From positions 1,150,022 through 1,214,021 of the forward strand of contig CP070674.1 of NCBI GenBank assembly GCA_020351995.1: a stretch of 64,000 nt of DNA, written 5' to 3'. Below the pieces are notes generated by a model, which was not told where the DNA came from, did not search any database, and saw only the letters and a program-made list of their open reading frames with translations. This stretch comes from Candidatus Zixiibacteriota bacterium (GTDB taxonomy: Bacteria; Zixibacteria; MSB-5A5; GN15; FEB-12). A program made the position numbers and the translations under genes. Position 1 is the first letter of the stretch. Each line of letters begins with the position of its first letter. Positions 1 through 64,000 of this stretch are shown piece by piece.

Positions 1-2358
1 TCGGATATATTCTCATTCGGGGTACTTCTTTACCGGATGGCGACCGGCGACTTCCCGTTTTCAGGACCAACCGCCGTGTCCACTCTGGCCAAGATTCTGG
101 AGGCGAGGCAGGAATCACCACGATTGAAGAACGAAAACATACCGCCGGAATTAGAAAGAATCATCGATAAGTGTCTCAGGAAAGATCCCAACGACCGTTA
201 CCAGGATACTCGCGATTTAGTTGTCGATCTGCGAAACCTGCGCCGGCTTTATGACAGCGGGGCGTCAGAGACAATATCGTCCGAACTTGCCGCTCCTGTA
301 AGCGCCGCCGGTATTGGCAGGCTAAAGCTCAGCTGGAAATCCATGACCGTTATGATCGTCGCCATACTCGCCGTCCTGGTGGTGGTACTCGAGTTTCTTG
401 AGACGGATCGTCAAGTGCAGAGCACTGGACTCCAGGCCAAGACGAACAGTCTGGCTATCCTTGGTTTCGAAAACAAGACCGGTGACACGGAGCTTGACTG
501 GCTCGAAACCGGACTGCCCCAAATCCTCTTGACCGATTTTGCCCAGGCCGAAGCGATAACAATTATTTCTCGGGAACGCATAATCGATTGTTTCCCTGAT
601 GACAAGAGAGCCAGTCACACTTTCGATGAATGCGCTGACGCCGCCGCGAGTCTGGGGGCGGTCAACCTTCTATCCGGAGCTTACTACAAGCTCGGTGATA
701 AAATCAGGATTGACGCGAGACTGCAGGATGTGGCCACCGGCAACATCATTTTCGGGGAGAAGGTCGTCGGCGATGATCCGTTCACACTGGTCGACAGCTT
801 AACGGAGAAGATAGCGGCTTCCCTGAATATCGGATATACCGAGCCGGATCGAAACGTGGCCCTCTACACCTCGTCGTCACCGGAAGCTTTCAAGCACTAT
901 CACCTCGGTGTCGACAAAATGTATTTGGGGTTGTATGATGCCGCTATCGACGAGTTCAATCAGGCGCTTGCCATAGACTCTACCTTCGCCCTGGCATATA
1001 TGCGGATAGGCCAGTCTTTTGTCTTTGATGGTCGGGAGCAAGAGGGTGCCCGGTACTTTCAGAAAGCTTTGGAGTACCAACACAAGCTGCCCGAGCGTGA
1101 CCAGAGTCTGCTGGAAGTTCACGCCGATTTATGGTTAGATGAGGAATTTGACAATGCCTTTATCAAGATGACTTCGTTCGTAAGCCGTTATCCTGATGAT
1201 AAAGAAGCACACGCTCTGTTCGCGCTGCTTGTATCGGTTTTCACCGGCGACACCGTCAAAGCGTACGCCCACCTCGACACGGCACTCAGGATCGATCCCA
1301 CCTACGCGCTGGCTCTGGAGCAGTATGTTAACCTCAACCGGAAAGACAAACAGTACGACCGTGCCATAGAGTATGCCCAGCTTATGAAAAAGTATCACCC
1401 CGAATCTCCGGAACCGGCTCTGGCATTGGCCCGGATCTATGTAGTGCTGAATCGATTGGATGATGCCGTGGTAGAAGTCAACGGGCTGCTTGACAGATTC
1501 CCCGGGTACCAGAACGGGCTGTACCTGTTGAGCAATCTCTATATCGCCAGGAGAGATTTCGAGTCGTGCCTGGAAGTGCTGGAGAGGCTTAAAGAAGTTG
1601 ACCCCGACGATTCGCGCTGGATGTGGAGTTACTATCACCAGCGGTCGGATGTTCATGGGTGGAGAGGGCAATTCAGAGAGTCCATTAAGGAGATGAAAAA
1701 CGCCCTTCAGGTGGCCTCCCGCGCCGGGGATAGCACGCGCGTCTACAGGACTCTTTCGCTGCTGGCAGAGAACTATCACCGAATCGGAGAACCCGACAGC
1801 GCCTTTTACTTCTTGAAAAAGTCGTATGAGGCGAGCAATGCTCTCACTATGGCTGATTATCCTCTCACAGCAGTGGCATGGGATCATAAGAAGGCCGAAG
1901 AACTAGGGCCGATCATGGATAGTGCTCTTGCTGAATTCCAGAAAAAAATCCCGTCTGAACTGTGGGCTCTGGTCAATAATGTCCGGGACCTGTTCTATGC
2001 TTATGGTTCGGCTGACACCAATAAGCTCATCGAAGTTCTTGAGTCGCAAAAAGACCTGCAAAGACAGGTGAACTCGTCGGAACAAGGGCGCACACTGGGG
2101 AAACTCCAGATTCTGACCGGTGACTATGAGCGGGGCAAGGCTAACATAAAGCTCTCCCTCGGAGAGTTTGGCACCCTCGTTACCTCTGACCAGTACGTGT
2201 CTTCACACTATTATCTTGGCCTGGCCGAAGAAGGTCTGGGGAATACGGAAAGCGCCATTGGTCACTACGAAGAGGTACTCGAGTACTGGGGCAAAGCCGA
2301 CGTGCAGACAGATATAATAAAGGACACAAAGAAAAGGTTAGCCGCACTTACCGGTTAA
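1..2358 (+). CDS. Ser/Thr protein kinase with TolB/FlgO-like and TPR domains (5' partial)
   Basis: The frame is open from base 1, so the start and most of the kinase domain lie outside the window. The first codons give SDIFSFGVLLYRMATGDFPF, kinase subdomain IX, followed by a typical C-lobe ending in KCLRKDPNDRYQD. A basic juxtamembrane stretch leads to one membrane segment (fragment residues about 115-131, MTVMIVAILAVLVVVLE). Then comes a domain starting NSLAILGFENKTGD, resembling the TolB/FlgO-type domain often fused to such kinases, and about 450 residues of TPR-like helical repeats (for example ALAIDSTFALAYMRIG, ALRIDPTYALALEQYV). Known architecture: a cytoplasmic kinase joined through a membrane helix to an extracytoplasmic TPR scaffold, probably for signalling. 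The substrate is unknown. The gene ends at TAA just before an intrinsic terminator. Confidence 0.9.
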   Translation, partial: SDIFSFGVLLYRMATGDFPFSGPTAVSTLAKILEARQESPRLKNENIPPELERIIDKCLRKDPNDRYQDTRDLVVDLRNLRRLYDSGASETISSELAAPVSAAGIGRLKLSWKSMTVMIVAILAVLVVVLEFLETDRQVQSTGLQAKTNSLAILGFENKTGDTELDWLETGLPQILLTDFAQAEAITIISRERIIDCFPDDKRASHTFDECADAAASLGAVNLLSGAYYKLGDKIRIDARLQDVATGNIIFGEKVVGDDPFTLVDSLTEKIAASLNIGYTEPDRNVALYTSSSPEAFKHYHLGVDKMYLGLYDAAIDEFNQALAIDSTFALAYMRIGQSFVFDGREQEGARYFQKALEYQHKLPERDQSLLEVHADLWLDEEFDNAFIKMTSFVSRYPDDKEAHALFALLVSVFTGDTVKAYAHLDTALRIDPTYALALEQYVNLNRKDKQYDRAIEYAQLMKKYHPESPEPALALARIYVVLNRLDDAVVEVNGLLDRFPGYQNGLYLLSNLYIARRDFESCLEVLERLKEVDPDDSRWMWSYYHQRSDVHGWRGQFRESIKEMKNALQVASRAGDSTRVYRTLSLLAENYHRIGEPDSAFYFLKKSYEASNALTMADYPLTAVAWDHKKAEELGPIMDSALAEFQKKIPSELWALVNNVRDLFYAYGSADTNKLIEVLESQKDLQRQVNSSEQGRTLGKLQILTGDYERGKANIKLSLGEFGTLVTSDQYVSSHYYLGLAEEGLGNTESAIGHYEEVLEYWGKADVQTDIIKDTKKRLAALTG

Positions 2359-2388
2359 AGAGGTTAGCATAAGATATGACCATCACAT

Positions 2389-2415
2389 AAACCCGTCTCC
2401 AGCGGGTTTTTATTT
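2389..2415 (+). terminator. Rho-independent terminator after the kinase-TPR gene
   Basis: A 7-bp stem AAACCCG / CGGGTTT with loop TCTCCAG is followed by a T-rich tail (TTATTT). It lies 30 bp after the kinase stop and separates that gene from the MFS gene. Confidence 0.8.
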
Positions 2416-2450
2416 GGCTTTTTCGGTATTTAGATTATATTCATCGGACT

Positions 2451-3680
2451 ATGATTCGAAGGTCGGTGGGATTTGTAAAACAGTTTGAGAAGAACCTCTG
2501 GATTCTGTCGACCGGGTGGTTCGTCAGCGCCCTTGGTTTCGCCATCTCAATTCCCTTTATAGCCATCTACTTTTACGCCACGCTGGGTCTTTCGATGTCC
2601 GAAATCGGGGTCTTTTTCGGGGCCATGGCCCTGGTCCGTTCGGTATTTCAGGCGATCGGCGGAGAAGTCTCCGACCGGATTGAGCGGCATATCCTTTTAA
2701 TTTATTCACAGATCTTTCGGGCGGGAGCCTTTCTTACTCTGGCTATTTCCATTTATAAGGATTGGGGCTTCTGGCCGGTCGCGATCGCGCTCCTGGTAAA
2801 TTCGATCTTCGGGGCCATCTTTCAACCGGTCGCTAATGCCATGGTATCCGATATTCTTCCGGTCGACAAGCGGCTCGACGGTTATGCTATTACTCGTTCG
2901 GCGGGTAACCTCGGCTGGGCAGTGGGGCCGGCTATCGGTGGGTTTCTGGCGGGATACTCGTACGGCCTACTGTTTCTTATTTCATCCGGAATAACTCTTC
3001 TATCAGGTCTGGTCTTCTTAATCTTTCTCAAACCACCCCGGACGGTAATCGTTCAGGATCGTTTCAAGTTTTCGGATCTGTTGGCCATTAAGGACGATCC
3101 GTATCTTGCCCGCCATTCGATATTGATTTTTGCGCTGTACCTTGTCGTGGCCCAGTTGATCGCTCCGTTTTCGGTTTACGCGGTCGAGATGGTCAAGATT
3201 ACCGAACACCAGCTCGGGATACTATATACCCTGAACGGACTCATGGTGGTCCTTTTGCAGATACCGGTCACGCGCCTTCTGGCGGGCTATCGACTGACGA
3301 CCCAGCTTGCCATGGGAGCTTTCGTATATGCGGTTGGGTACGGGATGGTCGGTGTTCTGGCCGGATTCGAGTTTTTCGTGCTGGCGATGATAGTTGTCAC
3401 GATGGGTGAGATATTCATGTCGCCACCGTCACTGACGCTGACTTCACGTCTCGCCCCTGAGGGCCGGATGGGCAGGTATATGGGCATCTTTGGGTTCTTT
3501 GTGGCGGCGGGGTGGTCGTTCGGGCCGCTTTATGGGGGTGTCATTCTTGACCATTTCGGCGGAAACGCGCCCGTTGCCTGGGCGTTGATTTCGTCGCTGG
3601 CCATTCTGTCAGGTGTGGGGTACATGCTATTCCGAAGAATCTTACCGGAGCGCTTCAATATCAAAGAAAACGCTACTTGA
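2451..3680 (+). CDS. MFS transporter, drug-resistance type
   Basis: A 409-aa, very hydrophobic protein with about 12 predicted membrane helices, the usual major facilitator size. After helix 2 it has the loop GGEVSDRIERH, a version of MFS motif A (G-x3-D-R-x-x-R). A second repeat of the fold begins near residue 220 (HSILIFALYLVVAQLIAPFS). The late motif SPPSLTLTSRLAPEGRMGRYMG and the following glycine-rich helix are typical of the multidrug/sugar efflux-like subgroup. The substrate cannot be read from the sequence. No strong Shine-Dalgarno precedes the ATG at 2451. Its 3' end overlaps the convergent gene P1 by 8 bp. Confidence 0.85.
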   Translation: MIRRSVGFVKQFEKNLWILSTGWFVSALGFAISIPFIAIYFYATLGLSMSEIGVFFGAMALVRSVFQAIGGEVSDRIERHILLIYSQIFRAGAFLTLAISIYKDWGFWPVAIALLVNSIFGAIFQPVANAMVSDILPVDKRLDGYAITRSAGNLGWAVGPAIGGFLAGYSYGLLFLISSGITLLSGLVFLIFLKPPRTVIVQDRFKFSDLLAIKDDPYLARHSILIFALYLVVAQLIAPFSVYAVEMVKITEHQLGILYTLNGLMVVLLQIPVTRLLAGYRLTTQLAMGAFVYAVGYGMVGVLAGFEFFVLAMIVVTMGEIFMSPPSLTLTSRLAPEGRMGRYMGIFGFFVAAGWSFGPLYGGVILDHFGGNAPVAWALISSLAILSGVGYMLFRRILPERFNIKENAT

Positions 3681-6246
3681 TAATCACCAGCTTCCCCATC
3701 TGCGTTCCCTCTTCGGATTCAACAACCCAGTAATACAGGCCGGACTCCACCAGTTGGGTGTTACGAGTGATCATGTTCCATTCTTCATGCATCGCTTCCG
3801 GACCACCTCCGGGGTAATGGTGTTCCAGTTTACGTACAAGATCTCCGTCAAGCGAGTAGATGTATATAGTACATACCGGCGGTAGATTCGCGAAATGAAT
3901 CCGGTGCATCCGGTCCGGGGCCAACAGCCCGTAGCGGTTTTCGAACCCCTGAGCCTGGTAGTCAACATCACCTCGGTACGGGTTTGGGTACACATAAACC
4001 TTAAGGTCGTTTGCGGCGACTTCTTCAGTTGAGGCCAGGGGGTAGGCCGCCTGGGTATTGTTAGAAATTGGTGACTCCGAAGATGCCAGTCCGAGGATGG
4101 TACTGCCTCGGTCGAATGCTGTCACGCTTATGTAATAGGGAACGGTAGGCAGCAAGTCGTCTATAACCAACTCGTATTCGAAATACTTAAAATATCCGTC
4201 TTCGGTCAACTCGTCGGGGTCGGCGTCGTCGGGGTTCAAGGTTGATGGATATGGCTGGTTGGGATAGGACTTACGGATCGGTGTGTCGACTCCAAAAGCT
4301 GATTGGTTGTAGCCAACTGTAGCGAAATAGAATATCGAATCGGTATTTGCCGGCGTGAACGGATTATCCTCGTTGAAGTAAAGCGGGTCGAAGTCCTCTA
4401 TGCCATGCGGGTCACCGTACAACTGCTGAAGTTCTTCTCGCGTGTACACACGTTCCTCGACTTCATAGCGCCAGATATTGAAGACGAATTTCATGTAATC
4501 ATCTCTGTCATATGAGGTGTACAGAGACATACTCCCCTGGCGGTCGTCTCGCCCAATGTAGACTCTATATCCTTCAAACCTGATCTCTTGGAAGAACTGA
4601 TTGACCGTTGTCTCAGGTTTGAGCCCGTTAAAACGAAGGGTTAATGAGCCAACCTTTGGTTCGATTCGCAATTCAGGAGCGGGTGGGGGAGATACACCCC
4701 TGAAATCCGGTATACCATCGCCTTTGTACCAGAAGGTGTCGCACATGATGTAGGGTCCACCGGTGTCAGTGAATATGGTATCCGCACAACATACGCGGTA
4801 GCTTCCGCTGTCACCGTCACCATCCGTGTCGAATCCCGGGTTGTCATATATCCAGGATGCCCAGAGCGAATTCTCTGCCAGCGACGAGAAGTCAAGAGAC
4901 TCGTAGTATTGGTCCGGGAACGCGGGATCGAATAACAGCCGATCGTCCGGTTTGACGTGAACGTTCTCTCCCCCCACTACAGCTACAGTTACTTCTTGTA
5001 CATGGCCGGGAGCTATATCGAATGGGCCTATCGACAGCGAAGCACTTATACCGTAACCGTTAGCGAGCGCTATGGCATAAGCCGGGTTTGGCGGCGGCAT
5101 CCAGCCTTCCTGTGTATGATCGACAGCGGTGTACATCTGATCGTAGTCGATTTCGGGGTGACTGAGGATGTAGTAACGGTCCCGATCGGTTCTAGGACTT
5201 CCCAGTATTCCCGAATCGAATTCTACAAATGGATCCTCTTCTGTGTGCGCCCTTCTGGGACCAAATTCATAGTTGACAGGCCAATTCAGGAACATTGACC
5301 ACCAGTTGTAGTTGGTTCGGTCGGCACCGGCAGGTACTTGCAGGAATCGCACGCCCACCACATTACGCACGCATTCCTGGGACCATTCTGGTCCGAGAGC
5401 GTCACCGTCGTTGTCCATCCAGTAGGCGATATTCAACGTATCGACAAAGCCGCATTCTGCGGAACCTGTGTGGGACGCATAGAAACCTGTTAGATCGTCA
5501 CCGAGACTACTAGCTGGGTTCATTAAGTCGAGTACCAACGGCGAGGGATTCAATCCAAAGTAAGCTTTGGTGATCTGTTGATCGCTGATGTTCTCGATCT
5601 CATAGTGAACAAGGACAAAGTCATCAGCGTAATCCCAGCTCCAGGCCATAGACCGCTGGCGAACTTTTATACCGATCGGTTTGTGATTACAAGTCACGTC
5701 GAAAGGGCAGACCCATTTGTCGACGTCAAAAGTGTCTGACCAGACACAGTACAAATCCTGTTCACTAATCGCGTCTTCGTCGTACCATTTACTTTCTGCG
5801 TATACGGTTTGCGGTATAAGTCCATAGTAAGATTCCTGGTCGGGCCAGGTTTCATAAAAGGCATATGCACCTCCGGTCATGGAAACCATCGTGTCACTCC
5901 CGACAATCGCGCCGATTGACAACGTAATTCCTCTCACCCACCAGTTCGGGCGGTCCTTTGGGTACGATAACGGCGGCCACCATTCGCCTGTGAAGGCATC
6001 AATCTGGTTGGTGTAGAGACTCGATCCAAGGGCACCATTACTGCAAACGCTCAGCTGCAGCTTACCGACGGTGTGGGCCGACTGCTCGATAGCAGGGCAG
6101 TCCAGCGTCAGAATATTCTCATCCGTTGGTTTGTCACCCGGATGCCAGAGTATTGGGGGGGGCTGAAGTGTATCGGATTGAGCCAGAGGGCTAAGCAGAA
6201 GGCACGTCAGACCTGCACGCATCAGCGTGCGCAATGCTGTTGTCAT
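3673..6246 (-). CDS. Array paralogue P1: large secreted protein with YPNP-type C-terminal domain
   Basis: 857 aa. The N-terminus (MTTALRTLMRAGLTCLLLSPLAQS) looks like a Sec signal peptide. Body motifs include DNPGFDTDGDGDSG (about residues 468-482, a calcium-type DxDxDG loop), then a Cys pair, a short loop with a further Cys, GDGIPDFRG (about 508), FEGYRVYIGRDDR (about 555, fibronectin-III-like) and a sorting-type domain from YPNPYRGDVDY (about 752) to GKLVIIK. Function is unknown; it is inferred to be an exported or surface protein. P1 is closest to P3: both have the short Cys loop and YPNPYRGDVDYQA. It is the last gene of the array, is separated from P2 by a terminator and so probably has its own promoter in 6247-6304. 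Its 3' end overlaps the MFS gene by 8 bp. Confidence 0.85.
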   Translation of the reverse strand: MTTALRTLMRAGLTCLLLSPLAQSDTLQPPPILWHPGDKPTDENILTLDCPAIEQSAHTVGKLQLSVCSNGALGSSLYTNQIDAFTGEWWPPLSYPKDRPNWWVRGITLSIGAIVGSDTMVSMTGGAYAFYETWPDQESYYGLIPQTVYAESKWYDEDAISEQDLYCVWSDTFDVDKWVCPFDVTCNHKPIGIKVRQRSMAWSWDYADDFVLVHYEIENISDQQITKAYFGLNPSPLVLDLMNPASSLGDDLTGFYASHTGSAECGFVDTLNIAYWMDNDGDALGPEWSQECVRNVVGVRFLQVPAGADRTNYNWWSMFLNWPVNYEFGPRRAHTEEDPFVEFDSGILGSPRTDRDRYYILSHPEIDYDQMYTAVDHTQEGWMPPPNPAYAIALANGYGISASLSIGPFDIAPGHVQEVTVAVVGGENVHVKPDDRLLFDPAFPDQYYESLDFSSLAENSLWASWIYDNPGFDTDGDGDSGSYRVCCADTIFTDTGGPYIMCDTFWYKGDGIPDFRGVSPPPAPELRIEPKVGSLTLRFNGLKPETTVNQFFQEIRFEGYRVYIGRDDRQGSMSLYTSYDRDDYMKFVFNIWRYEVEERVYTREELQQLYGDPHGIEDFDPLYFNEDNPFTPANTDSIFYFATVGYNQSAFGVDTPIRKSYPNQPYPSTLNPDDADPDELTEDGYFKYFEYELVIDDLLPTVPYYISVTAFDRGSTILGLASSESPISNNTQAAYPLASTEEVAANDLKVYVYPNPYRGDVDYQAQGFENRYGLLAPDRMHRIHFANLPPVCTIYIYSLDGDLVRKLEHHYPGGGPEAMHEEWNMITRNTQLVESGLYYWVVESEEGTQMGKLVIIK

Positions 6247-6304
6247 GCTGTTCTACCGTCTTTCCTTTCTCATCCTAAAGACGGAGTCAAGTCGGGCTTT
6301 GTGC

Positions 6305-6348
6305 AAAAAAAACTCCGCCTTTCACATGGAAGTGGAGTGCCCGGAGTT
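6305..6348 (-). terminator. Intrinsic terminator between P2 and P1
   Basis: On the minus strand the stem AACTCCG / CGGAGTT (plus-strand arms 6311-6317 and 6342-6348) is followed directly by a run of T (plus-strand A tract 6305-6312). An inner hairpin CACTTCCATGTGAAAG strengthens it. It lies 60 bp after the P2 stop. Confidence 0.75.
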
Positions 6349-6408
6349 GATAGCTCTATACTTAGACAGTTGGGCTTGTCTACCTAAACCAGTGCTTCAA
6401 TAGCGTTC

Positions 6409-9039
6409 CTACTTGATAATCACCAATTTTCCGATCTGCGTTCCTTCTTCCGATTCGACTACCCAGTAGTACAAGCCGGTTTCGACTAACTGAGTGTTGC
6501 GAGTGATCATGTTCCATTCCTCGTGCATGGCTTCGGGGCCACCCTCGGGGTAGTTGTGTTCGAGCCGACGGATAAGATCTCCGTCAAGCGAATATATGTA
6601 TATTGTGCACACCGGCGGCAGGTTGGCAAAATGAATTCGGTGCATGCGGTCGGGAGCCAGGGTCCCGTCACGGTTCTCATAGCCCAGGCCTTCATAATCG
6701 ACATCACCCCGATAAGGATTGGGGTAGACAAAGACCTTTAGCTGCTTCTCCGCTATCTCATCGGTAGATGCAAGGGGGTACGCTACCTTCATACTGTTGA
6801 GTACAGGTGACTCGAGGGCTTTAATCCCGTACTCAGGGCAGCCGAAGTCAAAAGCGGTAACACTGACATAGTAGGCAACTGTGGGAAGGAGATTGTCGAT
6901 CAGTATCTCGTACTCGAAATACTTCAGGTATCCATCCTCGGTCAACTCATCACGGCGGGCTTCGTAGGGATTTAAGCTGGAAGGATATTCCTGTTCCGGG
7001 TAGCTTTTCCGGATCGGTGTCGCCACCCCAAACTCCGAACAATTGAAATCCTGAGATGCGAAATAGAAGACCGAATCGGGGAAATCAGGATGTGTATAGA
7101 CATGATCCTGATCATAAATGAGAGGATCGAAGTCGCTGATCCCAAGCGGGTCACCGTACAGCATCTGCAGCTCACTTCGGGAAAAGGGAGCGTCTAATAC
7201 AAGGAACGTTTCGCGAGCAGCAAGGTAGACATATTTGTTGTAGTCCTCTCTATCATACGATGCCTGCACGCTAAAACTCGACAATCGGTCATCACGGCTT
7301 ATGTAAACGCGGTATCCTTCGAAGTCGATCAAGCCCGTAAAGTAGTCCGGGGTGGTTTCAGAGGGAAGACCGTTGAAGCGAAGGATAAGCCGACCGACCC
7401 CGGTTTCGATTCTGGTTGTTGGCGGGGGAGGCGGCGAAGCTCCCCTGAAATCGGGAACACCGTCGCCCTGGTACCACATCATGTCACAAAAACGCGAATC
7501 ATAGTCCGGAATGTCAGTGGTGTCGGCCAGGTAATCGATATAATAACCGGCGGTATCGCCGCAGCAGATTCTTCGCTTTCCGGCCCAGCCGTCGCCGTCG
7601 GTGTCCACACCGGGATTATCGTAAATCCACGAAGCCCAGCGGGCATTTGCCGCCACCGAGTCAAAATTCAGTTTATTGTAAAATGTTGTTGGGTAATAAG
7701 GATTGAAGCTCTGTAAGTTCGCAGGATCGAGATGAAAATTTTCGCCTCCAACCCAGGCCAGGGTAATTGGCAGACTTTCTCCCGGGTCTATGTCAAAAGG
7801 GCCGCACGAGAGAAGAGTGCGCATATCCCCGAAACCATCGGCCATGTCCGCGGCGTACTCGGGTGGAGGAAGCCAGCCCCGTCCGCTGTCACTGTGATCG
7901 ACGGCAACATAGAGCAGGTCATAATCAAACTCGTTATGCTTTAAGAGGTAATAGCGGTCCTCATCGATCAACGGCGTACCCAGGCCGTTGCCGAGATCTC
8001 TCCATGGGTCTTCATTGATCGGTTTCTGACGAGGGCCGAAGTCCAGAGTGGGATCAGAATAATTCGTAACCCACCAATTGAATGAATATTCGAGCTGGTC
8101 CGAAGGGGTGCGGATAACCCTGACACCGATTATCGATCGAGGTGATTTTTCGTCCCATGCATCGCCCGCCGGGTCGCCATCGTTGTCAGCCTGGTAGGCT
8201 ATGTTAACGGTATCAATAAAACCACAGCCATATGACGCGGGTGTCGTCCGGTAGAAACCAACGATATCGTCCGTATACCCCGCATACTCGCCCGGGGCTA
8301 CGTGTAGTATGTCACAGTCGAACCAGATTCCCAGATACGCGTCTTTCAGTTGCTCGGAGCCAATATTCTTGATTTGATAGTCGAGGATAATGAAATCGTC
8401 GGCATAGTCAAAACTCCAGGCCATTGATCTCTGTCTGACTCTGAGCTGAAGCGGTCGATGAGGTCTTTGGTCGTGGAAGCAAAGATTAGTGATAAGGGGG
8501 TTAGTTTCAGTATCGGTATACTCACAGATAATGTCCTGTTCGGAATCAGCTTCTTCTGAGTAATATGGGCTGAAGGGGTCAATCGACATGACCTTAAAAC
8601 CGCTCGGGTCGAACCACGGGTTAGGCCAGAATTCATTCGCACAGTAAAAGTCTTCGATGCCCGTGGAGACAAGAGTGTCTCTCCCGACAATAGCCCCGAC
8701 CCAAAGTGCCCCGACAAAGAGGTGTTCAATATTACTATTCTTGGGATATGTACATGAGAAGAGGATGTCCTGACCGGTTATTGCGTCCTCTGCTGTCACT
8801 CCCATGAGGCCGCCAAAAGTTCCGTTGTTAGCAATGACCAGTTGCATGTTATTAAGGCTGTGAAGGATACGCGCTATCTCAGGCCAATCTGCTGCAATAG
8901 TGGAAGAGGGCAACACCCGATTGGCCGTAATTTCAGACTTATAATCGCGAGCTGATAAAAGAGAGGGTGAGAGCAGCAAAGACACGGTTAGTAGTACGGC
9001 ACCCCTACGGCCAAATCCGTGCCAGGACCCCATGTGCAA
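6409..9039 (-). CDS. Array paralogue P2: large secreted protein with YPNP-type C-terminal domain
   Basis: 876 aa from a TTG at 9039 (AAGG five bases upstream); an in-frame ATG at 9033 is the alternative. The signal peptide is GRRGAVLLTVSLLLSPSLLSA. The body has DNPGVDTDGDGWAG (about 473), a Cys pair opening a long loop (CCGDTAGYYIDYLADTTDIP) before the third Cys, GDGVPDFRG, FEGYRVYISRDDR (about 572) and YPNPYRGDVDYEGLGYENR (about 771) ending in GKLVIIK. The long loop and the DYEG variant match P4 rather than the neighbouring P1 or P3. Only 7 bp separate it from P3 upstream, so P5-P4-P3-P2 look co-transcribed, and a terminator follows. Function unknown. Confidence 0.85.
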   Translation of the reverse strand: MHMGSWHGFGRRGAVLLTVSLLLSPSLLSARDYKSEITANRVLPSSTIAADWPEIARILHSLNNMQLVIANNGTFGGLMGVTAEDAITGQDILFSCTYPKNSNIEHLFVGALWVGAIVGRDTLVSTGIEDFYCANEFWPNPWFDPSGFKVMSIDPFSPYYSEEADSEQDIICEYTDTETNPLITNLCFHDQRPHRPLQLRVRQRSMAWSFDYADDFIILDYQIKNIGSEQLKDAYLGIWFDCDILHVAPGEYAGYTDDIVGFYRTTPASYGCGFIDTVNIAYQADNDGDPAGDAWDEKSPRSIIGVRVIRTPSDQLEYSFNWWVTNYSDPTLDFGPRQKPINEDPWRDLGNGLGTPLIDEDRYYLLKHNEFDYDLLYVAVDHSDSGRGWLPPPEYAADMADGFGDMRTLLSCGPFDIDPGESLPITLAWVGGENFHLDPANLQSFNPYYPTTFYNKLNFDSVAANARWASWIYDNPGVDTDGDGWAGKRRICCGDTAGYYIDYLADTTDIPDYDSRFCDMMWYQGDGVPDFRGASPPPPPTTRIETGVGRLILRFNGLPSETTPDYFTGLIDFEGYRVYISRDDRLSSFSVQASYDREDYNKYVYLAARETFLVLDAPFSRSELQMLYGDPLGISDFDPLIYDQDHVYTHPDFPDSVFYFASQDFNCSEFGVATPIRKSYPEQEYPSSLNPYEARRDELTEDGYLKYFEYEILIDNLLPTVAYYVSVTAFDFGCPEYGIKALESPVLNSMKVAYPLASTDEIAEKQLKVFVYPNPYRGDVDYEGLGYENRDGTLAPDRMHRIHFANLPPVCTIYIYSLDGDLIRRLEHNYPEGGPEAMHEEWNMITRNTQLVETGLYYWVVESEEGTQIGKLVIIK

Positions 9040-9046
9040 AATTACC

Positions 9047-11650
9047 TTATTTTATAATTACCAATTTCCCGATCTGCGTTCCTTCTTCAGATTCGACAAC
9101 CCAGTAGTAAAGACCGGATTCCACGAGTTGCGTGTTGCGAGTGATCATGTTCCATTCCTCGTGCATCGCCTCCGGTCCTCCTTCGGGGTAATAGTGTTCA
9201 AGCTGCCGGACCAGGTCTCCGTCCAGTGAATAGATGTATATAGTACAGACCGGCGGCAGATTCGCAAAGTGAATTCGATGCATCCGGTCCGGGGCCAGAC
9301 TCCCGTCGCGGTTTTCAAACCCCAGGGCCTGGTAGTCAACATCGCCCCGATAAGGGTTGGGATACACATACACCTTAAGGTCGTTTTGCTCGACATCCTC
9401 CGTTGAACTCAGTGGGTAGGCAACCTGTAACCCGTTGATTACCGATGTTTCCAGGGCGGCCAAGCCGATCTCCGGCGACCCGAAATCGAAAGCGGTCACA
9501 TTCACATAATAAGGGACGGTGGGGAGCAGGTCTTCGATGAATATCTCATATTCAAAATACTTCAGATATCCATCCTCAGTCAACTCTTCGGGAAGAGCTT
9601 CCTCGGGGACGAGCGACGAAGGATAAGTCACGTCGGGGTATATTTTCCTTATGGGCGTGGTCAGGCCGAAGTCTGACTGGTTGAAATCCTGTGGGGCGAA
9701 GTAGAAGACTGAATCGGGAAAGTCGGGATGGATATATGGATTAGTGCGGTCAAATAGCATAGGGTCAAAATCCTCAAGGCCAAGAGGAACGCCGTAGAGT
9801 TCCTGGAGCTGGGCGCGTGTGAACGGGGCGTCGAGAAGTCGAAAAGTTTCGCGATAAAAGTCCCAGACATACTTGTTATAATCCTCGCGATCGTAGGAAG
9901 CTGCCAACGTAAAGCTGGTGATACGATCATCTCGTCCGATATAAACACGATAGCCTTCGAAGTCCGGTCTTCCCGAGAACCGGTCACGGGCGGTTTCTGA
10001 GGCCAGACCATTGAACCTGACGCGAAGGGTACCAACTGATGGTTCGACCCAAATCTGGGGGGCCGGGGGAGGAGAGGCGCCACAGAAGTCAGGCACGCCA
10101 TCACCTTCGTACCATGATGTGTCACAGGCTTCGTAGATGATTCCAGTGTCCGTTTCGATGGTATCCAGACAGCATATGCGGTATTTGCCGCTGTCGCCGT
10201 CTCCATCGGTATCGACCCCCGGATTGTCGTAAATCCACGACGCCCAGCGCGAGTTAGTAGCCAGCGAGGAAAAGTCGAGCTTGCTGTAATACGAACTCGG
10301 GCTATAAGGGTTGAACGATTCAAAATCATCGGGATTAACATGAAAATTCTCACCACCCACCCAGGCGAATGAGACGGGAAGTTTCTCTCCGGGATCAATG
10401 TTGAAGGGCCCAAATGACAGGCAGTATCGAATGTCAAAGCCGTTGGCGTACTCCGCCGCGTACTCGGGCGGAGGTAACCAACCCCGTCCGCTGTCGGAGT
10501 GGTCCACGGCGGTAAAGAGCAGGTCGTAGTCGAACTCATCGTGGCGCAGCATATAATACTTGTTCTCGTCCCCCACCGGTGTACCAAGGCGGTCCCCGAA
10601 ATCCCTGAAGGGATCATCGTCAGTCCCGCGCTGACGAGGGCCAAAATCGCGGGAGGGATCGCTGTAGTTCATTATCCACCAGTTAAAGGAGTACCTGAGG
10701 GAATCAAGGGGGGTACGGACGACCCGGACACCGACAACCGACCTTGGCGATTTTTCCGTCCACAGGCCGTCGATAGGATCCCCGTCGTTATCGGAATGAT
10801 AGGCGATGTTGATGGTATCGAGATGTCCGCAGCCATCCTCAGCGGGATGAGTGCGGTAAAAGCCTACAATGTCATCGGTCCAGTAGACCTGGTCCTGCAG
10901 GGTGGTATGAAATACGCACCCATCAAGCCAGATTCCCATGTAAATATCTTCAAGACGTTGGTCACCGATGTTCTGAACCAGGTAATCAAAGAGGATGAAG
11001 TCGTCGGCGTAATCATAACTCCAGGCCATTGATCTCTGGGTTGCTTTTATGCCAAGGGGAATGTGCGCGCGGGGGGCACAGCTTCCGGGATCGGTCAAGC
11101 CTACATCGGTTGTGGTGTCTGTGTATTCGCAAATGATATCCTGTTCGGAATAAGCGTCTTCGGAAAAATACCGGCTCGACGGATCGATAGATTCATATTT
11201 CATGTCGCCGAAGGGCGATATATCGGGCCAGAATTCGTATGAGCAATACATGTCTTCGGCACCGGTGGAAACGAGCGTGTCCCGACCGACAACAGCACCG
11301 ACCCAGAGAGCGGTCACGTAAAGATATATCATGTCACTGTTACGAGGGTAGATGCAGGCCTGGACCCATTCGCCGGTAATTGGGTCATAAATGTCATCCC
11401 ATTCGGAACCGAAGGTTCCGTTATTACGGATGACTAGAAGCATTTTACCCTGGGTGTGCGCCACAGCGCCTACTTCAGGTCGTTCCGACGCGGTTGAAAT
11501 CGGCACTGTCCGTGCCAGGCCTTGCCTGTCCAGTTTGGGATTACGGGCGAAGAGTCCTTCACCGACACCCAGCAGAGTGAACAGGACCAGGCATGTTACT
11601 ATTTTGCGGGTTACAGACAAGAGAAATACACGCAACTTAGTTCTATTCAA
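9047..11650 (-). CDS. Array paralogue P3: large secreted protein with YPNP-type C-terminal domain
   Basis: 867 aa if the TTG at 11650 is used; no in-frame ATG precedes the hydrophobic signal segment (IVTCLVLFTLLGVGEGLFA). This start overlaps the last 8 bases of P4, which suggests translational coupling. Motifs: DNPGVDTDGDGDSG (about 472), Cys pair with a short loop (CCLDTIETDTGIIYEACDT), GDGVPDFCG with an extra Cys where most copies have Arg, FEGYRVYIGRDDR (about 562), YPNPYRGDVDYQALGFENR (about 761) and GKLVIIK at the end. It is closest to P1. Function unknown; export is inferred from the signal and C-terminal domain. Confidence 0.85.
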   Translation of the reverse strand: MNRTKLRVFLLSVTRKIVTCLVLFTLLGVGEGLFARNPKLDRQGLARTVPISTASERPEVGAVAHTQGKMLLVIRNNGTFGSEWDDIYDPITGEWVQACIYPRNSDMIYLYVTALWVGAVVGRDTLVSTGAEDMYCSYEFWPDISPFGDMKYESIDPSSRYFSEDAYSEQDIICEYTDTTTDVGLTDPGSCAPRAHIPLGIKATQRSMAWSYDYADDFILFDYLVQNIGDQRLEDIYMGIWLDGCVFHTTLQDQVYWTDDIVGFYRTHPAEDGCGHLDTINIAYHSDNDGDPIDGLWTEKSPRSVVGVRVVRTPLDSLRYSFNWWIMNYSDPSRDFGPRQRGTDDDPFRDFGDRLGTPVGDENKYYMLRHDEFDYDLLFTAVDHSDSGRGWLPPPEYAAEYANGFDIRYCLSFGPFNIDPGEKLPVSFAWVGGENFHVNPDDFESFNPYSPSSYYSKLDFSSLATNSRWASWIYDNPGVDTDGDGDSGKYRICCLDTIETDTGIIYEACDTSWYEGDGVPDFCGASPPPAPQIWVEPSVGTLRVRFNGLASETARDRFSGRPDFEGYRVYIGRDDRITSFTLAASYDREDYNKYVWDFYRETFRLLDAPFTRAQLQELYGVPLGLEDFDPMLFDRTNPYIHPDFPDSVFYFAPQDFNQSDFGLTTPIRKIYPDVTYPSSLVPEEALPEELTEDGYLKYFEYEIFIEDLLPTVPYYVNVTAFDFGSPEIGLAALETSVINGLQVAYPLSSTEDVEQNDLKVYVYPNPYRGDVDYQALGFENRDGSLAPDRMHRIHFANLPPVCTIYIYSLDGDLVRQLEHYYPEGGPEAMHEEWNMITRNTQLVESGLYYWVVESEEGTQIGKLVIIK

Positions 11651-14261
11651 TAATAACTAACTTGCCAATCTGTGTTCGGTCCTCTGACTCAACTACCCAG
11701 TAGTAAAGCCCTGTTACAGCAGCCTGCGTATTGCGGGTAATTAAGTCCCAGGTTTCATGCATCGCCTCCGGCCCGCCGTCGGGATAGTAGTGGTCGATTT
11801 CCCTGACCAGGTCGCCGTCTATGGAATATATGTAGATTTTGCAGACATTGGGCAGGTTAGCGAAATGGATCCGGCGCATCCGATCGGCCGATTCTGTTCC
11901 ATCACGATTCTCGAAACCCTGGCCTTCATAGTCGGCGTCTCCCCGGTACGGGTTAGGGTACACGAAAACATTTAGATTTTGCGCTTCAACACTGTCCGCG
12001 CTGGTCAGAGGGTAACCGACAAGCGTACTATTCAGGATAGATGATTCCAGGGCGGCCAGGCCAATCTCGGGCGAGCCAAAGTCAAAAGCGGTGACACTGA
12101 TGTAATAGGGAATAGTCGACAGCAATCCGTCGATCGTAATCTCATACTCGAAGTACTTCAGATAGCCGTCATCGGTCAGTTCATCCTCGGGAGCCTGCGT
12201 CGGGTCCAGCGTCGAGGGATAAGGTTCATCGGGGTATGATTTCCTAATAGGGGTTGTCACCCCAAATTCCGACTGATTGAAATCCTGGGAAACGAAATAG
12301 AAGACCGAATCTGGAAAGTCGGGGTGGACATAAGGATTGGTCTGGCCAAACAGGGTTGGGTCAAAGTTGGTGATACCCGCCGGGTCTCCATACAACTCCT
12401 GTAACTGTTCGCGAGTAAAAGGTATATCGAGTAGCCGGTACTCGCCCCGGTCGGACAGGTACACGAACTTGTTATAATCCTCTCTATCGTATGATCCATA
12501 AAGACTGAAGCTGGTGAGGCGGTCATCGCGGCTGGTGTATACGCGGTAGCCCTCGAAGTCGGGGATGCCGGAAAAGCGGTCAGCAGCGGTTTCAGAGGCC
12601 AATCCGTTGAAGTGAACTACTAACCGGCCCACCTGGGGCTCGAGCCGAATGTCAGGTGGCGGCGGGGGGGAAGCACCGCGAAAATCCGGCACATTGTCGC
12701 CTTTATACCACTTGATGTTGCAGCTGGAGGAATTGAAGTCAGGGATGGTCAGGGTGTCGGCGATATTAGTCAGGTAATAACCGGCGGTGTCGCCGCAACA
12801 GACCCTGACATGACCGGCCCAGCCGTCACCGTCGGTGTCCACTCCGGGATTGTCATAAATCCAGGAGGCCCAGCGTGAATTCACCGCGAGGGTAGAGAAA
12901 TCCAGTCTGTTGTAGAAGCTGGAGGGATTGTACGGATTGAAGGTCGAAAAGTCTCCTGGGTTCACATGGACGCCGTCGCCACCGATCCAGGCAAACGAAA
13001 TAGGTAATCTCTCGCCCGGGTCAATGTTGAAGGGGCCGAACGATAACAGGTTTCTAACATCGTATCCGTCGGCGTAATTCGTGGCGTTTTCCGGGGGCGG
13101 TAGCCAGCCTCGGCCGCTGTCGCTGTGGTCGATTGCGACGTACAGCAGGTCATAGTCGAACTCGTCGTGCCGGAGGATGTAATGCTTGTTCTCGTCCCCG
13201 ATGGGCGTGCCGAGGCGGACGCCAAAGTCACGAAAAGGATCCTCGGGCGTCCCACTCTGCCGTGGGCCGAAATCCCGTCGCGGGTCGCCGTAGTCAATAA
13301 TCCACCAGTTATAAGAGTAAGCCAGGGAATCCGAAGGTGTTCTTACCACCCTGACGCCAATTGCGGAGCGCGGTGACCTATCGTCCCACACACCGTCGGT
13401 TGGGTCACCGTCGTTGTCGGTGTGGTAGGCGATATCGATCGTATCTATAAAGCCGCAGCCCTCGGGAGCCGGGTAGTGGCGATAGAACCCCACCAGATCA
13501 TCGGTCCAGTGTTCGGCATCCTGATTGATCGTATGCCAGACATCGCCGTCAATCCAAATTCCCATATAGACATCTTCCAGGCTCTCGTAGCCGATATTCT
13601 CAATCTGATAGTCAAAGAGCACGAAATCGTCGGCGTAGTCGTAACTCCACGCCATTGATCGCTGGGTAGCCTTGATATTAAGAGGGATATGGACACGAGG
13701 TTCACAGCTGCCCGGATCGGTCAATCCCGGGTCGCGTATAGTATCGGTATACTCGCAAATTATATCCTGTTCAGAGTAAGCATCTTCGGCGTAGTGTGGA
13801 CTGGCGGCGTCTATTGATTTGAACTTGAACCCGCCCAGACCAGGCAGGTCCGGCCAGAATTCATAAGCACAGTAGAAATCCTCAGTGCCGGTTGACACCA
13901 ATGTGTCGCGCCCCTTAATGGCTCCCACCCATAATGCGGCGACCCACAAATAGACCAGATCACTATTTTTGGGGTAAACACACGACTCGAAGTACTCACC
14001 GGTCAGAACGTCCTCCTGACTGGTTCCCTCGCAGCCAAAGGTACCATTATTGCCGATCATCAATACCATGCTTCCCTGGCTGTGGGCGGCGTATTCTACT
14101 ATTGGCCTGTCGGATAATACCGTGCTGGAAGGCGTTCTCTCGGTGAGGAGCTTATCCGTCTTCGGATCACGAGCCGAGGTTTCGGCGATATTCAGCAGTA
14201 AAACCGAGACCGCCAGAAAAACCATTTTCTGGCGGCTCTTGAATCGAAATATCTTGTTCAT
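11643..14261 (-). CDS. Array paralogue P4: large secreted protein with YPNP-type C-terminal domain
   Basis: 872 aa from the ATG at 14261, preceded by CAAGAG and 9 bp after the P5 stop. Signal segment QKMVFLAVSVLLLNIAETSA. Motifs: DNPGVDTDGDGWAG (about 467), Cys pair with a long loop (CCGDTAGYYLTNIADTLTIP) as in P2, GDNVPDFRG (Asn in place of Gly), FEGYRVYTSRDDR (about 567), YPNPYRGDADYEGQGFENR (about 767). Its C-terminal domain is the most divergent of the P1-P4 subgroup: SIDGDLVREID, TWDLITRNTQAAVTG, ending GKLVIIE. Function unknown. Confidence 0.85.
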   Translation of the reverse strand: MNKIFRFKSRQKMVFLAVSVLLLNIAETSARDPKTDKLLTERTPSSTVLSDRPIVEYAAHSQGSMVLMIGNNGTFGCEGTSQEDVLTGEYFESCVYPKNSDLVYLWVAALWVGAIKGRDTLVSTGTEDFYCAYEFWPDLPGLGGFKFKSIDAASPHYAEDAYSEQDIICEYTDTIRDPGLTDPGSCEPRVHIPLNIKATQRSMAWSYDYADDFVLFDYQIENIGYESLEDVYMGIWIDGDVWHTINQDAEHWTDDLVGFYRHYPAPEGCGFIDTIDIAYHTDNDGDPTDGVWDDRSPRSAIGVRVVRTPSDSLAYSYNWWIIDYGDPRRDFGPRQSGTPEDPFRDFGVRLGTPIGDENKHYILRHDEFDYDLLYVAIDHSDSGRGWLPPPENATNYADGYDVRNLLSFGPFNIDPGERLPISFAWIGGDGVHVNPGDFSTFNPYNPSSFYNRLDFSTLAVNSRWASWIYDNPGVDTDGDGWAGHVRVCCGDTAGYYLTNIADTLTIPDFNSSSCNIKWYKGDNVPDFRGASPPPPPDIRLEPQVGRLVVHFNGLASETAADRFSGIPDFEGYRVYTSRDDRLTSFSLYGSYDREDYNKFVYLSDRGEYRLLDIPFTREQLQELYGDPAGITNFDPTLFGQTNPYVHPDFPDSVFYFVSQDFNQSEFGVTTPIRKSYPDEPYPSTLDPTQAPEDELTDDGYLKYFEYEITIDGLLSTIPYYISVTAFDFGSPEIGLAALESSILNSTLVGYPLTSADSVEAQNLNVFVYPNPYRGDADYEGQGFENRDGTESADRMRRIHFANLPNVCKIYIYSIDGDLVREIDHYYPDGGPEAMHETWDLITRNTQAAVTGLYYWVVESEDRTQIGKLVIIE

Positions 14262-14270
14262 CTCTTGGTG

Positions 14271-16904
14271 TTACATGATGACAACAAACTTACCGATCTG
14301 AGTTTCTCCATCAGATTCAACGGTCCAGAAGTATATGCCCGAGACAATCATCTGCGTGTTTCTGGTTATCATATCCCATATCTCATGGGTGCATTCGGGA
14401 TCCGATGGGTCTTTGTCATGATCGATTTCACGGATGAGGTCACCGTCCAACGAATAGATCCTGATTGTGCACTTTGGTGGCAGATTGGCAAAATGCAGCG
14501 CGCGTGTTCTATCAGGGGGTCGATCGGTTTCAAGTCTTCCCTCAAAGCCGTCAGCCCGGTAGCCCGCATCGCTACGGTACGGATTCGGATATACAAAAAC
14601 GCGCTGGCCTGTTGAGGCGACTGTCTCATGGGTATTGAGAGCGTAACACGCAACCGCGTTCGCTGATTTGGCGGACTCGAGCGCCTGCAGACCCGACTCC
14701 GGTGAACCAAAATCAAAGGCGGTTACCGACACCCACCATTCTACTGTTGGAAGTACACTATCTATTACAATTTCGTACTCAAAATATCTGAATAAACCTT
14801 CCGGGGTCAGCTCTTCAGGGTCGGCATCATCGGGGTTCGGATTTACCGGATACAGCAGCGTTCCGTTATCGATATCATCCTGGTAAACCTTGCGTATCCG
14901 CGTTGATTCTCCAAGCTCTGATGCATTGTAATCCTGAGGCTCGAAATAGAACGAAGAATCCGGGAAGTCTGGATGCGTGAAGGGGGAGGTTTGAGGATAA
15001 TCCAGGGGATCGAAGGTTTGACCGTACAGGGCCTTCAGGGAATCGACGGTGAAGGGAATATCTCTTAGCTCGTAACCGGGATCCGGTACCTTGTTGGGGT
15101 TCCATACGAACTTGTTATAATCCTCGATATCATAAGAAGATACCAGACTGTAGCTGGATTCCCGCTGGTCCCGGCTGATGTGAACACGATATCCCTCAAA
15201 GTCAATAATTCTCGAAAACACATCGGCGGTCGTTTCTGTCCTGGTGCCATTGAAGCGTACCCGAATAGAACCAACCGACGGCTCAAGGAAAATCGCGGGC
15301 GGAGGGGGTGGAGAAGCCCCACGGAAATCCGGGACACCGTCACCTTCATAGGGAATGATTGTACATGTGAGAGGGTCATACCAGTCTATCAAAAGATTGC
15401 TGTCGGCATCATAGATCTCCCTGATATCGTAAAGGCTGGTGTCATGTCCGTCGGCACAGCATATGCGGACCTTTCCTGCCCAGCCATCGTCATCGGTATC
15501 GACGCCGGGATTGTCGTATACCCGGGATGCCCAGGTTGAATTGAGAGCGAGGTCGCTAAAGTCGAGGTTGGCGTAGAACTCATCGGGATAATCCGGGAGA
15601 TTGATCAGGTTGTCGACGGTTGTGTGGAAACCTTCCGCGGCAACATAGGCAAACGAGATCGGCAACTCGTCACCCGGGTCGATATCAAAGGGTCCGAACG
15701 ACAGGAGGTAACGGGTGTCAAATCCGTCGGAAATTGTCCGGATATCTTCTTGAGGTGGGTAAGACCAGAGCGTGTCCGTCGGTGATATGGATGCCGAGTA
15801 GACCTGTTCGAAGTCGAATTCCTGGTTACGCAGCATATAGTACTTGTTGTAGTCACCTTCAGGAGTGCCCTGACCACCGGTTCCAAAATCGCGGAAATCT
15901 TCCTTCAGAAGGCCAACCCCGTCGCGTTCGCGGGGGCCAAAGTCCTTGCTGGGGTCACCGTTGGATATCCACCAGTTGAACGATACATTGAGCTGATCGG
16001 AAGGGGTCCGCACAATTCTCATGCCGGTCACACCGGGAGCGGATTGCTCGGTGAAAACCCCGTCGGGGTCGCCGTCGTTGTCAGCAATCCAGGCAATGTT
16101 GACTGTATCGACAAAATAACAGAGGTCTTCGTATGAGGAGACAAACGTCTGACGGAAACCACAAATGTCATCGGAGTATCGGTCCTGAAGGGCGGCAAAA
16201 CCCACATCGCTGTCATTGTAAAATCCCATGTACACGTTCTCGAGTCTTGCGCGTCCGATATTCTTGATCTCGTAGTCAAACAGGATGAAATCCTCGGCAT
16301 AGGAATACGACCATGCGTAGGACTTCTGAGTTACCTCAATATTCATCGGCCGGTGCGGCAGTCCGTCCCAGTTATTATCGTCCTGATAAGCGGCTGTGTC
16401 CGAGTAGGTTGCGATATAATCCTCCTCCGAAATGGCTCCGTCGAATAACAGCGGCCGTTCGGGGAAGCGAATGCTGCGGTAGACCAGCTCGCCGAAGGGG
16501 CATATGGCCGGGGCGAACTCGTTAGAGGATGACGACCACCCATCGGCACCAGTGGATACAAGGGTATCGCGGCCGACAACCGCGCCGATCCAGAAGCAAC
16601 AGGCGTAGGCATAGAGAACGTCCGATCCTTTGGGATATTCCGCGTTCTGGTTTTGCTCTCCGGTGATACAGTCGATGGCATCGGACCAGGAGTCGGTACC
16701 CGCCAAAACGCCTCTGTTGGCAACCGCCAGGACAAACTTGCCAACCCGATGAGAAACGGTGCAGTGGCACTTTTCCTCAACAGCTGACTCGCCGGGGCCA
16801 AGGTTTTTTATATTTTCATATTCAAGTGACATACGACCCCAGGCGGTTGAGGAGAGTAGCAGGGCTAGCAAAAAAATGCACAGGACACTTCTAAAGATAC
16901 TCAT
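14271..16904 (-). CDS. Array paralogue P5: large secreted protein with YPNP-type C-terminal domain
   Basis: 877 aa from the ATG at 16904; a GTG at 16913 is an alternative. The signal peptide MSIFRSVLCIFLLALLLSSTAWG is clear. It belongs by sequence to the P5-P9 subgroup (SEEDYIATYSDTA, VTQKSYAWSYSYAEDF, GTGGQGTPEGDYNKYYMLRN) but by spacing it is the first gene of the tight P5-P4-P3-P2 cluster. Motifs: DNPGVDTDDDGWAG (about 461, one Gly of the loop replaced by Asp), Cys pair followed by the longest loop of the family, GDGVPDFRG, FEGYRVHISRDQR (about 567), YPNPYRSDAGYRADGFEGR (about 770), ending GKFVVIM. Function unknown. Confidence 0.85.
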   Translation of the reverse strand: MSIFRSVLCIFLLALLLSSTAWGRMSLEYENIKNLGPGESAVEEKCHCTVSHRVGKFVLAVANRGVLAGTDSWSDAIDCITGEQNQNAEYPKGSDVLYAYACCFWIGAVVGRDTLVSTGADGWSSSSNEFAPAICPFGELVYRSIRFPERPLLFDGAISEEDYIATYSDTAAYQDDNNWDGLPHRPMNIEVTQKSYAWSYSYAEDFILFDYEIKNIGRARLENVYMGFYNDSDVGFAALQDRYSDDICGFRQTFVSSYEDLCYFVDTVNIAWIADNDGDPDGVFTEQSAPGVTGMRIVRTPSDQLNVSFNWWISNGDPSKDFGPRERDGVGLLKEDFRDFGTGGQGTPEGDYNKYYMLRNQEFDFEQVYSASISPTDTLWSYPPQEDIRTISDGFDTRYLLSFGPFDIDPGDELPISFAYVAAEGFHTTVDNLINLPDYPDEFYANLDFSDLALNSTWASRVYDNPGVDTDDDGWAGKVRICCADGHDTSLYDIREIYDADSNLLIDWYDPLTCTIIPYEGDGVPDFRGASPPPPPAIFLEPSVGSIRVRFNGTRTETTADVFSRIIDFEGYRVHISRDQRESSYSLVSSYDIEDYNKFVWNPNKVPDPGYELRDIPFTVDSLKALYGQTFDPLDYPQTSPFTHPDFPDSSFYFEPQDYNASELGESTRIRKVYQDDIDNGTLLYPVNPNPDDADPEELTPEGLFRYFEYEIVIDSVLPTVEWWVSVTAFDFGSPESGLQALESAKSANAVACYALNTHETVASTGQRVFVYPNPYRSDAGYRADGFEGRLETDRPPDRTRALHFANLPPKCTIRIYSLDGDLIREIDHDKDPSDPECTHEIWDMITRNTQMIVSGIYFWTVESDGETQIGKFVVIM

Positions 16905-17270
16905 GATTTCCACACTCTGACTTTGATGGTTTTTTTCTTGTGACGTTCATCCTCTCGAATTGGTTTAATTAAAACTCGCTCAGCCTAACGATAGCCCGCC
17001 GAGTTTTAAGCCGTAAATCTACACAATTCCCCCATTCAAAGCAAGCAATTTAAGCCAAAAAAGTTGCCCTGTCGGCCTGTCTCAGATGACGATAGACCAA
17101 AATTAAGTGTCTGTACTTCTGTGGGTTATGCATGCCGAGATGGTTTTCCTCCAAAGCCGGTCGAGTTCGCGCTCGCGGCCGTGAACGGGAACCAATTTTC
17201 CTCCGGCTGACGCAAACGTTGGGGCCGCTGATGCGGGATGCTTTCGCAGAAGCTGCTAACTAACGCCATA
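16905..17270. other. Intergenic region upstream of P5 with a 10-bp inverted repeat
   Basis: 366 bases without a gene between the P6 stop and the P5 start. It holds a perfect inverted repeat TTAAAACTCG (16969-16978) / CGAGTTTTAA (17000-17009), AT-rich outside and able to act as a terminator in either direction. The P5 promoter must lie in this region, but no clear -35/-10 pair was found. No coding signal was seen. Confidence 0.5.
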
Positions 17271-19865
17271 TCACATGATTATAACCAGCTTGCCAATCTG
17301 GGTTTTGCCGTTTGCAGCCTCGACCGTCCAGTAGTACAAGCCGGTCGTGATCATCTGGGTGTTTCTGGTTATCAAGCTCCAGGTTTCATGCGATGCCGCC
17401 GGGTCATCAACCGGAACGTCATGGTTGATCTCCCGAATCAGATCACCGTCGAGCGAGTATATTCTGATCACACACTTCGCCGGAAGGTTGGCGAAGTTGA
17501 CTGCCCGAACACGATAATCAGGTCGATCGGCGTGGGTACGACCCTCGAATCCCATGTCGCGATAATTGGCGTCGCCGCGATAGGGATTAGGATACACATA
17601 GACTCTGAGTCCCTGCTCTGCGACAGCTTCGCTCGATGGACTGGCATAACCGGTTTTGGCCCCCCTAGATAGCGAGGTTTCAAGGCCGGACAGCGCCAGC
17701 TCAGGAGACCCGTGATCGAAAGCAGTGACGTTGATCCAGTAAGGGATAGTGGGAAGGAGATCCTCTATTAGGAACTGATACTCGAAGTATTTAAGATAAC
17801 CATCTTCGGTCACTTCACCTGGATCTGCCGAGTCGGGGAAGAGGCTTGAGGGATAAGGCTGGTCGGGATAGGTCTTTCTTATCTTAGTGTTCACCCCGAA
17901 CTGCGAGACGTTGTAATCCTGTTCGGTAAAATAGAAGACCGAATCTTCAGGGTACAGAGGATGAATGTATAGGTTGTCCGGATTATACATCAGCGGGTGA
18001 AACATGGCGTCGTCGCATGACAGTCCATAGAGGCAGCGCAACGAGTCTAGGGTGAAAGGCTCCTCAAGAACCTCGAATCGGTAGCCTGTCCATACGTGTT
18101 TATTATAGTTTTCTCTGTCGTAGGAGCCAATGAGGCTGTAGCTGGATTCCCTTTCGTCCCTTCCCATATAAACTCTATAACCCTCAAAATCAGTTTTTTG
18201 TGAAAACAGGTCTACGGCTGTTTCTGACTTCTGCCCGTTTATGCGAACGAGGATGGCGCCGGTTGTCGGCAGTAGCCAGAAATCGGGGGCCGGCGGGGGA
18301 CTGGCCCCGCTAAAATCGGGCACTCCGTCTCCTTTGTACCACGTTATTTCGCAATCCTGTGAGTTAAACCCATCGATGGTCGCCGTATCAGAAATGTCGT
18401 CGAGACTGAATGCCAACGAATCGTGACAACAGACTCTCACTTTTCCGGCCCATCCGTCACCGTCGGTATCAACTCCGGGGTTGTCGTATACTTTTTCGGC
18501 CCAGGCGGCGTTGAGGCCGAGGTCGGAAAAATCGAGGTTGCTGTAATAGATATCCGGATGCAGGGGCAGATTCTGCGCGTTTTCCGGGATGAGATGCAGG
18601 TTTTCTCCTCCAACGTAGGCGAACGAAAGAGGTACCCTTTCCCCCGGATCAATGTCAAAAGGACCAAATGAAAGGAGATAGCGATTATCGAATCCGTCGG
18701 CCCAGTTCGCTGCTAACTCGTGTGGCGGTGATAACCACAGGGAGTCCACGGCAGAGATAGTCGCGGTGTATATTTGGTCGTAGTCGAATTCGCGATTTCG
18801 CATTATATAGTACTTGTTGTGATCACCGACCGGTGTTCCCAGCCCGCCGGTTCCGAAATCTCGAAAATCCTCCTGCAGAATACCGACGAAAGGTTTCTCT
18901 CGAGGTCCGAAATCGTATGTCGGGTCAAAGTTTCCTACCCACCAGTTGAAGGAAACCTCGGGTTCATCTCCGGGTGTGCGGACGATTCGTGTGCCGGTCG
19001 CGTTTCGTACAGAGCGTTCTCCGAATACGGAATTTTCCGGATCACCGTCGTTATCGGCATTCCAGGCTATGTTTACGGTGTCCTCGAATTCGCAACCACC
19101 GTCGCTGTAGGTGATTGATCTGACAAAACCGCAAATGTCATCGATCCACCCCGAATTGTGACCACCATCCCCCCAGAAGACATCGGCATCAACCCAGATG
19201 CCCATGTAAATTTTCTCCAATCGTTCAAAGCCGATATTTCTGATAGAATAATCGAAAAGGATGAAATCTTCGGCATAGTCATATGACCAGGCATAGGAAC
19301 GCTGTGTAACTTCGATTCCCAGTGGTTCATGGTACGACCACTGGTCGGAAACCTGCGCGGTGTCTGTGTATTTCGCGATGTAGTCTTCTTCGGAGACAGC
19401 CTCAGTACTGTAACAGGGCTCGCTTTCAATACTGGAACGCTTGATTATTGGGCTGTTACCCGCCATTTCGGGAAAGAACTCGCTGTGCCACGAATAGTCG
19501 CTCGCCCCTGTAGAGACGGCAGTGTCGCTGCCCTTGACAGCTCCAATCCAGAATGCGGCCCCTGATAGATACCAGGTATTTGATCCCTTCGGATACTCGC
19601 ATGAAGGTATCAGTTCGCCCGTGAAATAGTCAGTCTGGATTCCGTAGTAGCCTCCCAGCAAGCCGTTATTGTTGATGCAAAGAACAATATTGCCTATTCG
19701 ATGCCCGACACCAGCTCGTGCCAGGTTATCTGCAACCGATTCACCGGAAACCGGGTCCTTACGGACCGACATCTCAGGCAGGCCTTTGCTGAGTACAGGC
19801 GAAATTGTGAGAATGGCGGTAACGACAATGATGCTCGCACACAGCAGATACAAACGCGCCGTCAT
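17271..19865 (-). CDS. Array paralogue P6: large secreted protein with YPNP-type C-terminal domain
   Basis: 864 aa from the ATG at 19865, chosen because GAGAGG stands 6 bases upstream and the signal peptide (MTARLYLLCASIIVVTAILTI) then begins at residue 1; an ATG at 19898 would add 11 residues. Motifs: SEEDYIAKYTDTA, VTQRSYAWSYDYAEDF, DNDGDP, DNPGVDTDGDGWAG (about 460), Cys pair, loop and third Cys, GDGVPDFSG, FEGYRVYMGRDER (about 557), YPNPYRGDANYRDMGFEGR (about 755), ending GKLVIIM. It has its own 5' region (19866-20064) and is likely a separate transcription unit. Function unknown. Confidence 0.85.
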   Translation of the reverse strand: MTARLYLLCASIIVVTAILTISPVLSKGLPEMSVRKDPVSGESVADNLARAGVGHRIGNIVLCINNNGLLGGYYGIQTDYFTGELIPSCEYPKGSNTWYLSGAAFWIGAVKGSDTAVSTGASDYSWHSEFFPEMAGNSPIIKRSSIESEPCYSTEAVSEEDYIAKYTDTAQVSDQWSYHEPLGIEVTQRSYAWSYDYAEDFILFDYSIRNIGFERLEKIYMGIWVDADVFWGDGGHNSGWIDDICGFVRSITYSDGGCEFEDTVNIAWNADNDGDPENSVFGERSVRNATGTRIVRTPGDEPEVSFNWWVGNFDPTYDFGPREKPFVGILQEDFRDFGTGGLGTPVGDHNKYYIMRNREFDYDQIYTATISAVDSLWLSPPHELAANWADGFDNRYLLSFGPFDIDPGERVPLSFAYVGGENLHLIPENAQNLPLHPDIYYSNLDFSDLGLNAAWAEKVYDNPGVDTDGDGWAGKVRVCCHDSLAFSLDDISDTATIDGFNSQDCEITWYKGDGVPDFSGASPPPAPDFWLLPTTGAILVRINGQKSETAVDLFSQKTDFEGYRVYMGRDERESSYSLIGSYDRENYNKHVWTGYRFEVLEEPFTLDSLRCLYGLSCDDAMFHPLMYNPDNLYIHPLYPEDSVFYFTEQDYNVSQFGVNTKIRKTYPDQPYPSSLFPDSADPGEVTEDGYLKYFEYQFLIEDLLPTIPYWINVTAFDHGSPELALSGLETSLSRGAKTGYASPSSEAVAEQGLRVYVYPNPYRGDANYRDMGFEGRTHADRPDYRVRAVNFANLPAKCVIRIYSLDGDLIREINHDVPVDDPAASHETWSLITRNTQMITTGLYYWTVEAANGKTQIGKLVIIM

Positions 19866-20064
19866 CGTAACCTCTCTGAATATGCTTCTGATACACATAG
19901 AACGTTCGGATACCGCAATGCGTCCAGATATATTGTCAACATAGAAAAGCAGCTGTTTACGCGCAATGGAATAGTGAGATTACCCTGGACAGCAGGGAAA
20001 GCAGACCCAAAGAAGGCCTTGATTTGACAAAAACCGGCACCTGGGATATATAAGATAAAATCCA

Positions 20065-22680
20065 TCACATAATTATGACCAATTTGCCGATCTGGGTTTC
20101 ACCGTTGTCGGCTTCAACCGTCCAGTAGTACAGGCCGGTCGTGACCATCTGGGTGTTTCTCGTTATCAAGTTCCAGGTTTCATGCGACGCCGCCGGGTCG
20201 TCAACCGGAACGTCATGGTTGATCTCCCGGATTAAATCGCCGTCGAGCGAGTATATCTTAATGGTACACTTCGCCGGAAGGTTGGCAAAGTTGATGGCCC
20301 GCACACGATAATCAGGACGGTCGGGAGCGGTCCGTCCCTCAAAACCCATGTCGCGGTAGTCTGCGTCAAGGCGGTAGGGATTGGGATAAACGTAAACCTT
20401 CAAACCTTGCTCGGCGACCACTGAGCTCGGTTCGCTGGCGTAACCACACTTGCCCCCATTAGCCAGAGAGCTTTCAAGCGGTAGGACGCGGTTCACCGGG
20501 GAACCGAAATCGAAGGCGGTAACATTGACCCAGTACGCAACGGTGGGCAAGAGGCTGTCGATCATCAATTCATAATCAAAGTATTTCAGATAACCGTCAT
20601 CGGTCAATTCATCTGGATGAGCCGAATCCGGGTTCAGGCTTGAGGGGTAAGGCTGATCGGGATAGGTCTTTCTGATATTTGTGTTGAGTCCAAAGCTGGA
20701 CGCGTTGTAATCCTGTTGCGAGAAGTAGAAAATAGAGTCTTCCGGAAACAGCGGGTGAAAGTACGGGTTACCCACGGAATACGTCATTGGATGGAACAGT
20801 GTATCATCGCACGACAGTCCGTAGAGGCAGCGCAGTGAATCGGGGTGGAAGGGGATATCAAGAATCGTAAATTGGTAACCGGTCCAGACGTGTTTGTTAA
20901 AATCTTCGCGGTCATAGGACGCGATCAGGCTGTAACTTGATTCTCTATCGTCGAGGCCGATGTAGACGCGGTAGCCTTCAAAATCGACCAACCCCGTGAA
21001 CGGGTCTCTGGCAGTTTCCGACCTTTGTCCATTTATCCGGACCCGGAAGCTCCCAACGGACGGCTCCAGCCAGAATTCGGGAGGAGGAGGCGGCCCCGCG
21101 GACGTGAAATCCGGCACGCCATCACCCGTGTACCATGAAACCGTGCACTCATCAGGGTCGTAGCCGGGAATGGTCGATATGTCGTCGATATTGTCAAGAC
21201 TATATCCGGTCTCGCCGCCGCAGCAGACTCTCACTTTCCCGGCATAGCCGTCGCCGTCGGTATCCACTCCCGGATTATCAAAAACCATTTGAGCCCAGGA
21301 AGCGTTTCGGTGAAGGTCGGAAAAGTCGAGGTTCTGACGATAAGTGTCAGGATGCCAGGGGAGGTTCTTGATGTTCTCCGGATCAACATGCAGATTCCTG
21401 CCCGCGACGTAGGCAATCGTCAGCGGCATTTGCTCGCCGGGACCCAGGTAGAAAGGTCCGCAGGATAACAGGTAACGGACGTCCGCGCCATCGGCACAAT
21501 CAGGGGCAAACTGCCAGGGAGGATGCGCCCATAGCGTATCATCGTCGGGGATAGTTGCGGTGTAATATTGGTCATAATCGATTTCGCGGTTTCGCATCTG
21601 ATAGTACCTGTTTGCATCGCCGACCGGAATTCCTGTACCATTTGTCCCAAATTCTCGCCATTCCTCCTCCCATATGCCGACGAACGGTCTTTCTCGGGGT
21701 CCAAGGTCGAAGGTTGTAGTGTTGTCATCATAACTGATTGCCCACCAATTGAAGGATACCCCCGCTTTGTCACTCGGAGCGCGGAGTAGACATGTGGCGG
21801 TAACATGCGGTAAGGAATACTGTCCAAACACGGAGCCATCGGGGTTCCCGTCGTTATCGGCAACCCAGGCAATGTTTACTGTGTCTTCAAACTCGCAACC
21901 TCCTTCTCGATCAGGGATTGTGCCGATGAAACCGCTGATGTCATCTACCGACCCCAACCAATCGCTCGTAAAGCGAACATCGGGGTCAGCATGTATACCC
22001 AGGTATATGTCCTTTAGCAGCTCGGAACTGATATTGCGAATGCTGTAATCGAAAATAACAAAGTCCTCGGCGTTCGCGTATGACCAGGCGTAGGAACTCT
22101 GCGAGACCTCGATGCCAATCGATCGGTGGTCTTCTGTTTCCAAAAAGTTGTTGTTGGCCTGCGGTACTGTATCAGTGAATAAGACAAGGTAGTCTTCTTC
22201 CGAAACGGCTTCTGGGCTGTAGTATGGCTCACCAGGAATCTTGGTGCGCTTAACAATGCGACTGAAATCTACTAATTCAGGCCAGAACTCGCTATAGAGA
22301 ATCCCATCTGCGTATGCGGTAGTCACCAGCGTGTCGCCACCTCTACCTGTGCCGATCCAGAGACCGCCCGCCCAAAGGTAGATCGTGTGCGAACCCTGAG
22401 GATATTCACATGACTCGAGTATATCGCCGGTGAAATAGTCGGTACCCCAGTTGTACCACCAGGTACTGCCAATTGTACCCTCATTCCTAAAGCAAAGGCG
22501 GAGATCTCCTATTCGATGTTCAGCGCTGGCACCGTAGTAATTCGTGGCCACCGTTTCAGTCAAAGCGGGAAACTTCTGGCCCGTCGAATCTACGGGATTT
22601 CTACCATAGGCAAAAGAAATTGTAAGGAATAAAGATAAGAGTACAATTCCCACGTATGGGGAAGTTACGCGTGATGTCAC
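20065..22680 (-). CDS. Array paralogue P7: large secreted protein with YPNP-type C-terminal domain
   Basis: 871 aa from a GTG at 22680. This start is chosen because TTGGGAG lies 5 bases upstream and aligns base for base with the start of P8 (TTGGGAGGCTCC-ATGACATC against TTGGGAGATCCC-GTGACATC). The frame stays open further upstream to 22830, but that part has no counterpart in other copies. Motifs: SEEDYLVLFTDT, SYANAEDFVIFDY, DNDGNP, DNPGVDTDGDGYAG (about 467), Cys pair, GDGVPDFTS, FEGYRVYIGLDDRE (about 565), YPNPYRLDADYRDMGFEGR (about 762), ending GKLVIIM. It is nearly identical to P8 over long stretches, a recent duplicate. Function unknown. Confidence 0.85.
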   Translation of the reverse strand: MTSRVTSPYVGIVLLSLFLTISFAYGRNPVDSTGQKFPALTETVATNYYGASAEHRIGDLRLCFRNEGTIGSTWWYNWGTDYFTGDILESCEYPQGSHTIYLWAGGLWIGTGRGGDTLVTTAYADGILYSEFWPELVDFSRIVKRTKIPGEPYYSPEAVSEEDYLVLFTDTVPQANNNFLETEDHRSIGIEVSQSSYAWSYANAEDFVIFDYSIRNISSELLKDIYLGIHADPDVRFTSDWLGSVDDISGFIGTIPDREGGCEFEDTVNIAWVADNDGNPDGSVFGQYSLPHVTATCLLRAPSDKAGVSFNWWAISYDDNTTTFDLGPRERPFVGIWEEEWREFGTNGTGIPVGDANRYYQMRNREIDYDQYYTATIPDDDTLWAHPPWQFAPDCADGADVRYLLSCGPFYLGPGEQMPLTIAYVAGRNLHVDPENIKNLPWHPDTYRQNLDFSDLHRNASWAQMVFDNPGVDTDGDGYAGKVRVCCGGETGYSLDNIDDISTIPGYDPDECTVSWYTGDGVPDFTSAGPPPPPEFWLEPSVGSFRVRINGQRSETARDPFTGLVDFEGYRVYIGLDDRESSYSLIASYDREDFNKHVWTGYQFTILDIPFHPDSLRCLYGLSCDDTLFHPMTYSVGNPYFHPLFPEDSIFYFSQQDYNASSFGLNTNIRKTYPDQPYPSSLNPDSAHPDELTDDGYLKYFDYELMIDSLLPTVAYWVNVTAFDFGSPVNRVLPLESSLANGGKCGYASEPSSVVAEQGLKVYVYPNPYRLDADYRDMGFEGRTAPDRPDYRVRAINFANLPAKCTIKIYSLDGDLIREINHDVPVDDPAASHETWNLITRNTQMVTTGLYYWTVEADNGETQIGKLVIIM
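21231..21420 (-). repeat. Near-identical DNA block shared by P7 and P8 (P7 copy)
   Basis: This stretch and 24030-24220 in P8 differ at only a handful of positions over about 190 bases, including third codon positions. Other pairs in the array are clearly more diverged at the same place. It is one of several such blocks; the 3' part of both genes (around 20390-20570 and 23205-23370) is another. Confidence 0.8.
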
Positions 22681-22810
22681 GGGATCTCCCAATAATGTCG
22701 CCGTTGCTGCTAGAGTGTTGACGATCAAAGGCGTGATTCTGTTTAACTCTACCTTTGACTGACTTAAAACGCCGCGTATGACATCATATGTCTTGTCAGG
22801 ACCGTGGCTT

Positions 22811-22850
22811 ACGCCGTAAGTGACAGACAAATGTCGCTGGATTACGGCGT
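22811..22850. other. Long hairpin in the P8-P7 intergenic region
   Basis: Perfect 9-bp arms ACGCCGTAA (22811-22819) and TTACGGCGT (22842-22850), with an inner imperfect 6-bp pairing GTGACA / TGTCGC. It lies just after the P8 stop on the minus strand but has no T tail. It could be an mRNA 3'-end stabiliser, a weak terminator or a binding site. Confidence 0.5.
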
Positions 22851-22860
22851 GGGTAAGCGC

Positions 22861-25494
22861 TTACATGATTATGACGAATTTACCGATCTGGGTCTCACCG
22901 TTGTCGGCCTCGACCGTCCAGTAGTACAGGCCGGTCGTGACCATCTGCGTGTTTCTGGTGATCATATTCCAAGTTTCATGCGATGCTGCCGGGTCGTCTA
23001 CGGGTAGATCATGCTTGATCTCCCGAATTAAATCGCCATCCAGGGAATATATCCTGATAACGCATTTCGCCGGCAGGTTGGCGAAGTTGATGGCCCGAAC
23101 ACGATAATCGGGCCGGTCAGGAGCGGTCCGTCCCTCAAAACCCATGTCGCGGTAGTCGGCCTCGATGCGGTAGGGATTAGGATAAACGTACACCTTCAAA
23201 CCTTGCTCGGCGACCACTGAGCTCGGTTCGCTGGCGTAACCGCACTTACCCCCATTAGCCAGAGAGCTTTCAAGCGGTAGTACCCGGTTCACCGGGGAAC
23301 CGAAATCGAAGGCGGTGACATTGACCCAGTACGCAACGGTGGGCAAGAGGCTGTCGATCATCAATTCATACTCAAAGTATTTCAGATAACCGTTATCGGT
23401 CAATTCATCTGGATGAGCTGAGTCCGGATTCAGGCTCGAGGGGTAAGGCTGATCGGGATAGGTCTTTCTGATATTCGTGTTCAGTCCAAAGCTGGACGCG
23501 TTGTAATCCTGTCGCGAGAAATAAAAAATAGAATCATCAGGAAACAAAGGATGAAAGTATGGGTTGGTCACCGTATAGGCCAGTGGATCGAATTGCATAT
23601 CATCGCACGACAGCCCGTAAAAGCAGCGCAGTGAATCAGGGTGGAAGGGAATGTCAAGAATCGTGAACTGGTAACCGGTCCAGACGTGTTTGTTAAAATC
23701 TTCGCGGTCATAGGACGCGATCAGGCTGTAGCTGGATTCTCTCTCATCGAGACCGATATAGACGCGGTAGCCTTCAAAATCGACTAATCCGGTGAACGGG
23801 TCTTTGGTTGTTTCCGACCTTTGTCCATTTATCCTGACCCGGAAACTCCCGATAGAAGGTTCCAGCCAGAATTCTGGAGGAGGAGGCGGCCCCGCGGAGG
23901 CAAAATCCGGCACGCCGTCACCCGCATACCACGATACTATACACTCATCGGGATCATAACCGGGAATGGTCGACATGTCGTTGATATTGTCGAGGGTATA
24001 TCCCGTCTCGCCGCTGCAGCAGACCCTCAGTTTCCCGGCATAGCCGTCGCCGTCGGTATCCACTCCCGGATTGTCGAAAACCATTTGAGCCCAGGAGGCG
24101 TTTCGGTGAAGGTCGGAAAAGTCGAGGTTCTGACGATAAGTGTCAGGATGCCAGGGGAGGTTCTTGATGTTCTCCGGATCAACATGCAGATTCCTGCCCG
24201 CGACATAGGCAAAAGTCAGCGGCATTTGTTCGCCGGGATCTAAATAGAAAGGACCACAAGATAGCAGGTAACGGACGTCGGCGCCGTCGGCACAATCAGC
24301 AGCAAACTGCCAGGGCGGATGTGCCCACAGCGTATCATCATCCGGGATGGTTGCCGTGTAATATTGGTCATAATCGATTTCGCGGTTTCGCATCTGGTAG
24401 TACTTGTTTGCATCGCCCGACGGTCTTCCTGTGCCATTCGTCCCGAATTCTCGCCATTCCTCTTCCCATATGCCGACGAACGGTCTCTCCCGGGGTCCGA
24501 AATCGAAGGTAAATGAATAGCTGTCAGTCCACGTGCCAGTCCACGCGACTGCCCACCAATTAAAGGATATCGCCGCTTTGTCACTCGGTGCGCGGAGCAA
24601 ACATGTGGCGGTAACATGGGGTAAGGAATACTGTCCAAACACGGAGCCATCGGGGTCGCCGTCGTTATCGGCAACCCAGGCGATGTTGACTGTATCCTCA
24701 AACTCGCAACCCCCTTCTCGATAAGTGATCGTGCCGATGAAGCCGCCAATGTCGTCTAGCTGCCCCCCGTCCCACCCACCCGCGAAGTAGACATCGGGGT
24801 CAGCGTGTATACCCAGGTATATGTCCTTCAGTGGCTCGGAACTGATGTTGCGGATGCTGTAGTCGAAAATAACAAAATCCTCGGCGTTCGCGTACGACCA
24901 GGCGTATGAACTTTGCGAGACCTCGATACCAATCGGCCGGTGATCTTCCTGCTCGTATCGGTTATTGTTGCTCAGGGCCAGTGTATCATAGTGTAAGACA
25001 AGGTAATCTTCTTCGGAGACTGCGTCCGGACTGTAGTATGGCTCACCCGGAATCTTGGCGCGCTTAACAATCCGACTGAAGTCAATTAATTCAGGCCAGA
25101 ACTCGCTCAGCCAAATTTCGTCTGCCCATGCGGTGCTCACCAGGGTGTCACCATGCCTCGGCGCGCCAACCCAGAGACCGCCTGCCCAAAGGTACATCGT
25201 GTGCGAACCCTGAGGGTATTCGCACGACTCGAGTATATCGCCGGTGAAATAGTCGGTACCCCAGTTGTACCACCAGGTACTGCCAATTGTACCGTCATTC
25301 CTGACGCAAAGGCGGAGATCTCCTATTCGATGTTCGGCGCAGGCAAGGTAATAATTGGCAGTCGCTGTCTCGGCCAGCGTTAGATACTTTTGGCTTAGCG
25401 AATCCGCGGGCTCTCTACTGTAAGCGACTGGAAAACTAAGGCATAGAAGCAAGAATACGATTCCCGCGCACGGGAACGTTACACGCGATGTCAT
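22861..25494 (-). CDS. Array paralogue P8: large secreted protein with YPNP-type C-terminal domain
   Basis: 877 aa from the ATG at 25494, with the strong ribosome site TTGGGAGG just upstream; a TTG at 25506 would overlap that site. Signal peptide MTSRVTFPCAGIVFLLLCLSFPVAYS. Motifs: SEEDYLVLHYDT, SYANAEDFVIFDY, DNDGDP, DNPGVDTDGDGYAG (about 471), CCSGETGYTLDNINDMSTIP loop, GDGVPDFAS, FEGYRVYIGLDERE (about 570), YPNPYRIEADYRDMGFEGR (about 767), ending GKFVIIM. Compared with P7 it differs mostly in scattered residues and in a short insert near WAVAWTGTWTDSYS. Function unknown. Confidence 0.85.
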   Translation of the reverse strand: MTSRVTFPCAGIVFLLLCLSFPVAYSREPADSLSQKYLTLAETATANYYLACAEHRIGDLRLCVRNDGTIGSTWWYNWGTDYFTGDILESCEYPQGSHTMYLWAGGLWVGAPRHGDTLVSTAWADEIWLSEFWPELIDFSRIVKRAKIPGEPYYSPDAVSEEDYLVLHYDTLALSNNNRYEQEDHRPIGIEVSQSSYAWSYANAEDFVIFDYSIRNISSEPLKDIYLGIHADPDVYFAGGWDGGQLDDIGGFIGTITYREGGCEFEDTVNIAWVADNDGDPDGSVFGQYSLPHVTATCLLRAPSDKAAISFNWWAVAWTGTWTDSYSFTFDFGPRERPFVGIWEEEWREFGTNGTGRPSGDANKYYQMRNREIDYDQYYTATIPDDDTLWAHPPWQFAADCADGADVRYLLSCGPFYLDPGEQMPLTFAYVAGRNLHVDPENIKNLPWHPDTYRQNLDFSDLHRNASWAQMVFDNPGVDTDGDGYAGKLRVCCSGETGYTLDNINDMSTIPGYDPDECIVSWYAGDGVPDFASAGPPPPPEFWLEPSIGSFRVRINGQRSETTKDPFTGLVDFEGYRVYIGLDERESSYSLIASYDREDFNKHVWTGYQFTILDIPFHPDSLRCFYGLSCDDMQFDPLAYTVTNPYFHPLFPDDSIFYFSRQDYNASSFGLNTNIRKTYPDQPYPSSLNPDSAHPDELTDNGYLKYFEYELMIDSLLPTVAYWVNVTAFDFGSPVNRVLPLESSLANGGKCGYASEPSSVVAEQGLKVYVYPNPYRIEADYRDMGFEGRTAPDRPDYRVRAINFANLPAKCVIRIYSLDGDLIREIKHDLPVDDPAASHETWNMITRNTQMVTTGLYYWTVEADNGETQIGKFVIIM

Positions 25495-25589
25495 GGAGCC
25501 TCCCAAAAGTGTTGCTGTTGTTAAAACGCAGACGGTCGAGTATACGATTCCGTTTAATGAAAAACTGCAGTATTACACGGGTTATCTGC

Positions 25590-25613
25590 GATGCCGGCTG
25601 CGCTGCCAGCATC
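25590..25613. other. Small hairpin between P9 and P8
   Basis: GATGC-C-GGC / GCC-A-GCATC with a 6-base loop, about 70 bp after the P9 stop on the minus strand. There is no T tail. It may mark the 3' end of the P9 transcript, but this is weak. Confidence 0.25.
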
Positions 25614-25683
25614 TATCTGTGATGCGAAATGAAGCACGCAATCGACCGGGGGTATTGCTGGCAAGTGTATGAAGAGGCAGCGC

Positions 25684-28287
25684 TTACATGATTACAACCA
25701 ATTTGCCGATCTGGGTCTCGCCTCCGGGGGTCTCCACAGTCCAGTAATACAGGCCCGAAGTTATCATCTGGGTATTACGCGTGATCATGTTCCAGGTTTC
25801 GTGCGAGGCGGTCGGATCATCCACCGGGACGTCATGGTCGAGTTCGCGGATCAGATCACCGTCTAACGAGTAAATCCTAATGGTACATTTAGGGGGGAGG
25901 TTGGCGAAATTAATGGCTCGCACGCGGTCATTGGGCCGGTCCGAGTCGGTACGACCCTCGAAGCCGGCATCACGGTAATTGGCATCACCGCGATAGGGAT
26001 TCGGGTATACATAGACTTTCAGATCATGGGTGAGAACGTCACCTGCGGTTCGGTCAGGGTATGCGCATTTCCCGCCCAGGGTTACGGCACTCTCCAACGA
26101 CTGCAACTCCGCCTTAGGTGAGCCGAAGTCAAAGGCTGTTACGTTGACCCAATAGGATATCGTTGGTAACAGGTTATCCAGAGTTATTTCGTACTCGAAA
26201 TACTTGAAGTATCCGTCTTCGGTAAGCTCGTCGGGATTGGCAGAATCCGGATTCAGACTTGATGGATAGGTTTGATTCGGGTAGGTCTTGACCAGTGATA
26301 CCCCGGTTCCCTCTCCGGAGACGTTGAAATCCTGTGGCACGAAATAGAACACCGAGTCAGGAAAGAGCGGATGCGTGTACGGGTTGTCACGGGAGTAGAG
26401 CATGGGGTCAAATAGCTGGTCCTCGCAGGAGGCTCCGTAGAGACACCTGAGCGAGTCAATAGAATAAGGAATGTCCAAAAGTCGATATTCGTCGCCGGTC
26501 CACACATATTTGTTGTAATCTTCCCGGTCGTAGGATGCCACCAGGCTGTAGCTGGATTCTCTCTCATCGAGGCCCACATAGACCCGGTAGCCTTCAAAAT
26601 CACAAATACGGGAGAATACGTCTCGGGTCGTTTCCGAGCGAAAGCCGTTGATGCGCACGTGAATACTGCCCACCGACGGTTCGAGCCAGAACTCGGGCCC
26701 GGGTGGAGGAGAGGCGCCGCGGAAATCGGGGACGCCATCACCTTCGTACCAGATGAACTCACAGTCGGAGGCGTTAAAATCCTCGATTTCTATAGTATCG
26801 GCGATGTTTTCAAGACTGTAGGCTAATGAGTCGTCGCAGCACAAGCGCACTTTCCCTTCATATCCGTCGCCATCGGTGTCAATTCCCGGGTTATCATAAA
26901 TTCGCCCGGCCCAGGCCGCGTTCAGGGCCATATCGTCAAAGTTTATGTTATCATAGAAACTGGCAGGTTGCCCCGGCAGGTAGTTGATGTTAGCCGGGTT
27001 TTGGTGGAAATCCTGTCCGGCAACGTAAGCAAACGAGAGCGGCAGTCGCTCTCCCGGATCGATGTCGAACGGTCCAAACGAGAGCAGGTATCGAGTGTCA
27101 AAGCCATCAGCGAAATCTCCGGCCAGCTCTGCGGAGGGCAGTAGCCAGATTGGGTCGTTGGCACTAATAGAGGACGTATAGATCTGGTCATAGTCGAATT
27201 CCCGATTTCGCATCTGGTAATAGGAGTTAGCGTCTCCCATCGGGGTACCCAGACCGCCGGTTCCGAAATCCCTGAACTCTTCTTCCCATCGTCCGGTCAA
27301 GGGCCGTTCCCGGGGACCAAAGTCTAAGACGGACGAGGAGTTACTTATCCACCAGTTGAAGGAAACGTCGAGCTCGTCCGATGGAGTGCGCACAATCCGC
27401 GTACCGGTCACATGGGGAACCGACAACTCGGTGTAAATTCCTCCCTCCGGATCACCGTCGTTATCCGCTATCCAGGCGATGTTGACTGTGTCCCAGTACT
27501 GGCAGCCGCCATAATAGCGGGGAAAGGCTTCTACGAATCCGCATATATCGTCCCTGTAGCCGCCGCTTGAACTGGACTGACCAAAATATACGTCAGCGTC
27601 AACATAGATGCCCATGTAAACATCTTCAAGTCGGGTTCGTCCGATGTTTCGCACCGTATAGTCGAACAGCACAAAATCCTCAGCGTACGAATAGGACCAC
27701 GCATATGAACGCTGGGTCACTTCTATGTTCAGCGGGACGTGCGGCCGCCCCGACCAGTCATTGTCTACGTTGGCCGTCAATGTGTCATAATACACCATAA
27801 TGTAGTCTTCTTCGGACACGGCTCCCTCCAGAAGAGAGGGGTCGCTGCCGCTTATGGACTTCTTCCTGATTTCTCCTATACCCTCGATATCAGGACTGAA
27901 CTCCCGGCCCCACGACCACCCTGTGGCGGCCATAGATACCAGTGTATCACGGCCGACAATGGCACCAATCCAGAACGCCCCAGCGTACAGATACCTTGTG
28001 TTGGAGCCTTTGGGATACTCGCATGATGGAATCATCTCATCGGTGAAGAAATCCGCGCCGGAGGTCGCAAAGCCCGTGCCGAATGACCCATTGTTGCAGA
28101 TGCACAGAACCATCCGGCCGATTCGATGTCCCACGGCACCGTAGGCCGGAGCGTCGCGGAGCTGTATGGCTGGAGTGAATGATTTGTCCGATAAATCTAC
28201 CGGGCCCCTGGCACCGACCGCGGAGGGAATAATAGTAACGCAAAGAAATAATATGGCGTAGTAGTATAGTCGAATTTTCCCTAACAT
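25684..28287 (-). CDS. Array paralogue P9: large secreted protein with YPNP-type C-terminal domain
   Basis: 867 aa from the ATG at 28287. AAAGG abuts the ATG and GAAGG lies 9 bases upstream. Signal peptide MLGKIRLYYYAILFLCVTIIPSAVGA. Motifs: SEEDYIMVYYDT, VTQRSYAWSYSYAEDF, DNDGDP, DNPGIDTDGDGYEG (about 462), CCDDSLAYSLENIADTIEI loop, GDGVPDFRG, FEGYRVYVGLDERE (about 561), YPNPYRGDANYRDAGFEGR (about 758), ending GKLVVIM. It is the first gene of the array in the direction of transcription, with a 5' region of about 190 bp below the M16-operon terminator. Function unknown. Confidence 0.85.
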   Translation of the reverse strand: MLGKIRLYYYAILFLCVTIIPSAVGARGPVDLSDKSFTPAIQLRDAPAYGAVGHRIGRMVLCICNNGSFGTGFATSGADFFTDEMIPSCEYPKGSNTRYLYAGAFWIGAIVGRDTLVSMAATGWSWGREFSPDIEGIGEIRKKSISGSDPSLLEGAVSEEDYIMVYYDTLTANVDNDWSGRPHVPLNIEVTQRSYAWSYSYAEDFVLFDYTVRNIGRTRLEDVYMGIYVDADVYFGQSSSSGGYRDDICGFVEAFPRYYGGCQYWDTVNIAWIADNDGDPEGGIYTELSVPHVTGTRIVRTPSDELDVSFNWWISNSSSVLDFGPRERPLTGRWEEEFRDFGTGGLGTPMGDANSYYQMRNREFDYDQIYTSSISANDPIWLLPSAELAGDFADGFDTRYLLSFGPFDIDPGERLPLSFAYVAGQDFHQNPANINYLPGQPASFYDNINFDDMALNAAWAGRIYDNPGIDTDGDGYEGKVRLCCDDSLAYSLENIADTIEIEDFNASDCEFIWYEGDGVPDFRGASPPPGPEFWLEPSVGSIHVRINGFRSETTRDVFSRICDFEGYRVYVGLDERESSYSLVASYDREDYNKYVWTGDEYRLLDIPYSIDSLRCLYGASCEDQLFDPMLYSRDNPYTHPLFPDSVFYFVPQDFNVSGEGTGVSLVKTYPNQTYPSSLNPDSANPDELTEDGYFKYFEYEITLDNLLPTISYWVNVTAFDFGSPKAELQSLESAVTLGGKCAYPDRTAGDVLTHDLKVYVYPNPYRGDANYRDAGFEGRTDSDRPNDRVRAINFANLPPKCTIRIYSLDGDLIRELDHDVPVDDPTASHETWNMITRNTQMITSGLYYWTVETPGGETQIGKLVVIM

Positions 28288-28482
28288 CCTTTGAGCCTTC
28301 GTGTTGCCTTACTGAGTATTGACGTTCAGCAGCGCCCGGATGTTTAGTGGATATGCGGGCGCCCTTATCTTATAAACTTAATAATATATGAAACTATTAC
28401 CAGAGGGACAAGGTATTTCGGGGCATCGGGCGATCAGGTTCCAGCTCGCGATGGTAAATCTTCTGCCGCTGAGTCAAATAAG

Positions 28483-28511
28483 AAAACCGGTCAGGGAGGC
28501 TAACCGGTTTT
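28483..28511 (-). terminator. Intrinsic terminator of the M16 peptidase operon
   Basis: Arms AAAACCGGT (28483-28491) and ACCGGTTTT (28503-28511) flank an 11-base loop; on the minus strand the stem runs into CTTATTT. It lies 22 bp after the stop of the M16 gene and separates the peptidase operon from the P9-P1 array. Confidence 0.8.
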
Positions 28512-28533
28512 TGATCGATCATTATCGGACTCG

Positions 28534-30672
28534 CTATTGCGGTTTCTGAAACGCGTCGGGTGATAACTCAGCGTTTACCTGAAGCTCAGATACCGTCTCT
28601 GTCGCGAAATGAGTGCCATTCTCGATTTTCTTAATTGTCGTTGGCAGAGACACACCCTCAACCTCTGTGAAGTCGACATAGACTTCATCCATTATGCCCG
28701 GACCATAGGCCGTCATGCCGTAGTAGCTGCGGGTGACCACCCTTCCTTCGGCGTTTACGCCAAGGCGGCAGATGGCGTCTCCGTCGGGATTCACGATTGA
28801 AATGTACTCAACCTGGATTTCATCAATTACGTCGGGGCCGGTATATACCGGTTGATAATAGGGAGCGTCGGCGTGCTGAAAGATGCTGATCACATCACGG
28901 CGCATTTCATTACCTGTCTCCTCGAGCTCGGACTCGTTCATGGCTACAATGTCCCCGCGGGGGCCGGTTTTCCAACCAACTTCGCCGTCGTAAATATCGT
29001 ATATGCTCACTCCGTGCATGATAATCTCATTTCGTTTCTTATCCGGATAGCTGATAGCGGCCACGCGGCCCGCGTCCAACACGTAACCATCAGCGTCGAC
29101 ATGGATGTCGCTTTTGAGGGAGATAGTCTTTATCTTTTTGAAGTTTTCGAATCCGCCGGCCAGTTCGATCGCTTTGTCGAGAAGCGCTTTCCCTTTTTCG
29201 AGGTTCTCGGTGGTCGTCTCCGTCTGTTGCTGCTCGACCGCGGGAGGGATCGTGATATCAATAGTATCGACCGGTCCGAGTCCGAGGCTATCGAGCGGTA
29301 GGCCGAATTCAGCGGCGTTCCCGACTATAAGAACTATCATCTCGTCCGGGCGAAGATTATTGATGGCAGCCTGTTGTATGTCTTCCGGTGTTACCTTTTC
29401 GATTTTGTCTTTCAGCTGGTGAAGAAAGTCGGCCGGCAATCCAAAGAAATCATAGTTCATCATGCGGTTGATCACTTCGGATTTGGAGTCAAAGTTGAAG
29501 ACGAAGGAATTCAAGAATCCGTCTTTTCCTTTTTTCATCTCAACGTCGGTTGGCAGGTCTGTCTGCATCGATTTTATCTGCTTTATCATTTCGTGGGCCG
29601 CCAGAATGGCAGTGGAAGGTTTTGTCGAAGCGTCGGCCCAGAATATGCCGGGATAACTAATATGGGAATCGAATGAACCTTCGGTAGTATAGGCCAGGCC
29701 GAGTTTCGTGCGGACGGCATCGGTAATGCGACTGCCAAAATCTTCACCCAGGATGCTGTTCATAACGATTCGATCAGCAAAATCGGGATCGCCTACAAGT
29801 CCGCCGATGTGGCCCATCTTTATGTAAGCCTGCTCGACGTCGGTTTTCTCTATGTAGTACACCTTGCTGCGCCGTTCGTACTCAACGGCGGGAACATCCG
29901 GTACAGGAAGGTTAACGGGGGGCCAGAAACCAAACAGCCGGTCGATCTTTTTGAGCATCTCCTTCTTATCAAAATCGCCCCACACAGCCAGCTGGATATT
30001 GTCCGGATGAAAGTAAGCCATGTGAAAATGGACTAAATCATCGCGAGTTACGGCATCGATGGTGGCATACTCGACGTGGCGGGCATATGGTGATTCGGGG
30101 CCATAGATTAGCTTCGCGAACTCCCTGTTTCCGATGGCTGTAATGAAATCGTTGCGGCGAGCTATCGATGTACGATGCTGCATTTTGGCCAGTTCAATTT
30201 TGTCCTCGTCAAATACCGGGTACCGCAGAACCTGAGCCAGGACCTGCAGCCCGGTGTCGGCGTATTCGCTGAGAACATTCATGTAAGCCGATCCGGAGGT
30301 GGTGCCGATGTTGGTTTCAACCGAAGCCCCGATAGCCTCCAGCATTTCGTCGATCTCATCGCCGGTCCACTTCTCGGTGCCACCGATTCTCATTACCGTG
30401 CCGCAGATCGAAGCCAGCCCGGTCTTCTCGGTCGGTTCAAGGTGGGCACCGCAGTTAATGCGCGCCGACGCGCTCACAACGGGAAGCGATCGGTCTTCGA
30501 GCAAGTATACACGCATGCCGTTATCAAGTGTAACGGTTTCAACATCCGGAATCTGAATCTTATTGAGTTTAGGAAACTCCAGGCTCTCGATATCCTGTGC
30601 CGTCACGCTCGCGGCTCCGGCCAGCGAGAGAACAACACCGAGAGATATTGTCAGTACTACTTTCTTAATCAT
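28534..30672 (-). CDS. M16-family peptidase-like subunit without zinc motif, with extra C-terminal domain
   Basis: 712 aa. Two ATGs are adjacent; the second (30672) sits 7 bases from AGGAGG and is preferred. Signal peptide IKKVVLTISLGVVLSLAGAASVTA. Residues about 30-470 form the two-lobed M16 fold (VETVTLDNGMRVYLLEDRSL near the start). Where active members have HxxEH, this one has GLASICGTV, so the zinc site is lost. That is the usual non-catalytic partner of a heterodimeric M16 protease. After residue 480 there is an additional domain of about 230 residues (EKGKALLDKAIELAGGFENF...) that resembles the LolA/outer-membrane-lipoprotein-sorting type of beta fold; this is an inference from pattern only. 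It lies 14 bp downstream of the catalytic subunit gene in one operon. Confidence 0.85.
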   Translation of the reverse strand: MIKKVVLTISLGVVLSLAGAASVTAQDIESLEFPKLNKIQIPDVETVTLDNGMRVYLLEDRSLPVVSASARINCGAHLEPTEKTGLASICGTVMRIGGTEKWTGDEIDEMLEAIGASVETNIGTTSGSAYMNVLSEYADTGLQVLAQVLRYPVFDEDKIELAKMQHRTSIARRNDFITAIGNREFAKLIYGPESPYARHVEYATIDAVTRDDLVHFHMAYFHPDNIQLAVWGDFDKKEMLKKIDRLFGFWPPVNLPVPDVPAVEYERRSKVYYIEKTDVEQAYIKMGHIGGLVGDPDFADRIVMNSILGEDFGSRITDAVRTKLGLAYTTEGSFDSHISYPGIFWADASTKPSTAILAAHEMIKQIKSMQTDLPTDVEMKKGKDGFLNSFVFNFDSKSEVINRMMNYDFFGLPADFLHQLKDKIEKVTPEDIQQAAINNLRPDEMIVLIVGNAAEFGLPLDSLGLGPVDTIDITIPPAVEQQQTETTTENLEKGKALLDKAIELAGGFENFKKIKTISLKSDIHVDADGYVLDAGRVAAISYPDKKRNEIIMHGVSIYDIYDGEVGWKTGPRGDIVAMNESELEETGNEMRRDVISIFQHADAPYYQPVYTGPDVIDEIQVEYISIVNPDGDAICRLGVNAEGRVVTRSYYGMTAYGPGIMDEVYVDFTEVEGVSLPTTIKKIENGTHFATETVSELQVNAELSPDAFQKPQ

Positions 30673-30686
30673 CATTTACCTCCTGG

Positions 30687-32192
30687 CTATCCTTCAACGG
30701 TGTTCAGCTTCGCTACCGAACGGTTCTTTTTGGTCAGGTATTTCTGAGCGACTCGCTGGATATCCTCAGGAGTGACTGCGTTTATCTTGTCGAGCTGCCG
30801 GAACAGCTCGCGCCAGTCACCGTAGCCAGTCTGATAACCACAGAGTTGCATAGCCAGCCCCATGTTACTGCCCAGGCTGTTGACAAAAGCCGCCTTGGCT
30901 CTGGCCTTGATTTTCTCGACTTCCTCGACAGGAATTACTTCCTGACGTATCTTTTCAACCTCGGTGAAAATCTGCTCTTCGCATTCCTCGTTGGTATGAT
31001 TCGGTGACGGTATAGCAAAGGCTACAAGCATGCTTGGATACTTGCTTGCCGGCCAGCCTATTAGCGCCACCGAGGTCGCCGCGATCTTCTTTTCTTTGAC
31101 CAGGTTTGTATAGAGTAGCGACGTCCGACCCTTCCCCAGGTAGTCCGTCAGCGCTTCAAGAGCGGGCCAGTCAGGGTGGGTGTCCTCGCACACGTGCCAT
31201 CCGGCAACAAAAAACGGTTGGGCCCGATCCTCCAGTTCGAGACGACGCTCGCCTTTCTGCTCCGGCTCGACGGTGGCGAAAGCCTCCGGTTTGGGGCGTG
31301 CCGTGAGCCGACCCCAGTATTTCTGAGCCAGCTTGAAGACGTTTTTAGGATTCACATCTCCAACAATAGCCACGACCATGTTGGAAGGGACATAGTACTT
31401 ATCGAAGTAGGCCTTAGCGGCATCGCGCGTATAGTTCTGAATGTCCGACATATGGCCGTCAATGGTCACGCCGTAGGGATGGGCCTTGTATGCTATTCCC
31501 ATCAGGCTCCATATTGTGCGCATAATAGGGTTGTTCTCAAGCGTTTGGCGGCGTTCCTCCGCGATCACATCACGCTCGCGATACATTTCGCGCAGAACCG
31601 GGTTTAGGAATCTCTCAGATTCCGTGGCCATCCAGAGCTCAACTTTGTTCGACGGCAAACTCATCATATACATAGTCTGGTCTTTACTGGTGCCGGCATT
31701 GAGCCCCTGTACCCCATGCGCCTGCAGCTTCAGCTGGAAATCATTGGTGACTACATACTGACCCGCGGCTTCCACGGCATCGGCGAACGCGTTTTCGAGT
31801 TCAGCCAGACGCGTCGAGTCGGCTCGGATGCCCTTCTTGCGCTCCTCTCTCAACTCGTACCATATGGAGTCCTCTACGCGCATCGCTTCCAGTTCGGCGT
31901 TGATGTCAGTCGTGCCGATTTCCCTGGTGCCCTTAAAAGCCATATGCTCGAACATATGCGCCAGACCAGTATATTCCTTGGGGTCATTAACACCGCCGAC
32001 ATCTACCCACGTCACAAAGGATACCACCGGGGCATCGTGACGCTCCATAATAAGAATCTTCAGTCCGTTATCGAGTTCGTATTCGCTAACGGCTTTCTCA
32101 AGCTCGCTGAAATCAAATGCCAATGGCATTGACGCCAGCATCAGAATAACGCTCGCTGTAAGCAACATTACTCTCAGGCGCCTTTGATTCAT
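30687..32192 (-). CDS. M16-family zinc metallopeptidase, catalytic subunit
   Basis: 501 aa from the ATG at 32192, fixed by AGGAGG seven bases upstream; the frame is open further but the extra residues have no signal character. A signal peptide (RLRVMLLTASVILMLASMPLA) indicates export to the periplasm. The inverted zinc motif HMFEH is at residues 79-83 in GLAHMFEHMAFKGT. The third ligand Glu is in YRERDVIAEERR, and an insertion of about 60 residues lies between the two, longer than in the smallest members. Together with the following non-catalytic subunit it should form an M16 heterodimer that degrades or trims peptides. Substrates are unknown. Confidence 0.9.
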   Translation of the reverse strand: MNQRRLRVMLLTASVILMLASMPLAFDFSELEKAVSEYELDNGLKILIMERHDAPVVSFVTWVDVGGVNDPKEYTGLAHMFEHMAFKGTREIGTTDINAELEAMRVEDSIWYELREERKKGIRADSTRLAELENAFADAVEAAGQYVVTNDFQLKLQAHGVQGLNAGTSKDQTMYMMSLPSNKVELWMATESERFLNPVLREMYRERDVIAEERRQTLENNPIMRTIWSLMGIAYKAHPYGVTIDGHMSDIQNYTRDAAKAYFDKYYVPSNMVVAIVGDVNPKNVFKLAQKYWGRLTARPKPEAFATVEPEQKGERRLELEDRAQPFFVAGWHVCEDTHPDWPALEALTDYLGKGRTSLLYTNLVKEKKIAATSVALIGWPASKYPSMLVAFAIPSPNHTNEECEEQIFTEVEKIRQEVIPVEEVEKIKARAKAAFVNSLGSNMGLAMQLCGYQTGYGDWRELFRQLDKINAVTPEDIQRVAQKYLTKKNRSVAKLNTVEG

Positions 32193-32376
32193 CAGTTCCT
32201 CCTGTATTTGTCTTCTTATTGCCTTACTTTGAAACCTATAATTACGACCAGCACAGACCCTTGTCAAGCCATTACTGACATGAGCACGGTCTGATATTTC
32301 TTATACCGCGAAAGCTATGCTCTGTAACGGTTGTAGTGAATATTGGGAAGAAGTGGCACGCAACGCGCGTGTGACG

Positions 32377-34929
32377 TTACCACCACGAGATCAGCTTGGG
32401 TTTGATTGTGTGCGGTAGGTTCTCGTTTTTGGGTATAATCCGGGCAGTGATTCCGAATCTACCTGATTCAGTACATGTAACCTCGCCCGAAAAACTGTAC
32501 ACACCATTATCGCCGCCGACGAGGGCCGCGGCAGCCGGGTGGTAACCGAGAATCTGCTCTTGAGAATTGAGTTTGCCGGATACGATCTCGACCGTCACAT
32601 CATTCGGATTTATTTCGCCAAGAGTGACATCAATTTTAATGGGGAATTTCTGGCCTACGTGCAGGGTTCCGCCGATATCGGGTATGTCTACGTTGCGAAT
32701 AGCGATCTTGTCCCAGCTGTCGCTCATTCGTTTCATCCAGCCGGTTACTTCGCGTGTAAGGGCAAAATCATTTTCACTCAGTCTTCGCCCGGCGTTGATG
32801 GCGGGCAGATAGAATCTTTCGGTATAATCGATAGCCATGCGGTGGGTCGAATAATGTTCGCCAGCCATATGGATGGCGGCTTTCATCTTGGCGATCCACT
32901 TGGAGGGGAGACCTATCTCATTGCGTTCGTAAAAGAGAGGTATCACCTCGCGTTCCAGGGTCGTGTACAACATCTCCGCTTCGAGCCGATCCTGCGTTTC
33001 AACATTGTCATACTCTTCGCCATTGCCAATCTTGAACCCGGTTTCGTCTTTGTAACCTTCGTCCCACCACCCGTCAAGAATGGACAGATGCACGGCCCCG
33101 TTCAAGGCAGCCTTCATACCGGATGTCCCGGAAGCCTCCAGCGGCCGACGAGGGTTATTGAGCCAGACGTCGGCTCCCTGAACCAGATACCGGGCGACAT
33201 TGATGTCGTAATCCTCCAGGAAAATAATGCGATTACGGAATCGCTCTTCGGAGGCAAAGGTAACAATCTGCTTAATGATTTCCTTGCCGGGATTATCAAG
33301 TGGGTGAGCCTTACCCGATATCAGGATCTGGACGGGATATTTCTGATTATTGATTATCTTGTCCAGCCGATCGAGGTCGCTGAAGATCAGGCTGCCGCGC
33401 TTATAGGTCGAGAATCGTCTGGCGAAGCCAATCGTCAGAATCTGCGGATCGAGAATCTGATCGGCGCGTGCGATTTGAAGCTGTGAGGCTCCCCGACGGG
33501 CCAGCTGCCTCTTCAATTGCTTGCGGGCAAAGAACACCAGTCGCTCGCGGCGGCGATTATGTATTCGCCACAACTCCGCATCAGGGATCTTGAAAGACTC
33601 TCGCCAGACATCCAGCTCTCCCGGCCGTTCCTGGTAGCGCGTCCCGAAATACGATTCGTAGAGTTCTTTCATGTCATGGGAGATCCAGGAGAAGGTGTGC
33701 ACGCCGTTAGTTACCGAGGTGATGGGAACTTCTTCTTTGGGCAGTTCGGGCCAGATGTTGTGCCACATGTCCCTGGACACGCGACCGTGCAGCCGTGAGA
33801 CACCGTTGGCGAAAGCGGAGTATTTCAATGCTGCCACCGTCATACAGAAAGGTTCGGTCTCATCGCCGGGAATGACCCGACCGATAGCAAGGAATTCTTT
33901 CCACGTGATTCCGAGTTCGGATATCAACTTGCCGAGATATCGGTGCACCAGCACCGGGTCAAATTTCTCGTTGCCGGCCGCGACAGGGGTATGGGTAGTA
34001 AATACCGTAGTGGGCCAGATGTATTGCGAGGCCTCATCAAACGACAGATTCTTTTCCTGCATCAGATGACGAATACGCTCCAGTGTTAGAAACCAGGCGT
34101 GGCCCTCGTTCATGTGGTATATGGTCGGCTCAATATTCATCGCCCGGAGCGCCTTGACACCCCCTACACCCAGAATGATCTCCTGACGGATTCGCATGTC
34201 CTTATCGCCACCATATAGAACAGAGGTGATTTCGCGGCACTTCGAGGCGTTTTCGGGGATGTTGGTATCCAGCAGGTAGAGCGGCATGACCCCAACGTTG
34301 ACTTTCCAGAGCTGAATCCTCACCGGGGTACCGTCAAGATGAACGGTTACCTTGAGCGGCTCATCGTTTTCGGTTTTGACCGGTTCGACCGGCATATGGT
34401 ACCAGTCGTTTTCCTCGTACTTCTCCTGTTGCCATCCGTCGCTGGACAGGAACTGACGGAAGTAGCCATAGCGATATAGAAGCCCCACCGCCACCACTGG
34501 CAGGCCCAGGTCCGACGCGGCTTTAAGACTATCCCCGGAGAGGACCCCCAGGCCGCCCGAGTAAACCGGTAACCCTGTATCGAGACCGTATTCCAGCGAA
34601 AAATAGGCCACAGAACCAGGTTTGATATCCGGGTGCTTCTCAGCGAACCACTTCCGGGACGAGTGGTAACTTTTGAACTTCACATAAACCCGGTCCATAC
34701 TGGCGAGGAAGCCTTCATCGGCAGCGGCTTCTTCGAGCCTCTGCTGGGGAAGCCGGGATAGCATCTCGACCGGGTTTTGGGAGCACTCTTCCCAGATTTC
34801 GGGGTCCAGACGAATAAACAGGCGCACAATCTCCCAATTCCAGGAGTACCAGAGATTCTGAGCCATTTCCTGCAGGGGCGCTATTCGCTCGGGCAGTTTT
34901 GGCAGGACTAAGAACTGTTTTACTCGCAT
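32377..34929 (-). CDS. glgP: Alpha-glucan (glycogen/maltodextrin) phosphorylase, GT35
   Basis: 850 aa, matching the shorter alpha-glucan phosphorylase subfamily with the N-terminal segment NLWYSWNWEIVRLF that replaces the regulatory N-terminus of animal enzymes. It catalyses phosphorolysis of alpha-1,4-glucans to glucose-1-phosphate. Visible signatures are VAYFSLEYGLDTGLPVYSGGLGVLSGDSLKAA near residue 107, the nucleotide/PLP region EASGTSGMKAALNG with the PLP lysine, and GWWDEGY. It is cytoplasmic, with no signal peptide. It is divergent from the phosphofructokinase gene, in keeping with glycogen breakdown feeding glycolysis. Start: ATG at 34929 with AATAGG directly upstream. Confidence 0.95.
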   Translation of the reverse strand: MRVKQFLVLPKLPERIAPLQEMAQNLWYSWNWEIVRLFIRLDPEIWEECSQNPVEMLSRLPQQRLEEAAADEGFLASMDRVYVKFKSYHSSRKWFAEKHPDIKPGSVAYFSLEYGLDTGLPVYSGGLGVLSGDSLKAASDLGLPVVAVGLLYRYGYFRQFLSSDGWQQEKYEENDWYHMPVEPVKTENDEPLKVTVHLDGTPVRIQLWKVNVGVMPLYLLDTNIPENASKCREITSVLYGGDKDMRIRQEIILGVGGVKALRAMNIEPTIYHMNEGHAWFLTLERIRHLMQEKNLSFDEASQYIWPTTVFTTHTPVAAGNEKFDPVLVHRYLGKLISELGITWKEFLAIGRVIPGDETEPFCMTVAALKYSAFANGVSRLHGRVSRDMWHNIWPELPKEEVPITSVTNGVHTFSWISHDMKELYESYFGTRYQERPGELDVWRESFKIPDAELWRIHNRRRERLVFFARKQLKRQLARRGASQLQIARADQILDPQILTIGFARRFSTYKRGSLIFSDLDRLDKIINNQKYPVQILISGKAHPLDNPGKEIIKQIVTFASEERFRNRIIFLEDYDINVARYLVQGADVWLNNPRRPLEASGTSGMKAALNGAVHLSILDGWWDEGYKDETGFKIGNGEEYDNVETQDRLEAEMLYTTLEREVIPLFYERNEIGLPSKWIAKMKAAIHMAGEHYSTHRMAIDYTERFYLPAINAGRRLSENDFALTREVTGWMKRMSDSWDKIAIRNVDIPDIGGTLHVGQKFPIKIDVTLGEINPNDVTVEIVSGKLNSQEQILGYHPAAAALVGGDNGVYSFSGEVTCTESGRFGITARIIPKNENLPHTIKPKLISWW

Positions 34930-35070
34930 CCTATTTTCAAACCCTCAATTATCCGTCGTGGCTATTTCTTATATCTATTTATCGCCTAAATCAACAATTA
35001 TTTTATCCGGTGCCAACAGCATATGTATAACATGTCTCGAGGGCGGCGGGTTTACCTTATATATCGACAA

Positions 35071-35126
35071 AACGGGTCGGGTGCCTCGGCAAATTCCGCC
35101 CAACGGGTCTTTTTTTTCTTTTTTTG
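35071..35126 (+). promoter_or_regulatory. Possible 5' leader element of pfk
   Basis: Upstream of pfk there is a direct repeat AACGGGTC (35071-35078 and 35102-35109) around a G+C-rich element that can fold (GGG...CGG / CCGCCC, 35079-35101). It is followed by a T tract 35110-35125 broken by a single C. The layout recalls an intrinsic terminator or attenuator in a leader, but the stem is imperfect and 8 bases separate it from the T tract. Confidence 0.3.
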
Positions 35127-35154
35127 CGAAGGCCAAGTACCTAAATTTGCCCAC

Positions 35155-36300
35155 ATGAATAAGATAAAAAAGAGAATTGGTGTCTTGACAGGCGGGGGCG
35201 ATTGCCCGGGTCTCAACGCCGTTATTCGGGCTATCGTGAAAACCGCCGACAATGACTATGATGTCGAGGTGATTGGCTTCAAGGACGGCTACGAAGGACT
35301 TATAGATAATCGTTTTCTGGAGATCGACTCGCGCAACGTTTCCGGCATTCTGGCGCGAGGCGGGACGATACTGGGTACCTCTAACCGGGCTGACCCTTTC
35401 AATTATCCTGTGCTGCAGGATGATGACTATGTTTACCTCGACCGTTCCTCTCAGGCTGTCCGCAATTTCGAGGCGCTCGGGTTGGATGCCCTTATCGCCA
35501 TCGGCGGCGACGGGACCATGGCGGCTTCGGCGGGCATGGTCAAAAAAGGCCTGCCGATTGTGGGAGTGCCGAAAACTATAGACAATGACCTGGTCGGAAC
35601 GGACGTTACCTTTGGATTTGACTCTGCCCTGGTTACAGCGACGGAAGCTATCGATAAGATTCATACCACTGCTCAGTCACATCACCGCGTGATGATCGTC
35701 GAGGTGATGGGCAGATATGCCGGCTGGCTGGCGCTGTATTCCGGGGTGGCCGGCGGGGGAGACATTATTCTCATGCCGGAGTTTCCGTATGATATCCGAG
35801 GTGTGTGTGATGCTGTTCGAACCCGCAACGCTCAAGGTAAGACCTTCTCGATTGTAGTCGTGGGCGAAGGAGCTAAACCCATTGGCGGGGACATGGTGGT
35901 CGCACGCAAGGTAAAGACCTCTCCGGACGCGCTCAGGCTCGGGGGGATTTCTCATCAGGTGGCGGCGCAGATCGAAGGGATGATCAACATCGAGTGCCGG
36001 GTGACCATCCTGGGACACCTTTTGCGGGGCGGTACACCGAGCGCTTTCGATAGAATTCTGGCTACCCGGTTCGGCGTCGAGTCGGTGCACATGGCCGCCA
36101 GGGGAGAGTTCGGTAAGATGGTTGTGCTCCGAAATAACCAGATGGAGTCGGTCGCGCTGGAAGATGTGGCCGGGAAACTCCGTCTCGTTACCACTGACCA
36201 TGAGATGATTCAAACGGCGCTCTCGCTGGGCCTGAGCCTTGGCTGCCCGAGCGATGTACCGTTTGCCGAATTTTACACCAAACTGGCGGAAACGCACTAA
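35155..36300 (+). CDS. pfkA: 6-phosphofructokinase (PfkA family)
   Basis: 381 aa from the ATG at 35155. The open frame upstream is a low-complexity leader with poly-Phe codons and is not protein-like; no clear Shine-Dalgarno is visible. It phosphorylates fructose-6-phosphate to fructose-1,6-bisphosphate. Motifs: IGVLTGGGDCPGLNAVIR (residues 8-25), GGDGT (117-121), VPKTIDNDL (138-146), GRYAGWLAL and the substrate loop GHLLRGGTPSAFDR. Gly120 is typical of ATP-dependent enzymes, while Lys140 is typical of PPi-dependent and some ATP-dependent members. The combination points to ATP but is not decisive. It is the first gene of a plus-strand run with the beta-CASP nuclease. Confidence 0.95.
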   Translation: MNKIKKRIGVLTGGGDCPGLNAVIRAIVKTADNDYDVEVIGFKDGYEGLIDNRFLEIDSRNVSGILARGGTILGTSNRADPFNYPVLQDDDYVYLDRSSQAVRNFEALGLDALIAIGGDGTMAASAGMVKKGLPIVGVPKTIDNDLVGTDVTFGFDSALVTATEAIDKIHTTAQSHHRVMIVEVMGRYAGWLALYSGVAGGGDIILMPEFPYDIRGVCDAVRTRNAQGKTFSIVVVGEGAKPIGGDMVVARKVKTSPDALRLGGISHQVAAQIEGMINIECRVTILGHLLRGGTPSAFDRILATRFGVESVHMAARGEFGKMVVLRNNQMESVALEDVAGKLRLVTTDHEMIQTALSLGLSLGCPSDVPFAEFYTKLAETH

Positions 36301-36319
36301 CCCACCGGATAAACATATC

Positions 36320-37705
36320 TTGATTACTCTCTCTTTCCATGGTGCCGCTGGAACCGTTACTGGCTCGAAGACCCTGATTACTATCAACGACAAGCGCTTG
36401 CTGGTCGATTGCGGTATGTTTCAGGGCCCGAGAGTACTGCGGCAGAGAAACTGGAGACCACTTCCATTCGACTCCTCCGGAGTGTCAGCGGTCGTTCTGA
36501 CCCACGCCCATGTCGATCACACTGGTTTCCTGCCACGACTGTATAAAGCAGGTTTTCGTGGGCGAATTTACGCCACGCCGCCGACCGTGGAGCTGGCTAA
36601 AATTCTTTTGCTTGATACCGCTCATATACAGGAAGAAGACGCTGAGTTCCGCAACCGCCGCAGGGCAACCCGACATGAGAAGGCCCTGCCATTGTTTACC
36701 GCCGACGATGCCAAAGCCACTTTTGAGCACTTCTCGACAGTTAGTTTCAATCGTTGGAAGAAGCTCGGGTCAGAAGTCAGGTTCCGTTATCACCCCGCCG
36801 GACATATCCTCGGCGCCGGCAGTATAGAAGTGCAACTGGACGACGGGCAAAAACAAATATCGGTACTTTTCTCCGGGGATGTTGGAAGGTACTCGACACC
36901 ACTGGTAAACGAGCCTTGCCAGCCTCCCGAGACTGACTATCTTGTGTGCGAATCAACCTACGGGGGAGTGGTTCACGAACCGCAGGACATATTTTTCGCG
37001 ACGGCCGAGCTCATTGACAAAGTTGTCAAAGACAAAAGAGTACTCCTGATCCCGGCGTTTTCAGTGGGTCGAACCCAGCAGATTACTTACATCCTCAATG
37101 TCCTTATGGCCCAGAAACGAATCCCGTCGATCCCGATACATATTGACTCGCCTATGGCGGTTCGCGTTACCGATATCTACCGGCGTTTTCCATCATACCA
37201 TGCCATAAACTGTGATGAGCTAAGGCGCGGCAAGAACGTATTTTACGGGAAAAATGTAAAGTTGCACCGTAAGCGCAAGTCTTCCAAACGGCTCAACCGT
37301 CTGAGGGGTCCGGCTGTGATAATTTCGGCCAGCGGGATGATGACCGGAGGGCGTATTCTGCACCATCTAATAAATCGGTTACCGAACCCCAAAACTACCC
37401 TGGCTGTGGCCGGCTACATGGCCGAGGGAACTCTTGGTAGAAGGCTGCTGGAGGGCGCCGAGCAGGTTTTCATACATAAAATTCCGGTTGACGTGAAAGC
37501 TGAAATAGTTACACTAATGGGTTTGTCGGGACATGCCGACGCCTACGAGCTTTTCCACTGGCTGGAGCCGTGGCAGAACAGACCGCTGCGTGTTTTCGTT
37601 ATACACGGTGAAACTTCCCGCTCGGAAGCAATGGCTCATGACCTTCGCCTGCAGAGGGGTTGGGAAGCTCATGTCCCGGCTCTCGATGAAACAGTGGAAC
37701 TTTAG
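36320..37705 (+). CDS. MBL-fold beta-CASP hydrolase/ribonuclease
   Basis: 461 aa if the TTG at 36320 is used, which places the family N-terminus (ITLSFHGAAGTVTGS) at residue 2. An ATG at 36254 inside the end of pfk would add 22 residues. Metallo-beta-lactamase ligands are HAHVDHTG and HPAGHILGAGS, and DVGRY carries the Asp ligand. Beta-CASP features are ESTYGG, PAFSVGRTQ, SASGMMTGGR and a C-terminal GLSGHADAYEL. The family includes RNA-processing nucleases of the CPSF73-like type; activity on RNA is inferred. It is cytoplasmic. It lies 19 bp after pfk and 16 bp before the LOG-family gene, so the three are probably co-transcribed. Confidence 0.9.
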   Translation: MITLSFHGAAGTVTGSKTLITINDKRLLVDCGMFQGPRVLRQRNWRPLPFDSSGVSAVVLTHAHVDHTGFLPRLYKAGFRGRIYATPPTVELAKILLLDTAHIQEEDAEFRNRRRATRHEKALPLFTADDAKATFEHFSTVSFNRWKKLGSEVRFRYHPAGHILGAGSIEVQLDDGQKQISVLFSGDVGRYSTPLVNEPCQPPETDYLVCESTYGGVVHEPQDIFFATAELIDKVVKDKRVLLIPAFSVGRTQQITYILNVLMAQKRIPSIPIHIDSPMAVRVTDIYRRFPSYHAINCDELRRGKNVFYGKNVKLHRKRKSSKRLNRLRGPAVIISASGMMTGGRILHHLINRLPNPKTTLAVAGYMAEGTLGRRLLEGAEQVFIHKIPVDVKAEIVTLMGLSGHADAYELFHWLEPWQNRPLRVFVIHGETSRSEAMAHDLRLQRGWEAHVPALDETVEL

Positions 37706-37721
37706 AAAGGAATGCCTATAT

Positions 37722-38609
37722 ATGCCCAAGCACCTTGATCCGAAAAAGATGGTTGAACGTCTGAAAAAGTCCCCCGCCTATAGGATAGCATACCACGACA
37801 ACGATTTTATGGACCAGGATTTCTGCCGGCCGGTTCGCCTCCAGCTCGAGTTGCTCAAACCGGAGATGCTATTTGAAGAACAGAATATCCTCTCGACAAT
37901 AGTCGTTTTTGGTGGTACCCGGATTATCGAACCGAGCAAAGCCAGAACGAGGGCGCAGCGCCTTGAGAGGAATCTGAAGAAAAAGCCTGGAGATACGAGT
38001 CTCAAATTGAAGCTGCGTCGCGCCAGGGCGGTTCTCAATAAATCCCGATACTATGACGAGGCCCGGACCTTTGGGCGCCTGGTGTCACAGGAAGGTCAGA
38101 TGACAGGTAACCATAATTGGGTTATAGTGACGGGGGGCGGCCCCGGTATCATGGAGGCCGCTAATCGCGGTGCCTATGAGATCGGCGCCAAGTCAATCGG
38201 TTTGAATATCACGTTGCCTATGGAGCAGCAACCGAATCCATATATTTCACCGGAGCTCTGTCTGCAGTTCCATTATTTTGCCATCCGCAAGATGCATTTT
38301 ATGTTACGCGCCAAAGCCCTGGTAGCGTTCCCGGGCGGGTACGGCACTATGGACGAGTTGTTCGAGGCTCTGACTCTGGTGCAAACCGAAAAAGTCAAGC
38401 CTCTGCCGATCATCCTGTTCGGCGAAAAATACTGGCGAAGCTTGATCGATTTTGACTATCTGGTGGACGAAGGCACCATTGACGAAAACGATCTTGAGTT
38501 GTTTGTTTATGCCGACAGCGCCAAAGATGCCTGGGATTATATAAAGTATTTCTATGCCTCGCGCGATTCGGCCGAGGTCAAGCAGGCCAACCAGCTTGAT
38601 CTGTCATAA
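37722..38609 (+). CDS. LOG/TIGR00730-family nucleotide 5'-monophosphate nucleosidase-like protein
   Basis: 295 aa from the ATG at 37722, with AAAGGA 11-12 bases upstream. The Rossmann-like fold carries VTGGGPGIMEAANRGA and the family signature PGGYGTMDE. This family, once annotated as lysine decarboxylase, hydrolyses the N-glycosidic bond of nucleoside monophosphates (cytokinin-activating LOG, PpnN). A basic segment of about 60 residues (TRAQRLERNLKKKPGD...) lies between the first beta strand (IVVFGGTR) and the next, and an N-terminal extension of about 60 residues precedes the core, so the protein is longer than minimal LOG enzymes. It sits in the pfk run; no specific pathway link can be read. 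Confidence 0.85.
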   Translation: MPKHLDPKKMVERLKKSPAYRIAYHDNDFMDQDFCRPVRLQLELLKPEMLFEEQNILSTIVVFGGTRIIEPSKARTRAQRLERNLKKKPGDTSLKLKLRRARAVLNKSRYYDEARTFGRLVSQEGQMTGNHNWVIVTGGGPGIMEAANRGAYEIGAKSIGLNITLPMEQQPNPYISPELCLQFHYFAIRKMHFMLRAKALVAFPGGYGTMDELFEALTLVQTEKVKPLPIILFGEKYWRSLIDFDYLVDEGTIDENDLELFVYADSAKDAWDYIKYFYASRDSAEVKQANQLDLS

Positions 38610-38650
38610 GGAAGATTAAGATTCAAAAATAGATTTTAGATATCAAGCCA

Positions 38651-39835
38651 ATGTCTGACGCTATCATATCATCATCGGCCGGCGTCCTGGCCGTTCTGGC
38701 CGCGATTACTTCGCTGTTCTTTTACCTGGAAAACAGAACCAAATGGACGTTCTTCAGTTACCTGCCGCCGTTGATATTCATCTACGTGATTCCGGTAATT
38801 CTGTCTAACACGGGGTTAATCCCGTCAAAGGCACCCCTGTACAATTTCATGGGCGATGCTATTCTTCCAACCTTCCTGGTGATAATGTTACTTGAGGTTG
38901 ACATTCTCGCGACTGTCAGAGTTATGGGAAAAGGTGTCTTCGTCATGCTGGTAGGCACTCTGGGCGTTGTAGTTGGTGCGCCGATAGCACTCTTTCTCGT
39001 CAAGCATGGTCTGGGCGCGGAGACATGGAAGGGTTTTGCGGCCCTGGCGGGAAGCTGGATCGGCGGTACCGGCAACATGGCAGCAGTGGCCAAGGCATTT
39101 GAGCTTAATGAAAGCTCGCTGGACTTTGGCTATGCCGTCATAACCGACAATGCTGTTTACCTGATCTGGCTGCCAATTATGCTGGCTTCCAAAAACTTCG
39201 CATCCAAATTCAATAAGTTCACCGGTATTTCCAAAGAGCGATTGGACAAGATGCACAAAGCCGCCGAGGAGTTAACCACGGACAAAGGGCGCATGGAGAT
39301 GCGGCACTTTCTGTACCTGGCCTTCCTTGGATTCGGTGTTACCGCTCTGGCCTCGTGGCTGGCAGGGTTTGTTCCGCCATATCCCGAAAGTCAGCCGGTG
39401 TTCACATATAACACGTACAAGATTCTCATCGTCACGATCTTTGGTATTGCCCTGTCGTTCACGCCTGCCAGTCGCATACCCGGCTCGCATGCCGTAGCTA
39501 TGGCCCTGGTATATCTGTTTGTAGCTCGTATGGGAGCCAAGGCCGATTTATCGAACCTGAGCACGTCCGTGTTCTGGTTCGTGCTGGGTGGCTACATCTG
39601 GATTTTCATTCATGGGTTCTTTCTTGTGGGAGCGGCAAGGGTGTTTAAGGTGGATGTTCATACGGCGGCTATATCGTCAGCGGCTAACATCGGCGGGGCC
39701 GCCTCGGCTCCGATAGTTGCAGCGCACCACAAACCGACTCTGGTACCCGTTTCGATACTTATGGCTCTGCTTGGCTACGCCGTCGGCACTCCGGCCGCCA
39801 TCCTGACCGGCTGGTTGTGTATGCTGGTAATGTAG
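38651..39835 (+). CDS. DUF819 (YjcL-like) integral membrane protein
   Basis: 394 aa with about 10-11 hydrophobic segments. The conserved DUF819 core is visible as AALAGSWIGGTGNMAAVAKA near residue 136 and, in the second half, SSAANIGGAASAPIVAAHH. The two similar glycine-rich motifs indicate an inverted-repeat transporter-like fold. Substrate and direction are unknown. The ATG at 38651 has no strong ribosome site. It is 41 bp after the LOG-family gene and probably the last gene of that run. Confidence 0.85.
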   Translation: MSDAIISSSAGVLAVLAAITSLFFYLENRTKWTFFSYLPPLIFIYVIPVILSNTGLIPSKAPLYNFMGDAILPTFLVIMLLEVDILATVRVMGKGVFVMLVGTLGVVVGAPIALFLVKHGLGAETWKGFAALAGSWIGGTGNMAAVAKAFELNESSLDFGYAVITDNAVYLIWLPIMLASKNFASKFNKFTGISKERLDKMHKAAEELTTDKGRMEMRHFLYLAFLGFGVTALASWLAGFVPPYPESQPVFTYNTYKILIVTIFGIALSFTPASRIPGSHAVAMALVYLFVARMGAKADLSNLSTSVFWFVLGGYIWIFIHGFFLVGAARVFKVDVHTAAISSAANIGGAASAPIVAAHHKPTLVPVSILMALLGYAVGTPAAILTGWLCMLVM

Positions 39836-39884
39836 GGAGAACCATCTTCCGGTAAAAACCGGAGCGGACACGACCTTCTATTTT

Positions 39885-40556
39885 CTAATCCTCAATCCTA
39901 CCTGTCATTGGCACGAACCGCACACCATACAGCGATTCGCGTTCAAGACCGTTCTCTGTCTTGCGAACTTTGACAAGATCCTGGCTGTCAGACATCGGAC
40001 CGCGAAGAGGAAGAACCATAATGCCTGATGGTGACAGCTGCTCAATGAGTGCGGCTGGTATCCTGGGGGCAGCCGCTGTCAGGATAATTCCGTCAAAAGG
40101 GGCATACTCAGGCCAGCCTGACGAGCCGTCACCAAGCCGAGTATGAATATTGCGGTAGTGGAGAGTTTCGAACAACGCCCGCGCCTTCTCCAGCAGCTTC
40201 GACACGATTTCTATGGTGTAGACTTCTTTGGCGATCTCGGCGATGACCGCCGCCTGGTAGCCGCTGCCGGTGCCGATTTCGAGAACACGGCTTTCGTGCG
40301 AAAGCTCCAACTCCTCGGTCATGGAGGCCACCACGTAAGGCTGTGAGATAGTCTGGTCGCATCCGATTGGAAGCGGGCCGTCTTCGTAGGCCTCGTGTCG
40401 GAGGCTTTCCGGGATGAATAAATGGCGGGGCACCGTCCGCATAGCGTCCAGGACCGCTCTGTCCTTTACGCCACGGCGGGCAATCTGGTACTTGACCATG
40501 TCCTCCCGAAGCGAAGCGTAATCAAGATTTGACTTATGTCTGTTTTTAAACAGCAT
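39885..40556 (-). CDS. pcm: Protein-L-isoaspartate O-methyltransferase
   Basis: 223 aa. It transfers a methyl group from S-adenosylmethionine to L-isoaspartyl residues to start repair of damaged proteins. Signatures: MVKYQIARRGVKD and VLDAMRTVPRHLFIP at the N-terminus, PLPIGCDQTISQPYVVA (substrate loop), LEIGTGSGYQAAV (SAM motif I) and DGIILTAAAP. Length is normal. The start is uncertain: ATG at 40556, a GTG just before it at 40559, or the internal Met of MVKYQ. No Shine-Dalgarno is obvious. Its stop is 49 bp from the end of the convergent DUF819 gene. Confidence 0.95.
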   Translation of the reverse strand: MLFKNRHKSNLDYASLREDMVKYQIARRGVKDRAVLDAMRTVPRHLFIPESLRHEAYEDGPLPIGCDQTISQPYVVASMTEELELSHESRVLEIGTGSGYQAAVIAEIAKEVYTIEIVSKLLEKARALFETLHYRNIHTRLGDGSSGWPEYAPFDGIILTAAAPRIPAALIEQLSPSGIMVLPLRGPMSDSQDLVKVRKTENGLERESLYGVRFVPMTGRIED

Positions 40557-40671
40557 CACTCACAATTAATATACAAGCCGCATTCAAACACAACAATATA
40601 TTCCGAACTCATTGGTGGAAGAAATGTTATACTGGTCAACACGGTCAACCGTAACCATCAGGAGCCCTGAT

Positions 40672-41181
40672 ATGCCTAAGCGTTACTGGCTTTTTAAGAA
40701 CGAACCCGACTGTTTTTCTATCGATGACCTCGAAAACACCTCCAGACAGACTACCGGTTGGGAGGGTGTTCGTAACTATCAAGCCCGCAACTTCCTGCGG
40801 GACGAGGTGAAGGAAGGAGATGAGGTCCTGTTCTACCACAGTAACGCTAATCCGCCGGGCGTGGTGGGCATTTGTAGAGTTGTCCGGGGCGGTTATCCCG
40901 ATCCCACCGCGCTCGATCCGCGCAGTAAGTACTATGATCCCAGATCCACTAAAGATAAACCGCGCTGGTACATGGTTGATATTAAGCTGACCAATAGGCT
41001 TGTGGATATAATCCCGCTATCGACTTTGAAGAAAACACCCGGTCTTGAGAATATGATGGTTACACAAAAGGGCAGCCGACTTTCCATCCAGCCGGTTACC
41101 CCTGGTGAATGGCGGACTATTTTGAGGCTAATTCGGCAGATGCAAAATCGTTTCGGCAGAAGGGCGTTGTCGGCCTGGTAG
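40672..41181 (+). CDS. EVE-domain (PUA-like) protein
   Basis: 169 aa from the ATG at 40672, with AGGAG eight bases upstream. It begins PKRYWLFKNEPDCFSIDDL and continues with GWEGVRNYQARNFLR, GDEVLFYHSN and GVVGICRVVR, the standard EVE domain found in human THYN1 and many bacterial single-domain proteins. The domain is related to PUA/YTH folds and is thought to bind modified bases in DNA or RNA. The protein is cytoplasmic and of usual length. No defence or restriction genes are nearby, so a housekeeping role is more likely. Confidence 0.92.
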   Translation: MPKRYWLFKNEPDCFSIDDLENTSRQTTGWEGVRNYQARNFLRDEVKEGDEVLFYHSNANPPGVVGICRVVRGGYPDPTALDPRSKYYDPRSTKDKPRWYMVDIKLTNRLVDIIPLSTLKKTPGLENMMVTQKGSRLSIQPVTPGEWRTILRLIRQMQNRFGRRALSAW

Positions 41182-41423
41182 ATGGTGCTACGGACGGACC
41201 GTGCGAAATTCGTTTTCTTTTACTTGACTGTGCCGTTTAAATTTCTGATTGTTGATTTGTTGCCGCAGCATAAACAATTACATTGATCAGCGATTCCCGC
41301 TAAGGCGCAGGGTCGCATTTACTTCTGCTGATCATAGCCCGGAGAGGAGGTGGTGCTCTGGCTCTATTAGAACATCCAGCGTTTTCTTAAACCGCCAACT
41401 ATTCAACATTCGGAGTCAAGAAG

Positions 41424-42608
41424 ATGAAGAAGCAAGTTACTGCACTTGGCGCACTTTTGTTCCTCTTTTCGTGCTTTATTCTCGGTGGCTGTTCCTCAGA
41501 TCTTTCGACCTCGCCTGAACCGTCACCCGCAATCAGTCAGAAAAGCGCAACCTCACCTGATATCAAAGATGTCCTGATCGGTTACAAAGGGGCTAAACCG
41601 TATTCCGTTCTGCAGGCAACCGGTGCTATAATCAAGCGGGAATACAAATATCTTCCCGTGATATCCGCGTCCGTGCCGGCGGGCAATCTGGGGAAACTGA
41701 CCAACAATCCGAACATTTCCCATGTTGTTGAAAATTATACCCGCGACTACTGTGCGCAGGTACTTGACTGGGGAATTGACCGAATCGATGCGGAAGTGGT
41801 CCACGCCTCCGGCAACAAAGGAGCGGGAATAAATGTGTGTATCCTCGATTCCGGCGCGGACATGGATCATCCCGACCTCACATTTGCCGGTGGATACTCT
41901 GTTCTGGGCGAACCCGATTACTGGGAAGATCAAAACGGACATGGCACTCACTGCGCGGGGATTGTCTCTGCCGATGACAACGACTTTGGTGTCATAGGTG
42001 TCGCTCCCGACTGTAATCTCTACGTGGTGCAGATCAACAAGTCCGGCCCCATCTGGCAGGATGACATCATGGCCGGCTTCGATTGGGTCATAGGTACCTA
42101 TTATGACGGCGATCCGGGCAATGATATAGACATCATGTCCATGAGTTGGGGTGGCTATTATTCCGACGCACTCGAGGAGGCCGCCTTACAGACCTGCTAT
42201 GATCTCGGCATTCTTATGTTTGGCGCTGCCGGTAACGAGGAGGGCGCCATCATTTATCCCGCGAAGTACGAGACAGTAGTCGCTGTAACGGCGATGTGGG
42301 TAGATGATAGTTTTGCCTACTTCTCCAACTTCGGACCTGAGGCCGAGTTTATCGCTCCGGGCCGCCTGATCTACTCGACTTACAAGAGGGGCAGGTACTT
42401 TTCATTGAGCGGGACCTCGATGTCCTGTCCGATGGTAGCGGGAGTCGCAGCTGTAGCGTGGGCCGACAACCCCGGCTACTCCGGCCAACAGATCAGACAG
42501 CTCTTGCGTGACACCGCCGAAGATATTGGCCTGATTTTTTATCAGCAGGGTTATGGCCTGATCGATGCCGAGAACGCTGTATTAGGCACCACGGGTGGCA
42601 ACAACTGA
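41424..42608 (+). CDS. Subtilisin-like serine peptidase (S8), lipoprotein
   Basis: 394 aa, ATG at 41424 with GGAG eight bases upstream. A lipoprotein signal (ALLFLFSCFILGGC, lipobox Cys at residue 23) anchors it to a membrane. Residues about 45-105 resemble an inhibitor-I9 propeptide. The catalytic triad is visible: Asp142 in ILDSGADMDHPDL, His173 in NGHGTHCAG and Ser332 in SGTSMSCPMVAG, with Asn271 (AAGN) for the oxyanion hole. It should be an active endopeptidase at the cell envelope. There is no sorting domain at the C-terminus. It is monocistronic, closed by a strong terminator. Confidence 0.93.
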   Translation: MKKQVTALGALLFLFSCFILGGCSSDLSTSPEPSPAISQKSATSPDIKDVLIGYKGAKPYSVLQATGAIIKREYKYLPVISASVPAGNLGKLTNNPNISHVVENYTRDYCAQVLDWGIDRIDAEVVHASGNKGAGINVCILDSGADMDHPDLTFAGGYSVLGEPDYWEDQNGHGTHCAGIVSADDNDFGVIGVAPDCNLYVVQINKSGPIWQDDIMAGFDWVIGTYYDGDPGNDIDIMSMSWGGYYSDALEEAALQTCYDLGILMFGAAGNEEGAIIYPAKYETVVAVTAMWVDDSFAYFSNFGPEAEFIAPGRLIYSTYKRGRYFSLSGTSMSCPMVAGVAAVAWADNPGYSGQQIRQLLRDTAEDIGLIFYQQGYGLIDAENAVLGTTGGNN

Positions 42609-42642
42609 GTTACCCTGTTGACCTTAATAAATGGATTACGCA

Positions 42643-42678
42643 GCCGCCCCGATTGGTCGGGGCGGCTCACTTTTTTTT
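42643..42678 (+). terminator. Intrinsic terminator after the S8 peptidase
   Basis: 10-bp stem GCCGCCCCGA / TCGGGGCGGC with loop TTGG, followed by TCACTTTTTTTT, 34 bp after the stop codon. Confidence 0.92.
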
Positions 42679-42723
42679 CACAGACGGGCAGCATTCAGCA
42701 TCGATTCAGGTCCTCAAAAATAG

Positions 42724-42751
42724 TTGACTTGGGCCGAAAATCTGATAATTT
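42724..42751 (+). promoter_or_regulatory. Candidate promoter of tRNA-His
   Basis: TTGACT (42724-42729), a 16-base spacer and TAATTT (42746-42751), about 50 bp upstream of the mature tRNA 5' end. The -10 also resembles the TAnnTTTG element of Bacteroidota-type sigma factors. Confidence 0.45.
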
Positions 42752-42800
42752 GAGACACGCAAAGGCCGGGAACCCGGAAAGTCTCGGTAACTTACTGAAT

Positions 42801-42877
42801 GCTGGGGTAGCTCAGATGGTTAGAGCGCCTGACTGTGGATCAGGAGGTCGGCGGTTCGACTCCGCCCCCCAGTACCA
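42801..42877 (+). tRNA. tRNA-His (anticodon GTG), atypical acceptor end
   Basis: Full cloverleaf: acceptor GCTGGGG / CCCCAGT, D arm GCTC...GAGC, anticodon stem CCTGA / TCAGG with loop CTGTGGA (anticodon GTG), five-base variable loop AGGTC, T arm GGCGG-TTCGACT-CCGCC and an encoded CCA. Position 1:72 is a G:T pair and the discriminator is A, with T at -1. The usual bacterial tRNA-His has G at -1 opposite C73, so this gene lacks the canonical histidine identity pair. Confidence 0.93.
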
Positions 42878-42906
42878 TTATTTATGGCTTGAACATTTCC
42901 CTCCTG

Positions 42907-44610
42907 ATGAACAAAAGCAAGAGTAACACCAGGACTCGTTTACTGTCTCCCGCAAATATCGGTATCTTACTAGTTGGCGGCGCCTACGGTCTTTTCAGGG
43001 CTATCGATTTAGCCTGGGTTTGCGATGATGCTTTTATCACTTTCCGCTATGCCAAGAACTTCATAGATGGCCACGGACTAATCTTCAACATAGGGGAAAG
43101 GGTAGAGGGTTACACCAGCTTCCTGTGGACTATGCTAGTCTCCATGGGGCAGCTGCTTAACGCGGAGCTCATCAGGTTTTCGCAAGTGCTGAGCATCGCC
43201 GCCTACCTGGGCACAGCTTTGCTGCTGGCGCTTTTGTCAATCCGGTTTCTGCGGGACGGTAGTCGCAAGTCCCGCGTGCTTATACCTATAGCGGCCCTGG
43301 CTATCTTGTTTATGCACGATTATCAGGTCTGGGCTACCTCCGGGATGGAAACCTCGCTGGCCGCCCTGATTATCACGCTCGGGACTTACACCCTTGTGTG
43401 CGCGAAAGATCGATGGCAATTTGCCGTAGCTGGTTTCGCAATGGTGTTGGCCATCCTGACGCGTCCTGAGGCCATGCTATGCCTGGTCATGGGGGGTATC
43501 TATATCTTAATCGTGGAACGACCGGTCTTACGAGCGTTGCTCTATTATGTAATTCCGGCGTTCGTGGTTTACATGCCCTATTGGATCGTTCGCTACAATT
43601 ACTATGGTTATCCTTTTCCCAATACGTATTATGCCAAATCAGGTAACCTCGCTTATTGGTCGCAGGGGTGGATATATCTCTGGCTTTTTGTAAAGACCTA
43701 CTATGTTCTCTTTGTGATAGTGCCGGCGGCGATCTGGCTGATCTTACGGATGCGAAAACAGCTCCGTGCCAAAACCGGTAAATTCGACTTTATCAGTCGA
43801 GTCGGTCTGCTCTCGCTGCTGATCTGCGTCCCGTATATAGCCTACATAATTCGGGTTGGCGGCGATTTTATGTTTGCGCGCCTTTTCATTCCCGTTATCC
43901 CGCTCTGCTTTCTCGTTATCGAAGCTGCCCTGGCTTCTATCCGAATGTCGGCTGCCGTCAGAGCGGTAATAGGCGTGCTGATCATCGTGTTCACCTGGGG
44001 GTCGGTAAATCAGTTTGCCGATGCCTCACTCGATATCGGCGGGATTGTTGACGAACGCGCATTTTATCCCGAAGGAGCGGTGAATCAGGCTCAGACTCAG
44101 GGGAAGTTACTTAAGCGGGTATTCACCGGGGTTGATTCAGTCACGGTGGCCTTTTACGGGATGAGAGCCATGCTCATCTACTACTCGGAATTTCCGGTCG
44201 CGATTGAGGCTCATACCGGTCTTACCGATGAATACCTCGCCCATATGCCGATTACTTCCCGGGGGCGTCCGGGACACGAGAAACAGGCCCCGTATGAGTA
44301 CCTCAAGAAGCGACGAGTGCTGTTTTGCTTTCCATCACCCGGCCCCCTGCCCGAGGTGAGCCGAATATGGTTCGGGGGTCTTGAAGCGGCGATGCTTCAT
44401 TGGGACAATCGGGTTATGGAACATTTGAAGGGCTATCCAGAGGTTCGGTTCATAGATTTCCCTGCCTACTTCGATCGATACATACAGGAAAGTTACAGTC
44501 GACCCGACAACCAGGTTCGCAACGATCTCGCTTACTTTAAGCGGTTCTACTTCGATTTCAATGATGACCCGCAGCGGTTGGAGCAGCTCCGGCTGCGGTT
44601 GGGAGGCTGA
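42907..44610 (+). CDS. GT-C-type membrane glycosyltransferase-like protein
   Basis: 567 aa from the ATG at 42907, only 29 bp after the tRNA; no Shine-Dalgarno is evident. About 10-11 predicted membrane helices span residues 15-390, followed by a soluble tail of about 170 residues. The first extracytoplasmic loop carries the DD motif in WVCDDAFITFRYAKNF, followed by NIGERVEGYTSFLW. This arrangement is seen in polyprenyl-phosphate-dependent GT-C enzymes such as mycobacterial arabinofuranosyltransferase AftB. It is therefore inferred to transfer a sugar from a lipid-linked donor on the outer face of the inner membrane. Donor and acceptor are unknown. It may be transcribed with the tRNA. Confidence 0.75.
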   Translation: MNKSKSNTRTRLLSPANIGILLVGGAYGLFRAIDLAWVCDDAFITFRYAKNFIDGHGLIFNIGERVEGYTSFLWTMLVSMGQLLNAELIRFSQVLSIAAYLGTALLLALLSIRFLRDGSRKSRVLIPIAALAILFMHDYQVWATSGMETSLAALIITLGTYTLVCAKDRWQFAVAGFAMVLAILTRPEAMLCLVMGGIYILIVERPVLRALLYYVIPAFVVYMPYWIVRYNYYGYPFPNTYYAKSGNLAYWSQGWIYLWLFVKTYYVLFVIVPAAIWLILRMRKQLRAKTGKFDFISRVGLLSLLICVPYIAYIIRVGGDFMFARLFIPVIPLCFLVIEAALASIRMSAAVRAVIGVLIIVFTWGSVNQFADASLDIGGIVDERAFYPEGAVNQAQTQGKLLKRVFTGVDSVTVAFYGMRAMLIYYSEFPVAIEAHTGLTDEYLAHMPITSRGRPGHEKQAPYEYLKKRRVLFCFPSPGPLPEVSRIWFGGLEAAMLHWDNRVMEHLKGYPEVRFIDFPAYFDRYIQESYSRPDNQVRNDLAYFKRFYFDFNDDPQRLEQLRLRLGG

Positions 44611-44755
44611 CACGATGCAGAAAAACGGGGCTGTAAACTGAGTCCGCAAATGGGACGGCGCGACGTTTAGCGTGTTTGCACTACATCTATGTTATCTGAA
44701 CCGCAACGCGCCCCTTACATTAATAAGGAACATACTCACGGTAAGCCAGGATCCC

Positions 44756-44777
44756 GGTTTGCCCGTTGGGGCAAACC
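44756..44777. terminator. Perfect hairpin after the RND permease gene
   Basis: 9-bp perfect stem GGTTTGCCC / GGGCAAACC with loop GTTG, 8 bp after the stop of the minus-strand permease gene. It lacks a T tail on either strand, so it may be a Rho-assisted terminator or a 3'-end stabiliser for the efflux operon. Confidence 0.45.
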
Positions 44778-44785
44778 TGATCTTG

Positions 44786-47700
44786 TCACTTTGAGCTCTG
44801 GGGGGGTGCCGATGGCACGGTCCCGGGTGCTCGCTCCTGGAATTTGAACAACTCTCTAATCTTCACAACGGCTTCGATAGCGTAAGAAAAGACCAGTGGA
44901 GTGAGGACAAGTGTGATGATTGTGGAAACGGCCAGGCCCCCAACCACCACCGAGCCGAGTCCACGGTAAAGCTCGGAGCCGGCGCCGGGCATGATTATCA
45001 ACGGGAGCATTCCGAGAGTCGATGTTGCGGTCGACATAAATATCGGTCTTACCCGTACCCGAACTGATTCTTTCACAGCTGTCCTCGGGTCCAGCCCCTC
45101 GCGCATCAGGCGCAGGGCCTGGTAGACAATCAGGATCGAGTTGTTGATGACGGTACCGACCAGTATCACAAATCCCAGCATGGTCAGGATGTCAAGCTGC
45201 TGAGCGCGATCAAAGAGTTGGACTACGTTGAGTCCAAGAACACCGCCGAAAGTCGCCAGCGGCACGGTTAGAAGCACCACCAGGGGGTAGGTGAATGACT
45301 GAAAGAGAGCCGCCAGAAGCAGATAGGTAAGTATGACCGCCAGGTGAAAATCGGTCGTTAGTTCTGATCTGAGCTTGGTCAGGTCATCGGCGGTACCGGA
45401 CAGATTTATATCGTAAAGCCCTCCAACCTGACCCTCTTCACGGAGCGGACTTACGATTTCGTTGTCGATGCGAGCCATAGCCCGTTCGAGTGGGATATCA
45501 CCGGGAAGTACGGTCTGAATCGATACAACACGCTGGCGTTCGATATGGTTTATCTGGACCGGTCCCTGCTGTAAACTTACGTTGGCAACATCGCCAACAG
45601 TTATGATCTCGCCGGTGCTGGTCGCAAGAGGAAGATAAGCAATATCCTGCGTATGCTGAGTCCAGTTATCACGGCCCTTGATTAGCAGGTCGAGTTCCCG
45701 GCCCTGATGAAAGTATTCGCTCACAATAGCGCCGTCGACGATAGCATTGACAGTCTGGCCGATTTCGGTAGCCGTCAAACCGACATCAGCGGCACGGATT
45801 CGATCCGGATAGACGCGTACCTCCGGGTTGCCCAGGTCAAGACCGGGGATAGGCCGAGAATTGGATCCGGGAATCACCTGTGAGGTTCTGCCGAATACCT
45901 GGCCAGCGATGCTGAGCACTTTTGGCAGCTCAGGTCCCGTGACATCTATGCGAACCGATCGCGTACCGGCAAACCCTCTGCCGAATAAAGAGGCCTGGCT
46001 GGCAATACCAATTGCTCCGGGTGTAGAAAAGAGTGCCCCGTTGGCGACTGGGACCAGTTCACTTGCTCGCATATCATCGCGTGCCCGCATACCCATAAAA
46101 GCCTGGTTGGGAAAGGCTACGAAGAAGAAGTTGTCGATGCCGCCCCCCGGAAGGCTGTCGGCGGCCTCCGGCGTGGCTTCCCACATCGGTCTGATCTGGT
46201 CTTCAATCCCCTCACCGATACTTATCATTTCGTCAAGGTTGTACCCTGGAGGAGGAAGCAAAAAGCCAAAGATAAGGTTACGGTTGCCGTTTGGCAGATA
46301 CTCGGCGTCCGGTAAGAGAAACCATGTTAATCCCATTGAAACGACGATAATGCCTGCGATCGTGCCGAGGCGTCGAGTTGCTCTGGCGTTGATATAATCG
46401 ACGAAGGTCGCGATTCCGGTCGCGAGGCGATTAAGGAAGTTTTTCGATTCGTCTTTTCCGTGAAGTTTCGATGAGATTTTCAACACTCGTGATGACAGCG
46501 ACGGAATAACCGTCACGGACACGATCAGCGAAATCACTATTGCGCTGGAGATAGCGATGGCAATATCCTGAAAGAGCTGCCCAGCTTGTTCCTGGACAAA
46601 CATTACCGGCAGAAAGACAGCCACGGTTGTGATGGTAGAAGCCAGCAAGGCTCCCCAGACCTCCCGGGTGGCATCGGCGGCCGCTCGCCAGCGCTCTTTG
46701 CCCATTTGCATGTGGCGATAGATATTCTCAAGCACAACGATAGCGCTGTCTACCACCATTCCTACCGCGAAGGCCATCCCGGCCAGAGAAATAACGTTGA
46801 TAGTGCGTCCGAAAAGATACATGGCCAGGAACGTGGTTATTATCGATATGGGAATGGCCAGGGCGATCACGAGAATAGCTGAGGGTGAGCGAAGGAAGAT
46901 AAACAACGCCAGGATGGCGAGAATACCGCCCAGATATATGTTTGACAGTACCAGGTCAATCGCTGAGTCAATGTAGATTGTTTCGCGGTAGACGTTGTCA
47001 ATATGCATCCCTCGAGGTTTCATGATTTCGGTATTGATGATTTCTACCTGGGCCATAAGGCCGTCGAGGACATCCATCACATTGGCGCCTACTTGCCTCT
47101 GGGCATTGAAGGCAATGGCGGGCTGACCCAGATGACGCACCAGCGCCTGCGGCTTCTGGTAACTCAGACTTACCTCAGCGACATCGTGAACGTGAATCGG
47201 TATGCCGTTACGGACGGCCGCGACTGTATTTTCCACATCCTCGGTCGATTCAAATCGCGACATGGTGCGAACCACATAACGGCGCTTTCCCTCGCCAAAA
47301 TCACCAGCGGATATATCCCGATTCTCGGACCTCAGCGCGCCGGCCAGCTGGGTGACACTGATGCCGGTGGACGCCAGAAGGTCGGGGTCGAACGTTACGT
47401 GGAGTTCCTGTTCCAGGCCTCCGAAGATATTGATGGAGGATACACCCTCAACTCGCTCAAGGCGTGGCTTAACCAGATCTTCGATCAAAGTCTGCATGTG
47501 AGGAACGTATATGCCTTCACGATCGGCCTTAATAACAAACCAGGCAACGGCGCCCTCAAGGCGTCCTGATGTCGATACCACCGGTTGCTCGGCGTTCTGG
47601 GGATAGGATGGTACCTCGTTGAGCTTGTTGGTTACACGTACCACTGCGCCGGTCAGGTCCGTTCCGACCGGGAACTCCAGTTCCACACGTCCATAGCTGT

Positions 47701-47956
47701 CCTCGCTTTCCGAGGTCATTTCGATTACACCCTCGACCGACTTTAAGTACTCCTCCTGTTTTTCTATAATTTCCTTTTCGATCTCTTCCGGCGAAGCGCC
47801 CGTCCATATTGTCTCGATACTAACAATCGGGCGCTGAATCTCGGGTGTTAACTGGACCGGCACTTTGTTGAGGGCGATAAAACCGCCGATTATGGCAATG
47901 GCTACGCCAACGATTACTGTGACAGGAAATTTTATCGATGAATTGATCAAACTCAC
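44786..47956 (-). CDS. RND (HAE1/AcrB-type) efflux permease
   Basis: 1056 aa from a GTG at 47956 (GGGA nine bases upstream), full length for an AcrB-like proton-driven inner-membrane pump. It starts MSLINSSIKFPVTVIVGVAI and has the usual two blocks of six helices separated by large periplasmic domains. In TM4 the motif is GMVVDSAIVVLEN: the first Asp of the AcrB pair is present, the second is Ser. In TM10 the AcrB Lys is Asn (VINNSILIV). Such variants are common outside Proteobacteria. It is downstream of its adaptor (37 bp gap). No TolC-like channel gene is in the window. Substrate unknown. Confidence 0.93.
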   Translation of the reverse strand: MSLINSSIKFPVTVIVGVAIAIIGGFIALNKVPVQLTPEIQRPIVSIETIWTGASPEEIEKEIIEKQEEYLKSVEGVIEMTSESEDSYGRVELEFPVGTDLTGAVVRVTNKLNEVPSYPQNAEQPVVSTSGRLEGAVAWFVIKADREGIYVPHMQTLIEDLVKPRLERVEGVSSINIFGGLEQELHVTFDPDLLASTGISVTQLAGALRSENRDISAGDFGEGKRRYVVRTMSRFESTEDVENTVAAVRNGIPIHVHDVAEVSLSYQKPQALVRHLGQPAIAFNAQRQVGANVMDVLDGLMAQVEIINTEIMKPRGMHIDNVYRETIYIDSAIDLVLSNIYLGGILAILALFIFLRSPSAILVIALAIPISIITTFLAMYLFGRTINVISLAGMAFAVGMVVDSAIVVLENIYRHMQMGKERWRAAADATREVWGALLASTITTVAVFLPVMFVQEQAGQLFQDIAIAISSAIVISLIVSVTVIPSLSSRVLKISSKLHGKDESKNFLNRLATGIATFVDYINARATRRLGTIAGIIVVSMGLTWFLLPDAEYLPNGNRNLIFGFLLPPPGYNLDEMISIGEGIEDQIRPMWEATPEAADSLPGGGIDNFFFVAFPNQAFMGMRARDDMRASELVPVANGALFSTPGAIGIASQASLFGRGFAGTRSVRIDVTGPELPKVLSIAGQVFGRTSQVIPGSNSRPIPGLDLGNPEVRVYPDRIRAADVGLTATEIGQTVNAIVDGAIVSEYFHQGRELDLLIKGRDNWTQHTQDIAYLPLATSTGEIITVGDVANVSLQQGPVQINHIERQRVVSIQTVLPGDIPLERAMARIDNEIVSPLREEGQVGGLYDINLSGTADDLTKLRSELTTDFHLAVILTYLLLAALFQSFTYPLVVLLTVPLATFGGVLGLNVVQLFDRAQQLDILTMLGFVILVGTVINNSILIVYQALRLMREGLDPRTAVKESVRVRVRPIFMSTATSTLGMLPLIIMPGAGSELYRGLGSVVVGGLAVSTIITLVLTPLVFSYAIEAVVKIRELFKFQERAPGTVPSAPPQSSK

Positions 47957-47993
47957 GTCTTTAGTCCCTTTTTTCGAAATTGACTTTTGCCGA

Positions 47994-49112
47994 TTACTGT
48001 TTGGTCGAAGCCTGGCTTGCTGAAGTCCGGGATGGCTTATCCTGACCAGTCCCGTTGGCCTCGATCACCTTTACCGGACTGCCGGGGAAAATGCGCTCGT
48101 TTCCCCTTACGACCACGGTCATTCCGCCGGTCAGCATTTCCGAGGACACCGCCACCATTTCTCCGCTGGTTGAGGTCGTTATCACGGGTACGGGAGAGGC
48201 CTTACCATCGACAATAGTGTAGACCAGAGCCTGATTGCCCTGGCGCACGACAGCATCTTTGGAGACAGCGAGGCTCGTAAACATTTTGTCCAGTTCCAGG
48301 GTGGCCCTGACCAGCATTCCGCCGCCCAGCTTACCGCCGGATTGCGGCACTTCGATTATGATCGGAAAAGTGTGGGTTTCTTCGGAGGCATTGGGGTCGA
48401 TACCACTCACTTTTCCTGCCCATACCTCGGACGGGTTCGCCGAACGAGTGATAGTAACCGGGCTTCCAATGGCTACGCGGCCGAAATATCTTTCCGGCAG
48501 ATCTACTCTAACCCGGGTGCTGGAGATGTCAACCATTTCAAACACTGGCATTCCAGGGTTGACCCATTCTCCGATATCAACAAGCCGCCGCCCGGTGTGA
48601 CCGGTGAAAGGTGCTGATATGACCGATTTCTTAAGGTCAAGTTCCAGCAGTTTCCGCTCGGCTTCGAGTTCATTATACTGTTCCATAGTGATGCTGGCCC
48701 AGGTCGCCGCGCTGTCGTACCCCGATTCTGATATCAGGTCGCGATCGAACAGTTCTTGAGCGCGTACTTTTTGGGTCGCGGTCAGGTCCGCATGGAGTTT
48801 GGCCTGTTCGGCCTGGGCTCGTTTGGATTCCAGAGAGAAACGGATTCGGTCACTATCAATGATTATCAGCGGGCTTCCGGCCATTACCCGCACACCCTCA
48901 GATACATTGATTTCTCTAACCCTCCCGGAGACTTCGGATACGATCTTGCTGGCCACTTTGGCCTCGGTGCGGCCAACCAGAGTTACCTGGTCATGGAATT
49001 CAAGCTCCTTCACGGTGTCAGTTACGACCAACACGGGTGGCGGTCCCTGGGCTATCACGGCCGAGCCGGTTACCAATGAGAACACCAGACAGACTAAAGC
49101 TATCTTCTTCAT
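47994..49112 (-). CDS. RND efflux periplasmic adaptor (membrane fusion protein)
   Basis: 372 aa. Signal peptide MKKIALVCLVFSLVTGSAVIA. Order of parts: beta-barrel/lipoyl half (VSGRVREINVSEGVRVMAGSPL), an alpha hairpin (residues about 100-155, rich in Ala, Glu, Gln and Leu), the second lipoyl half (SAPFTGHTGRRLVDIGEWVNPG), a beta-barrel domain and a membrane-proximal domain ending near VVRGNERIFPGSPVKVIEA. It bridges the permease to an outer-membrane channel. It is the first gene of a two-gene operon with the permease. Confidence 0.92.
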   Translation of the reverse strand: MKKIALVCLVFSLVTGSAVIAQGPPPVLVVTDTVKELEFHDQVTLVGRTEAKVASKIVSEVSGRVREINVSEGVRVMAGSPLIIIDSDRIRFSLESKRAQAEQAKLHADLTATQKVRAQELFDRDLISESGYDSAATWASITMEQYNELEAERKLLELDLKKSVISAPFTGHTGRRLVDIGEWVNPGMPVFEMVDISSTRVRVDLPERYFGRVAIGSPVTITRSANPSEVWAGKVSGIDPNASEETHTFPIIIEVPQSGGKLGGGMLVRATLELDKMFTSLAVSKDAVVRQGNQALVYTIVDGKASPVPVITTSTSGEMVAVSSEMLTGGMTVVVRGNERIFPGSPVKVIEANGTGQDKPSRTSASQASTKQ

Positions 49113-49291
49113 AATGTAATCGTTGTCCTATCTTTATGGTTTGACTGTTTCGAAATTTAGCCCCGCCGTTTGGCAATACATAATCCTACAACAAACGGGA
49201 ATTACGGAGGTTCCGCGGAGGTGAATGTTGGCGGTCAGGGGATCAGAGAACCGGCCTTGGAATTCGTACCCTGAGGGTCACAATTGGGGGC

Positions 49292-50509
49292 TTACTTGTT
49301 GAACTCTCTGGTTTCGCCTATTACGGCGGCGCCGATGGAGTCGCCCCAGACGTTTACTGTCGTCCGGCACCGATCCAAAAACCAGTCGATGGCAAGGATG
49401 ATACCGATACCTTCCAGCGGCAAACCAACGGCTGTGAGTACCAGACTCATCATGACAAGGCCAGCTTCAGGAATAGCGGCAGCACCGACCGAGGCCAGGG
49501 TGGCGGTGAAGAATACGATAACCTGGGCACCGATTGAGAGATCGATACCGTAAATCTGCGCGATAAACAAGGCTGCTACCGCTTCGTACAGAGCAGTGCC
49601 ATCCATGTTGATCGTCGCACCCAGCGGCAATACGAATGAAGCGGCACGTTCATCGACCTTGTTTTCCACTTCGACACATTCCATTGTCAGCGGCAGAGTC
49701 GCCGAGGACGAGGCGGTGGTGAAGGCGGTAGCCAGAGCCCGCCCCATATTCACGAAATAACGGAACGGGTTTTTCTTTCCAAAGAATCTCAGAATGAAGG
49801 GTAGAGTTATTATGGCGTGAATCAACAGGCCGATTATGACGGTGAGGGAATACAGTCCCAGGGCCGTGATCAACTTATCTACCGATTCGCGATTTTGAGC
49901 TACGATTCCGCCGATCAAAGCCAGAATTCCGATTGGGGCGAAATAAATGATGAGCATGACGATCTTCATTATCGCGGCGTTGATGCCTTCAAACACGGCG
50001 ATGACCGGCTTCCCTTTGTCACCGATGACAGTCAGAACACCACCAAACAGGAGCGAGAACACAATCAGTGGAAGAATCTGGCCGGTGGCCGCGGCGCCAA
50101 AAATGTTGTCCGGTATCAGGCCGACTATGACGTCGACTATCGTGCCGCCACCTTTCCCGGCAATGAACTCAGGCACCTCCGCTCCGATAGGCGGTACACC
50201 TTGGCCAGGCCGGATAAGATTCACCAGGATGATTCCGACCAGCACCGAGAATCCGGTGGTGGCCATATAGTACGCCAGGGTCTTTCCGGCGGTTCTTCCA
50301 AGCTTACTGACGTCTCCCAGCGACGTTACACCGATGATTATGGAGGCTACGACCAGCGGAACAACCACCATTTTGAGCGCGTTGAGAAATATCGTGCCGA
50401 GAAATTTGATGCTCAGCATGAAATCACTCAGCCAGAGACCGCCCAGAACGCCCAGAATAGCGCCCGCGATCATGCCGATTAATATGATATTGGCGATTCT
50501 GCGATCCAT
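49292..50509 (-). CDS. Dicarboxylate/amino acid:cation symporter (DAACS family)
   Basis: 405 aa with the glutamate-transporter fold: eight helices and two re-entrant hairpins. Signatures: the serine-rich hairpin ASSSATLPLTMECVE, the cation site ATINMDGTALYEAV (NMDGT) and DWFLDRCRTTVNVWGDSIGA, which supplies the substrate-binding Asp, Arg and Asn. This Arg is usual for acidic substrates, so glutamate/aspartate or C4-dicarboxylate uptake is likely. Inner membrane. Monocistronic. Start ATG at 50509. Confidence 0.93.
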   Translation of the reverse strand: MDRRIANIILIGMIAGAILGVLGGLWLSDFMLSIKFLGTIFLNALKMVVVPLVVASIIIGVTSLGDVSKLGRTAGKTLAYYMATTGFSVLVGIILVNLIRPGQGVPPIGAEVPEFIAGKGGGTIVDVIVGLIPDNIFGAAATGQILPLIVFSLLFGGVLTVIGDKGKPVIAVFEGINAAIMKIVMLIIYFAPIGILALIGGIVAQNRESVDKLITALGLYSLTVIIGLLIHAIITLPFILRFFGKKNPFRYFVNMGRALATAFTTASSSATLPLTMECVEVENKVDERAASFVLPLGATINMDGTALYEAVAALFIAQIYGIDLSIGAQVIVFFTATLASVGAAAIPEAGLVMMSLVLTAVGLPLEGIGIILAIDWFLDRCRTTVNVWGDSIGAAVIGETREFNK

Positions 50510-50749
50510 GAATTTGCTGGCCGTTCAAAGTTGATTTGGTCTAACATAGGCAGGTTAGTCCGGCTAAGCAACCTAAAATGTTCAGTTGCCCGGATTCCGT
50601 GAAGTGGCTGGTTGGCAATTACTTTGGGCATTGTCTCTTTGTAGCGCAAAAAACTTTTTCACAAACTTGATTAACAAACGTTTTACATTCGGAGGGACCT
50701 CCGCGGCTCAGCACCCTCACGACAACGTACCTTAAAACAAGGAGGGGAT

Positions 50750-53623
50750 GTGAGAATCTTTTTAACTCCAATACTATTGGTCGGCCTGCTCGCTTCCGGC
50801 GTTTCAGCGCAGGATATAAGTAGTGCGGATACTATAAGACTCGTGGGCGGCCCGCTTATCGTAGGGCAGTCAGTTCCAATCGATCTGGTAATCGTGAACG
50901 AAGAAGATCTGGCGATATTCGATGTCCCGTTGGCTTTATGGTCACTGACCGGCGGTTTCGCAAGTTTCGACTCCGCGGTTTTTGTCAACCGTATGGACGA
51001 CCCCATGACCCTTCCTTTGCGATATATCCTGGACGCCTCCGATGACCACGTCATGCCGGACACCCTGGCCATAGCAGCCTTGCAAGGCATGGGGAATTGC
51101 CTCCCGGTGGGCAACGATGCTGTGGCGCAGCTCTATTTCACCGGTATCAGTGCCGGCCTTATGCTGGCCGACGAAACTGAGCTCATGGATGAGGAAGGCC
51201 ACCGGCTGCGCTCGACACTCTTATTTCCATGCGGTGGCGAGCCCGACGACGCCATCTGGACACCTGTAGTTGAGTATGGTTTGTGGGAAGTAATCGAAGC
51301 CCCACAACCTCCGGTCATCTCGGTAACGGAGAATGTGGTGCGTACCACAGCTGGGACACTGATCAGCTTTGAGGTCAATGCCGAATCGCCGGCAGGTTCC
51401 AATGTGACGCTGGAACTTGTAGACTTTACTGGTTATGATACTCCCATGGACCCTACTTACGAACCGGCGCTGGCGGGAGAGAGCCCGGCGACCTTTTCGT
51501 GGCAAACCACAACCGATGATATTGGAGTTTGGAAAGCTGAAATTCAAGCTTGTGACGATGAAGGTCGGTGCGCAAGCACGACAGTGGTATTCCAAATTGT
51601 GACAGGTGAGAATTACCTGGTATCTTTCAAAACGACCGCTACCGAACAGACCGACCGGTCACTGGGAATCGCGGTGGGGAATTTCGATTTCGATCCCTAT
51701 CCGGAGATGATTTCTTCCGGCCTGCCCTACTTCTACTGGCCCGCTATGTCTCTGTACGACTACGATGCGAGTCAGCAGGTGTTTGAGAAAGTCTGTGCCG
51801 CCGGTGATGAGGGCTTTCCCAATCTCGCTCTGCAGGTTGGCTTTATCAACGACGATGACGACCTTGATGCCGTGGTGGTGGAGATGCGCGGCGGAGGTGA
51901 AGGTTATGTTGATGTCTGGCGCGGAGACGGTGACAATGGACTGGAGATACTGACCGAGTCGCCCACATCCGTTATAGTGCGCGGCGGAGTGCTGGCCGAG
52001 GTTAACGGCGACCAGTATCTCGATTACATCGTGACCAGCATGGAGGAAGTCAAGGTTCACACTTCGTCGGCCGCGTACCTGTTCACCGTCGACAACACGA
52101 TCTCGGTACCGGATACGGCTCTGACGATAAACAGCGCCGATTTCAATCAGGATGGTAATGGCGACCTCGCCGTCGGCACGACGGAGGGCGTACAGATTTA
52201 TCTCAATGACGGCACCGGCGGATTCACCGCCGGCGAATTTTACCCGCAGGCTTATAAAGCCACCGCCATCGAGGTAACCAACCGAGGATCCGATTTCAAT
52301 AACGATAACCGTTTCGACCTGTGTGTCTCCACTCCATCAATAGGAGCTACCTATAGCGAAATCTATGTCTATCTCGGACAAGGTGACGGTTCCTTCGAAC
52401 AAAGACCGGTGCGAACAGTTCGGGGTTACGTGCTGGGAAATTGCATCGGTGACTTTAACGGCGATAACCAGCTGGATATAGCTTATGTCAATGGTGGTGA
52501 AAATAACGTCGGAATCCTTTTTGGTGACGGGAATGGGGATTTCACTAACGAGATTCGTTTCTTTGTTAATCACAATTTCCTGGCTCAGATAGAATGTGCC
52601 GATTTTGACCTCGATGGCGATATGGACATCGTAGCTATCGGTCAGGAAGCCGGGTACTGGAAAGATAACGCCATCTTCATGCTTGACAACCAGCTCGATC
52701 CGGCTGGCTTCGCGGTTTCAACGCTGGAGACGACAGGCCTTAATAATGTCGATATACAGCTTGCCTCGAGTAGTGGCAAGGTGCTCAACAGTGTCATGAG
52801 TACCATGCCCGGAGCCCAATTCTACCGCCGGAACATCGATAACAACGAAGCCATCGATGCTTTCGCCCGGGTTGCCCTGGTTGAAGCCGGGGCCTACCAG
52901 GTTACAGCCAAACCGAGGCCCGATCTGCCGGCCGGGGAGACCTTCTCAGTCGAATATACCGTTAACGGTGAGCAGTACCGTCTGGCGTCGAATGTCGCCA
53001 TGTCGGAAGCCGGCTACCAGTTCGATATCTATCCAGGTGGAGCCTCACCGGTCTATCCGGCGCCGGGAGTGTTCACCGCCGACAACCCACCCACCTTCCA
53101 ATGGACAGGCCAGGGTCAGTTTGATTTCCAACTTGCCTCCGACATCGAATTCACGAATCTTCTGGCCGATGTTACTGTCGACGGTAACACCTACGTCGGC
53201 CCCGAGCTGACATCCAAGGCGGACACCGCTACATTCTACTGGAGAATCCGGCCAGCGGGGACGGAGGTCTTCGAAGGGGTGTATCCAGTAAACATTCTCT
53301 TCGGCGTGCCAACTGGTGTCGACGATGACAATCCCCAGATACCGGGGAAATTCAACCTGGCGCAGAACTATCCAAACCCGTTCAATCCGCAGACTTGGAT
53401 CGGTTTCTCCTTACCTGAAGCCTGCCGGGTTCACCTTGCGGTCTATAATATAATCGGTCAGAAAATCTGCAATCTGGCGGATCGCGATTATGACGCCGGG
53501 GAACACTTTGTTATCTGGGACGGCAAGAACAGTAGTGGTCAGGATGTCGCTTCCGGCTTTTATCTGTATCAGATTCACGCCGGCAAACACTCTGCTACCA
53601 GGAAGATGATTCTGTTGAAGTAG
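50750..53623 (+). CDS. Secreted FG-GAP/VCBS-repeat protein with canonical T9SS type A-like sorting domain
   Basis: 957 aa from a GTG at 50750, placed by AAGGAGG just upstream; signal peptide RIFLTPILLVGLLASGVSA. Residues about 300-650 hold at least five calcium-binding repeats of the FG-GAP/VCBS type (DFNQDGNGDLAV, DFNNDNRFDLCV, DFNGDNQLDIAY, DFDLDGDMDIVA), which usually build a beta-propeller. A fibronectin/Ig-like region precedes them. The C-terminus (about 873-957) begins NYPNPFNPQTWIGFSLP and ends SGFYLYQIHAGKHSATRKMILLK, the textbook sorting domain. It is a likely cell-surface adhesin or extracellular binding protein, unrelated to P1-P10 except for the sorting domain, which differs from theirs. 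Confidence 0.88.
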   Translation: MRIFLTPILLVGLLASGVSAQDISSADTIRLVGGPLIVGQSVPIDLVIVNEEDLAIFDVPLALWSLTGGFASFDSAVFVNRMDDPMTLPLRYILDASDDHVMPDTLAIAALQGMGNCLPVGNDAVAQLYFTGISAGLMLADETELMDEEGHRLRSTLLFPCGGEPDDAIWTPVVEYGLWEVIEAPQPPVISVTENVVRTTAGTLISFEVNAESPAGSNVTLELVDFTGYDTPMDPTYEPALAGESPATFSWQTTTDDIGVWKAEIQACDDEGRCASTTVVFQIVTGENYLVSFKTTATEQTDRSLGIAVGNFDFDPYPEMISSGLPYFYWPAMSLYDYDASQQVFEKVCAAGDEGFPNLALQVGFINDDDDLDAVVVEMRGGGEGYVDVWRGDGDNGLEILTESPTSVIVRGGVLAEVNGDQYLDYIVTSMEEVKVHTSSAAYLFTVDNTISVPDTALTINSADFNQDGNGDLAVGTTEGVQIYLNDGTGGFTAGEFYPQAYKATAIEVTNRGSDFNNDNRFDLCVSTPSIGATYSEIYVYLGQGDGSFEQRPVRTVRGYVLGNCIGDFNGDNQLDIAYVNGGENNVGILFGDGNGDFTNEIRFFVNHNFLAQIECADFDLDGDMDIVAIGQEAGYWKDNAIFMLDNQLDPAGFAVSTLETTGLNNVDIQLASSSGKVLNSVMSTMPGAQFYRRNIDNNEAIDAFARVALVEAGAYQVTAKPRPDLPAGETFSVEYTVNGEQYRLASNVAMSEAGYQFDIYPGGASPVYPAPGVFTADNPPTFQWTGQGQFDFQLASDIEFTNLLADVTVDGNTYVGPELTSKADTATFYWRIRPAGTEVFEGVYPVNILFGVPTGVDDDNPQIPGKFNLAQNYPNPFNPQTWIGFSLPEACRVHLAVYNIIGQKICNLADRDYDAGEHFVIWDGKNSSGQDVASGFYLYQIHAGKHSATRKMILLK

Positions 53624-53654
53624 GTGCTCTCATAGATCGCGACTGACTGCCACG

Positions 53655-53694
53655 GGTCGTGCCGACGGATAAAACCGCGGCACGACCTTTTTTT
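53655..53694 (+). terminator. Intrinsic terminator after the VCBS protein
   Basis: 10-bp stem GGTCGTGCCG / CGGCACGACC followed by TTTTTTT, 31 bp after the stop codon. Confidence 0.93.
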
Positions 53695-53758
53695 ATGAAC
53701 AACGCAGGCGGACAGTATGTTTTCTTCCTTAAATGAAGTCACTTAGAAGGGTACCGGT

Positions 53759-54526
53759 ATGTCCCGTGGGGGAAAACGTTCCTTTTTCGACACCTATCCG
53801 AATGAATATGATATCCTGACCAATGCCCCGGTCCGCGAGGCTTGCCATCGAAAGGAAATCGCGGCTATTATCGCGAAATTCAAGCCAACGGTTGTGCTCG
53901 ATGCCGGATGTGCCACCGGGCTTACCGCGCGGCTGTTTGCGGAACGGTCAATACCCGCTGTCGGGTTGGATCGACTTAAAGCAATGGTTGATATAGCTAA
54001 GCATAAACACCATCCTGCCAGCGAGTTACTGTCGTTCAGAATTGGCTCGTTTGAGCGTATACCGAAAACCCTCCATGCGAAGTTCGACCTGATTGTTTGT
54101 CTGGCCAACAGCATCAGCGGGGTGGGAACCATCGGTAATCTGCGAAAAGCCTTGCGGGGATTCATGTCCGCGTTACGGCCGGGCGGCAATTTGGTCTTAC
54201 AGATGCTTAATTATTCCGCTGTCGCGGAGGATGAGGTTATGCCAGTCAAGGCGACTCAGAGCGGGTCAATCATATACGAAAGATTCACTGAACGACGAGC
54301 GAAGCGGCTTTACCTGTATATTACTCGCCTAGACCTTGGCAAGAAAACCCCGCAACTGGAAGTCTTCCGCCATGAAATGGACAATTTCAGTTCGGTGGAG
54401 ATCGAGACAAGTTTGAGGCTGGCCGGGTTTAGGAACTTGAAACGGTATGCTGATCTGCACTTCCGGAAACGCTTCACCGCAAACTCACACGACCTTGTTT
54501 TAATTGCGCACAAACCTGCGCGCTGA
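53759..54526 (+). CDS. SAM-dependent methyltransferase, class I
   Basis: 255 aa, ATG at 53759 with AGAAGGG six bases upstream. The Rossmann fold begins at VVLDAGCATGLTARLFAE (SAM motif I), with Asp in VGLDRLKAMVD binding the ribose and DLIVCLANSISGVG as motif II. The second half (LYLYITRLDLGKK...) resembles the substrate cap of small-molecule methyltransferases. The substrate is unknown. Its stop lies 3 bp from the convergent P10 stop. Confidence 0.85.
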   Translation: MSRGGKRSFFDTYPNEYDILTNAPVREACHRKEIAAIIAKFKPTVVLDAGCATGLTARLFAERSIPAVGLDRLKAMVDIAKHKHHPASELLSFRIGSFERIPKTLHAKFDLIVCLANSISGVGTIGNLRKALRGFMSALRPGGNLVLQMLNYSAVAEDEVMPVKATQSGSIIYERFTERRAKRLYLYITRLDLGKKTPQLEVFRHEMDNFSSVEIETSLRLAGFRNLKRYADLHFRKRFTANSHDLVLIAHKPAR

Positions 54527-54529
54527 AAT

Positions 54530-57124
54530 CTACAATATTATCACCAGCTTACCCATCTGGGTCGTACCGTCTTCAGCCTCCACCAGCCAGTAATATAGGC
54601 CCGATACGACCATCTGAGTATTGCGTGTTATCATATTCCAGGTGTGATGCCGATGGTTCGGGTCCGATGGATCCATATCGTGCACCAATTTGCGAATCAG
54701 GTCACCGTCGATAGAGTAAATGTAAATGTTACATCTGGGAGGCAGGTTCGCGAAATTGATGGCACGTACCCTGTGGTCGGGGCGATCCTCCTGCATACGG
54801 CCCTCAAAGCCCAGCTTCCGGTAATCAACATCTCCGCGGTACGGATTGGGATAAACGTAAACTTCGCCGGCTCCCTCCTCGGTCGCCTCCAATGCCCCCA
54901 TCGGGTAAACGCTTTGTACGCCTACGGTGACCGAAGTTTCCATTGGCGGGATACGCAACTCCGGCTGACCAAAGTCAAAAGCCGTGACATTGATGCTGTA
55001 TGGTATGGTCGGCAAGAGGTTGTCGATCGTCAACTCGTATTCATAGTACTTCAGGAAACCTTCCGGAGTATAGGCATCCTCCGGTATCGAATCGGGATGA
55101 TAAACAGATGGATCGGCCTCATCGGGGTATACCTTGACGATCGGCGTCGATTCTCCCAGGGCAGAGGTATTATGGTCGCAGGGAACGAAGTAGAATAAGG
55201 AGTCCGGGAAATCCGGGTGTATGTAGGGAGAAGTAGGGGTGTATATCAATGGGTCAAAAGTGCTGTCCGCGCAGGGGTCGGTGCCAAGACCGTAAAGACA
55301 CCTGAGGCTGTCCAGGGTAAAAGGTATCTCGTTGAGTTCATATTTCAGTTCGGTCGTGTCACCGCTCCACTCATATTTGTTGAAGTCGAGCTTGTCATAC
55401 GACGCCACCAACGCCAGGCTTGTGGCTCTCGAGTCAAGGCCACAATAAACACGGTAACCCTCGAATTCTATTTCCTTGGTGAAAACATCCCTCTCGGTTT
55501 CGGCTTTATCGCCATTAAAACGGACCCGGATCGAGTTCACCGCCGGCTCTAACCAGACTTTGGGTGCTGGTGGAGGAACAGCGCCGCGCCAGTCGGGAAT
55601 ACCATCTCCGGTGTAGTATATGGTGTCGCCGTCACATTCCACGAATTCTCCCTTGTACCTGTCGCCATCGGTGTCAACACCGGGGTTGTCATAAATCCAT
55701 CGGGCCCAGGTGGCGTTCCGAGCCAGACTGGAGAAGTCCAGCTTGGAGTAGAATAGATCGGGATTGGATGGGAGATTCTGCCCGTTGGCAGGATCGGTGT
55801 GAAAGTCCTCCGCGCAGGCAAACACCCACGGAATATTCAGTCTCTGCCCTGGCTCAAGCCTGAATGGTCCCACCGACAACAGGTGGAAGGGTGCCATCAG
55901 ACCCTCCGATGATGCCAGCATAGCGAATTCTCCCGGCGGAGGTAACCAGACCGGGTCGAGGTACCCTATTGAGGCGGTTCGAATCAGGTCATAGTCAATC
56001 TCACCATTACTCATCACGTGGTAGGCATTCGCGTCACCCAGGGGAAAACCCAGTCCGCCGGTCATGAAATCACGCTGGTCATCCCGGTGACGAGGACCAA
56101 AATCAAGTTCGGTGGCCAGTTCCGGTCCCCACCAGTTGTATGACAGGGTTGGAGGGTAGCCGCTGGAAGTGGGGGGAGAATCCAGAAAGAATATGCCGTG
56201 AACGCTGGTGGCCGACTTGACCCATTCATATGGATTGTTGGGAGCAAAGGTAAGCACATCCGTAAAGGCACCATCGACCGGGTCGCCGTCGGTGTTGGCT
56301 CCCCACATCATATTCAGCGTATCAACGATGCCACAACCGAAAAAGGACGGAAAGGTATCAACAAACCCGCACATGCTGCGGTGACCGAAGTCAAACGTAT
56401 GATCCTCGCCAAGAATCAAGCCCACCGATGGTCGGGTCATTATACCGAAATAGGCTTCCTTGATGGTCTCGAGGCCGATATTCTCTATCGTCATATCGAA
56501 CATCACGAAATCATCGGCCAGGCCGTGGGACCAGGCGTATGACTTCTGCGTAACCTCAACATTGAGCGGCTGGTGCGGCGTTCCGCGGAGGAAATCGGGC
56601 GATTCCCAGCGCGAGGCAGCGGTATCATTATATGCTGCGATGATATCCTGATTCGACAGAGCCGGCTTGAAGCCCGGCACCCCGGGTTCGCCTATTGGCC
56701 TGACATCCATCGAGCCGAAAGCGTTTGGTGACGGTGTGAACTCCCACGGCCAGGTTCGGTAAGTGAATGGCATGGTCACAAGGGTGTCACGGCCCACAAT
56801 TCCACCGAACCAGAACTCTGAACTTTGCAGCTGGAATATGAAAGAGCCTTTCGGGTACTCGCTGCCCTTGGTGACCGGTTCGTCGGAAAATTCGTCGTGC
56901 CACTGGTACCATCCGAAGCCCCAGAATCCAAAATTGGTTACCACCAAATTCATATTACCCACGTTGTGCTGGGCGAACATATATTCGGGGATATCTGATG
57001 ATGTTTCTGTGTAGGTCGTCTTATCGCAGAAGGGCAAGTAGACCTCGCGGGACGAGGCCCTCGCGCAAATTACGGAGCCCACCAACAGAAAACAGAACAG
57101 GCGTATAATACAGGAGCTGAGCAC
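54530..57124 (-). CDS. Dispersed paralogue P10 of the secreted array family
   Basis: 864 aa from a GTG at 57124, chosen because AAAGGA lies nine bases upstream and a signal peptide (VLSSCIIRLFCFLLVGSVICARA) then starts the protein; the frame is open to a TTG at 57202. Same motif order as P1-P9: VTQKSYAWSHGLADDF, DFGPR, DNPGVDTDGDRYKG, GDGIPDWRG, FEGYRVYCGLDSR, YPNPYRGDVDYRKLGFEGR, ending GKLVIIL. It differs in lacking the Cys pair and the following variable loop: one Cys remains in ECDGDTIYYTGDG. By its C-terminus it is nearer P5-P9. It lies 124 bp downstream of the ATP-grasp gene on the same strand. Function unknown. Confidence 0.85.
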   Translation of the reverse strand: MLSSCIIRLFCFLLVGSVICARASSREVYLPFCDKTTYTETSSDIPEYMFAQHNVGNMNLVVTNFGFWGFGWYQWHDEFSDEPVTKGSEYPKGSFIFQLQSSEFWFGGIVGRDTLVTMPFTYRTWPWEFTPSPNAFGSMDVRPIGEPGVPGFKPALSNQDIIAAYNDTAASRWESPDFLRGTPHQPLNVEVTQKSYAWSHGLADDFVMFDMTIENIGLETIKEAYFGIMTRPSVGLILGEDHTFDFGHRSMCGFVDTFPSFFGCGIVDTLNMMWGANTDGDPVDGAFTDVLTFAPNNPYEWVKSATSVHGIFFLDSPPTSSGYPPTLSYNWWGPELATELDFGPRHRDDQRDFMTGGLGFPLGDANAYHVMSNGEIDYDLIRTASIGYLDPVWLPPPGEFAMLASSEGLMAPFHLLSVGPFRLEPGQRLNIPWVFACAEDFHTDPANGQNLPSNPDLFYSKLDFSSLARNATWARWIYDNPGVDTDGDRYKGEFVECDGDTIYYTGDGIPDWRGAVPPPAPKVWLEPAVNSIRVRFNGDKAETERDVFTKEIEFEGYRVYCGLDSRATSLALVASYDKLDFNKYEWSGDTTELKYELNEIPFTLDSLRCLYGLGTDPCADSTFDPLIYTPTSPYIHPDFPDSLFYFVPCDHNTSALGESTPIVKVYPDEADPSVYHPDSIPEDAYTPEGFLKYYEYELTIDNLLPTIPYSINVTAFDFGQPELRIPPMETSVTVGVQSVYPMGALEATEEGAGEVYVYPNPYRGDVDYRKLGFEGRMQEDRPDHRVRAINFANLPPRCNIYIYSIDGDLIRKLVHDMDPSDPNHRHHTWNMITRNTQMVVSGLYYWLVEAEDGTTQMGKLVIIL

Positions 57125-57248
57125 ACCAACCGATCCTTTAAAAGAGTAATATACCAGCGCTGATGAACGGTGACTATCTCTTGTGCCTTTAATAATAAGC
57201 AATCAAGCTGCTATTTGCCAGACAAATGTGAGCTTGTTGAACTGGATT

Positions 57249-60215
57249 CTACCTCGCGATTACGGCTTTCCCTACCCGGCCGTCGATAAGAATATCGAGA
57301 GGCTCGTCGAGTTGAATGTGAGCTACATAATCTGACTGTGCGGTCACCTTTTGTCCGGCCAACCAGTCAAAGTCCATGAAACCATTGTTAATGGCTGGAT
57401 TAACGGTCAGATAACCGACCCGGAACGAGGTAAGGTTCTGGAAAAAGTGGGTTCCGAAAGAAGGATCGGGAGCGAAATCCCCGTAAGCTGCCTCAACAAT
57501 GATACGGGCGCCGGATATCTGGCTCCACGCGACCGGTATTCCGAGCCAGCGTTCGGACGTCCCCCACCGGCCGGGGCCAACCAACAGGTAAGGACGCTCT
57601 TCCGATGAGAGCTTATCGTTGAACTGGCCGATCTGCCCCGCAATGGAGAGTGTGTCCGAGCGCTTGAAAGTATCCGGTCTTACCATGATAATATCTCGGA
57701 TGCTGCGCAGACGCATACTGCCCAGTGTCTTCTCGCTGCGGGCGATAACCCTTTCGTCGGGCACCGAGTCGATGGATATAGTCTCAAAGGGAGTGTCTTT
57801 GATCATGGGGCGTACCTGCAGGAAATAGAAATTCTTTGGAGTTCCAACTGGCGTGTCCAGGTCCACGGCAAATTCTATCTCAACCGGACAGTTCAAACCT
57901 TCGCTCCCGAGGCGCAACAGGAATTTTACGATGTCGGTAAGAGGAAATGTGCTCAGCTTCAAGATAGGGGCGAAGGTTACGATTCGCACGCCCCTGCGGC
58001 TACACCCATCATAGACACGATCGTTCTCGGCAGAGTGTGTGGAGCAAAGCGCCTGTAACGTTCCGTCAAGCTCGGCCACTGACAGTTCGCATCTTATAAG
58101 GCTGTCATCTCCGCGGGCGTGCAGCTCCACGTCAGGACGGGTCAAATCTATGGCGAAGAAGTCGTGCTGGCTGTTCCTGAGCATATCTTTGACGGTTGAC
58201 ATTTGAGGTAGCTTATTTGGGTAACTGGGCGAAAAGCGCAGGCAATTGCCACCTTCCACAATCGTCTTACCCAGCCCGAGCGCGGTGTAAACAACACCGT
58301 CCTCAGGATCGACACCGTCAATTGAATAATAATTGTGTGACAGGGCAACGCCGGAAAAAGTAGGGTAGAATCTCTTGTGGTATTGGCGTCCGACTGCCTG
58401 TTGCAGAATCACGGCCATTTTCTCTTCCTCGACGCGGTTTCCGGCGGCTTCGTGATAGGCACGGGCGTTATTGAAAAATGTCGACGCGTATATCAGCTTG
58501 ATAGCTTTTTCTACCTGTTGCAGACGGACTTTCCTCTTGAGGTGATTGTTCGGTAGCATGTGCGTGTCGTATATTCCCGCGAACGTCTGCAAATGGGAGT
58601 CTTCCAGCATCGATGACGATCGTATCGCCAGGGGATAAGTGGCCGTCTCAAGGAAAGCATCGAGGTCATCGACAATCTGTCTGGGCAGTTTTGCCTTAAC
58701 AAACCGATCGGTAATCTGCTCGTCGGAATGATCGCCCAGCGCCGTACCGATCAGGTCGTTATCCTGCATGAATTCATCGAACACATCGGTACCCAGAATG
58801 AATGATTTGGGCACTGATATCGTCACTCCCTCAAACATGTCAGACAACTTGAAGCGGTGGAGAAGAGCGTTCACAAAGGCAAGACCCCGCCCTTTGCCGC
58901 CCAGGGAACCGCCACCCAGCCTGACGAACTCGCTCTGTTGGTCAAACTGGCTTCGGGTGAAATCGGTAATAACACCGAGGGCTTTCTCGCGACGGAACTC
59001 TTTGAAAGTACTTATAAGGTACCGCCTCAAAGCCTCAACATCCTTAAATTCGGACACCTTTCGCGGGCGTATTTGTGCCGCCAGGTCGAATTCCGTGCGG
59101 GCCATCAACCAGTTGGAGAAATGATTGCGGTTAGCGTGATAGACCAGGGACTGGTCGTCGACCATCTCAAGACAACGCTCCATCGACTTGAAATCGCCAG
59201 CCACGCACAGACGTTGCCGGGTCTGAGGGTCAATAAAAACGAAATCGCCGAATCCGAAATGAGTGAGTATGAAACTCCTGAGGTCGGCATGAAGTGTCGG
59301 CGAACGTTTGTAAAGAAATCCTACGTTATGTTTCCGAGCAGTCTCGGCGTTCATCATGCCCGATGACTGCATCAGAACCGGAATGTCCGGAATTTCCGAA
59401 CGAATCCGGTTAATCAGCTTGATCCCAGCCTCGTCATCTGTCTGACCTTTCATTTTGAAACGAAAGTCCGAGATAATGGCCAGAAGATACTTGCGATATT
59501 TAGTGAATAATTCCCAGGCCTGCTCGTAGGTCCGGGCAAGAAGTATCTTGGGGCGTGCCCTCATCCGGAGAATCTTGTGGGATATGTTCAGGCCTTCGGC
59601 CATTAGCTCTCTGGTCTGCTGCATGATCTCACGGTATAACAACGGTAAGTACGAAGAGTAAAACCTGACGGAATCTTCCACGATGATAATCACACGAACG
59701 CCCACCCGCCCGGTGTCATGCTCCACGTTTATCCGGTCTTCGATGAGCTTGATTATCGATAGTAGTATTCTGACATCACCAGTCCAGACGAAAATCTGGT
59801 CTATGACAGAGCTATAGTCTTCTGTCAGCATGGGAGCGAGTTCGCGTTCGTGATAGGCCAATAAAATGACCGGCATCCCCGGTGTGAGCTTCTTTACCTC
59901 ACGCCCAAATGCGAGAACATCTATATCGCTTACTCGTTTGAATATCAGGACTAAATCGATACTCTGTGTCTTTAAAATCTCCAGAGCCTCTTTCGCAGTC
60001 GAGGCGCGCTTCACATGGGGAGTTATGGTCAGGTTAAGCTCGAGATACTCGTTGTAGATGAGGTCGGTGAGTTGTCCGTCTTCTTCGAGCACGTATGAAT
60101 CGTAGGAACTTGACACGAGCAGGATATGCTTAACCCTGAACTGCATGAGGGTGTCGAAGTTGAGAAACTTTGACTCATACTTAAGTAACCGATCTGTTGG
60201 TTGCTTATGGGACAT
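57249..60215 (-). CDS. PEP synthase-like ATP-grasp protein with two receiver-like domains
   Basis: 988 aa from the ATG at 60215 (GAGG seven bases upstream). Residues about 25-150 form a receiver-like domain starting FRVKHILLVSSSYDSY in which the phospho-acceptor position reads LVLIFKR, so it looks inactive. Residues about 165-330 form a second one (RVIIIVEDSVRF, then AIISDFRFKMKG with a candidate acceptor Asp, and FLYKRS). From about 425 a pyruvate-phosphate dikinase/PEP synthase ATP-binding domain follows: LGGGSLGGKGRGLAFV, PLAIRSSSMLEDS, FAGIYDTH. The phospho-His swivelling domain and the PEP barrel are absent, and a C-terminal segment with GPGRWGTSERWLGIPV takes their place. It may phosphorylate an unknown substrate under signal control. 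Confidence 0.8.
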   Translation of the reverse strand: MSHKQPTDRLLKYESKFLNFDTLMQFRVKHILLVSSSYDSYVLEEDGQLTDLIYNEYLELNLTITPHVKRASTAKEALEILKTQSIDLVLIFKRVSDIDVLAFGREVKKLTPGMPVILLAYHERELAPMLTEDYSSVIDQIFVWTGDVRILLSIIKLIEDRINVEHDTGRVGVRVIIIVEDSVRFYSSYLPLLYREIMQQTRELMAEGLNISHKILRMRARPKILLARTYEQAWELFTKYRKYLLAIISDFRFKMKGQTDDEAGIKLINRIRSEIPDIPVLMQSSGMMNAETARKHNVGFLYKRSPTLHADLRSFILTHFGFGDFVFIDPQTRQRLCVAGDFKSMERCLEMVDDQSLVYHANRNHFSNWLMARTEFDLAAQIRPRKVSEFKDVEALRRYLISTFKEFRREKALGVITDFTRSQFDQQSEFVRLGGGSLGGKGRGLAFVNALLHRFKLSDMFEGVTISVPKSFILGTDVFDEFMQDNDLIGTALGDHSDEQITDRFVKAKLPRQIVDDLDAFLETATYPLAIRSSSMLEDSHLQTFAGIYDTHMLPNNHLKRKVRLQQVEKAIKLIYASTFFNNARAYHEAAGNRVEEEKMAVILQQAVGRQYHKRFYPTFSGVALSHNYYSIDGVDPEDGVVYTALGLGKTIVEGGNCLRFSPSYPNKLPQMSTVKDMLRNSQHDFFAIDLTRPDVELHARGDDSLIRCELSVAELDGTLQALCSTHSAENDRVYDGCSRRGVRIVTFAPILKLSTFPLTDIVKFLLRLGSEGLNCPVEIEFAVDLDTPVGTPKNFYFLQVRPMIKDTPFETISIDSVPDERVIARSEKTLGSMRLRSIRDIIMVRPDTFKRSDTLSIAGQIGQFNDKLSSEERPYLLVGPGRWGTSERWLGIPVAWSQISGARIIVEAAYGDFAPDPSFGTHFFQNLTSFRVGYLTVNPAINNGFMDFDWLAGQKVTAQSDYVAHIQLDEPLDILIDGRVGKAVIAR

Positions 60216-60281
60216 ATCGGTGCCTCGATATGAATATACGGGGCTGTCTACGCAAATCAATTGAAAACCGTATAAGAGCAA

Positions 60282-60305
60282 GGCGGAGCTTCAGTTAGCT
60301 CCGCC
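60282..60305 (-). terminator. Hairpin after the glutamate dehydrogenase gene
   Basis: 9-bp perfect stem GGCGGAGCT / AGCTCCGCC with a 6-base loop, 36 bp after the gdhA stop. On the minus strand it is followed by TTGCTCTTAT, a weak T tail. Confidence 0.6.
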
Positions 60306-60341
60306 CTGTTTCTTCAGTGGCTTTATTTTACTGATAGATAA

Positions 60342-61742
<1,401 letters not shown>

Positions 61743-61846
61743 TTAGTGAAACAATTCACATCGCATATATAATAATGGCGGAAAAATGTCAAGCTCTGCA
61801 CTGTAAAATGGCGAAAAAATTCCTCTTTTTGGAACGTGTCTTGACC

Positions 61847-61877
61847 AAAAAAAAACGGGCATCGTCGTCGACACCCG
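61847..61877 (-). terminator. Intrinsic terminator of the HesB-like selenoprotein gene
   Basis: On the minus strand the stem CGGGTGTC / GATGCCCG (8 bp including G-T pairs, loop GACGAC) runs directly into nine T (plus-strand A tract 61847-61855). It is 35 bp after the stop codon of the gene above it, which supports that gene being a real transcription unit. Confidence 0.85.
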
Positions 61878-61912
61878 GCACAGTTTACCGAATTATACGT
61901 GCTCTAAGAACG

Positions 61913-62233
61913 TCAGCAACTATCGCATCCCCCGGCACAGTCACCCTCGCCGGCCGTGAGAATATAGCCGCCTCCGGTTTCGTCCCGGCGGTAATCCACC
62001 GTTACCTTACCAAGCTTAATTAGAAAATCTTTGAGCCTTTTATCTATCCAGGCTGTAATGCCGTTCGATTCAAGCTTTTCCATACCGTCCACTGACTCCT
62101 CCAGAGCCATTCCAAGGGATGGGCCGCTTCAGCCGTACCCCCTAAAATATATCACCAGTTGCCTTCCCTTGCCGCTCTGCGAGGTCAGGACTTTTGACAA
62201 CTCGTCTTTGGCGATGTCGGTGACTTCCAGCAT
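61913..62233 (-). CDS. HesB/IscA-like selenoprotein (in-frame TGA = Sec35)
   Basis: 106 aa when TGA at 62131-62129 is read as selenocysteine. ATG at 62233 with AAAGG upstream. The protein starts MLEVTDIAKDELSKVL, then LVIYFRGYG-U-SGPSLGMALEE and ITAWIDKRLKDFL, and ends with a cysteine cluster GDCAGGCDSC. HesB/IscA proteins have a conserved Cys in the G-x-G-C-S-G motif, and here the TGA falls exactly on it. A family of small HesB-related proteins in which several members have Sec at this Cys is known (HesB-like selenoprotein family). The role is inferred to be iron-sulfur or redox related. The two halves are in one frame without any shift, homology continues on both sides and a terminator follows. 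Standard gene calling would report only the 65-aa C-terminal piece or nothing. Confidence 0.85.
62104..62131 (-). promoter_or_regulatory. Candidate bacterial SECIS hairpin at the Sec codon
   Basis: Immediately after the TGA the mRNA can pair GG-C-CCAU with AUGG-C-UC (one C-C mismatch), extended by CC/GG around a short apical loop containing CUU. Bacterial SECIS elements are small hairpins at this distance. The pairing is modest and was judged by eye. Confidence 0.4.
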
Positions 62234-62552
62234 TACCTTTCAATTTCCTTCGTTTGATTTTTAGTGTTTGATTATAATTTAGCCAAAATGATTCAGAAAA
62301 CTAATTCTTTTTTGTCTTTTTTCCTGGCTCCTGTTTGGCGCCGCATGGCCGACATGACACTTTAGGCTCGCGGGTTTCGCGGAGAGAATCGAATTTGTTG
62401 TGACCTTGTTTTGGCCGAGTATCGTTTCGCTTGACCCAAAAAATTGTTGCTTGCGACGCCAAAAACCCACATCGTTGAAACTTAGGTCAACAGGCAGCTA
62501 ATGCCGGCCGGATCTGCCAGACACCAACCCTGAGTTTATTTTGGGAGGTGAC
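62234..62552. other. Intergenic region between divergent hesB-like and glmU-like genes
   Basis: 319 bases without a gene. It must hold promoters for both divergent genes. A TATAAT on the minus strand (plus 62271-62276) is a candidate -10 for the selenoprotein gene, without a good -35. The 63-codon frame on the minus strand here has no recognisable features and is not called. Confidence 0.4.
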
Positions 62553-63824
62553 ATGTCGCTTACGATCTGCATATTCGAAGACCAGCAGTACGATAAGTTT
62601 CTGCCGTTGAGTCAGTTACGCCCGGTGTTTACCTTGAGGTCAGGAATTGTCCCGCTTTATGAGCGATGCCATCGGTATTTCCCGGATGCTCGGATCGTCT
62701 TCAGTTGTCGCGAACAGGTCGCCATGTGCCTGATGGGACATGAAAGAGACTACCCGATAAATATCATTAAAAAGGCCGGTGCTGATATCCTCTTTTTGAA
62801 TGGACGTATCCGCGACTATGGCGATCTGCCAAAGCTTGTCGCCGAATCAAGGATTTCAACGTTGTTCAAGAACGGTGAAGACACTGTTGCCATACATCTG
62901 AGGAACGATGGTATCAGAAATGTGCCCGAGGTGGCAACCCCACTGGAGTACTATCAACATCTCCAGCAGGAAGGTGAGAACATACCGGATTTCGATACTA
63001 CGGCCACTGTCTATCATTATTGCTGGGATATCATGGCTGATATTGAACGCGAAATACGCGAGGATATTGTTGTCCTCAAAGACGTCTTGCCCAAACCGCA
63101 GAATGTGAGGATTCACGATGGTGTCTTCTGGGTCGCGGAGCAGGACGTTTATTTGGGGAATGATGTCGAGATAATGCCCGGGGCAGTGATCGATGCTTCC
63201 AACGGTCCCATTTATATTGGGCCTAACACCCGGGTAGAATCCCATGCGGCAATCTATGGCCCGACATACGTAGGACCCAACTCGGTTGTCGTGGCGGGCA
63301 AGATAACATCCTCGTCAATCGGCCATACCTGCCGCGTGGGTGGTGAAGTTGAGCACTCGGTTTTTCACTCGTACGTCAACAAGTATCACGCCGGCTTTAT
63401 TGGCCACAGTTACGTGGGGTCGTGGGTTAATTTTGGAGCCATGACCACGAATTCGGATTTGAAAAATAACTACTCCAATATCAAAGTAAGCCTTAACGGA
63501 GACATGATTGACACCGGGTCTAGTAAGGTTGGTTCGTTTATAGGTGATCATACCAAGTTCGGTATTGGCATGCTTTTGAATACCGGTATAAATATCGGTA
63601 TTTCATGCAACATATTCGGCGGTGGTCTCGTTACCGATAGGGAGATACCGCCGTTCAGTTGGGGTAGCACTGGCAATTTCGTTTCCTACGACTTCAGGAA
63701 AGCGATTGAGACGGCCCGGGTAGTTGCTGCCCGGCGCGGTTATACCCTGAGTGAGGCTGAGGAAAGAATCCTTGAGGACGTTTCGCAAGGTAAGACCAAA
63801 GATAAAGGAGTGCTACGATTCTGA
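62553..63824 (+). CDS. GlmU-like sugar nucleotidyltransferase / acyltransferase
   Basis: 423 aa from the ATG at 62553 with GGGAGGTGAC just upstream. The N-terminal part (SLTICIFEDQQYDKFLPLSQLRPVFTLRSG) is the shortened nucleotidyltransferase domain of the Bacteroidota-associated GlmU-like family, without the canonical GlmU glycine-rich loop at the very N-terminus. Residues about 195-370 form a left-handed beta helix of hexapeptide repeats (VYLGNDVEIMPGAVIDAS, GPIYIGPNTRVESHA, TYVGPNSVVVAG). These proteins are proposed to make UDP-GlcNAc or a related nucleotide sugar; the exact reaction here is inferred. It lies 81 bp before galT on the same strand. Confidence 0.85.
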   Translation: MSLTICIFEDQQYDKFLPLSQLRPVFTLRSGIVPLYERCHRYFPDARIVFSCREQVAMCLMGHERDYPINIIKKAGADILFLNGRIRDYGDLPKLVAESRISTLFKNGEDTVAIHLRNDGIRNVPEVATPLEYYQHLQQEGENIPDFDTTATVYHYCWDIMADIEREIREDIVVLKDVLPKPQNVRIHDGVFWVAEQDVYLGNDVEIMPGAVIDASNGPIYIGPNTRVESHAAIYGPTYVGPNSVVVAGKITSSSIGHTCRVGGEVEHSVFHSYVNKYHAGFIGHSYVGSWVNFGAMTTNSDLKNNYSNIKVSLNGDMIDTGSSKVGSFIGDHTKFGIGMLLNTGINIGISCNIFGGGLVTDREIPPFSWGSTGNFVSYDFRKAIETARVVAARRGYTLSEAEERILEDVSQGKTKDKGVLRF

Positions 63825-63905
63825 ATGAAGGCGCCAGCTGTTGGAGTAGGTTGACAAGAACCACAGAGTTACTTATTTTTCTTTCCCTTAAGTTCGAGGA
63901 TGTGA

Positions 63906-64000
63906 ATGCCGGAACTTCGTAAAGACCCCATTATCGGTCGGTGGGTGATTATATCAACGGAACGGGGCAGGCGACCGTCGTCGTTCAGTTCCGTCTCCAA
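63906..64000 (+). CDS. galT: Galactose-1-phosphate uridylyltransferase, N-terminus (3' partial)
   Basis: The gene starts at the ATG at 63906 (GAGG about six bases upstream) and runs off the window. The 31 visible codons begin [20 protein letters not shown], followed by GRRPSSF, the typical GalT N-terminus. The enzyme exchanges UMP between UDP-glucose and galactose-1-phosphate (HIT superfamily). Catalytic residues lie beyond the window. Confidence 0.88.

Follow-up and report, generated by a model that had tools for sequence, protein, structure and literature searches.

In Bacteroidota, two kinds of outer-membrane system come closest to the genes described here. Among proteins delivered by the type IX secretion system (T9SS), cognate pairs of cargo and shuttle, and the PorP-like anchoring of proteins bearing a C-terminal domain (CTD), have been established experimentally (PMC12618676, PMC9143113), and the cargo is known to include adhesins (PMC12618676). 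In SusC/SusD-type uptake systems, a SusC-like TonB-dependent transporter (TBDT) is encoded beside a surface-type partner. Our literature search on T9SS, or on the protein family treated below, in Zixibacteria returned nothing relevant. The window, that is, the whole 64,000-nucleotide stretch of DNA that was analysed, corresponds to C1:1150022-1214021 of a 3.61-Mb genome assembled as one contig. Among named genomes, its closest relatives are Candidatus Zixiibacteriota MAGs. Positions given without a contig refer to this window.

The array, its proteins and its neighbours

Positions 3673-28287 of the minus strand are filled by nine paralogous ORFs of 857-921 aa, all on the same strand, separated by -8 to 357 bp, with no interrupted frame and no other gene between them; nine intact paralogues with nothing else in between had also been reported in the preliminary description. 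Clade A comprises copies 1 (3673-6246, 857 aa), which is the most divergent member, 2 (6409-9039, 876 aa), 3 (9047-11650, 867 aa) and 4 (11643-14261, 872 aa), while copy 5 (14271-16913, 880 aa) belongs to the middle clade M, with orthologues mid-array in congeners. Clade B comprises copies 6 (17271-19898, 875 aa), 7 (20065-22830, 921-aa ORF), 8 (22861-25506, 881-aa ORF), of which copy 7 is a recent duplicate, and 9 (25684-28287, 867 aa). Since the alignment gives copy 7 an N-terminal extension of ~50 aa relative to the other copies, its true start is probably internal, which would leave a protein of ~871 aa. Any two of the nine are 40-87% identical, and identity per alignment column averages 61%. 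Over 150 columns show no variation, among them those of the YPNPYR motif and of a DNPG-DTD-DG block. A hydrophobic N-terminal segment, judged by eye to be a Sec signal, was found in nine of nine copies, and the signal peptide and the YPNPY tail attributed earlier to each copy are both borne out. A horizontal island was rejected because the GC content of the array (52.2%) equals that of its surroundings (52.2-52.4%) and the same locus is found in congeners. Promoter- and terminator-like sites in 3400-23000 were no more frequent than expected by chance, and no RNA family besides the tRNA was found across the window.

Searches of Pfam, NCBIfam and PDB sequences gave no match over the body of the nine copies, and the only matches to named families were sub-threshold ones to T9SS tails; the body thus remains unassigned, as the preliminary description had stated. 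An AlphaFold2 model of copy 9, made with 134 homologues (pLDDT 90, pTM 0.82), consists of a signal helix (residues 2-18), a beta-rich N-domain of ~430 residues, a beta-rich middle and a beta-rich C-terminal domain. When the N-domain was modelled alone (pLDDT 92, pTM 0.90), its best Foldseek matches were to the super-beta-sandwich of GH116, GH94 and GH15 enzymes and to an aldose-1-epimerase-like protein (E 5e-8 to 4e-5), with TM-scores of only 0.33-0.41, and the likeness may be taken as a topology hint at most. In contrast to those enzymes, the model has no (alpha/alpha)6 catalytic barrel and the array protein has no sequence match to them; TM-scores to the GH94, GH116 and GH15 enzymes were 0.27-0.37, where more than 0.5 was taken to indicate membership. 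A carbohydrate enzyme was therefore rejected, the matches being to the non-catalytic sandwich only. Searches of the nine copies against Pfam and NCBIfam gave no match to SLH, S-layer, repeat or cohesin models. Essentially all of the 134 aligned homologues share a cysteine in the tail (residue 801 of copy 9), but no partner cysteine is conserved to the same degree.

The C-terminal domain scored 12.8-15.8 bits against Pfam Por_Secre_tail (PF18962; cut-off 27) in the eight of nine copies that matched, and it was also below the cut-offs for CHU_C and TIGR04183. Because of these scores, we regard it as a divergent tail of the T9SS type, as far as sequence can tell, and not as a member at curated thresholds. 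When compared by hhalign with eight accepted CTDs of the same genome, with which it shares a similar YPNPY/YPNPF motif, the tail aligned over 64 columns with E 2.5e-5 and a probability of 75%. The genome also carries SprA (442 bits, 1987-aa frame), a PorU-type C25 protein (274 bits) and PorV-family genes.

Identity among the nine copies rises from 49% in the N-domain to 59% in the middle and 68% in the CTD, a pattern that reads as a constant tail and a variable head, with the N-domain as the faster-evolving part. Across the array, dS is too large for per-site selection tests except in two recent pairs, for which dN/dS was 0.14 (copies 7 and 8) and 0.155 (the pair at C1:466-471 kb); nonsynonymous changes in them are most frequent in the direction of the N-terminus. 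The proposal that the copies are retained under selection thus agrees with purifying selection where it could be measured.

Directly upstream of the array, in a conserved position on the minus strand, lies the gene for an M16 peptidase B subunit (28534-30675), which lacks HxxEH, and beyond it that for the A subunit (30687-32267, minus strand), with an HMFEH zinc motif at residue 104. The HxxEH motif was absent from 22 of 22 M16B proteins checked and present in 15 of 17 M16A proteins, and the two are best regarded as an active and an inactive subunit of one pair. At the 3' end of the array, an MFS transporter gene (2451-3680, plus strand), conserved across families, is convergent with it. A divergent tenth copy (54530-57202, minus strand, 890 aa) belongs to the same subfamily as the tandem pair formed by two further copies elsewhere in the genome (C1:465985-471327). 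In a congener (G026, C1:880-894 kb; locus L127), an array of this divergent subfamily is split into several frames, through either decay or sequencing indels. Elsewhere in the window, 57249-60281 (minus strand) encodes a 1010-aa protein with a response-regulator receiver domain and a pyruvate phosphate dikinase ATP-binding domain. Furthermore, a 1067-aa protein encoded at C1:838-842 kb of the present genome (379-3582 of locus L124, minus strand) combines the N-domain of the family with a region resembling fn3, a C-terminal half that differs and a tail of the T9SS type; the N-domain by itself is thus found in this protein at C1:840 kb and is a reusable module.

Distribution of the family and its operon of origin

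The family was found in all 132 genomes of the phylum that were searched (85 genera), and about 40 of 156 sampled genomes of other phyla, roughly a quarter, have weaker, mostly partial matches. Within the genus, the array recurs in close relatives at the same locus, with 9, 5, 5 and 4 copies, as would be expected of the real system envisaged in the preliminary description; it is flanked by the M16 peptidase pair on one side (M16B alone in G025) and by the convergent MFS gene on the opposite side. In a tree of the genus, the copies fall into three positional clades (copies 1-4, copy 5 and copies 6-9, located at the 3' end, in the middle and at the 5' end, respectively), each of which has orthologues at the matching position in the arrays of congeners. 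For this reason, the array is best explained as about three old paralogues in a fixed order, to which duplications within single lineages were added, copies 7 and 8 being the newest.

Remote members of the family, from early-branching members of the phylum and from other phyla, are clustered with a TBDT, a PorV-family barrel and then a lipoprotein; the ancestral transporter is SusC-like, with an N-terminal CarbopepD_reg domain. This operon was read in about 55 genomes. Outside the order to which the present genome belongs, the arrangement TBDT, family gene, PorV, lipoprotein was found in 16 genomes of at least 8 families, and at five loci of other phyla the TBDT, the family gene and PorV lie in one cluster. 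Ten more genomes outside the order have the TBDT and the family gene up to the contig end, or have PorV or the lipoprotein elsewhere, and in two of these, two tandem family copies directly follow the TBDT. Within the order, the arrangement is LplA-TBDT-PorV-lipoprotein, with no family gene, in 20 of 20 genomes with a readable cluster, including the present one (C1:2361667-2369381), where the TBDT is encoded at C1:2362780-2366118, PorV at 2366142-2367161 and the lipoprotein at 2367165-2369381. In G063 and G020, the ORF calls have a different frame in place of PorV, and G039 had an unreadable operon. The family gene is also missing from the operon in three genomes outside the order (G096, G098 and G108). 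The lipoprotein profile was found in 127 of the 132 phylum genomes and in 78 of the 78 best ones.

The TBDTs are orthologous whether or not their operon contains the family gene, and the array copies group as a single clade (SH-aLRT 100) within the operon copies (99). Membership in the family and its origin in the operon are well supported, and the exit from the operon is shown here, as is the nesting. In one genus (G015), an array-type family gene lies immediately upstream of LplA; because it is nested within the array clade, this copy apparently represents a return to the side of the operon. The number of N-domain copies per genome was 5-15 (median 7, n=17) when the operon lacks the family gene and 1-7 (median 2, n=14) when the gene is inside it, a difference (Mann-Whitney p about 1e-5; 0.007 on family medians) to be read with the facts that the profile was built mainly from the order and is biased to it, that the MAGs are fragmented and that the genomes are phylogenetically dependent. 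Two genomes have a single copy, and in both it sits in the operon.

Several features of these operons were noted in addition. In the present genome (locus L173, C1:2360001-2374000; 2780-6118, plus strand) and its relatives, the TBDT consensus contains a long insert made up of repeats of the DxNGNGxxD type, which resemble the calcium-binding type 3 repeats of thrombospondin. The lipoate/biotin-ligase-like LplA just upstream of the TBDT (1667-2464 of the same locus, plus strand) is present in almost every genome of the order and also in several genomes from outside the order. Paralogous operons, in which a TBDT, a distant family member (903 and 1084 aa) and a PorV-family gene follow one another, are found at 840-9011 of locus L125 (minus strand; C1:1388-1397 kb of the present genome) and at 3303-10619 of locus L171 (minus strand), and a 559-aa HExxH protein follows in the former. 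A zinc peptidase as the standard fourth gene of the operon was rejected, since HExxH occurs in this one paralogous operon and the true orthologues encode the lipoprotein.

A possible role in ligand capture and the alternatives

Our preferred explanation, to which we give about an even chance, is that the family is the T9SS-delivered, surface-exposed part of a SusCD-like outer-membrane system and has been multiplied as capture variants around one conserved transporter. Each protein would be exported by Sec and would cross the outer membrane by way of the SprA translocon, to which the conserved C-terminal domain would direct it; a PorV-type barrel, the probable shuttle or anchor, would recognise the tail, and the protein would be held at the surface, where the variable N-domain would capture a ligand and hand it over to the TBDT. 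In the order, the gene would have moved out of the operon once and would have been amplified into tandem arrays that lie beside the MFS gene and the M16 peptidase pair, and frequently beside a subtilase too, and the array variants would probably serve the single retained transporter-PorV-lipoprotein complex. From these data we infer the surface location, the capture function, the physical docking, the interchangeability of the variants and the class of ligand, which might be peptides, judging from the peptidase neighbours, or glycans, judging from the weak fold resemblance. Three observations speak for the sharing of a single transporter: the tail is conserved, almost every genome has kept the operon, and there is one case of re-association. 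Capture or transport, rather than a structural coat, is suggested by the ancestral partners, namely the TBDT, the PorV-family barrel and the lipoprotein. Among the roles put forward in the preliminary description, that of paralogous receptors with different ligands is supported, but nothing points to a surface layer, for which no S-layer or SLH match was found, or to calcium-dependent fibres.

However, several observations do not fit the capture model easily. The array locus contains neither a TonB-type transporter nor PorV, and the genes conserved beside it encode peptidases and an MFS protein, so the array copies may have acquired a new role. Furthermore, G096, G098 and G108 lack the gene in the operon although they lie outside the order, the fold likeness of the N-domain is weak, and re-association of array and operon was found in one genus only. 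Alternatively, the array copies may have left the transport system for a protein-scavenging locus, in which a secreted subtilase and cell-envelope M16 peptidases degrade protein, the family binds the substrate or the products at the surface, and the MFS transporter imports the products. In 44 multi-copy runs, 26 of the 34 readable upstream neighbours are either M16B (11) or a subtilase-type gene (S8 with PKD, often with dockerin) or related ORF (15), an MFS gene is found at 23 of the 34 readable downstream neighbours, and the M16-array-MFS block is kept between families while the flanks change. Nevertheless, the MFS gene is convergent, not co-directional, its best likeness, at sub-threshold scores, is to drug or H+ antiporters, and this neighbourhood is absent around most single copies. 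Since glgP is another conserved neighbour of the array within the family of organisms, part of the gene order may be inherited and not functional. We consider scavenging unlikely.

It is also conceivable that the copies are paralogous adhesins or surface-coat proteins without a role in transport, in keeping with the adhesins among Bacteroidota cargo (PMC12618676), with the differences in copy number among congeners and with the faster evolution of the N-domain. This reading, which we judge quite improbable, is opposed by the position of the ancestral gene inside a transporter operon in many families and in other phyla, where the single-copy genomes keep it, and by the lack of matches to the repeat, SLH, cohesin and S-layer models searched. 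The tail gave weak matches to PorZ and PorU models and structural matches to PorU and PorZ, which, together with the PorV-family partner gene, might suggest a PorZ-like accessory of the cargo-attachment machinery that supports other cargo instead of capturing a ligand. However, the similarity in sequence does not extend beyond the C-terminal region common to all such cargo, the TBDT partner would be left unexplained, and there would be no reason for nine variants, making such an accessory very improbable.

If the capture model is correct, outer-membrane uptake would gain a mode in which the type IX system brings the lid or receptor to the surface, where other systems use a lipoprotein, and in which the diversity of receptors varies independently of the number of transporters. 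This would link T9SS shuttle biology with TonB-dependent transport. In its broadest form, which we put forward tentatively and think somewhat more likely to be wrong than right, a previously undescribed four-component outer-membrane machine (TBDT, PorV-family barrel, lipoprotein and T9SS-delivered capture protein) would be present throughout the phylum, and one lineage would have unlinked and multiplied the capture gene into exchangeable receptors sharing one transporter. A family carried by every genome searched in an uncultured phylum thereby gains a testable function, and with a specific, phylum-wide set of genetic partners, secreted proteins that had been unassigned can be framed in a testable model as transporter receptors delivered by T9SS.

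Comparison with cargo-shuttle pairs and SusC/SusD systems

Like the cargo of the SprB-SprF and PG1035-PorP pairs (PMC12618676, PMC9143113), the family has a Sec signal and a C-terminal domain, and in its operon the gene for an outer-membrane barrel is likewise located directly downstream of the cargo gene. However, the barrel is of the PorV/PorQ and not the PorP/SprF type, the CTD is of a divergent type below the Pfam and NCBIfam cut-offs, and the operon additionally contains a TBDT and a lipoprotein. As in the SusC/SusD-type systems of Bacteroidota, a SusC-like TBDT is encoded beside a surface-type partner in the ancestral operons, which is not the case at the array locus of the window. In contrast to SusD, this partner has a beta-rich fold in the model, a signal peptide without a lipobox in the aligned N-termini and a T9SS-type tail, and gave no match to the SusD model of Pfam. 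Furthermore, the operon differs from SusC/SusD in containing a PorV-family barrel and a separate lipoprotein and, within the order, in having many copies of the partner gene away from the operon.
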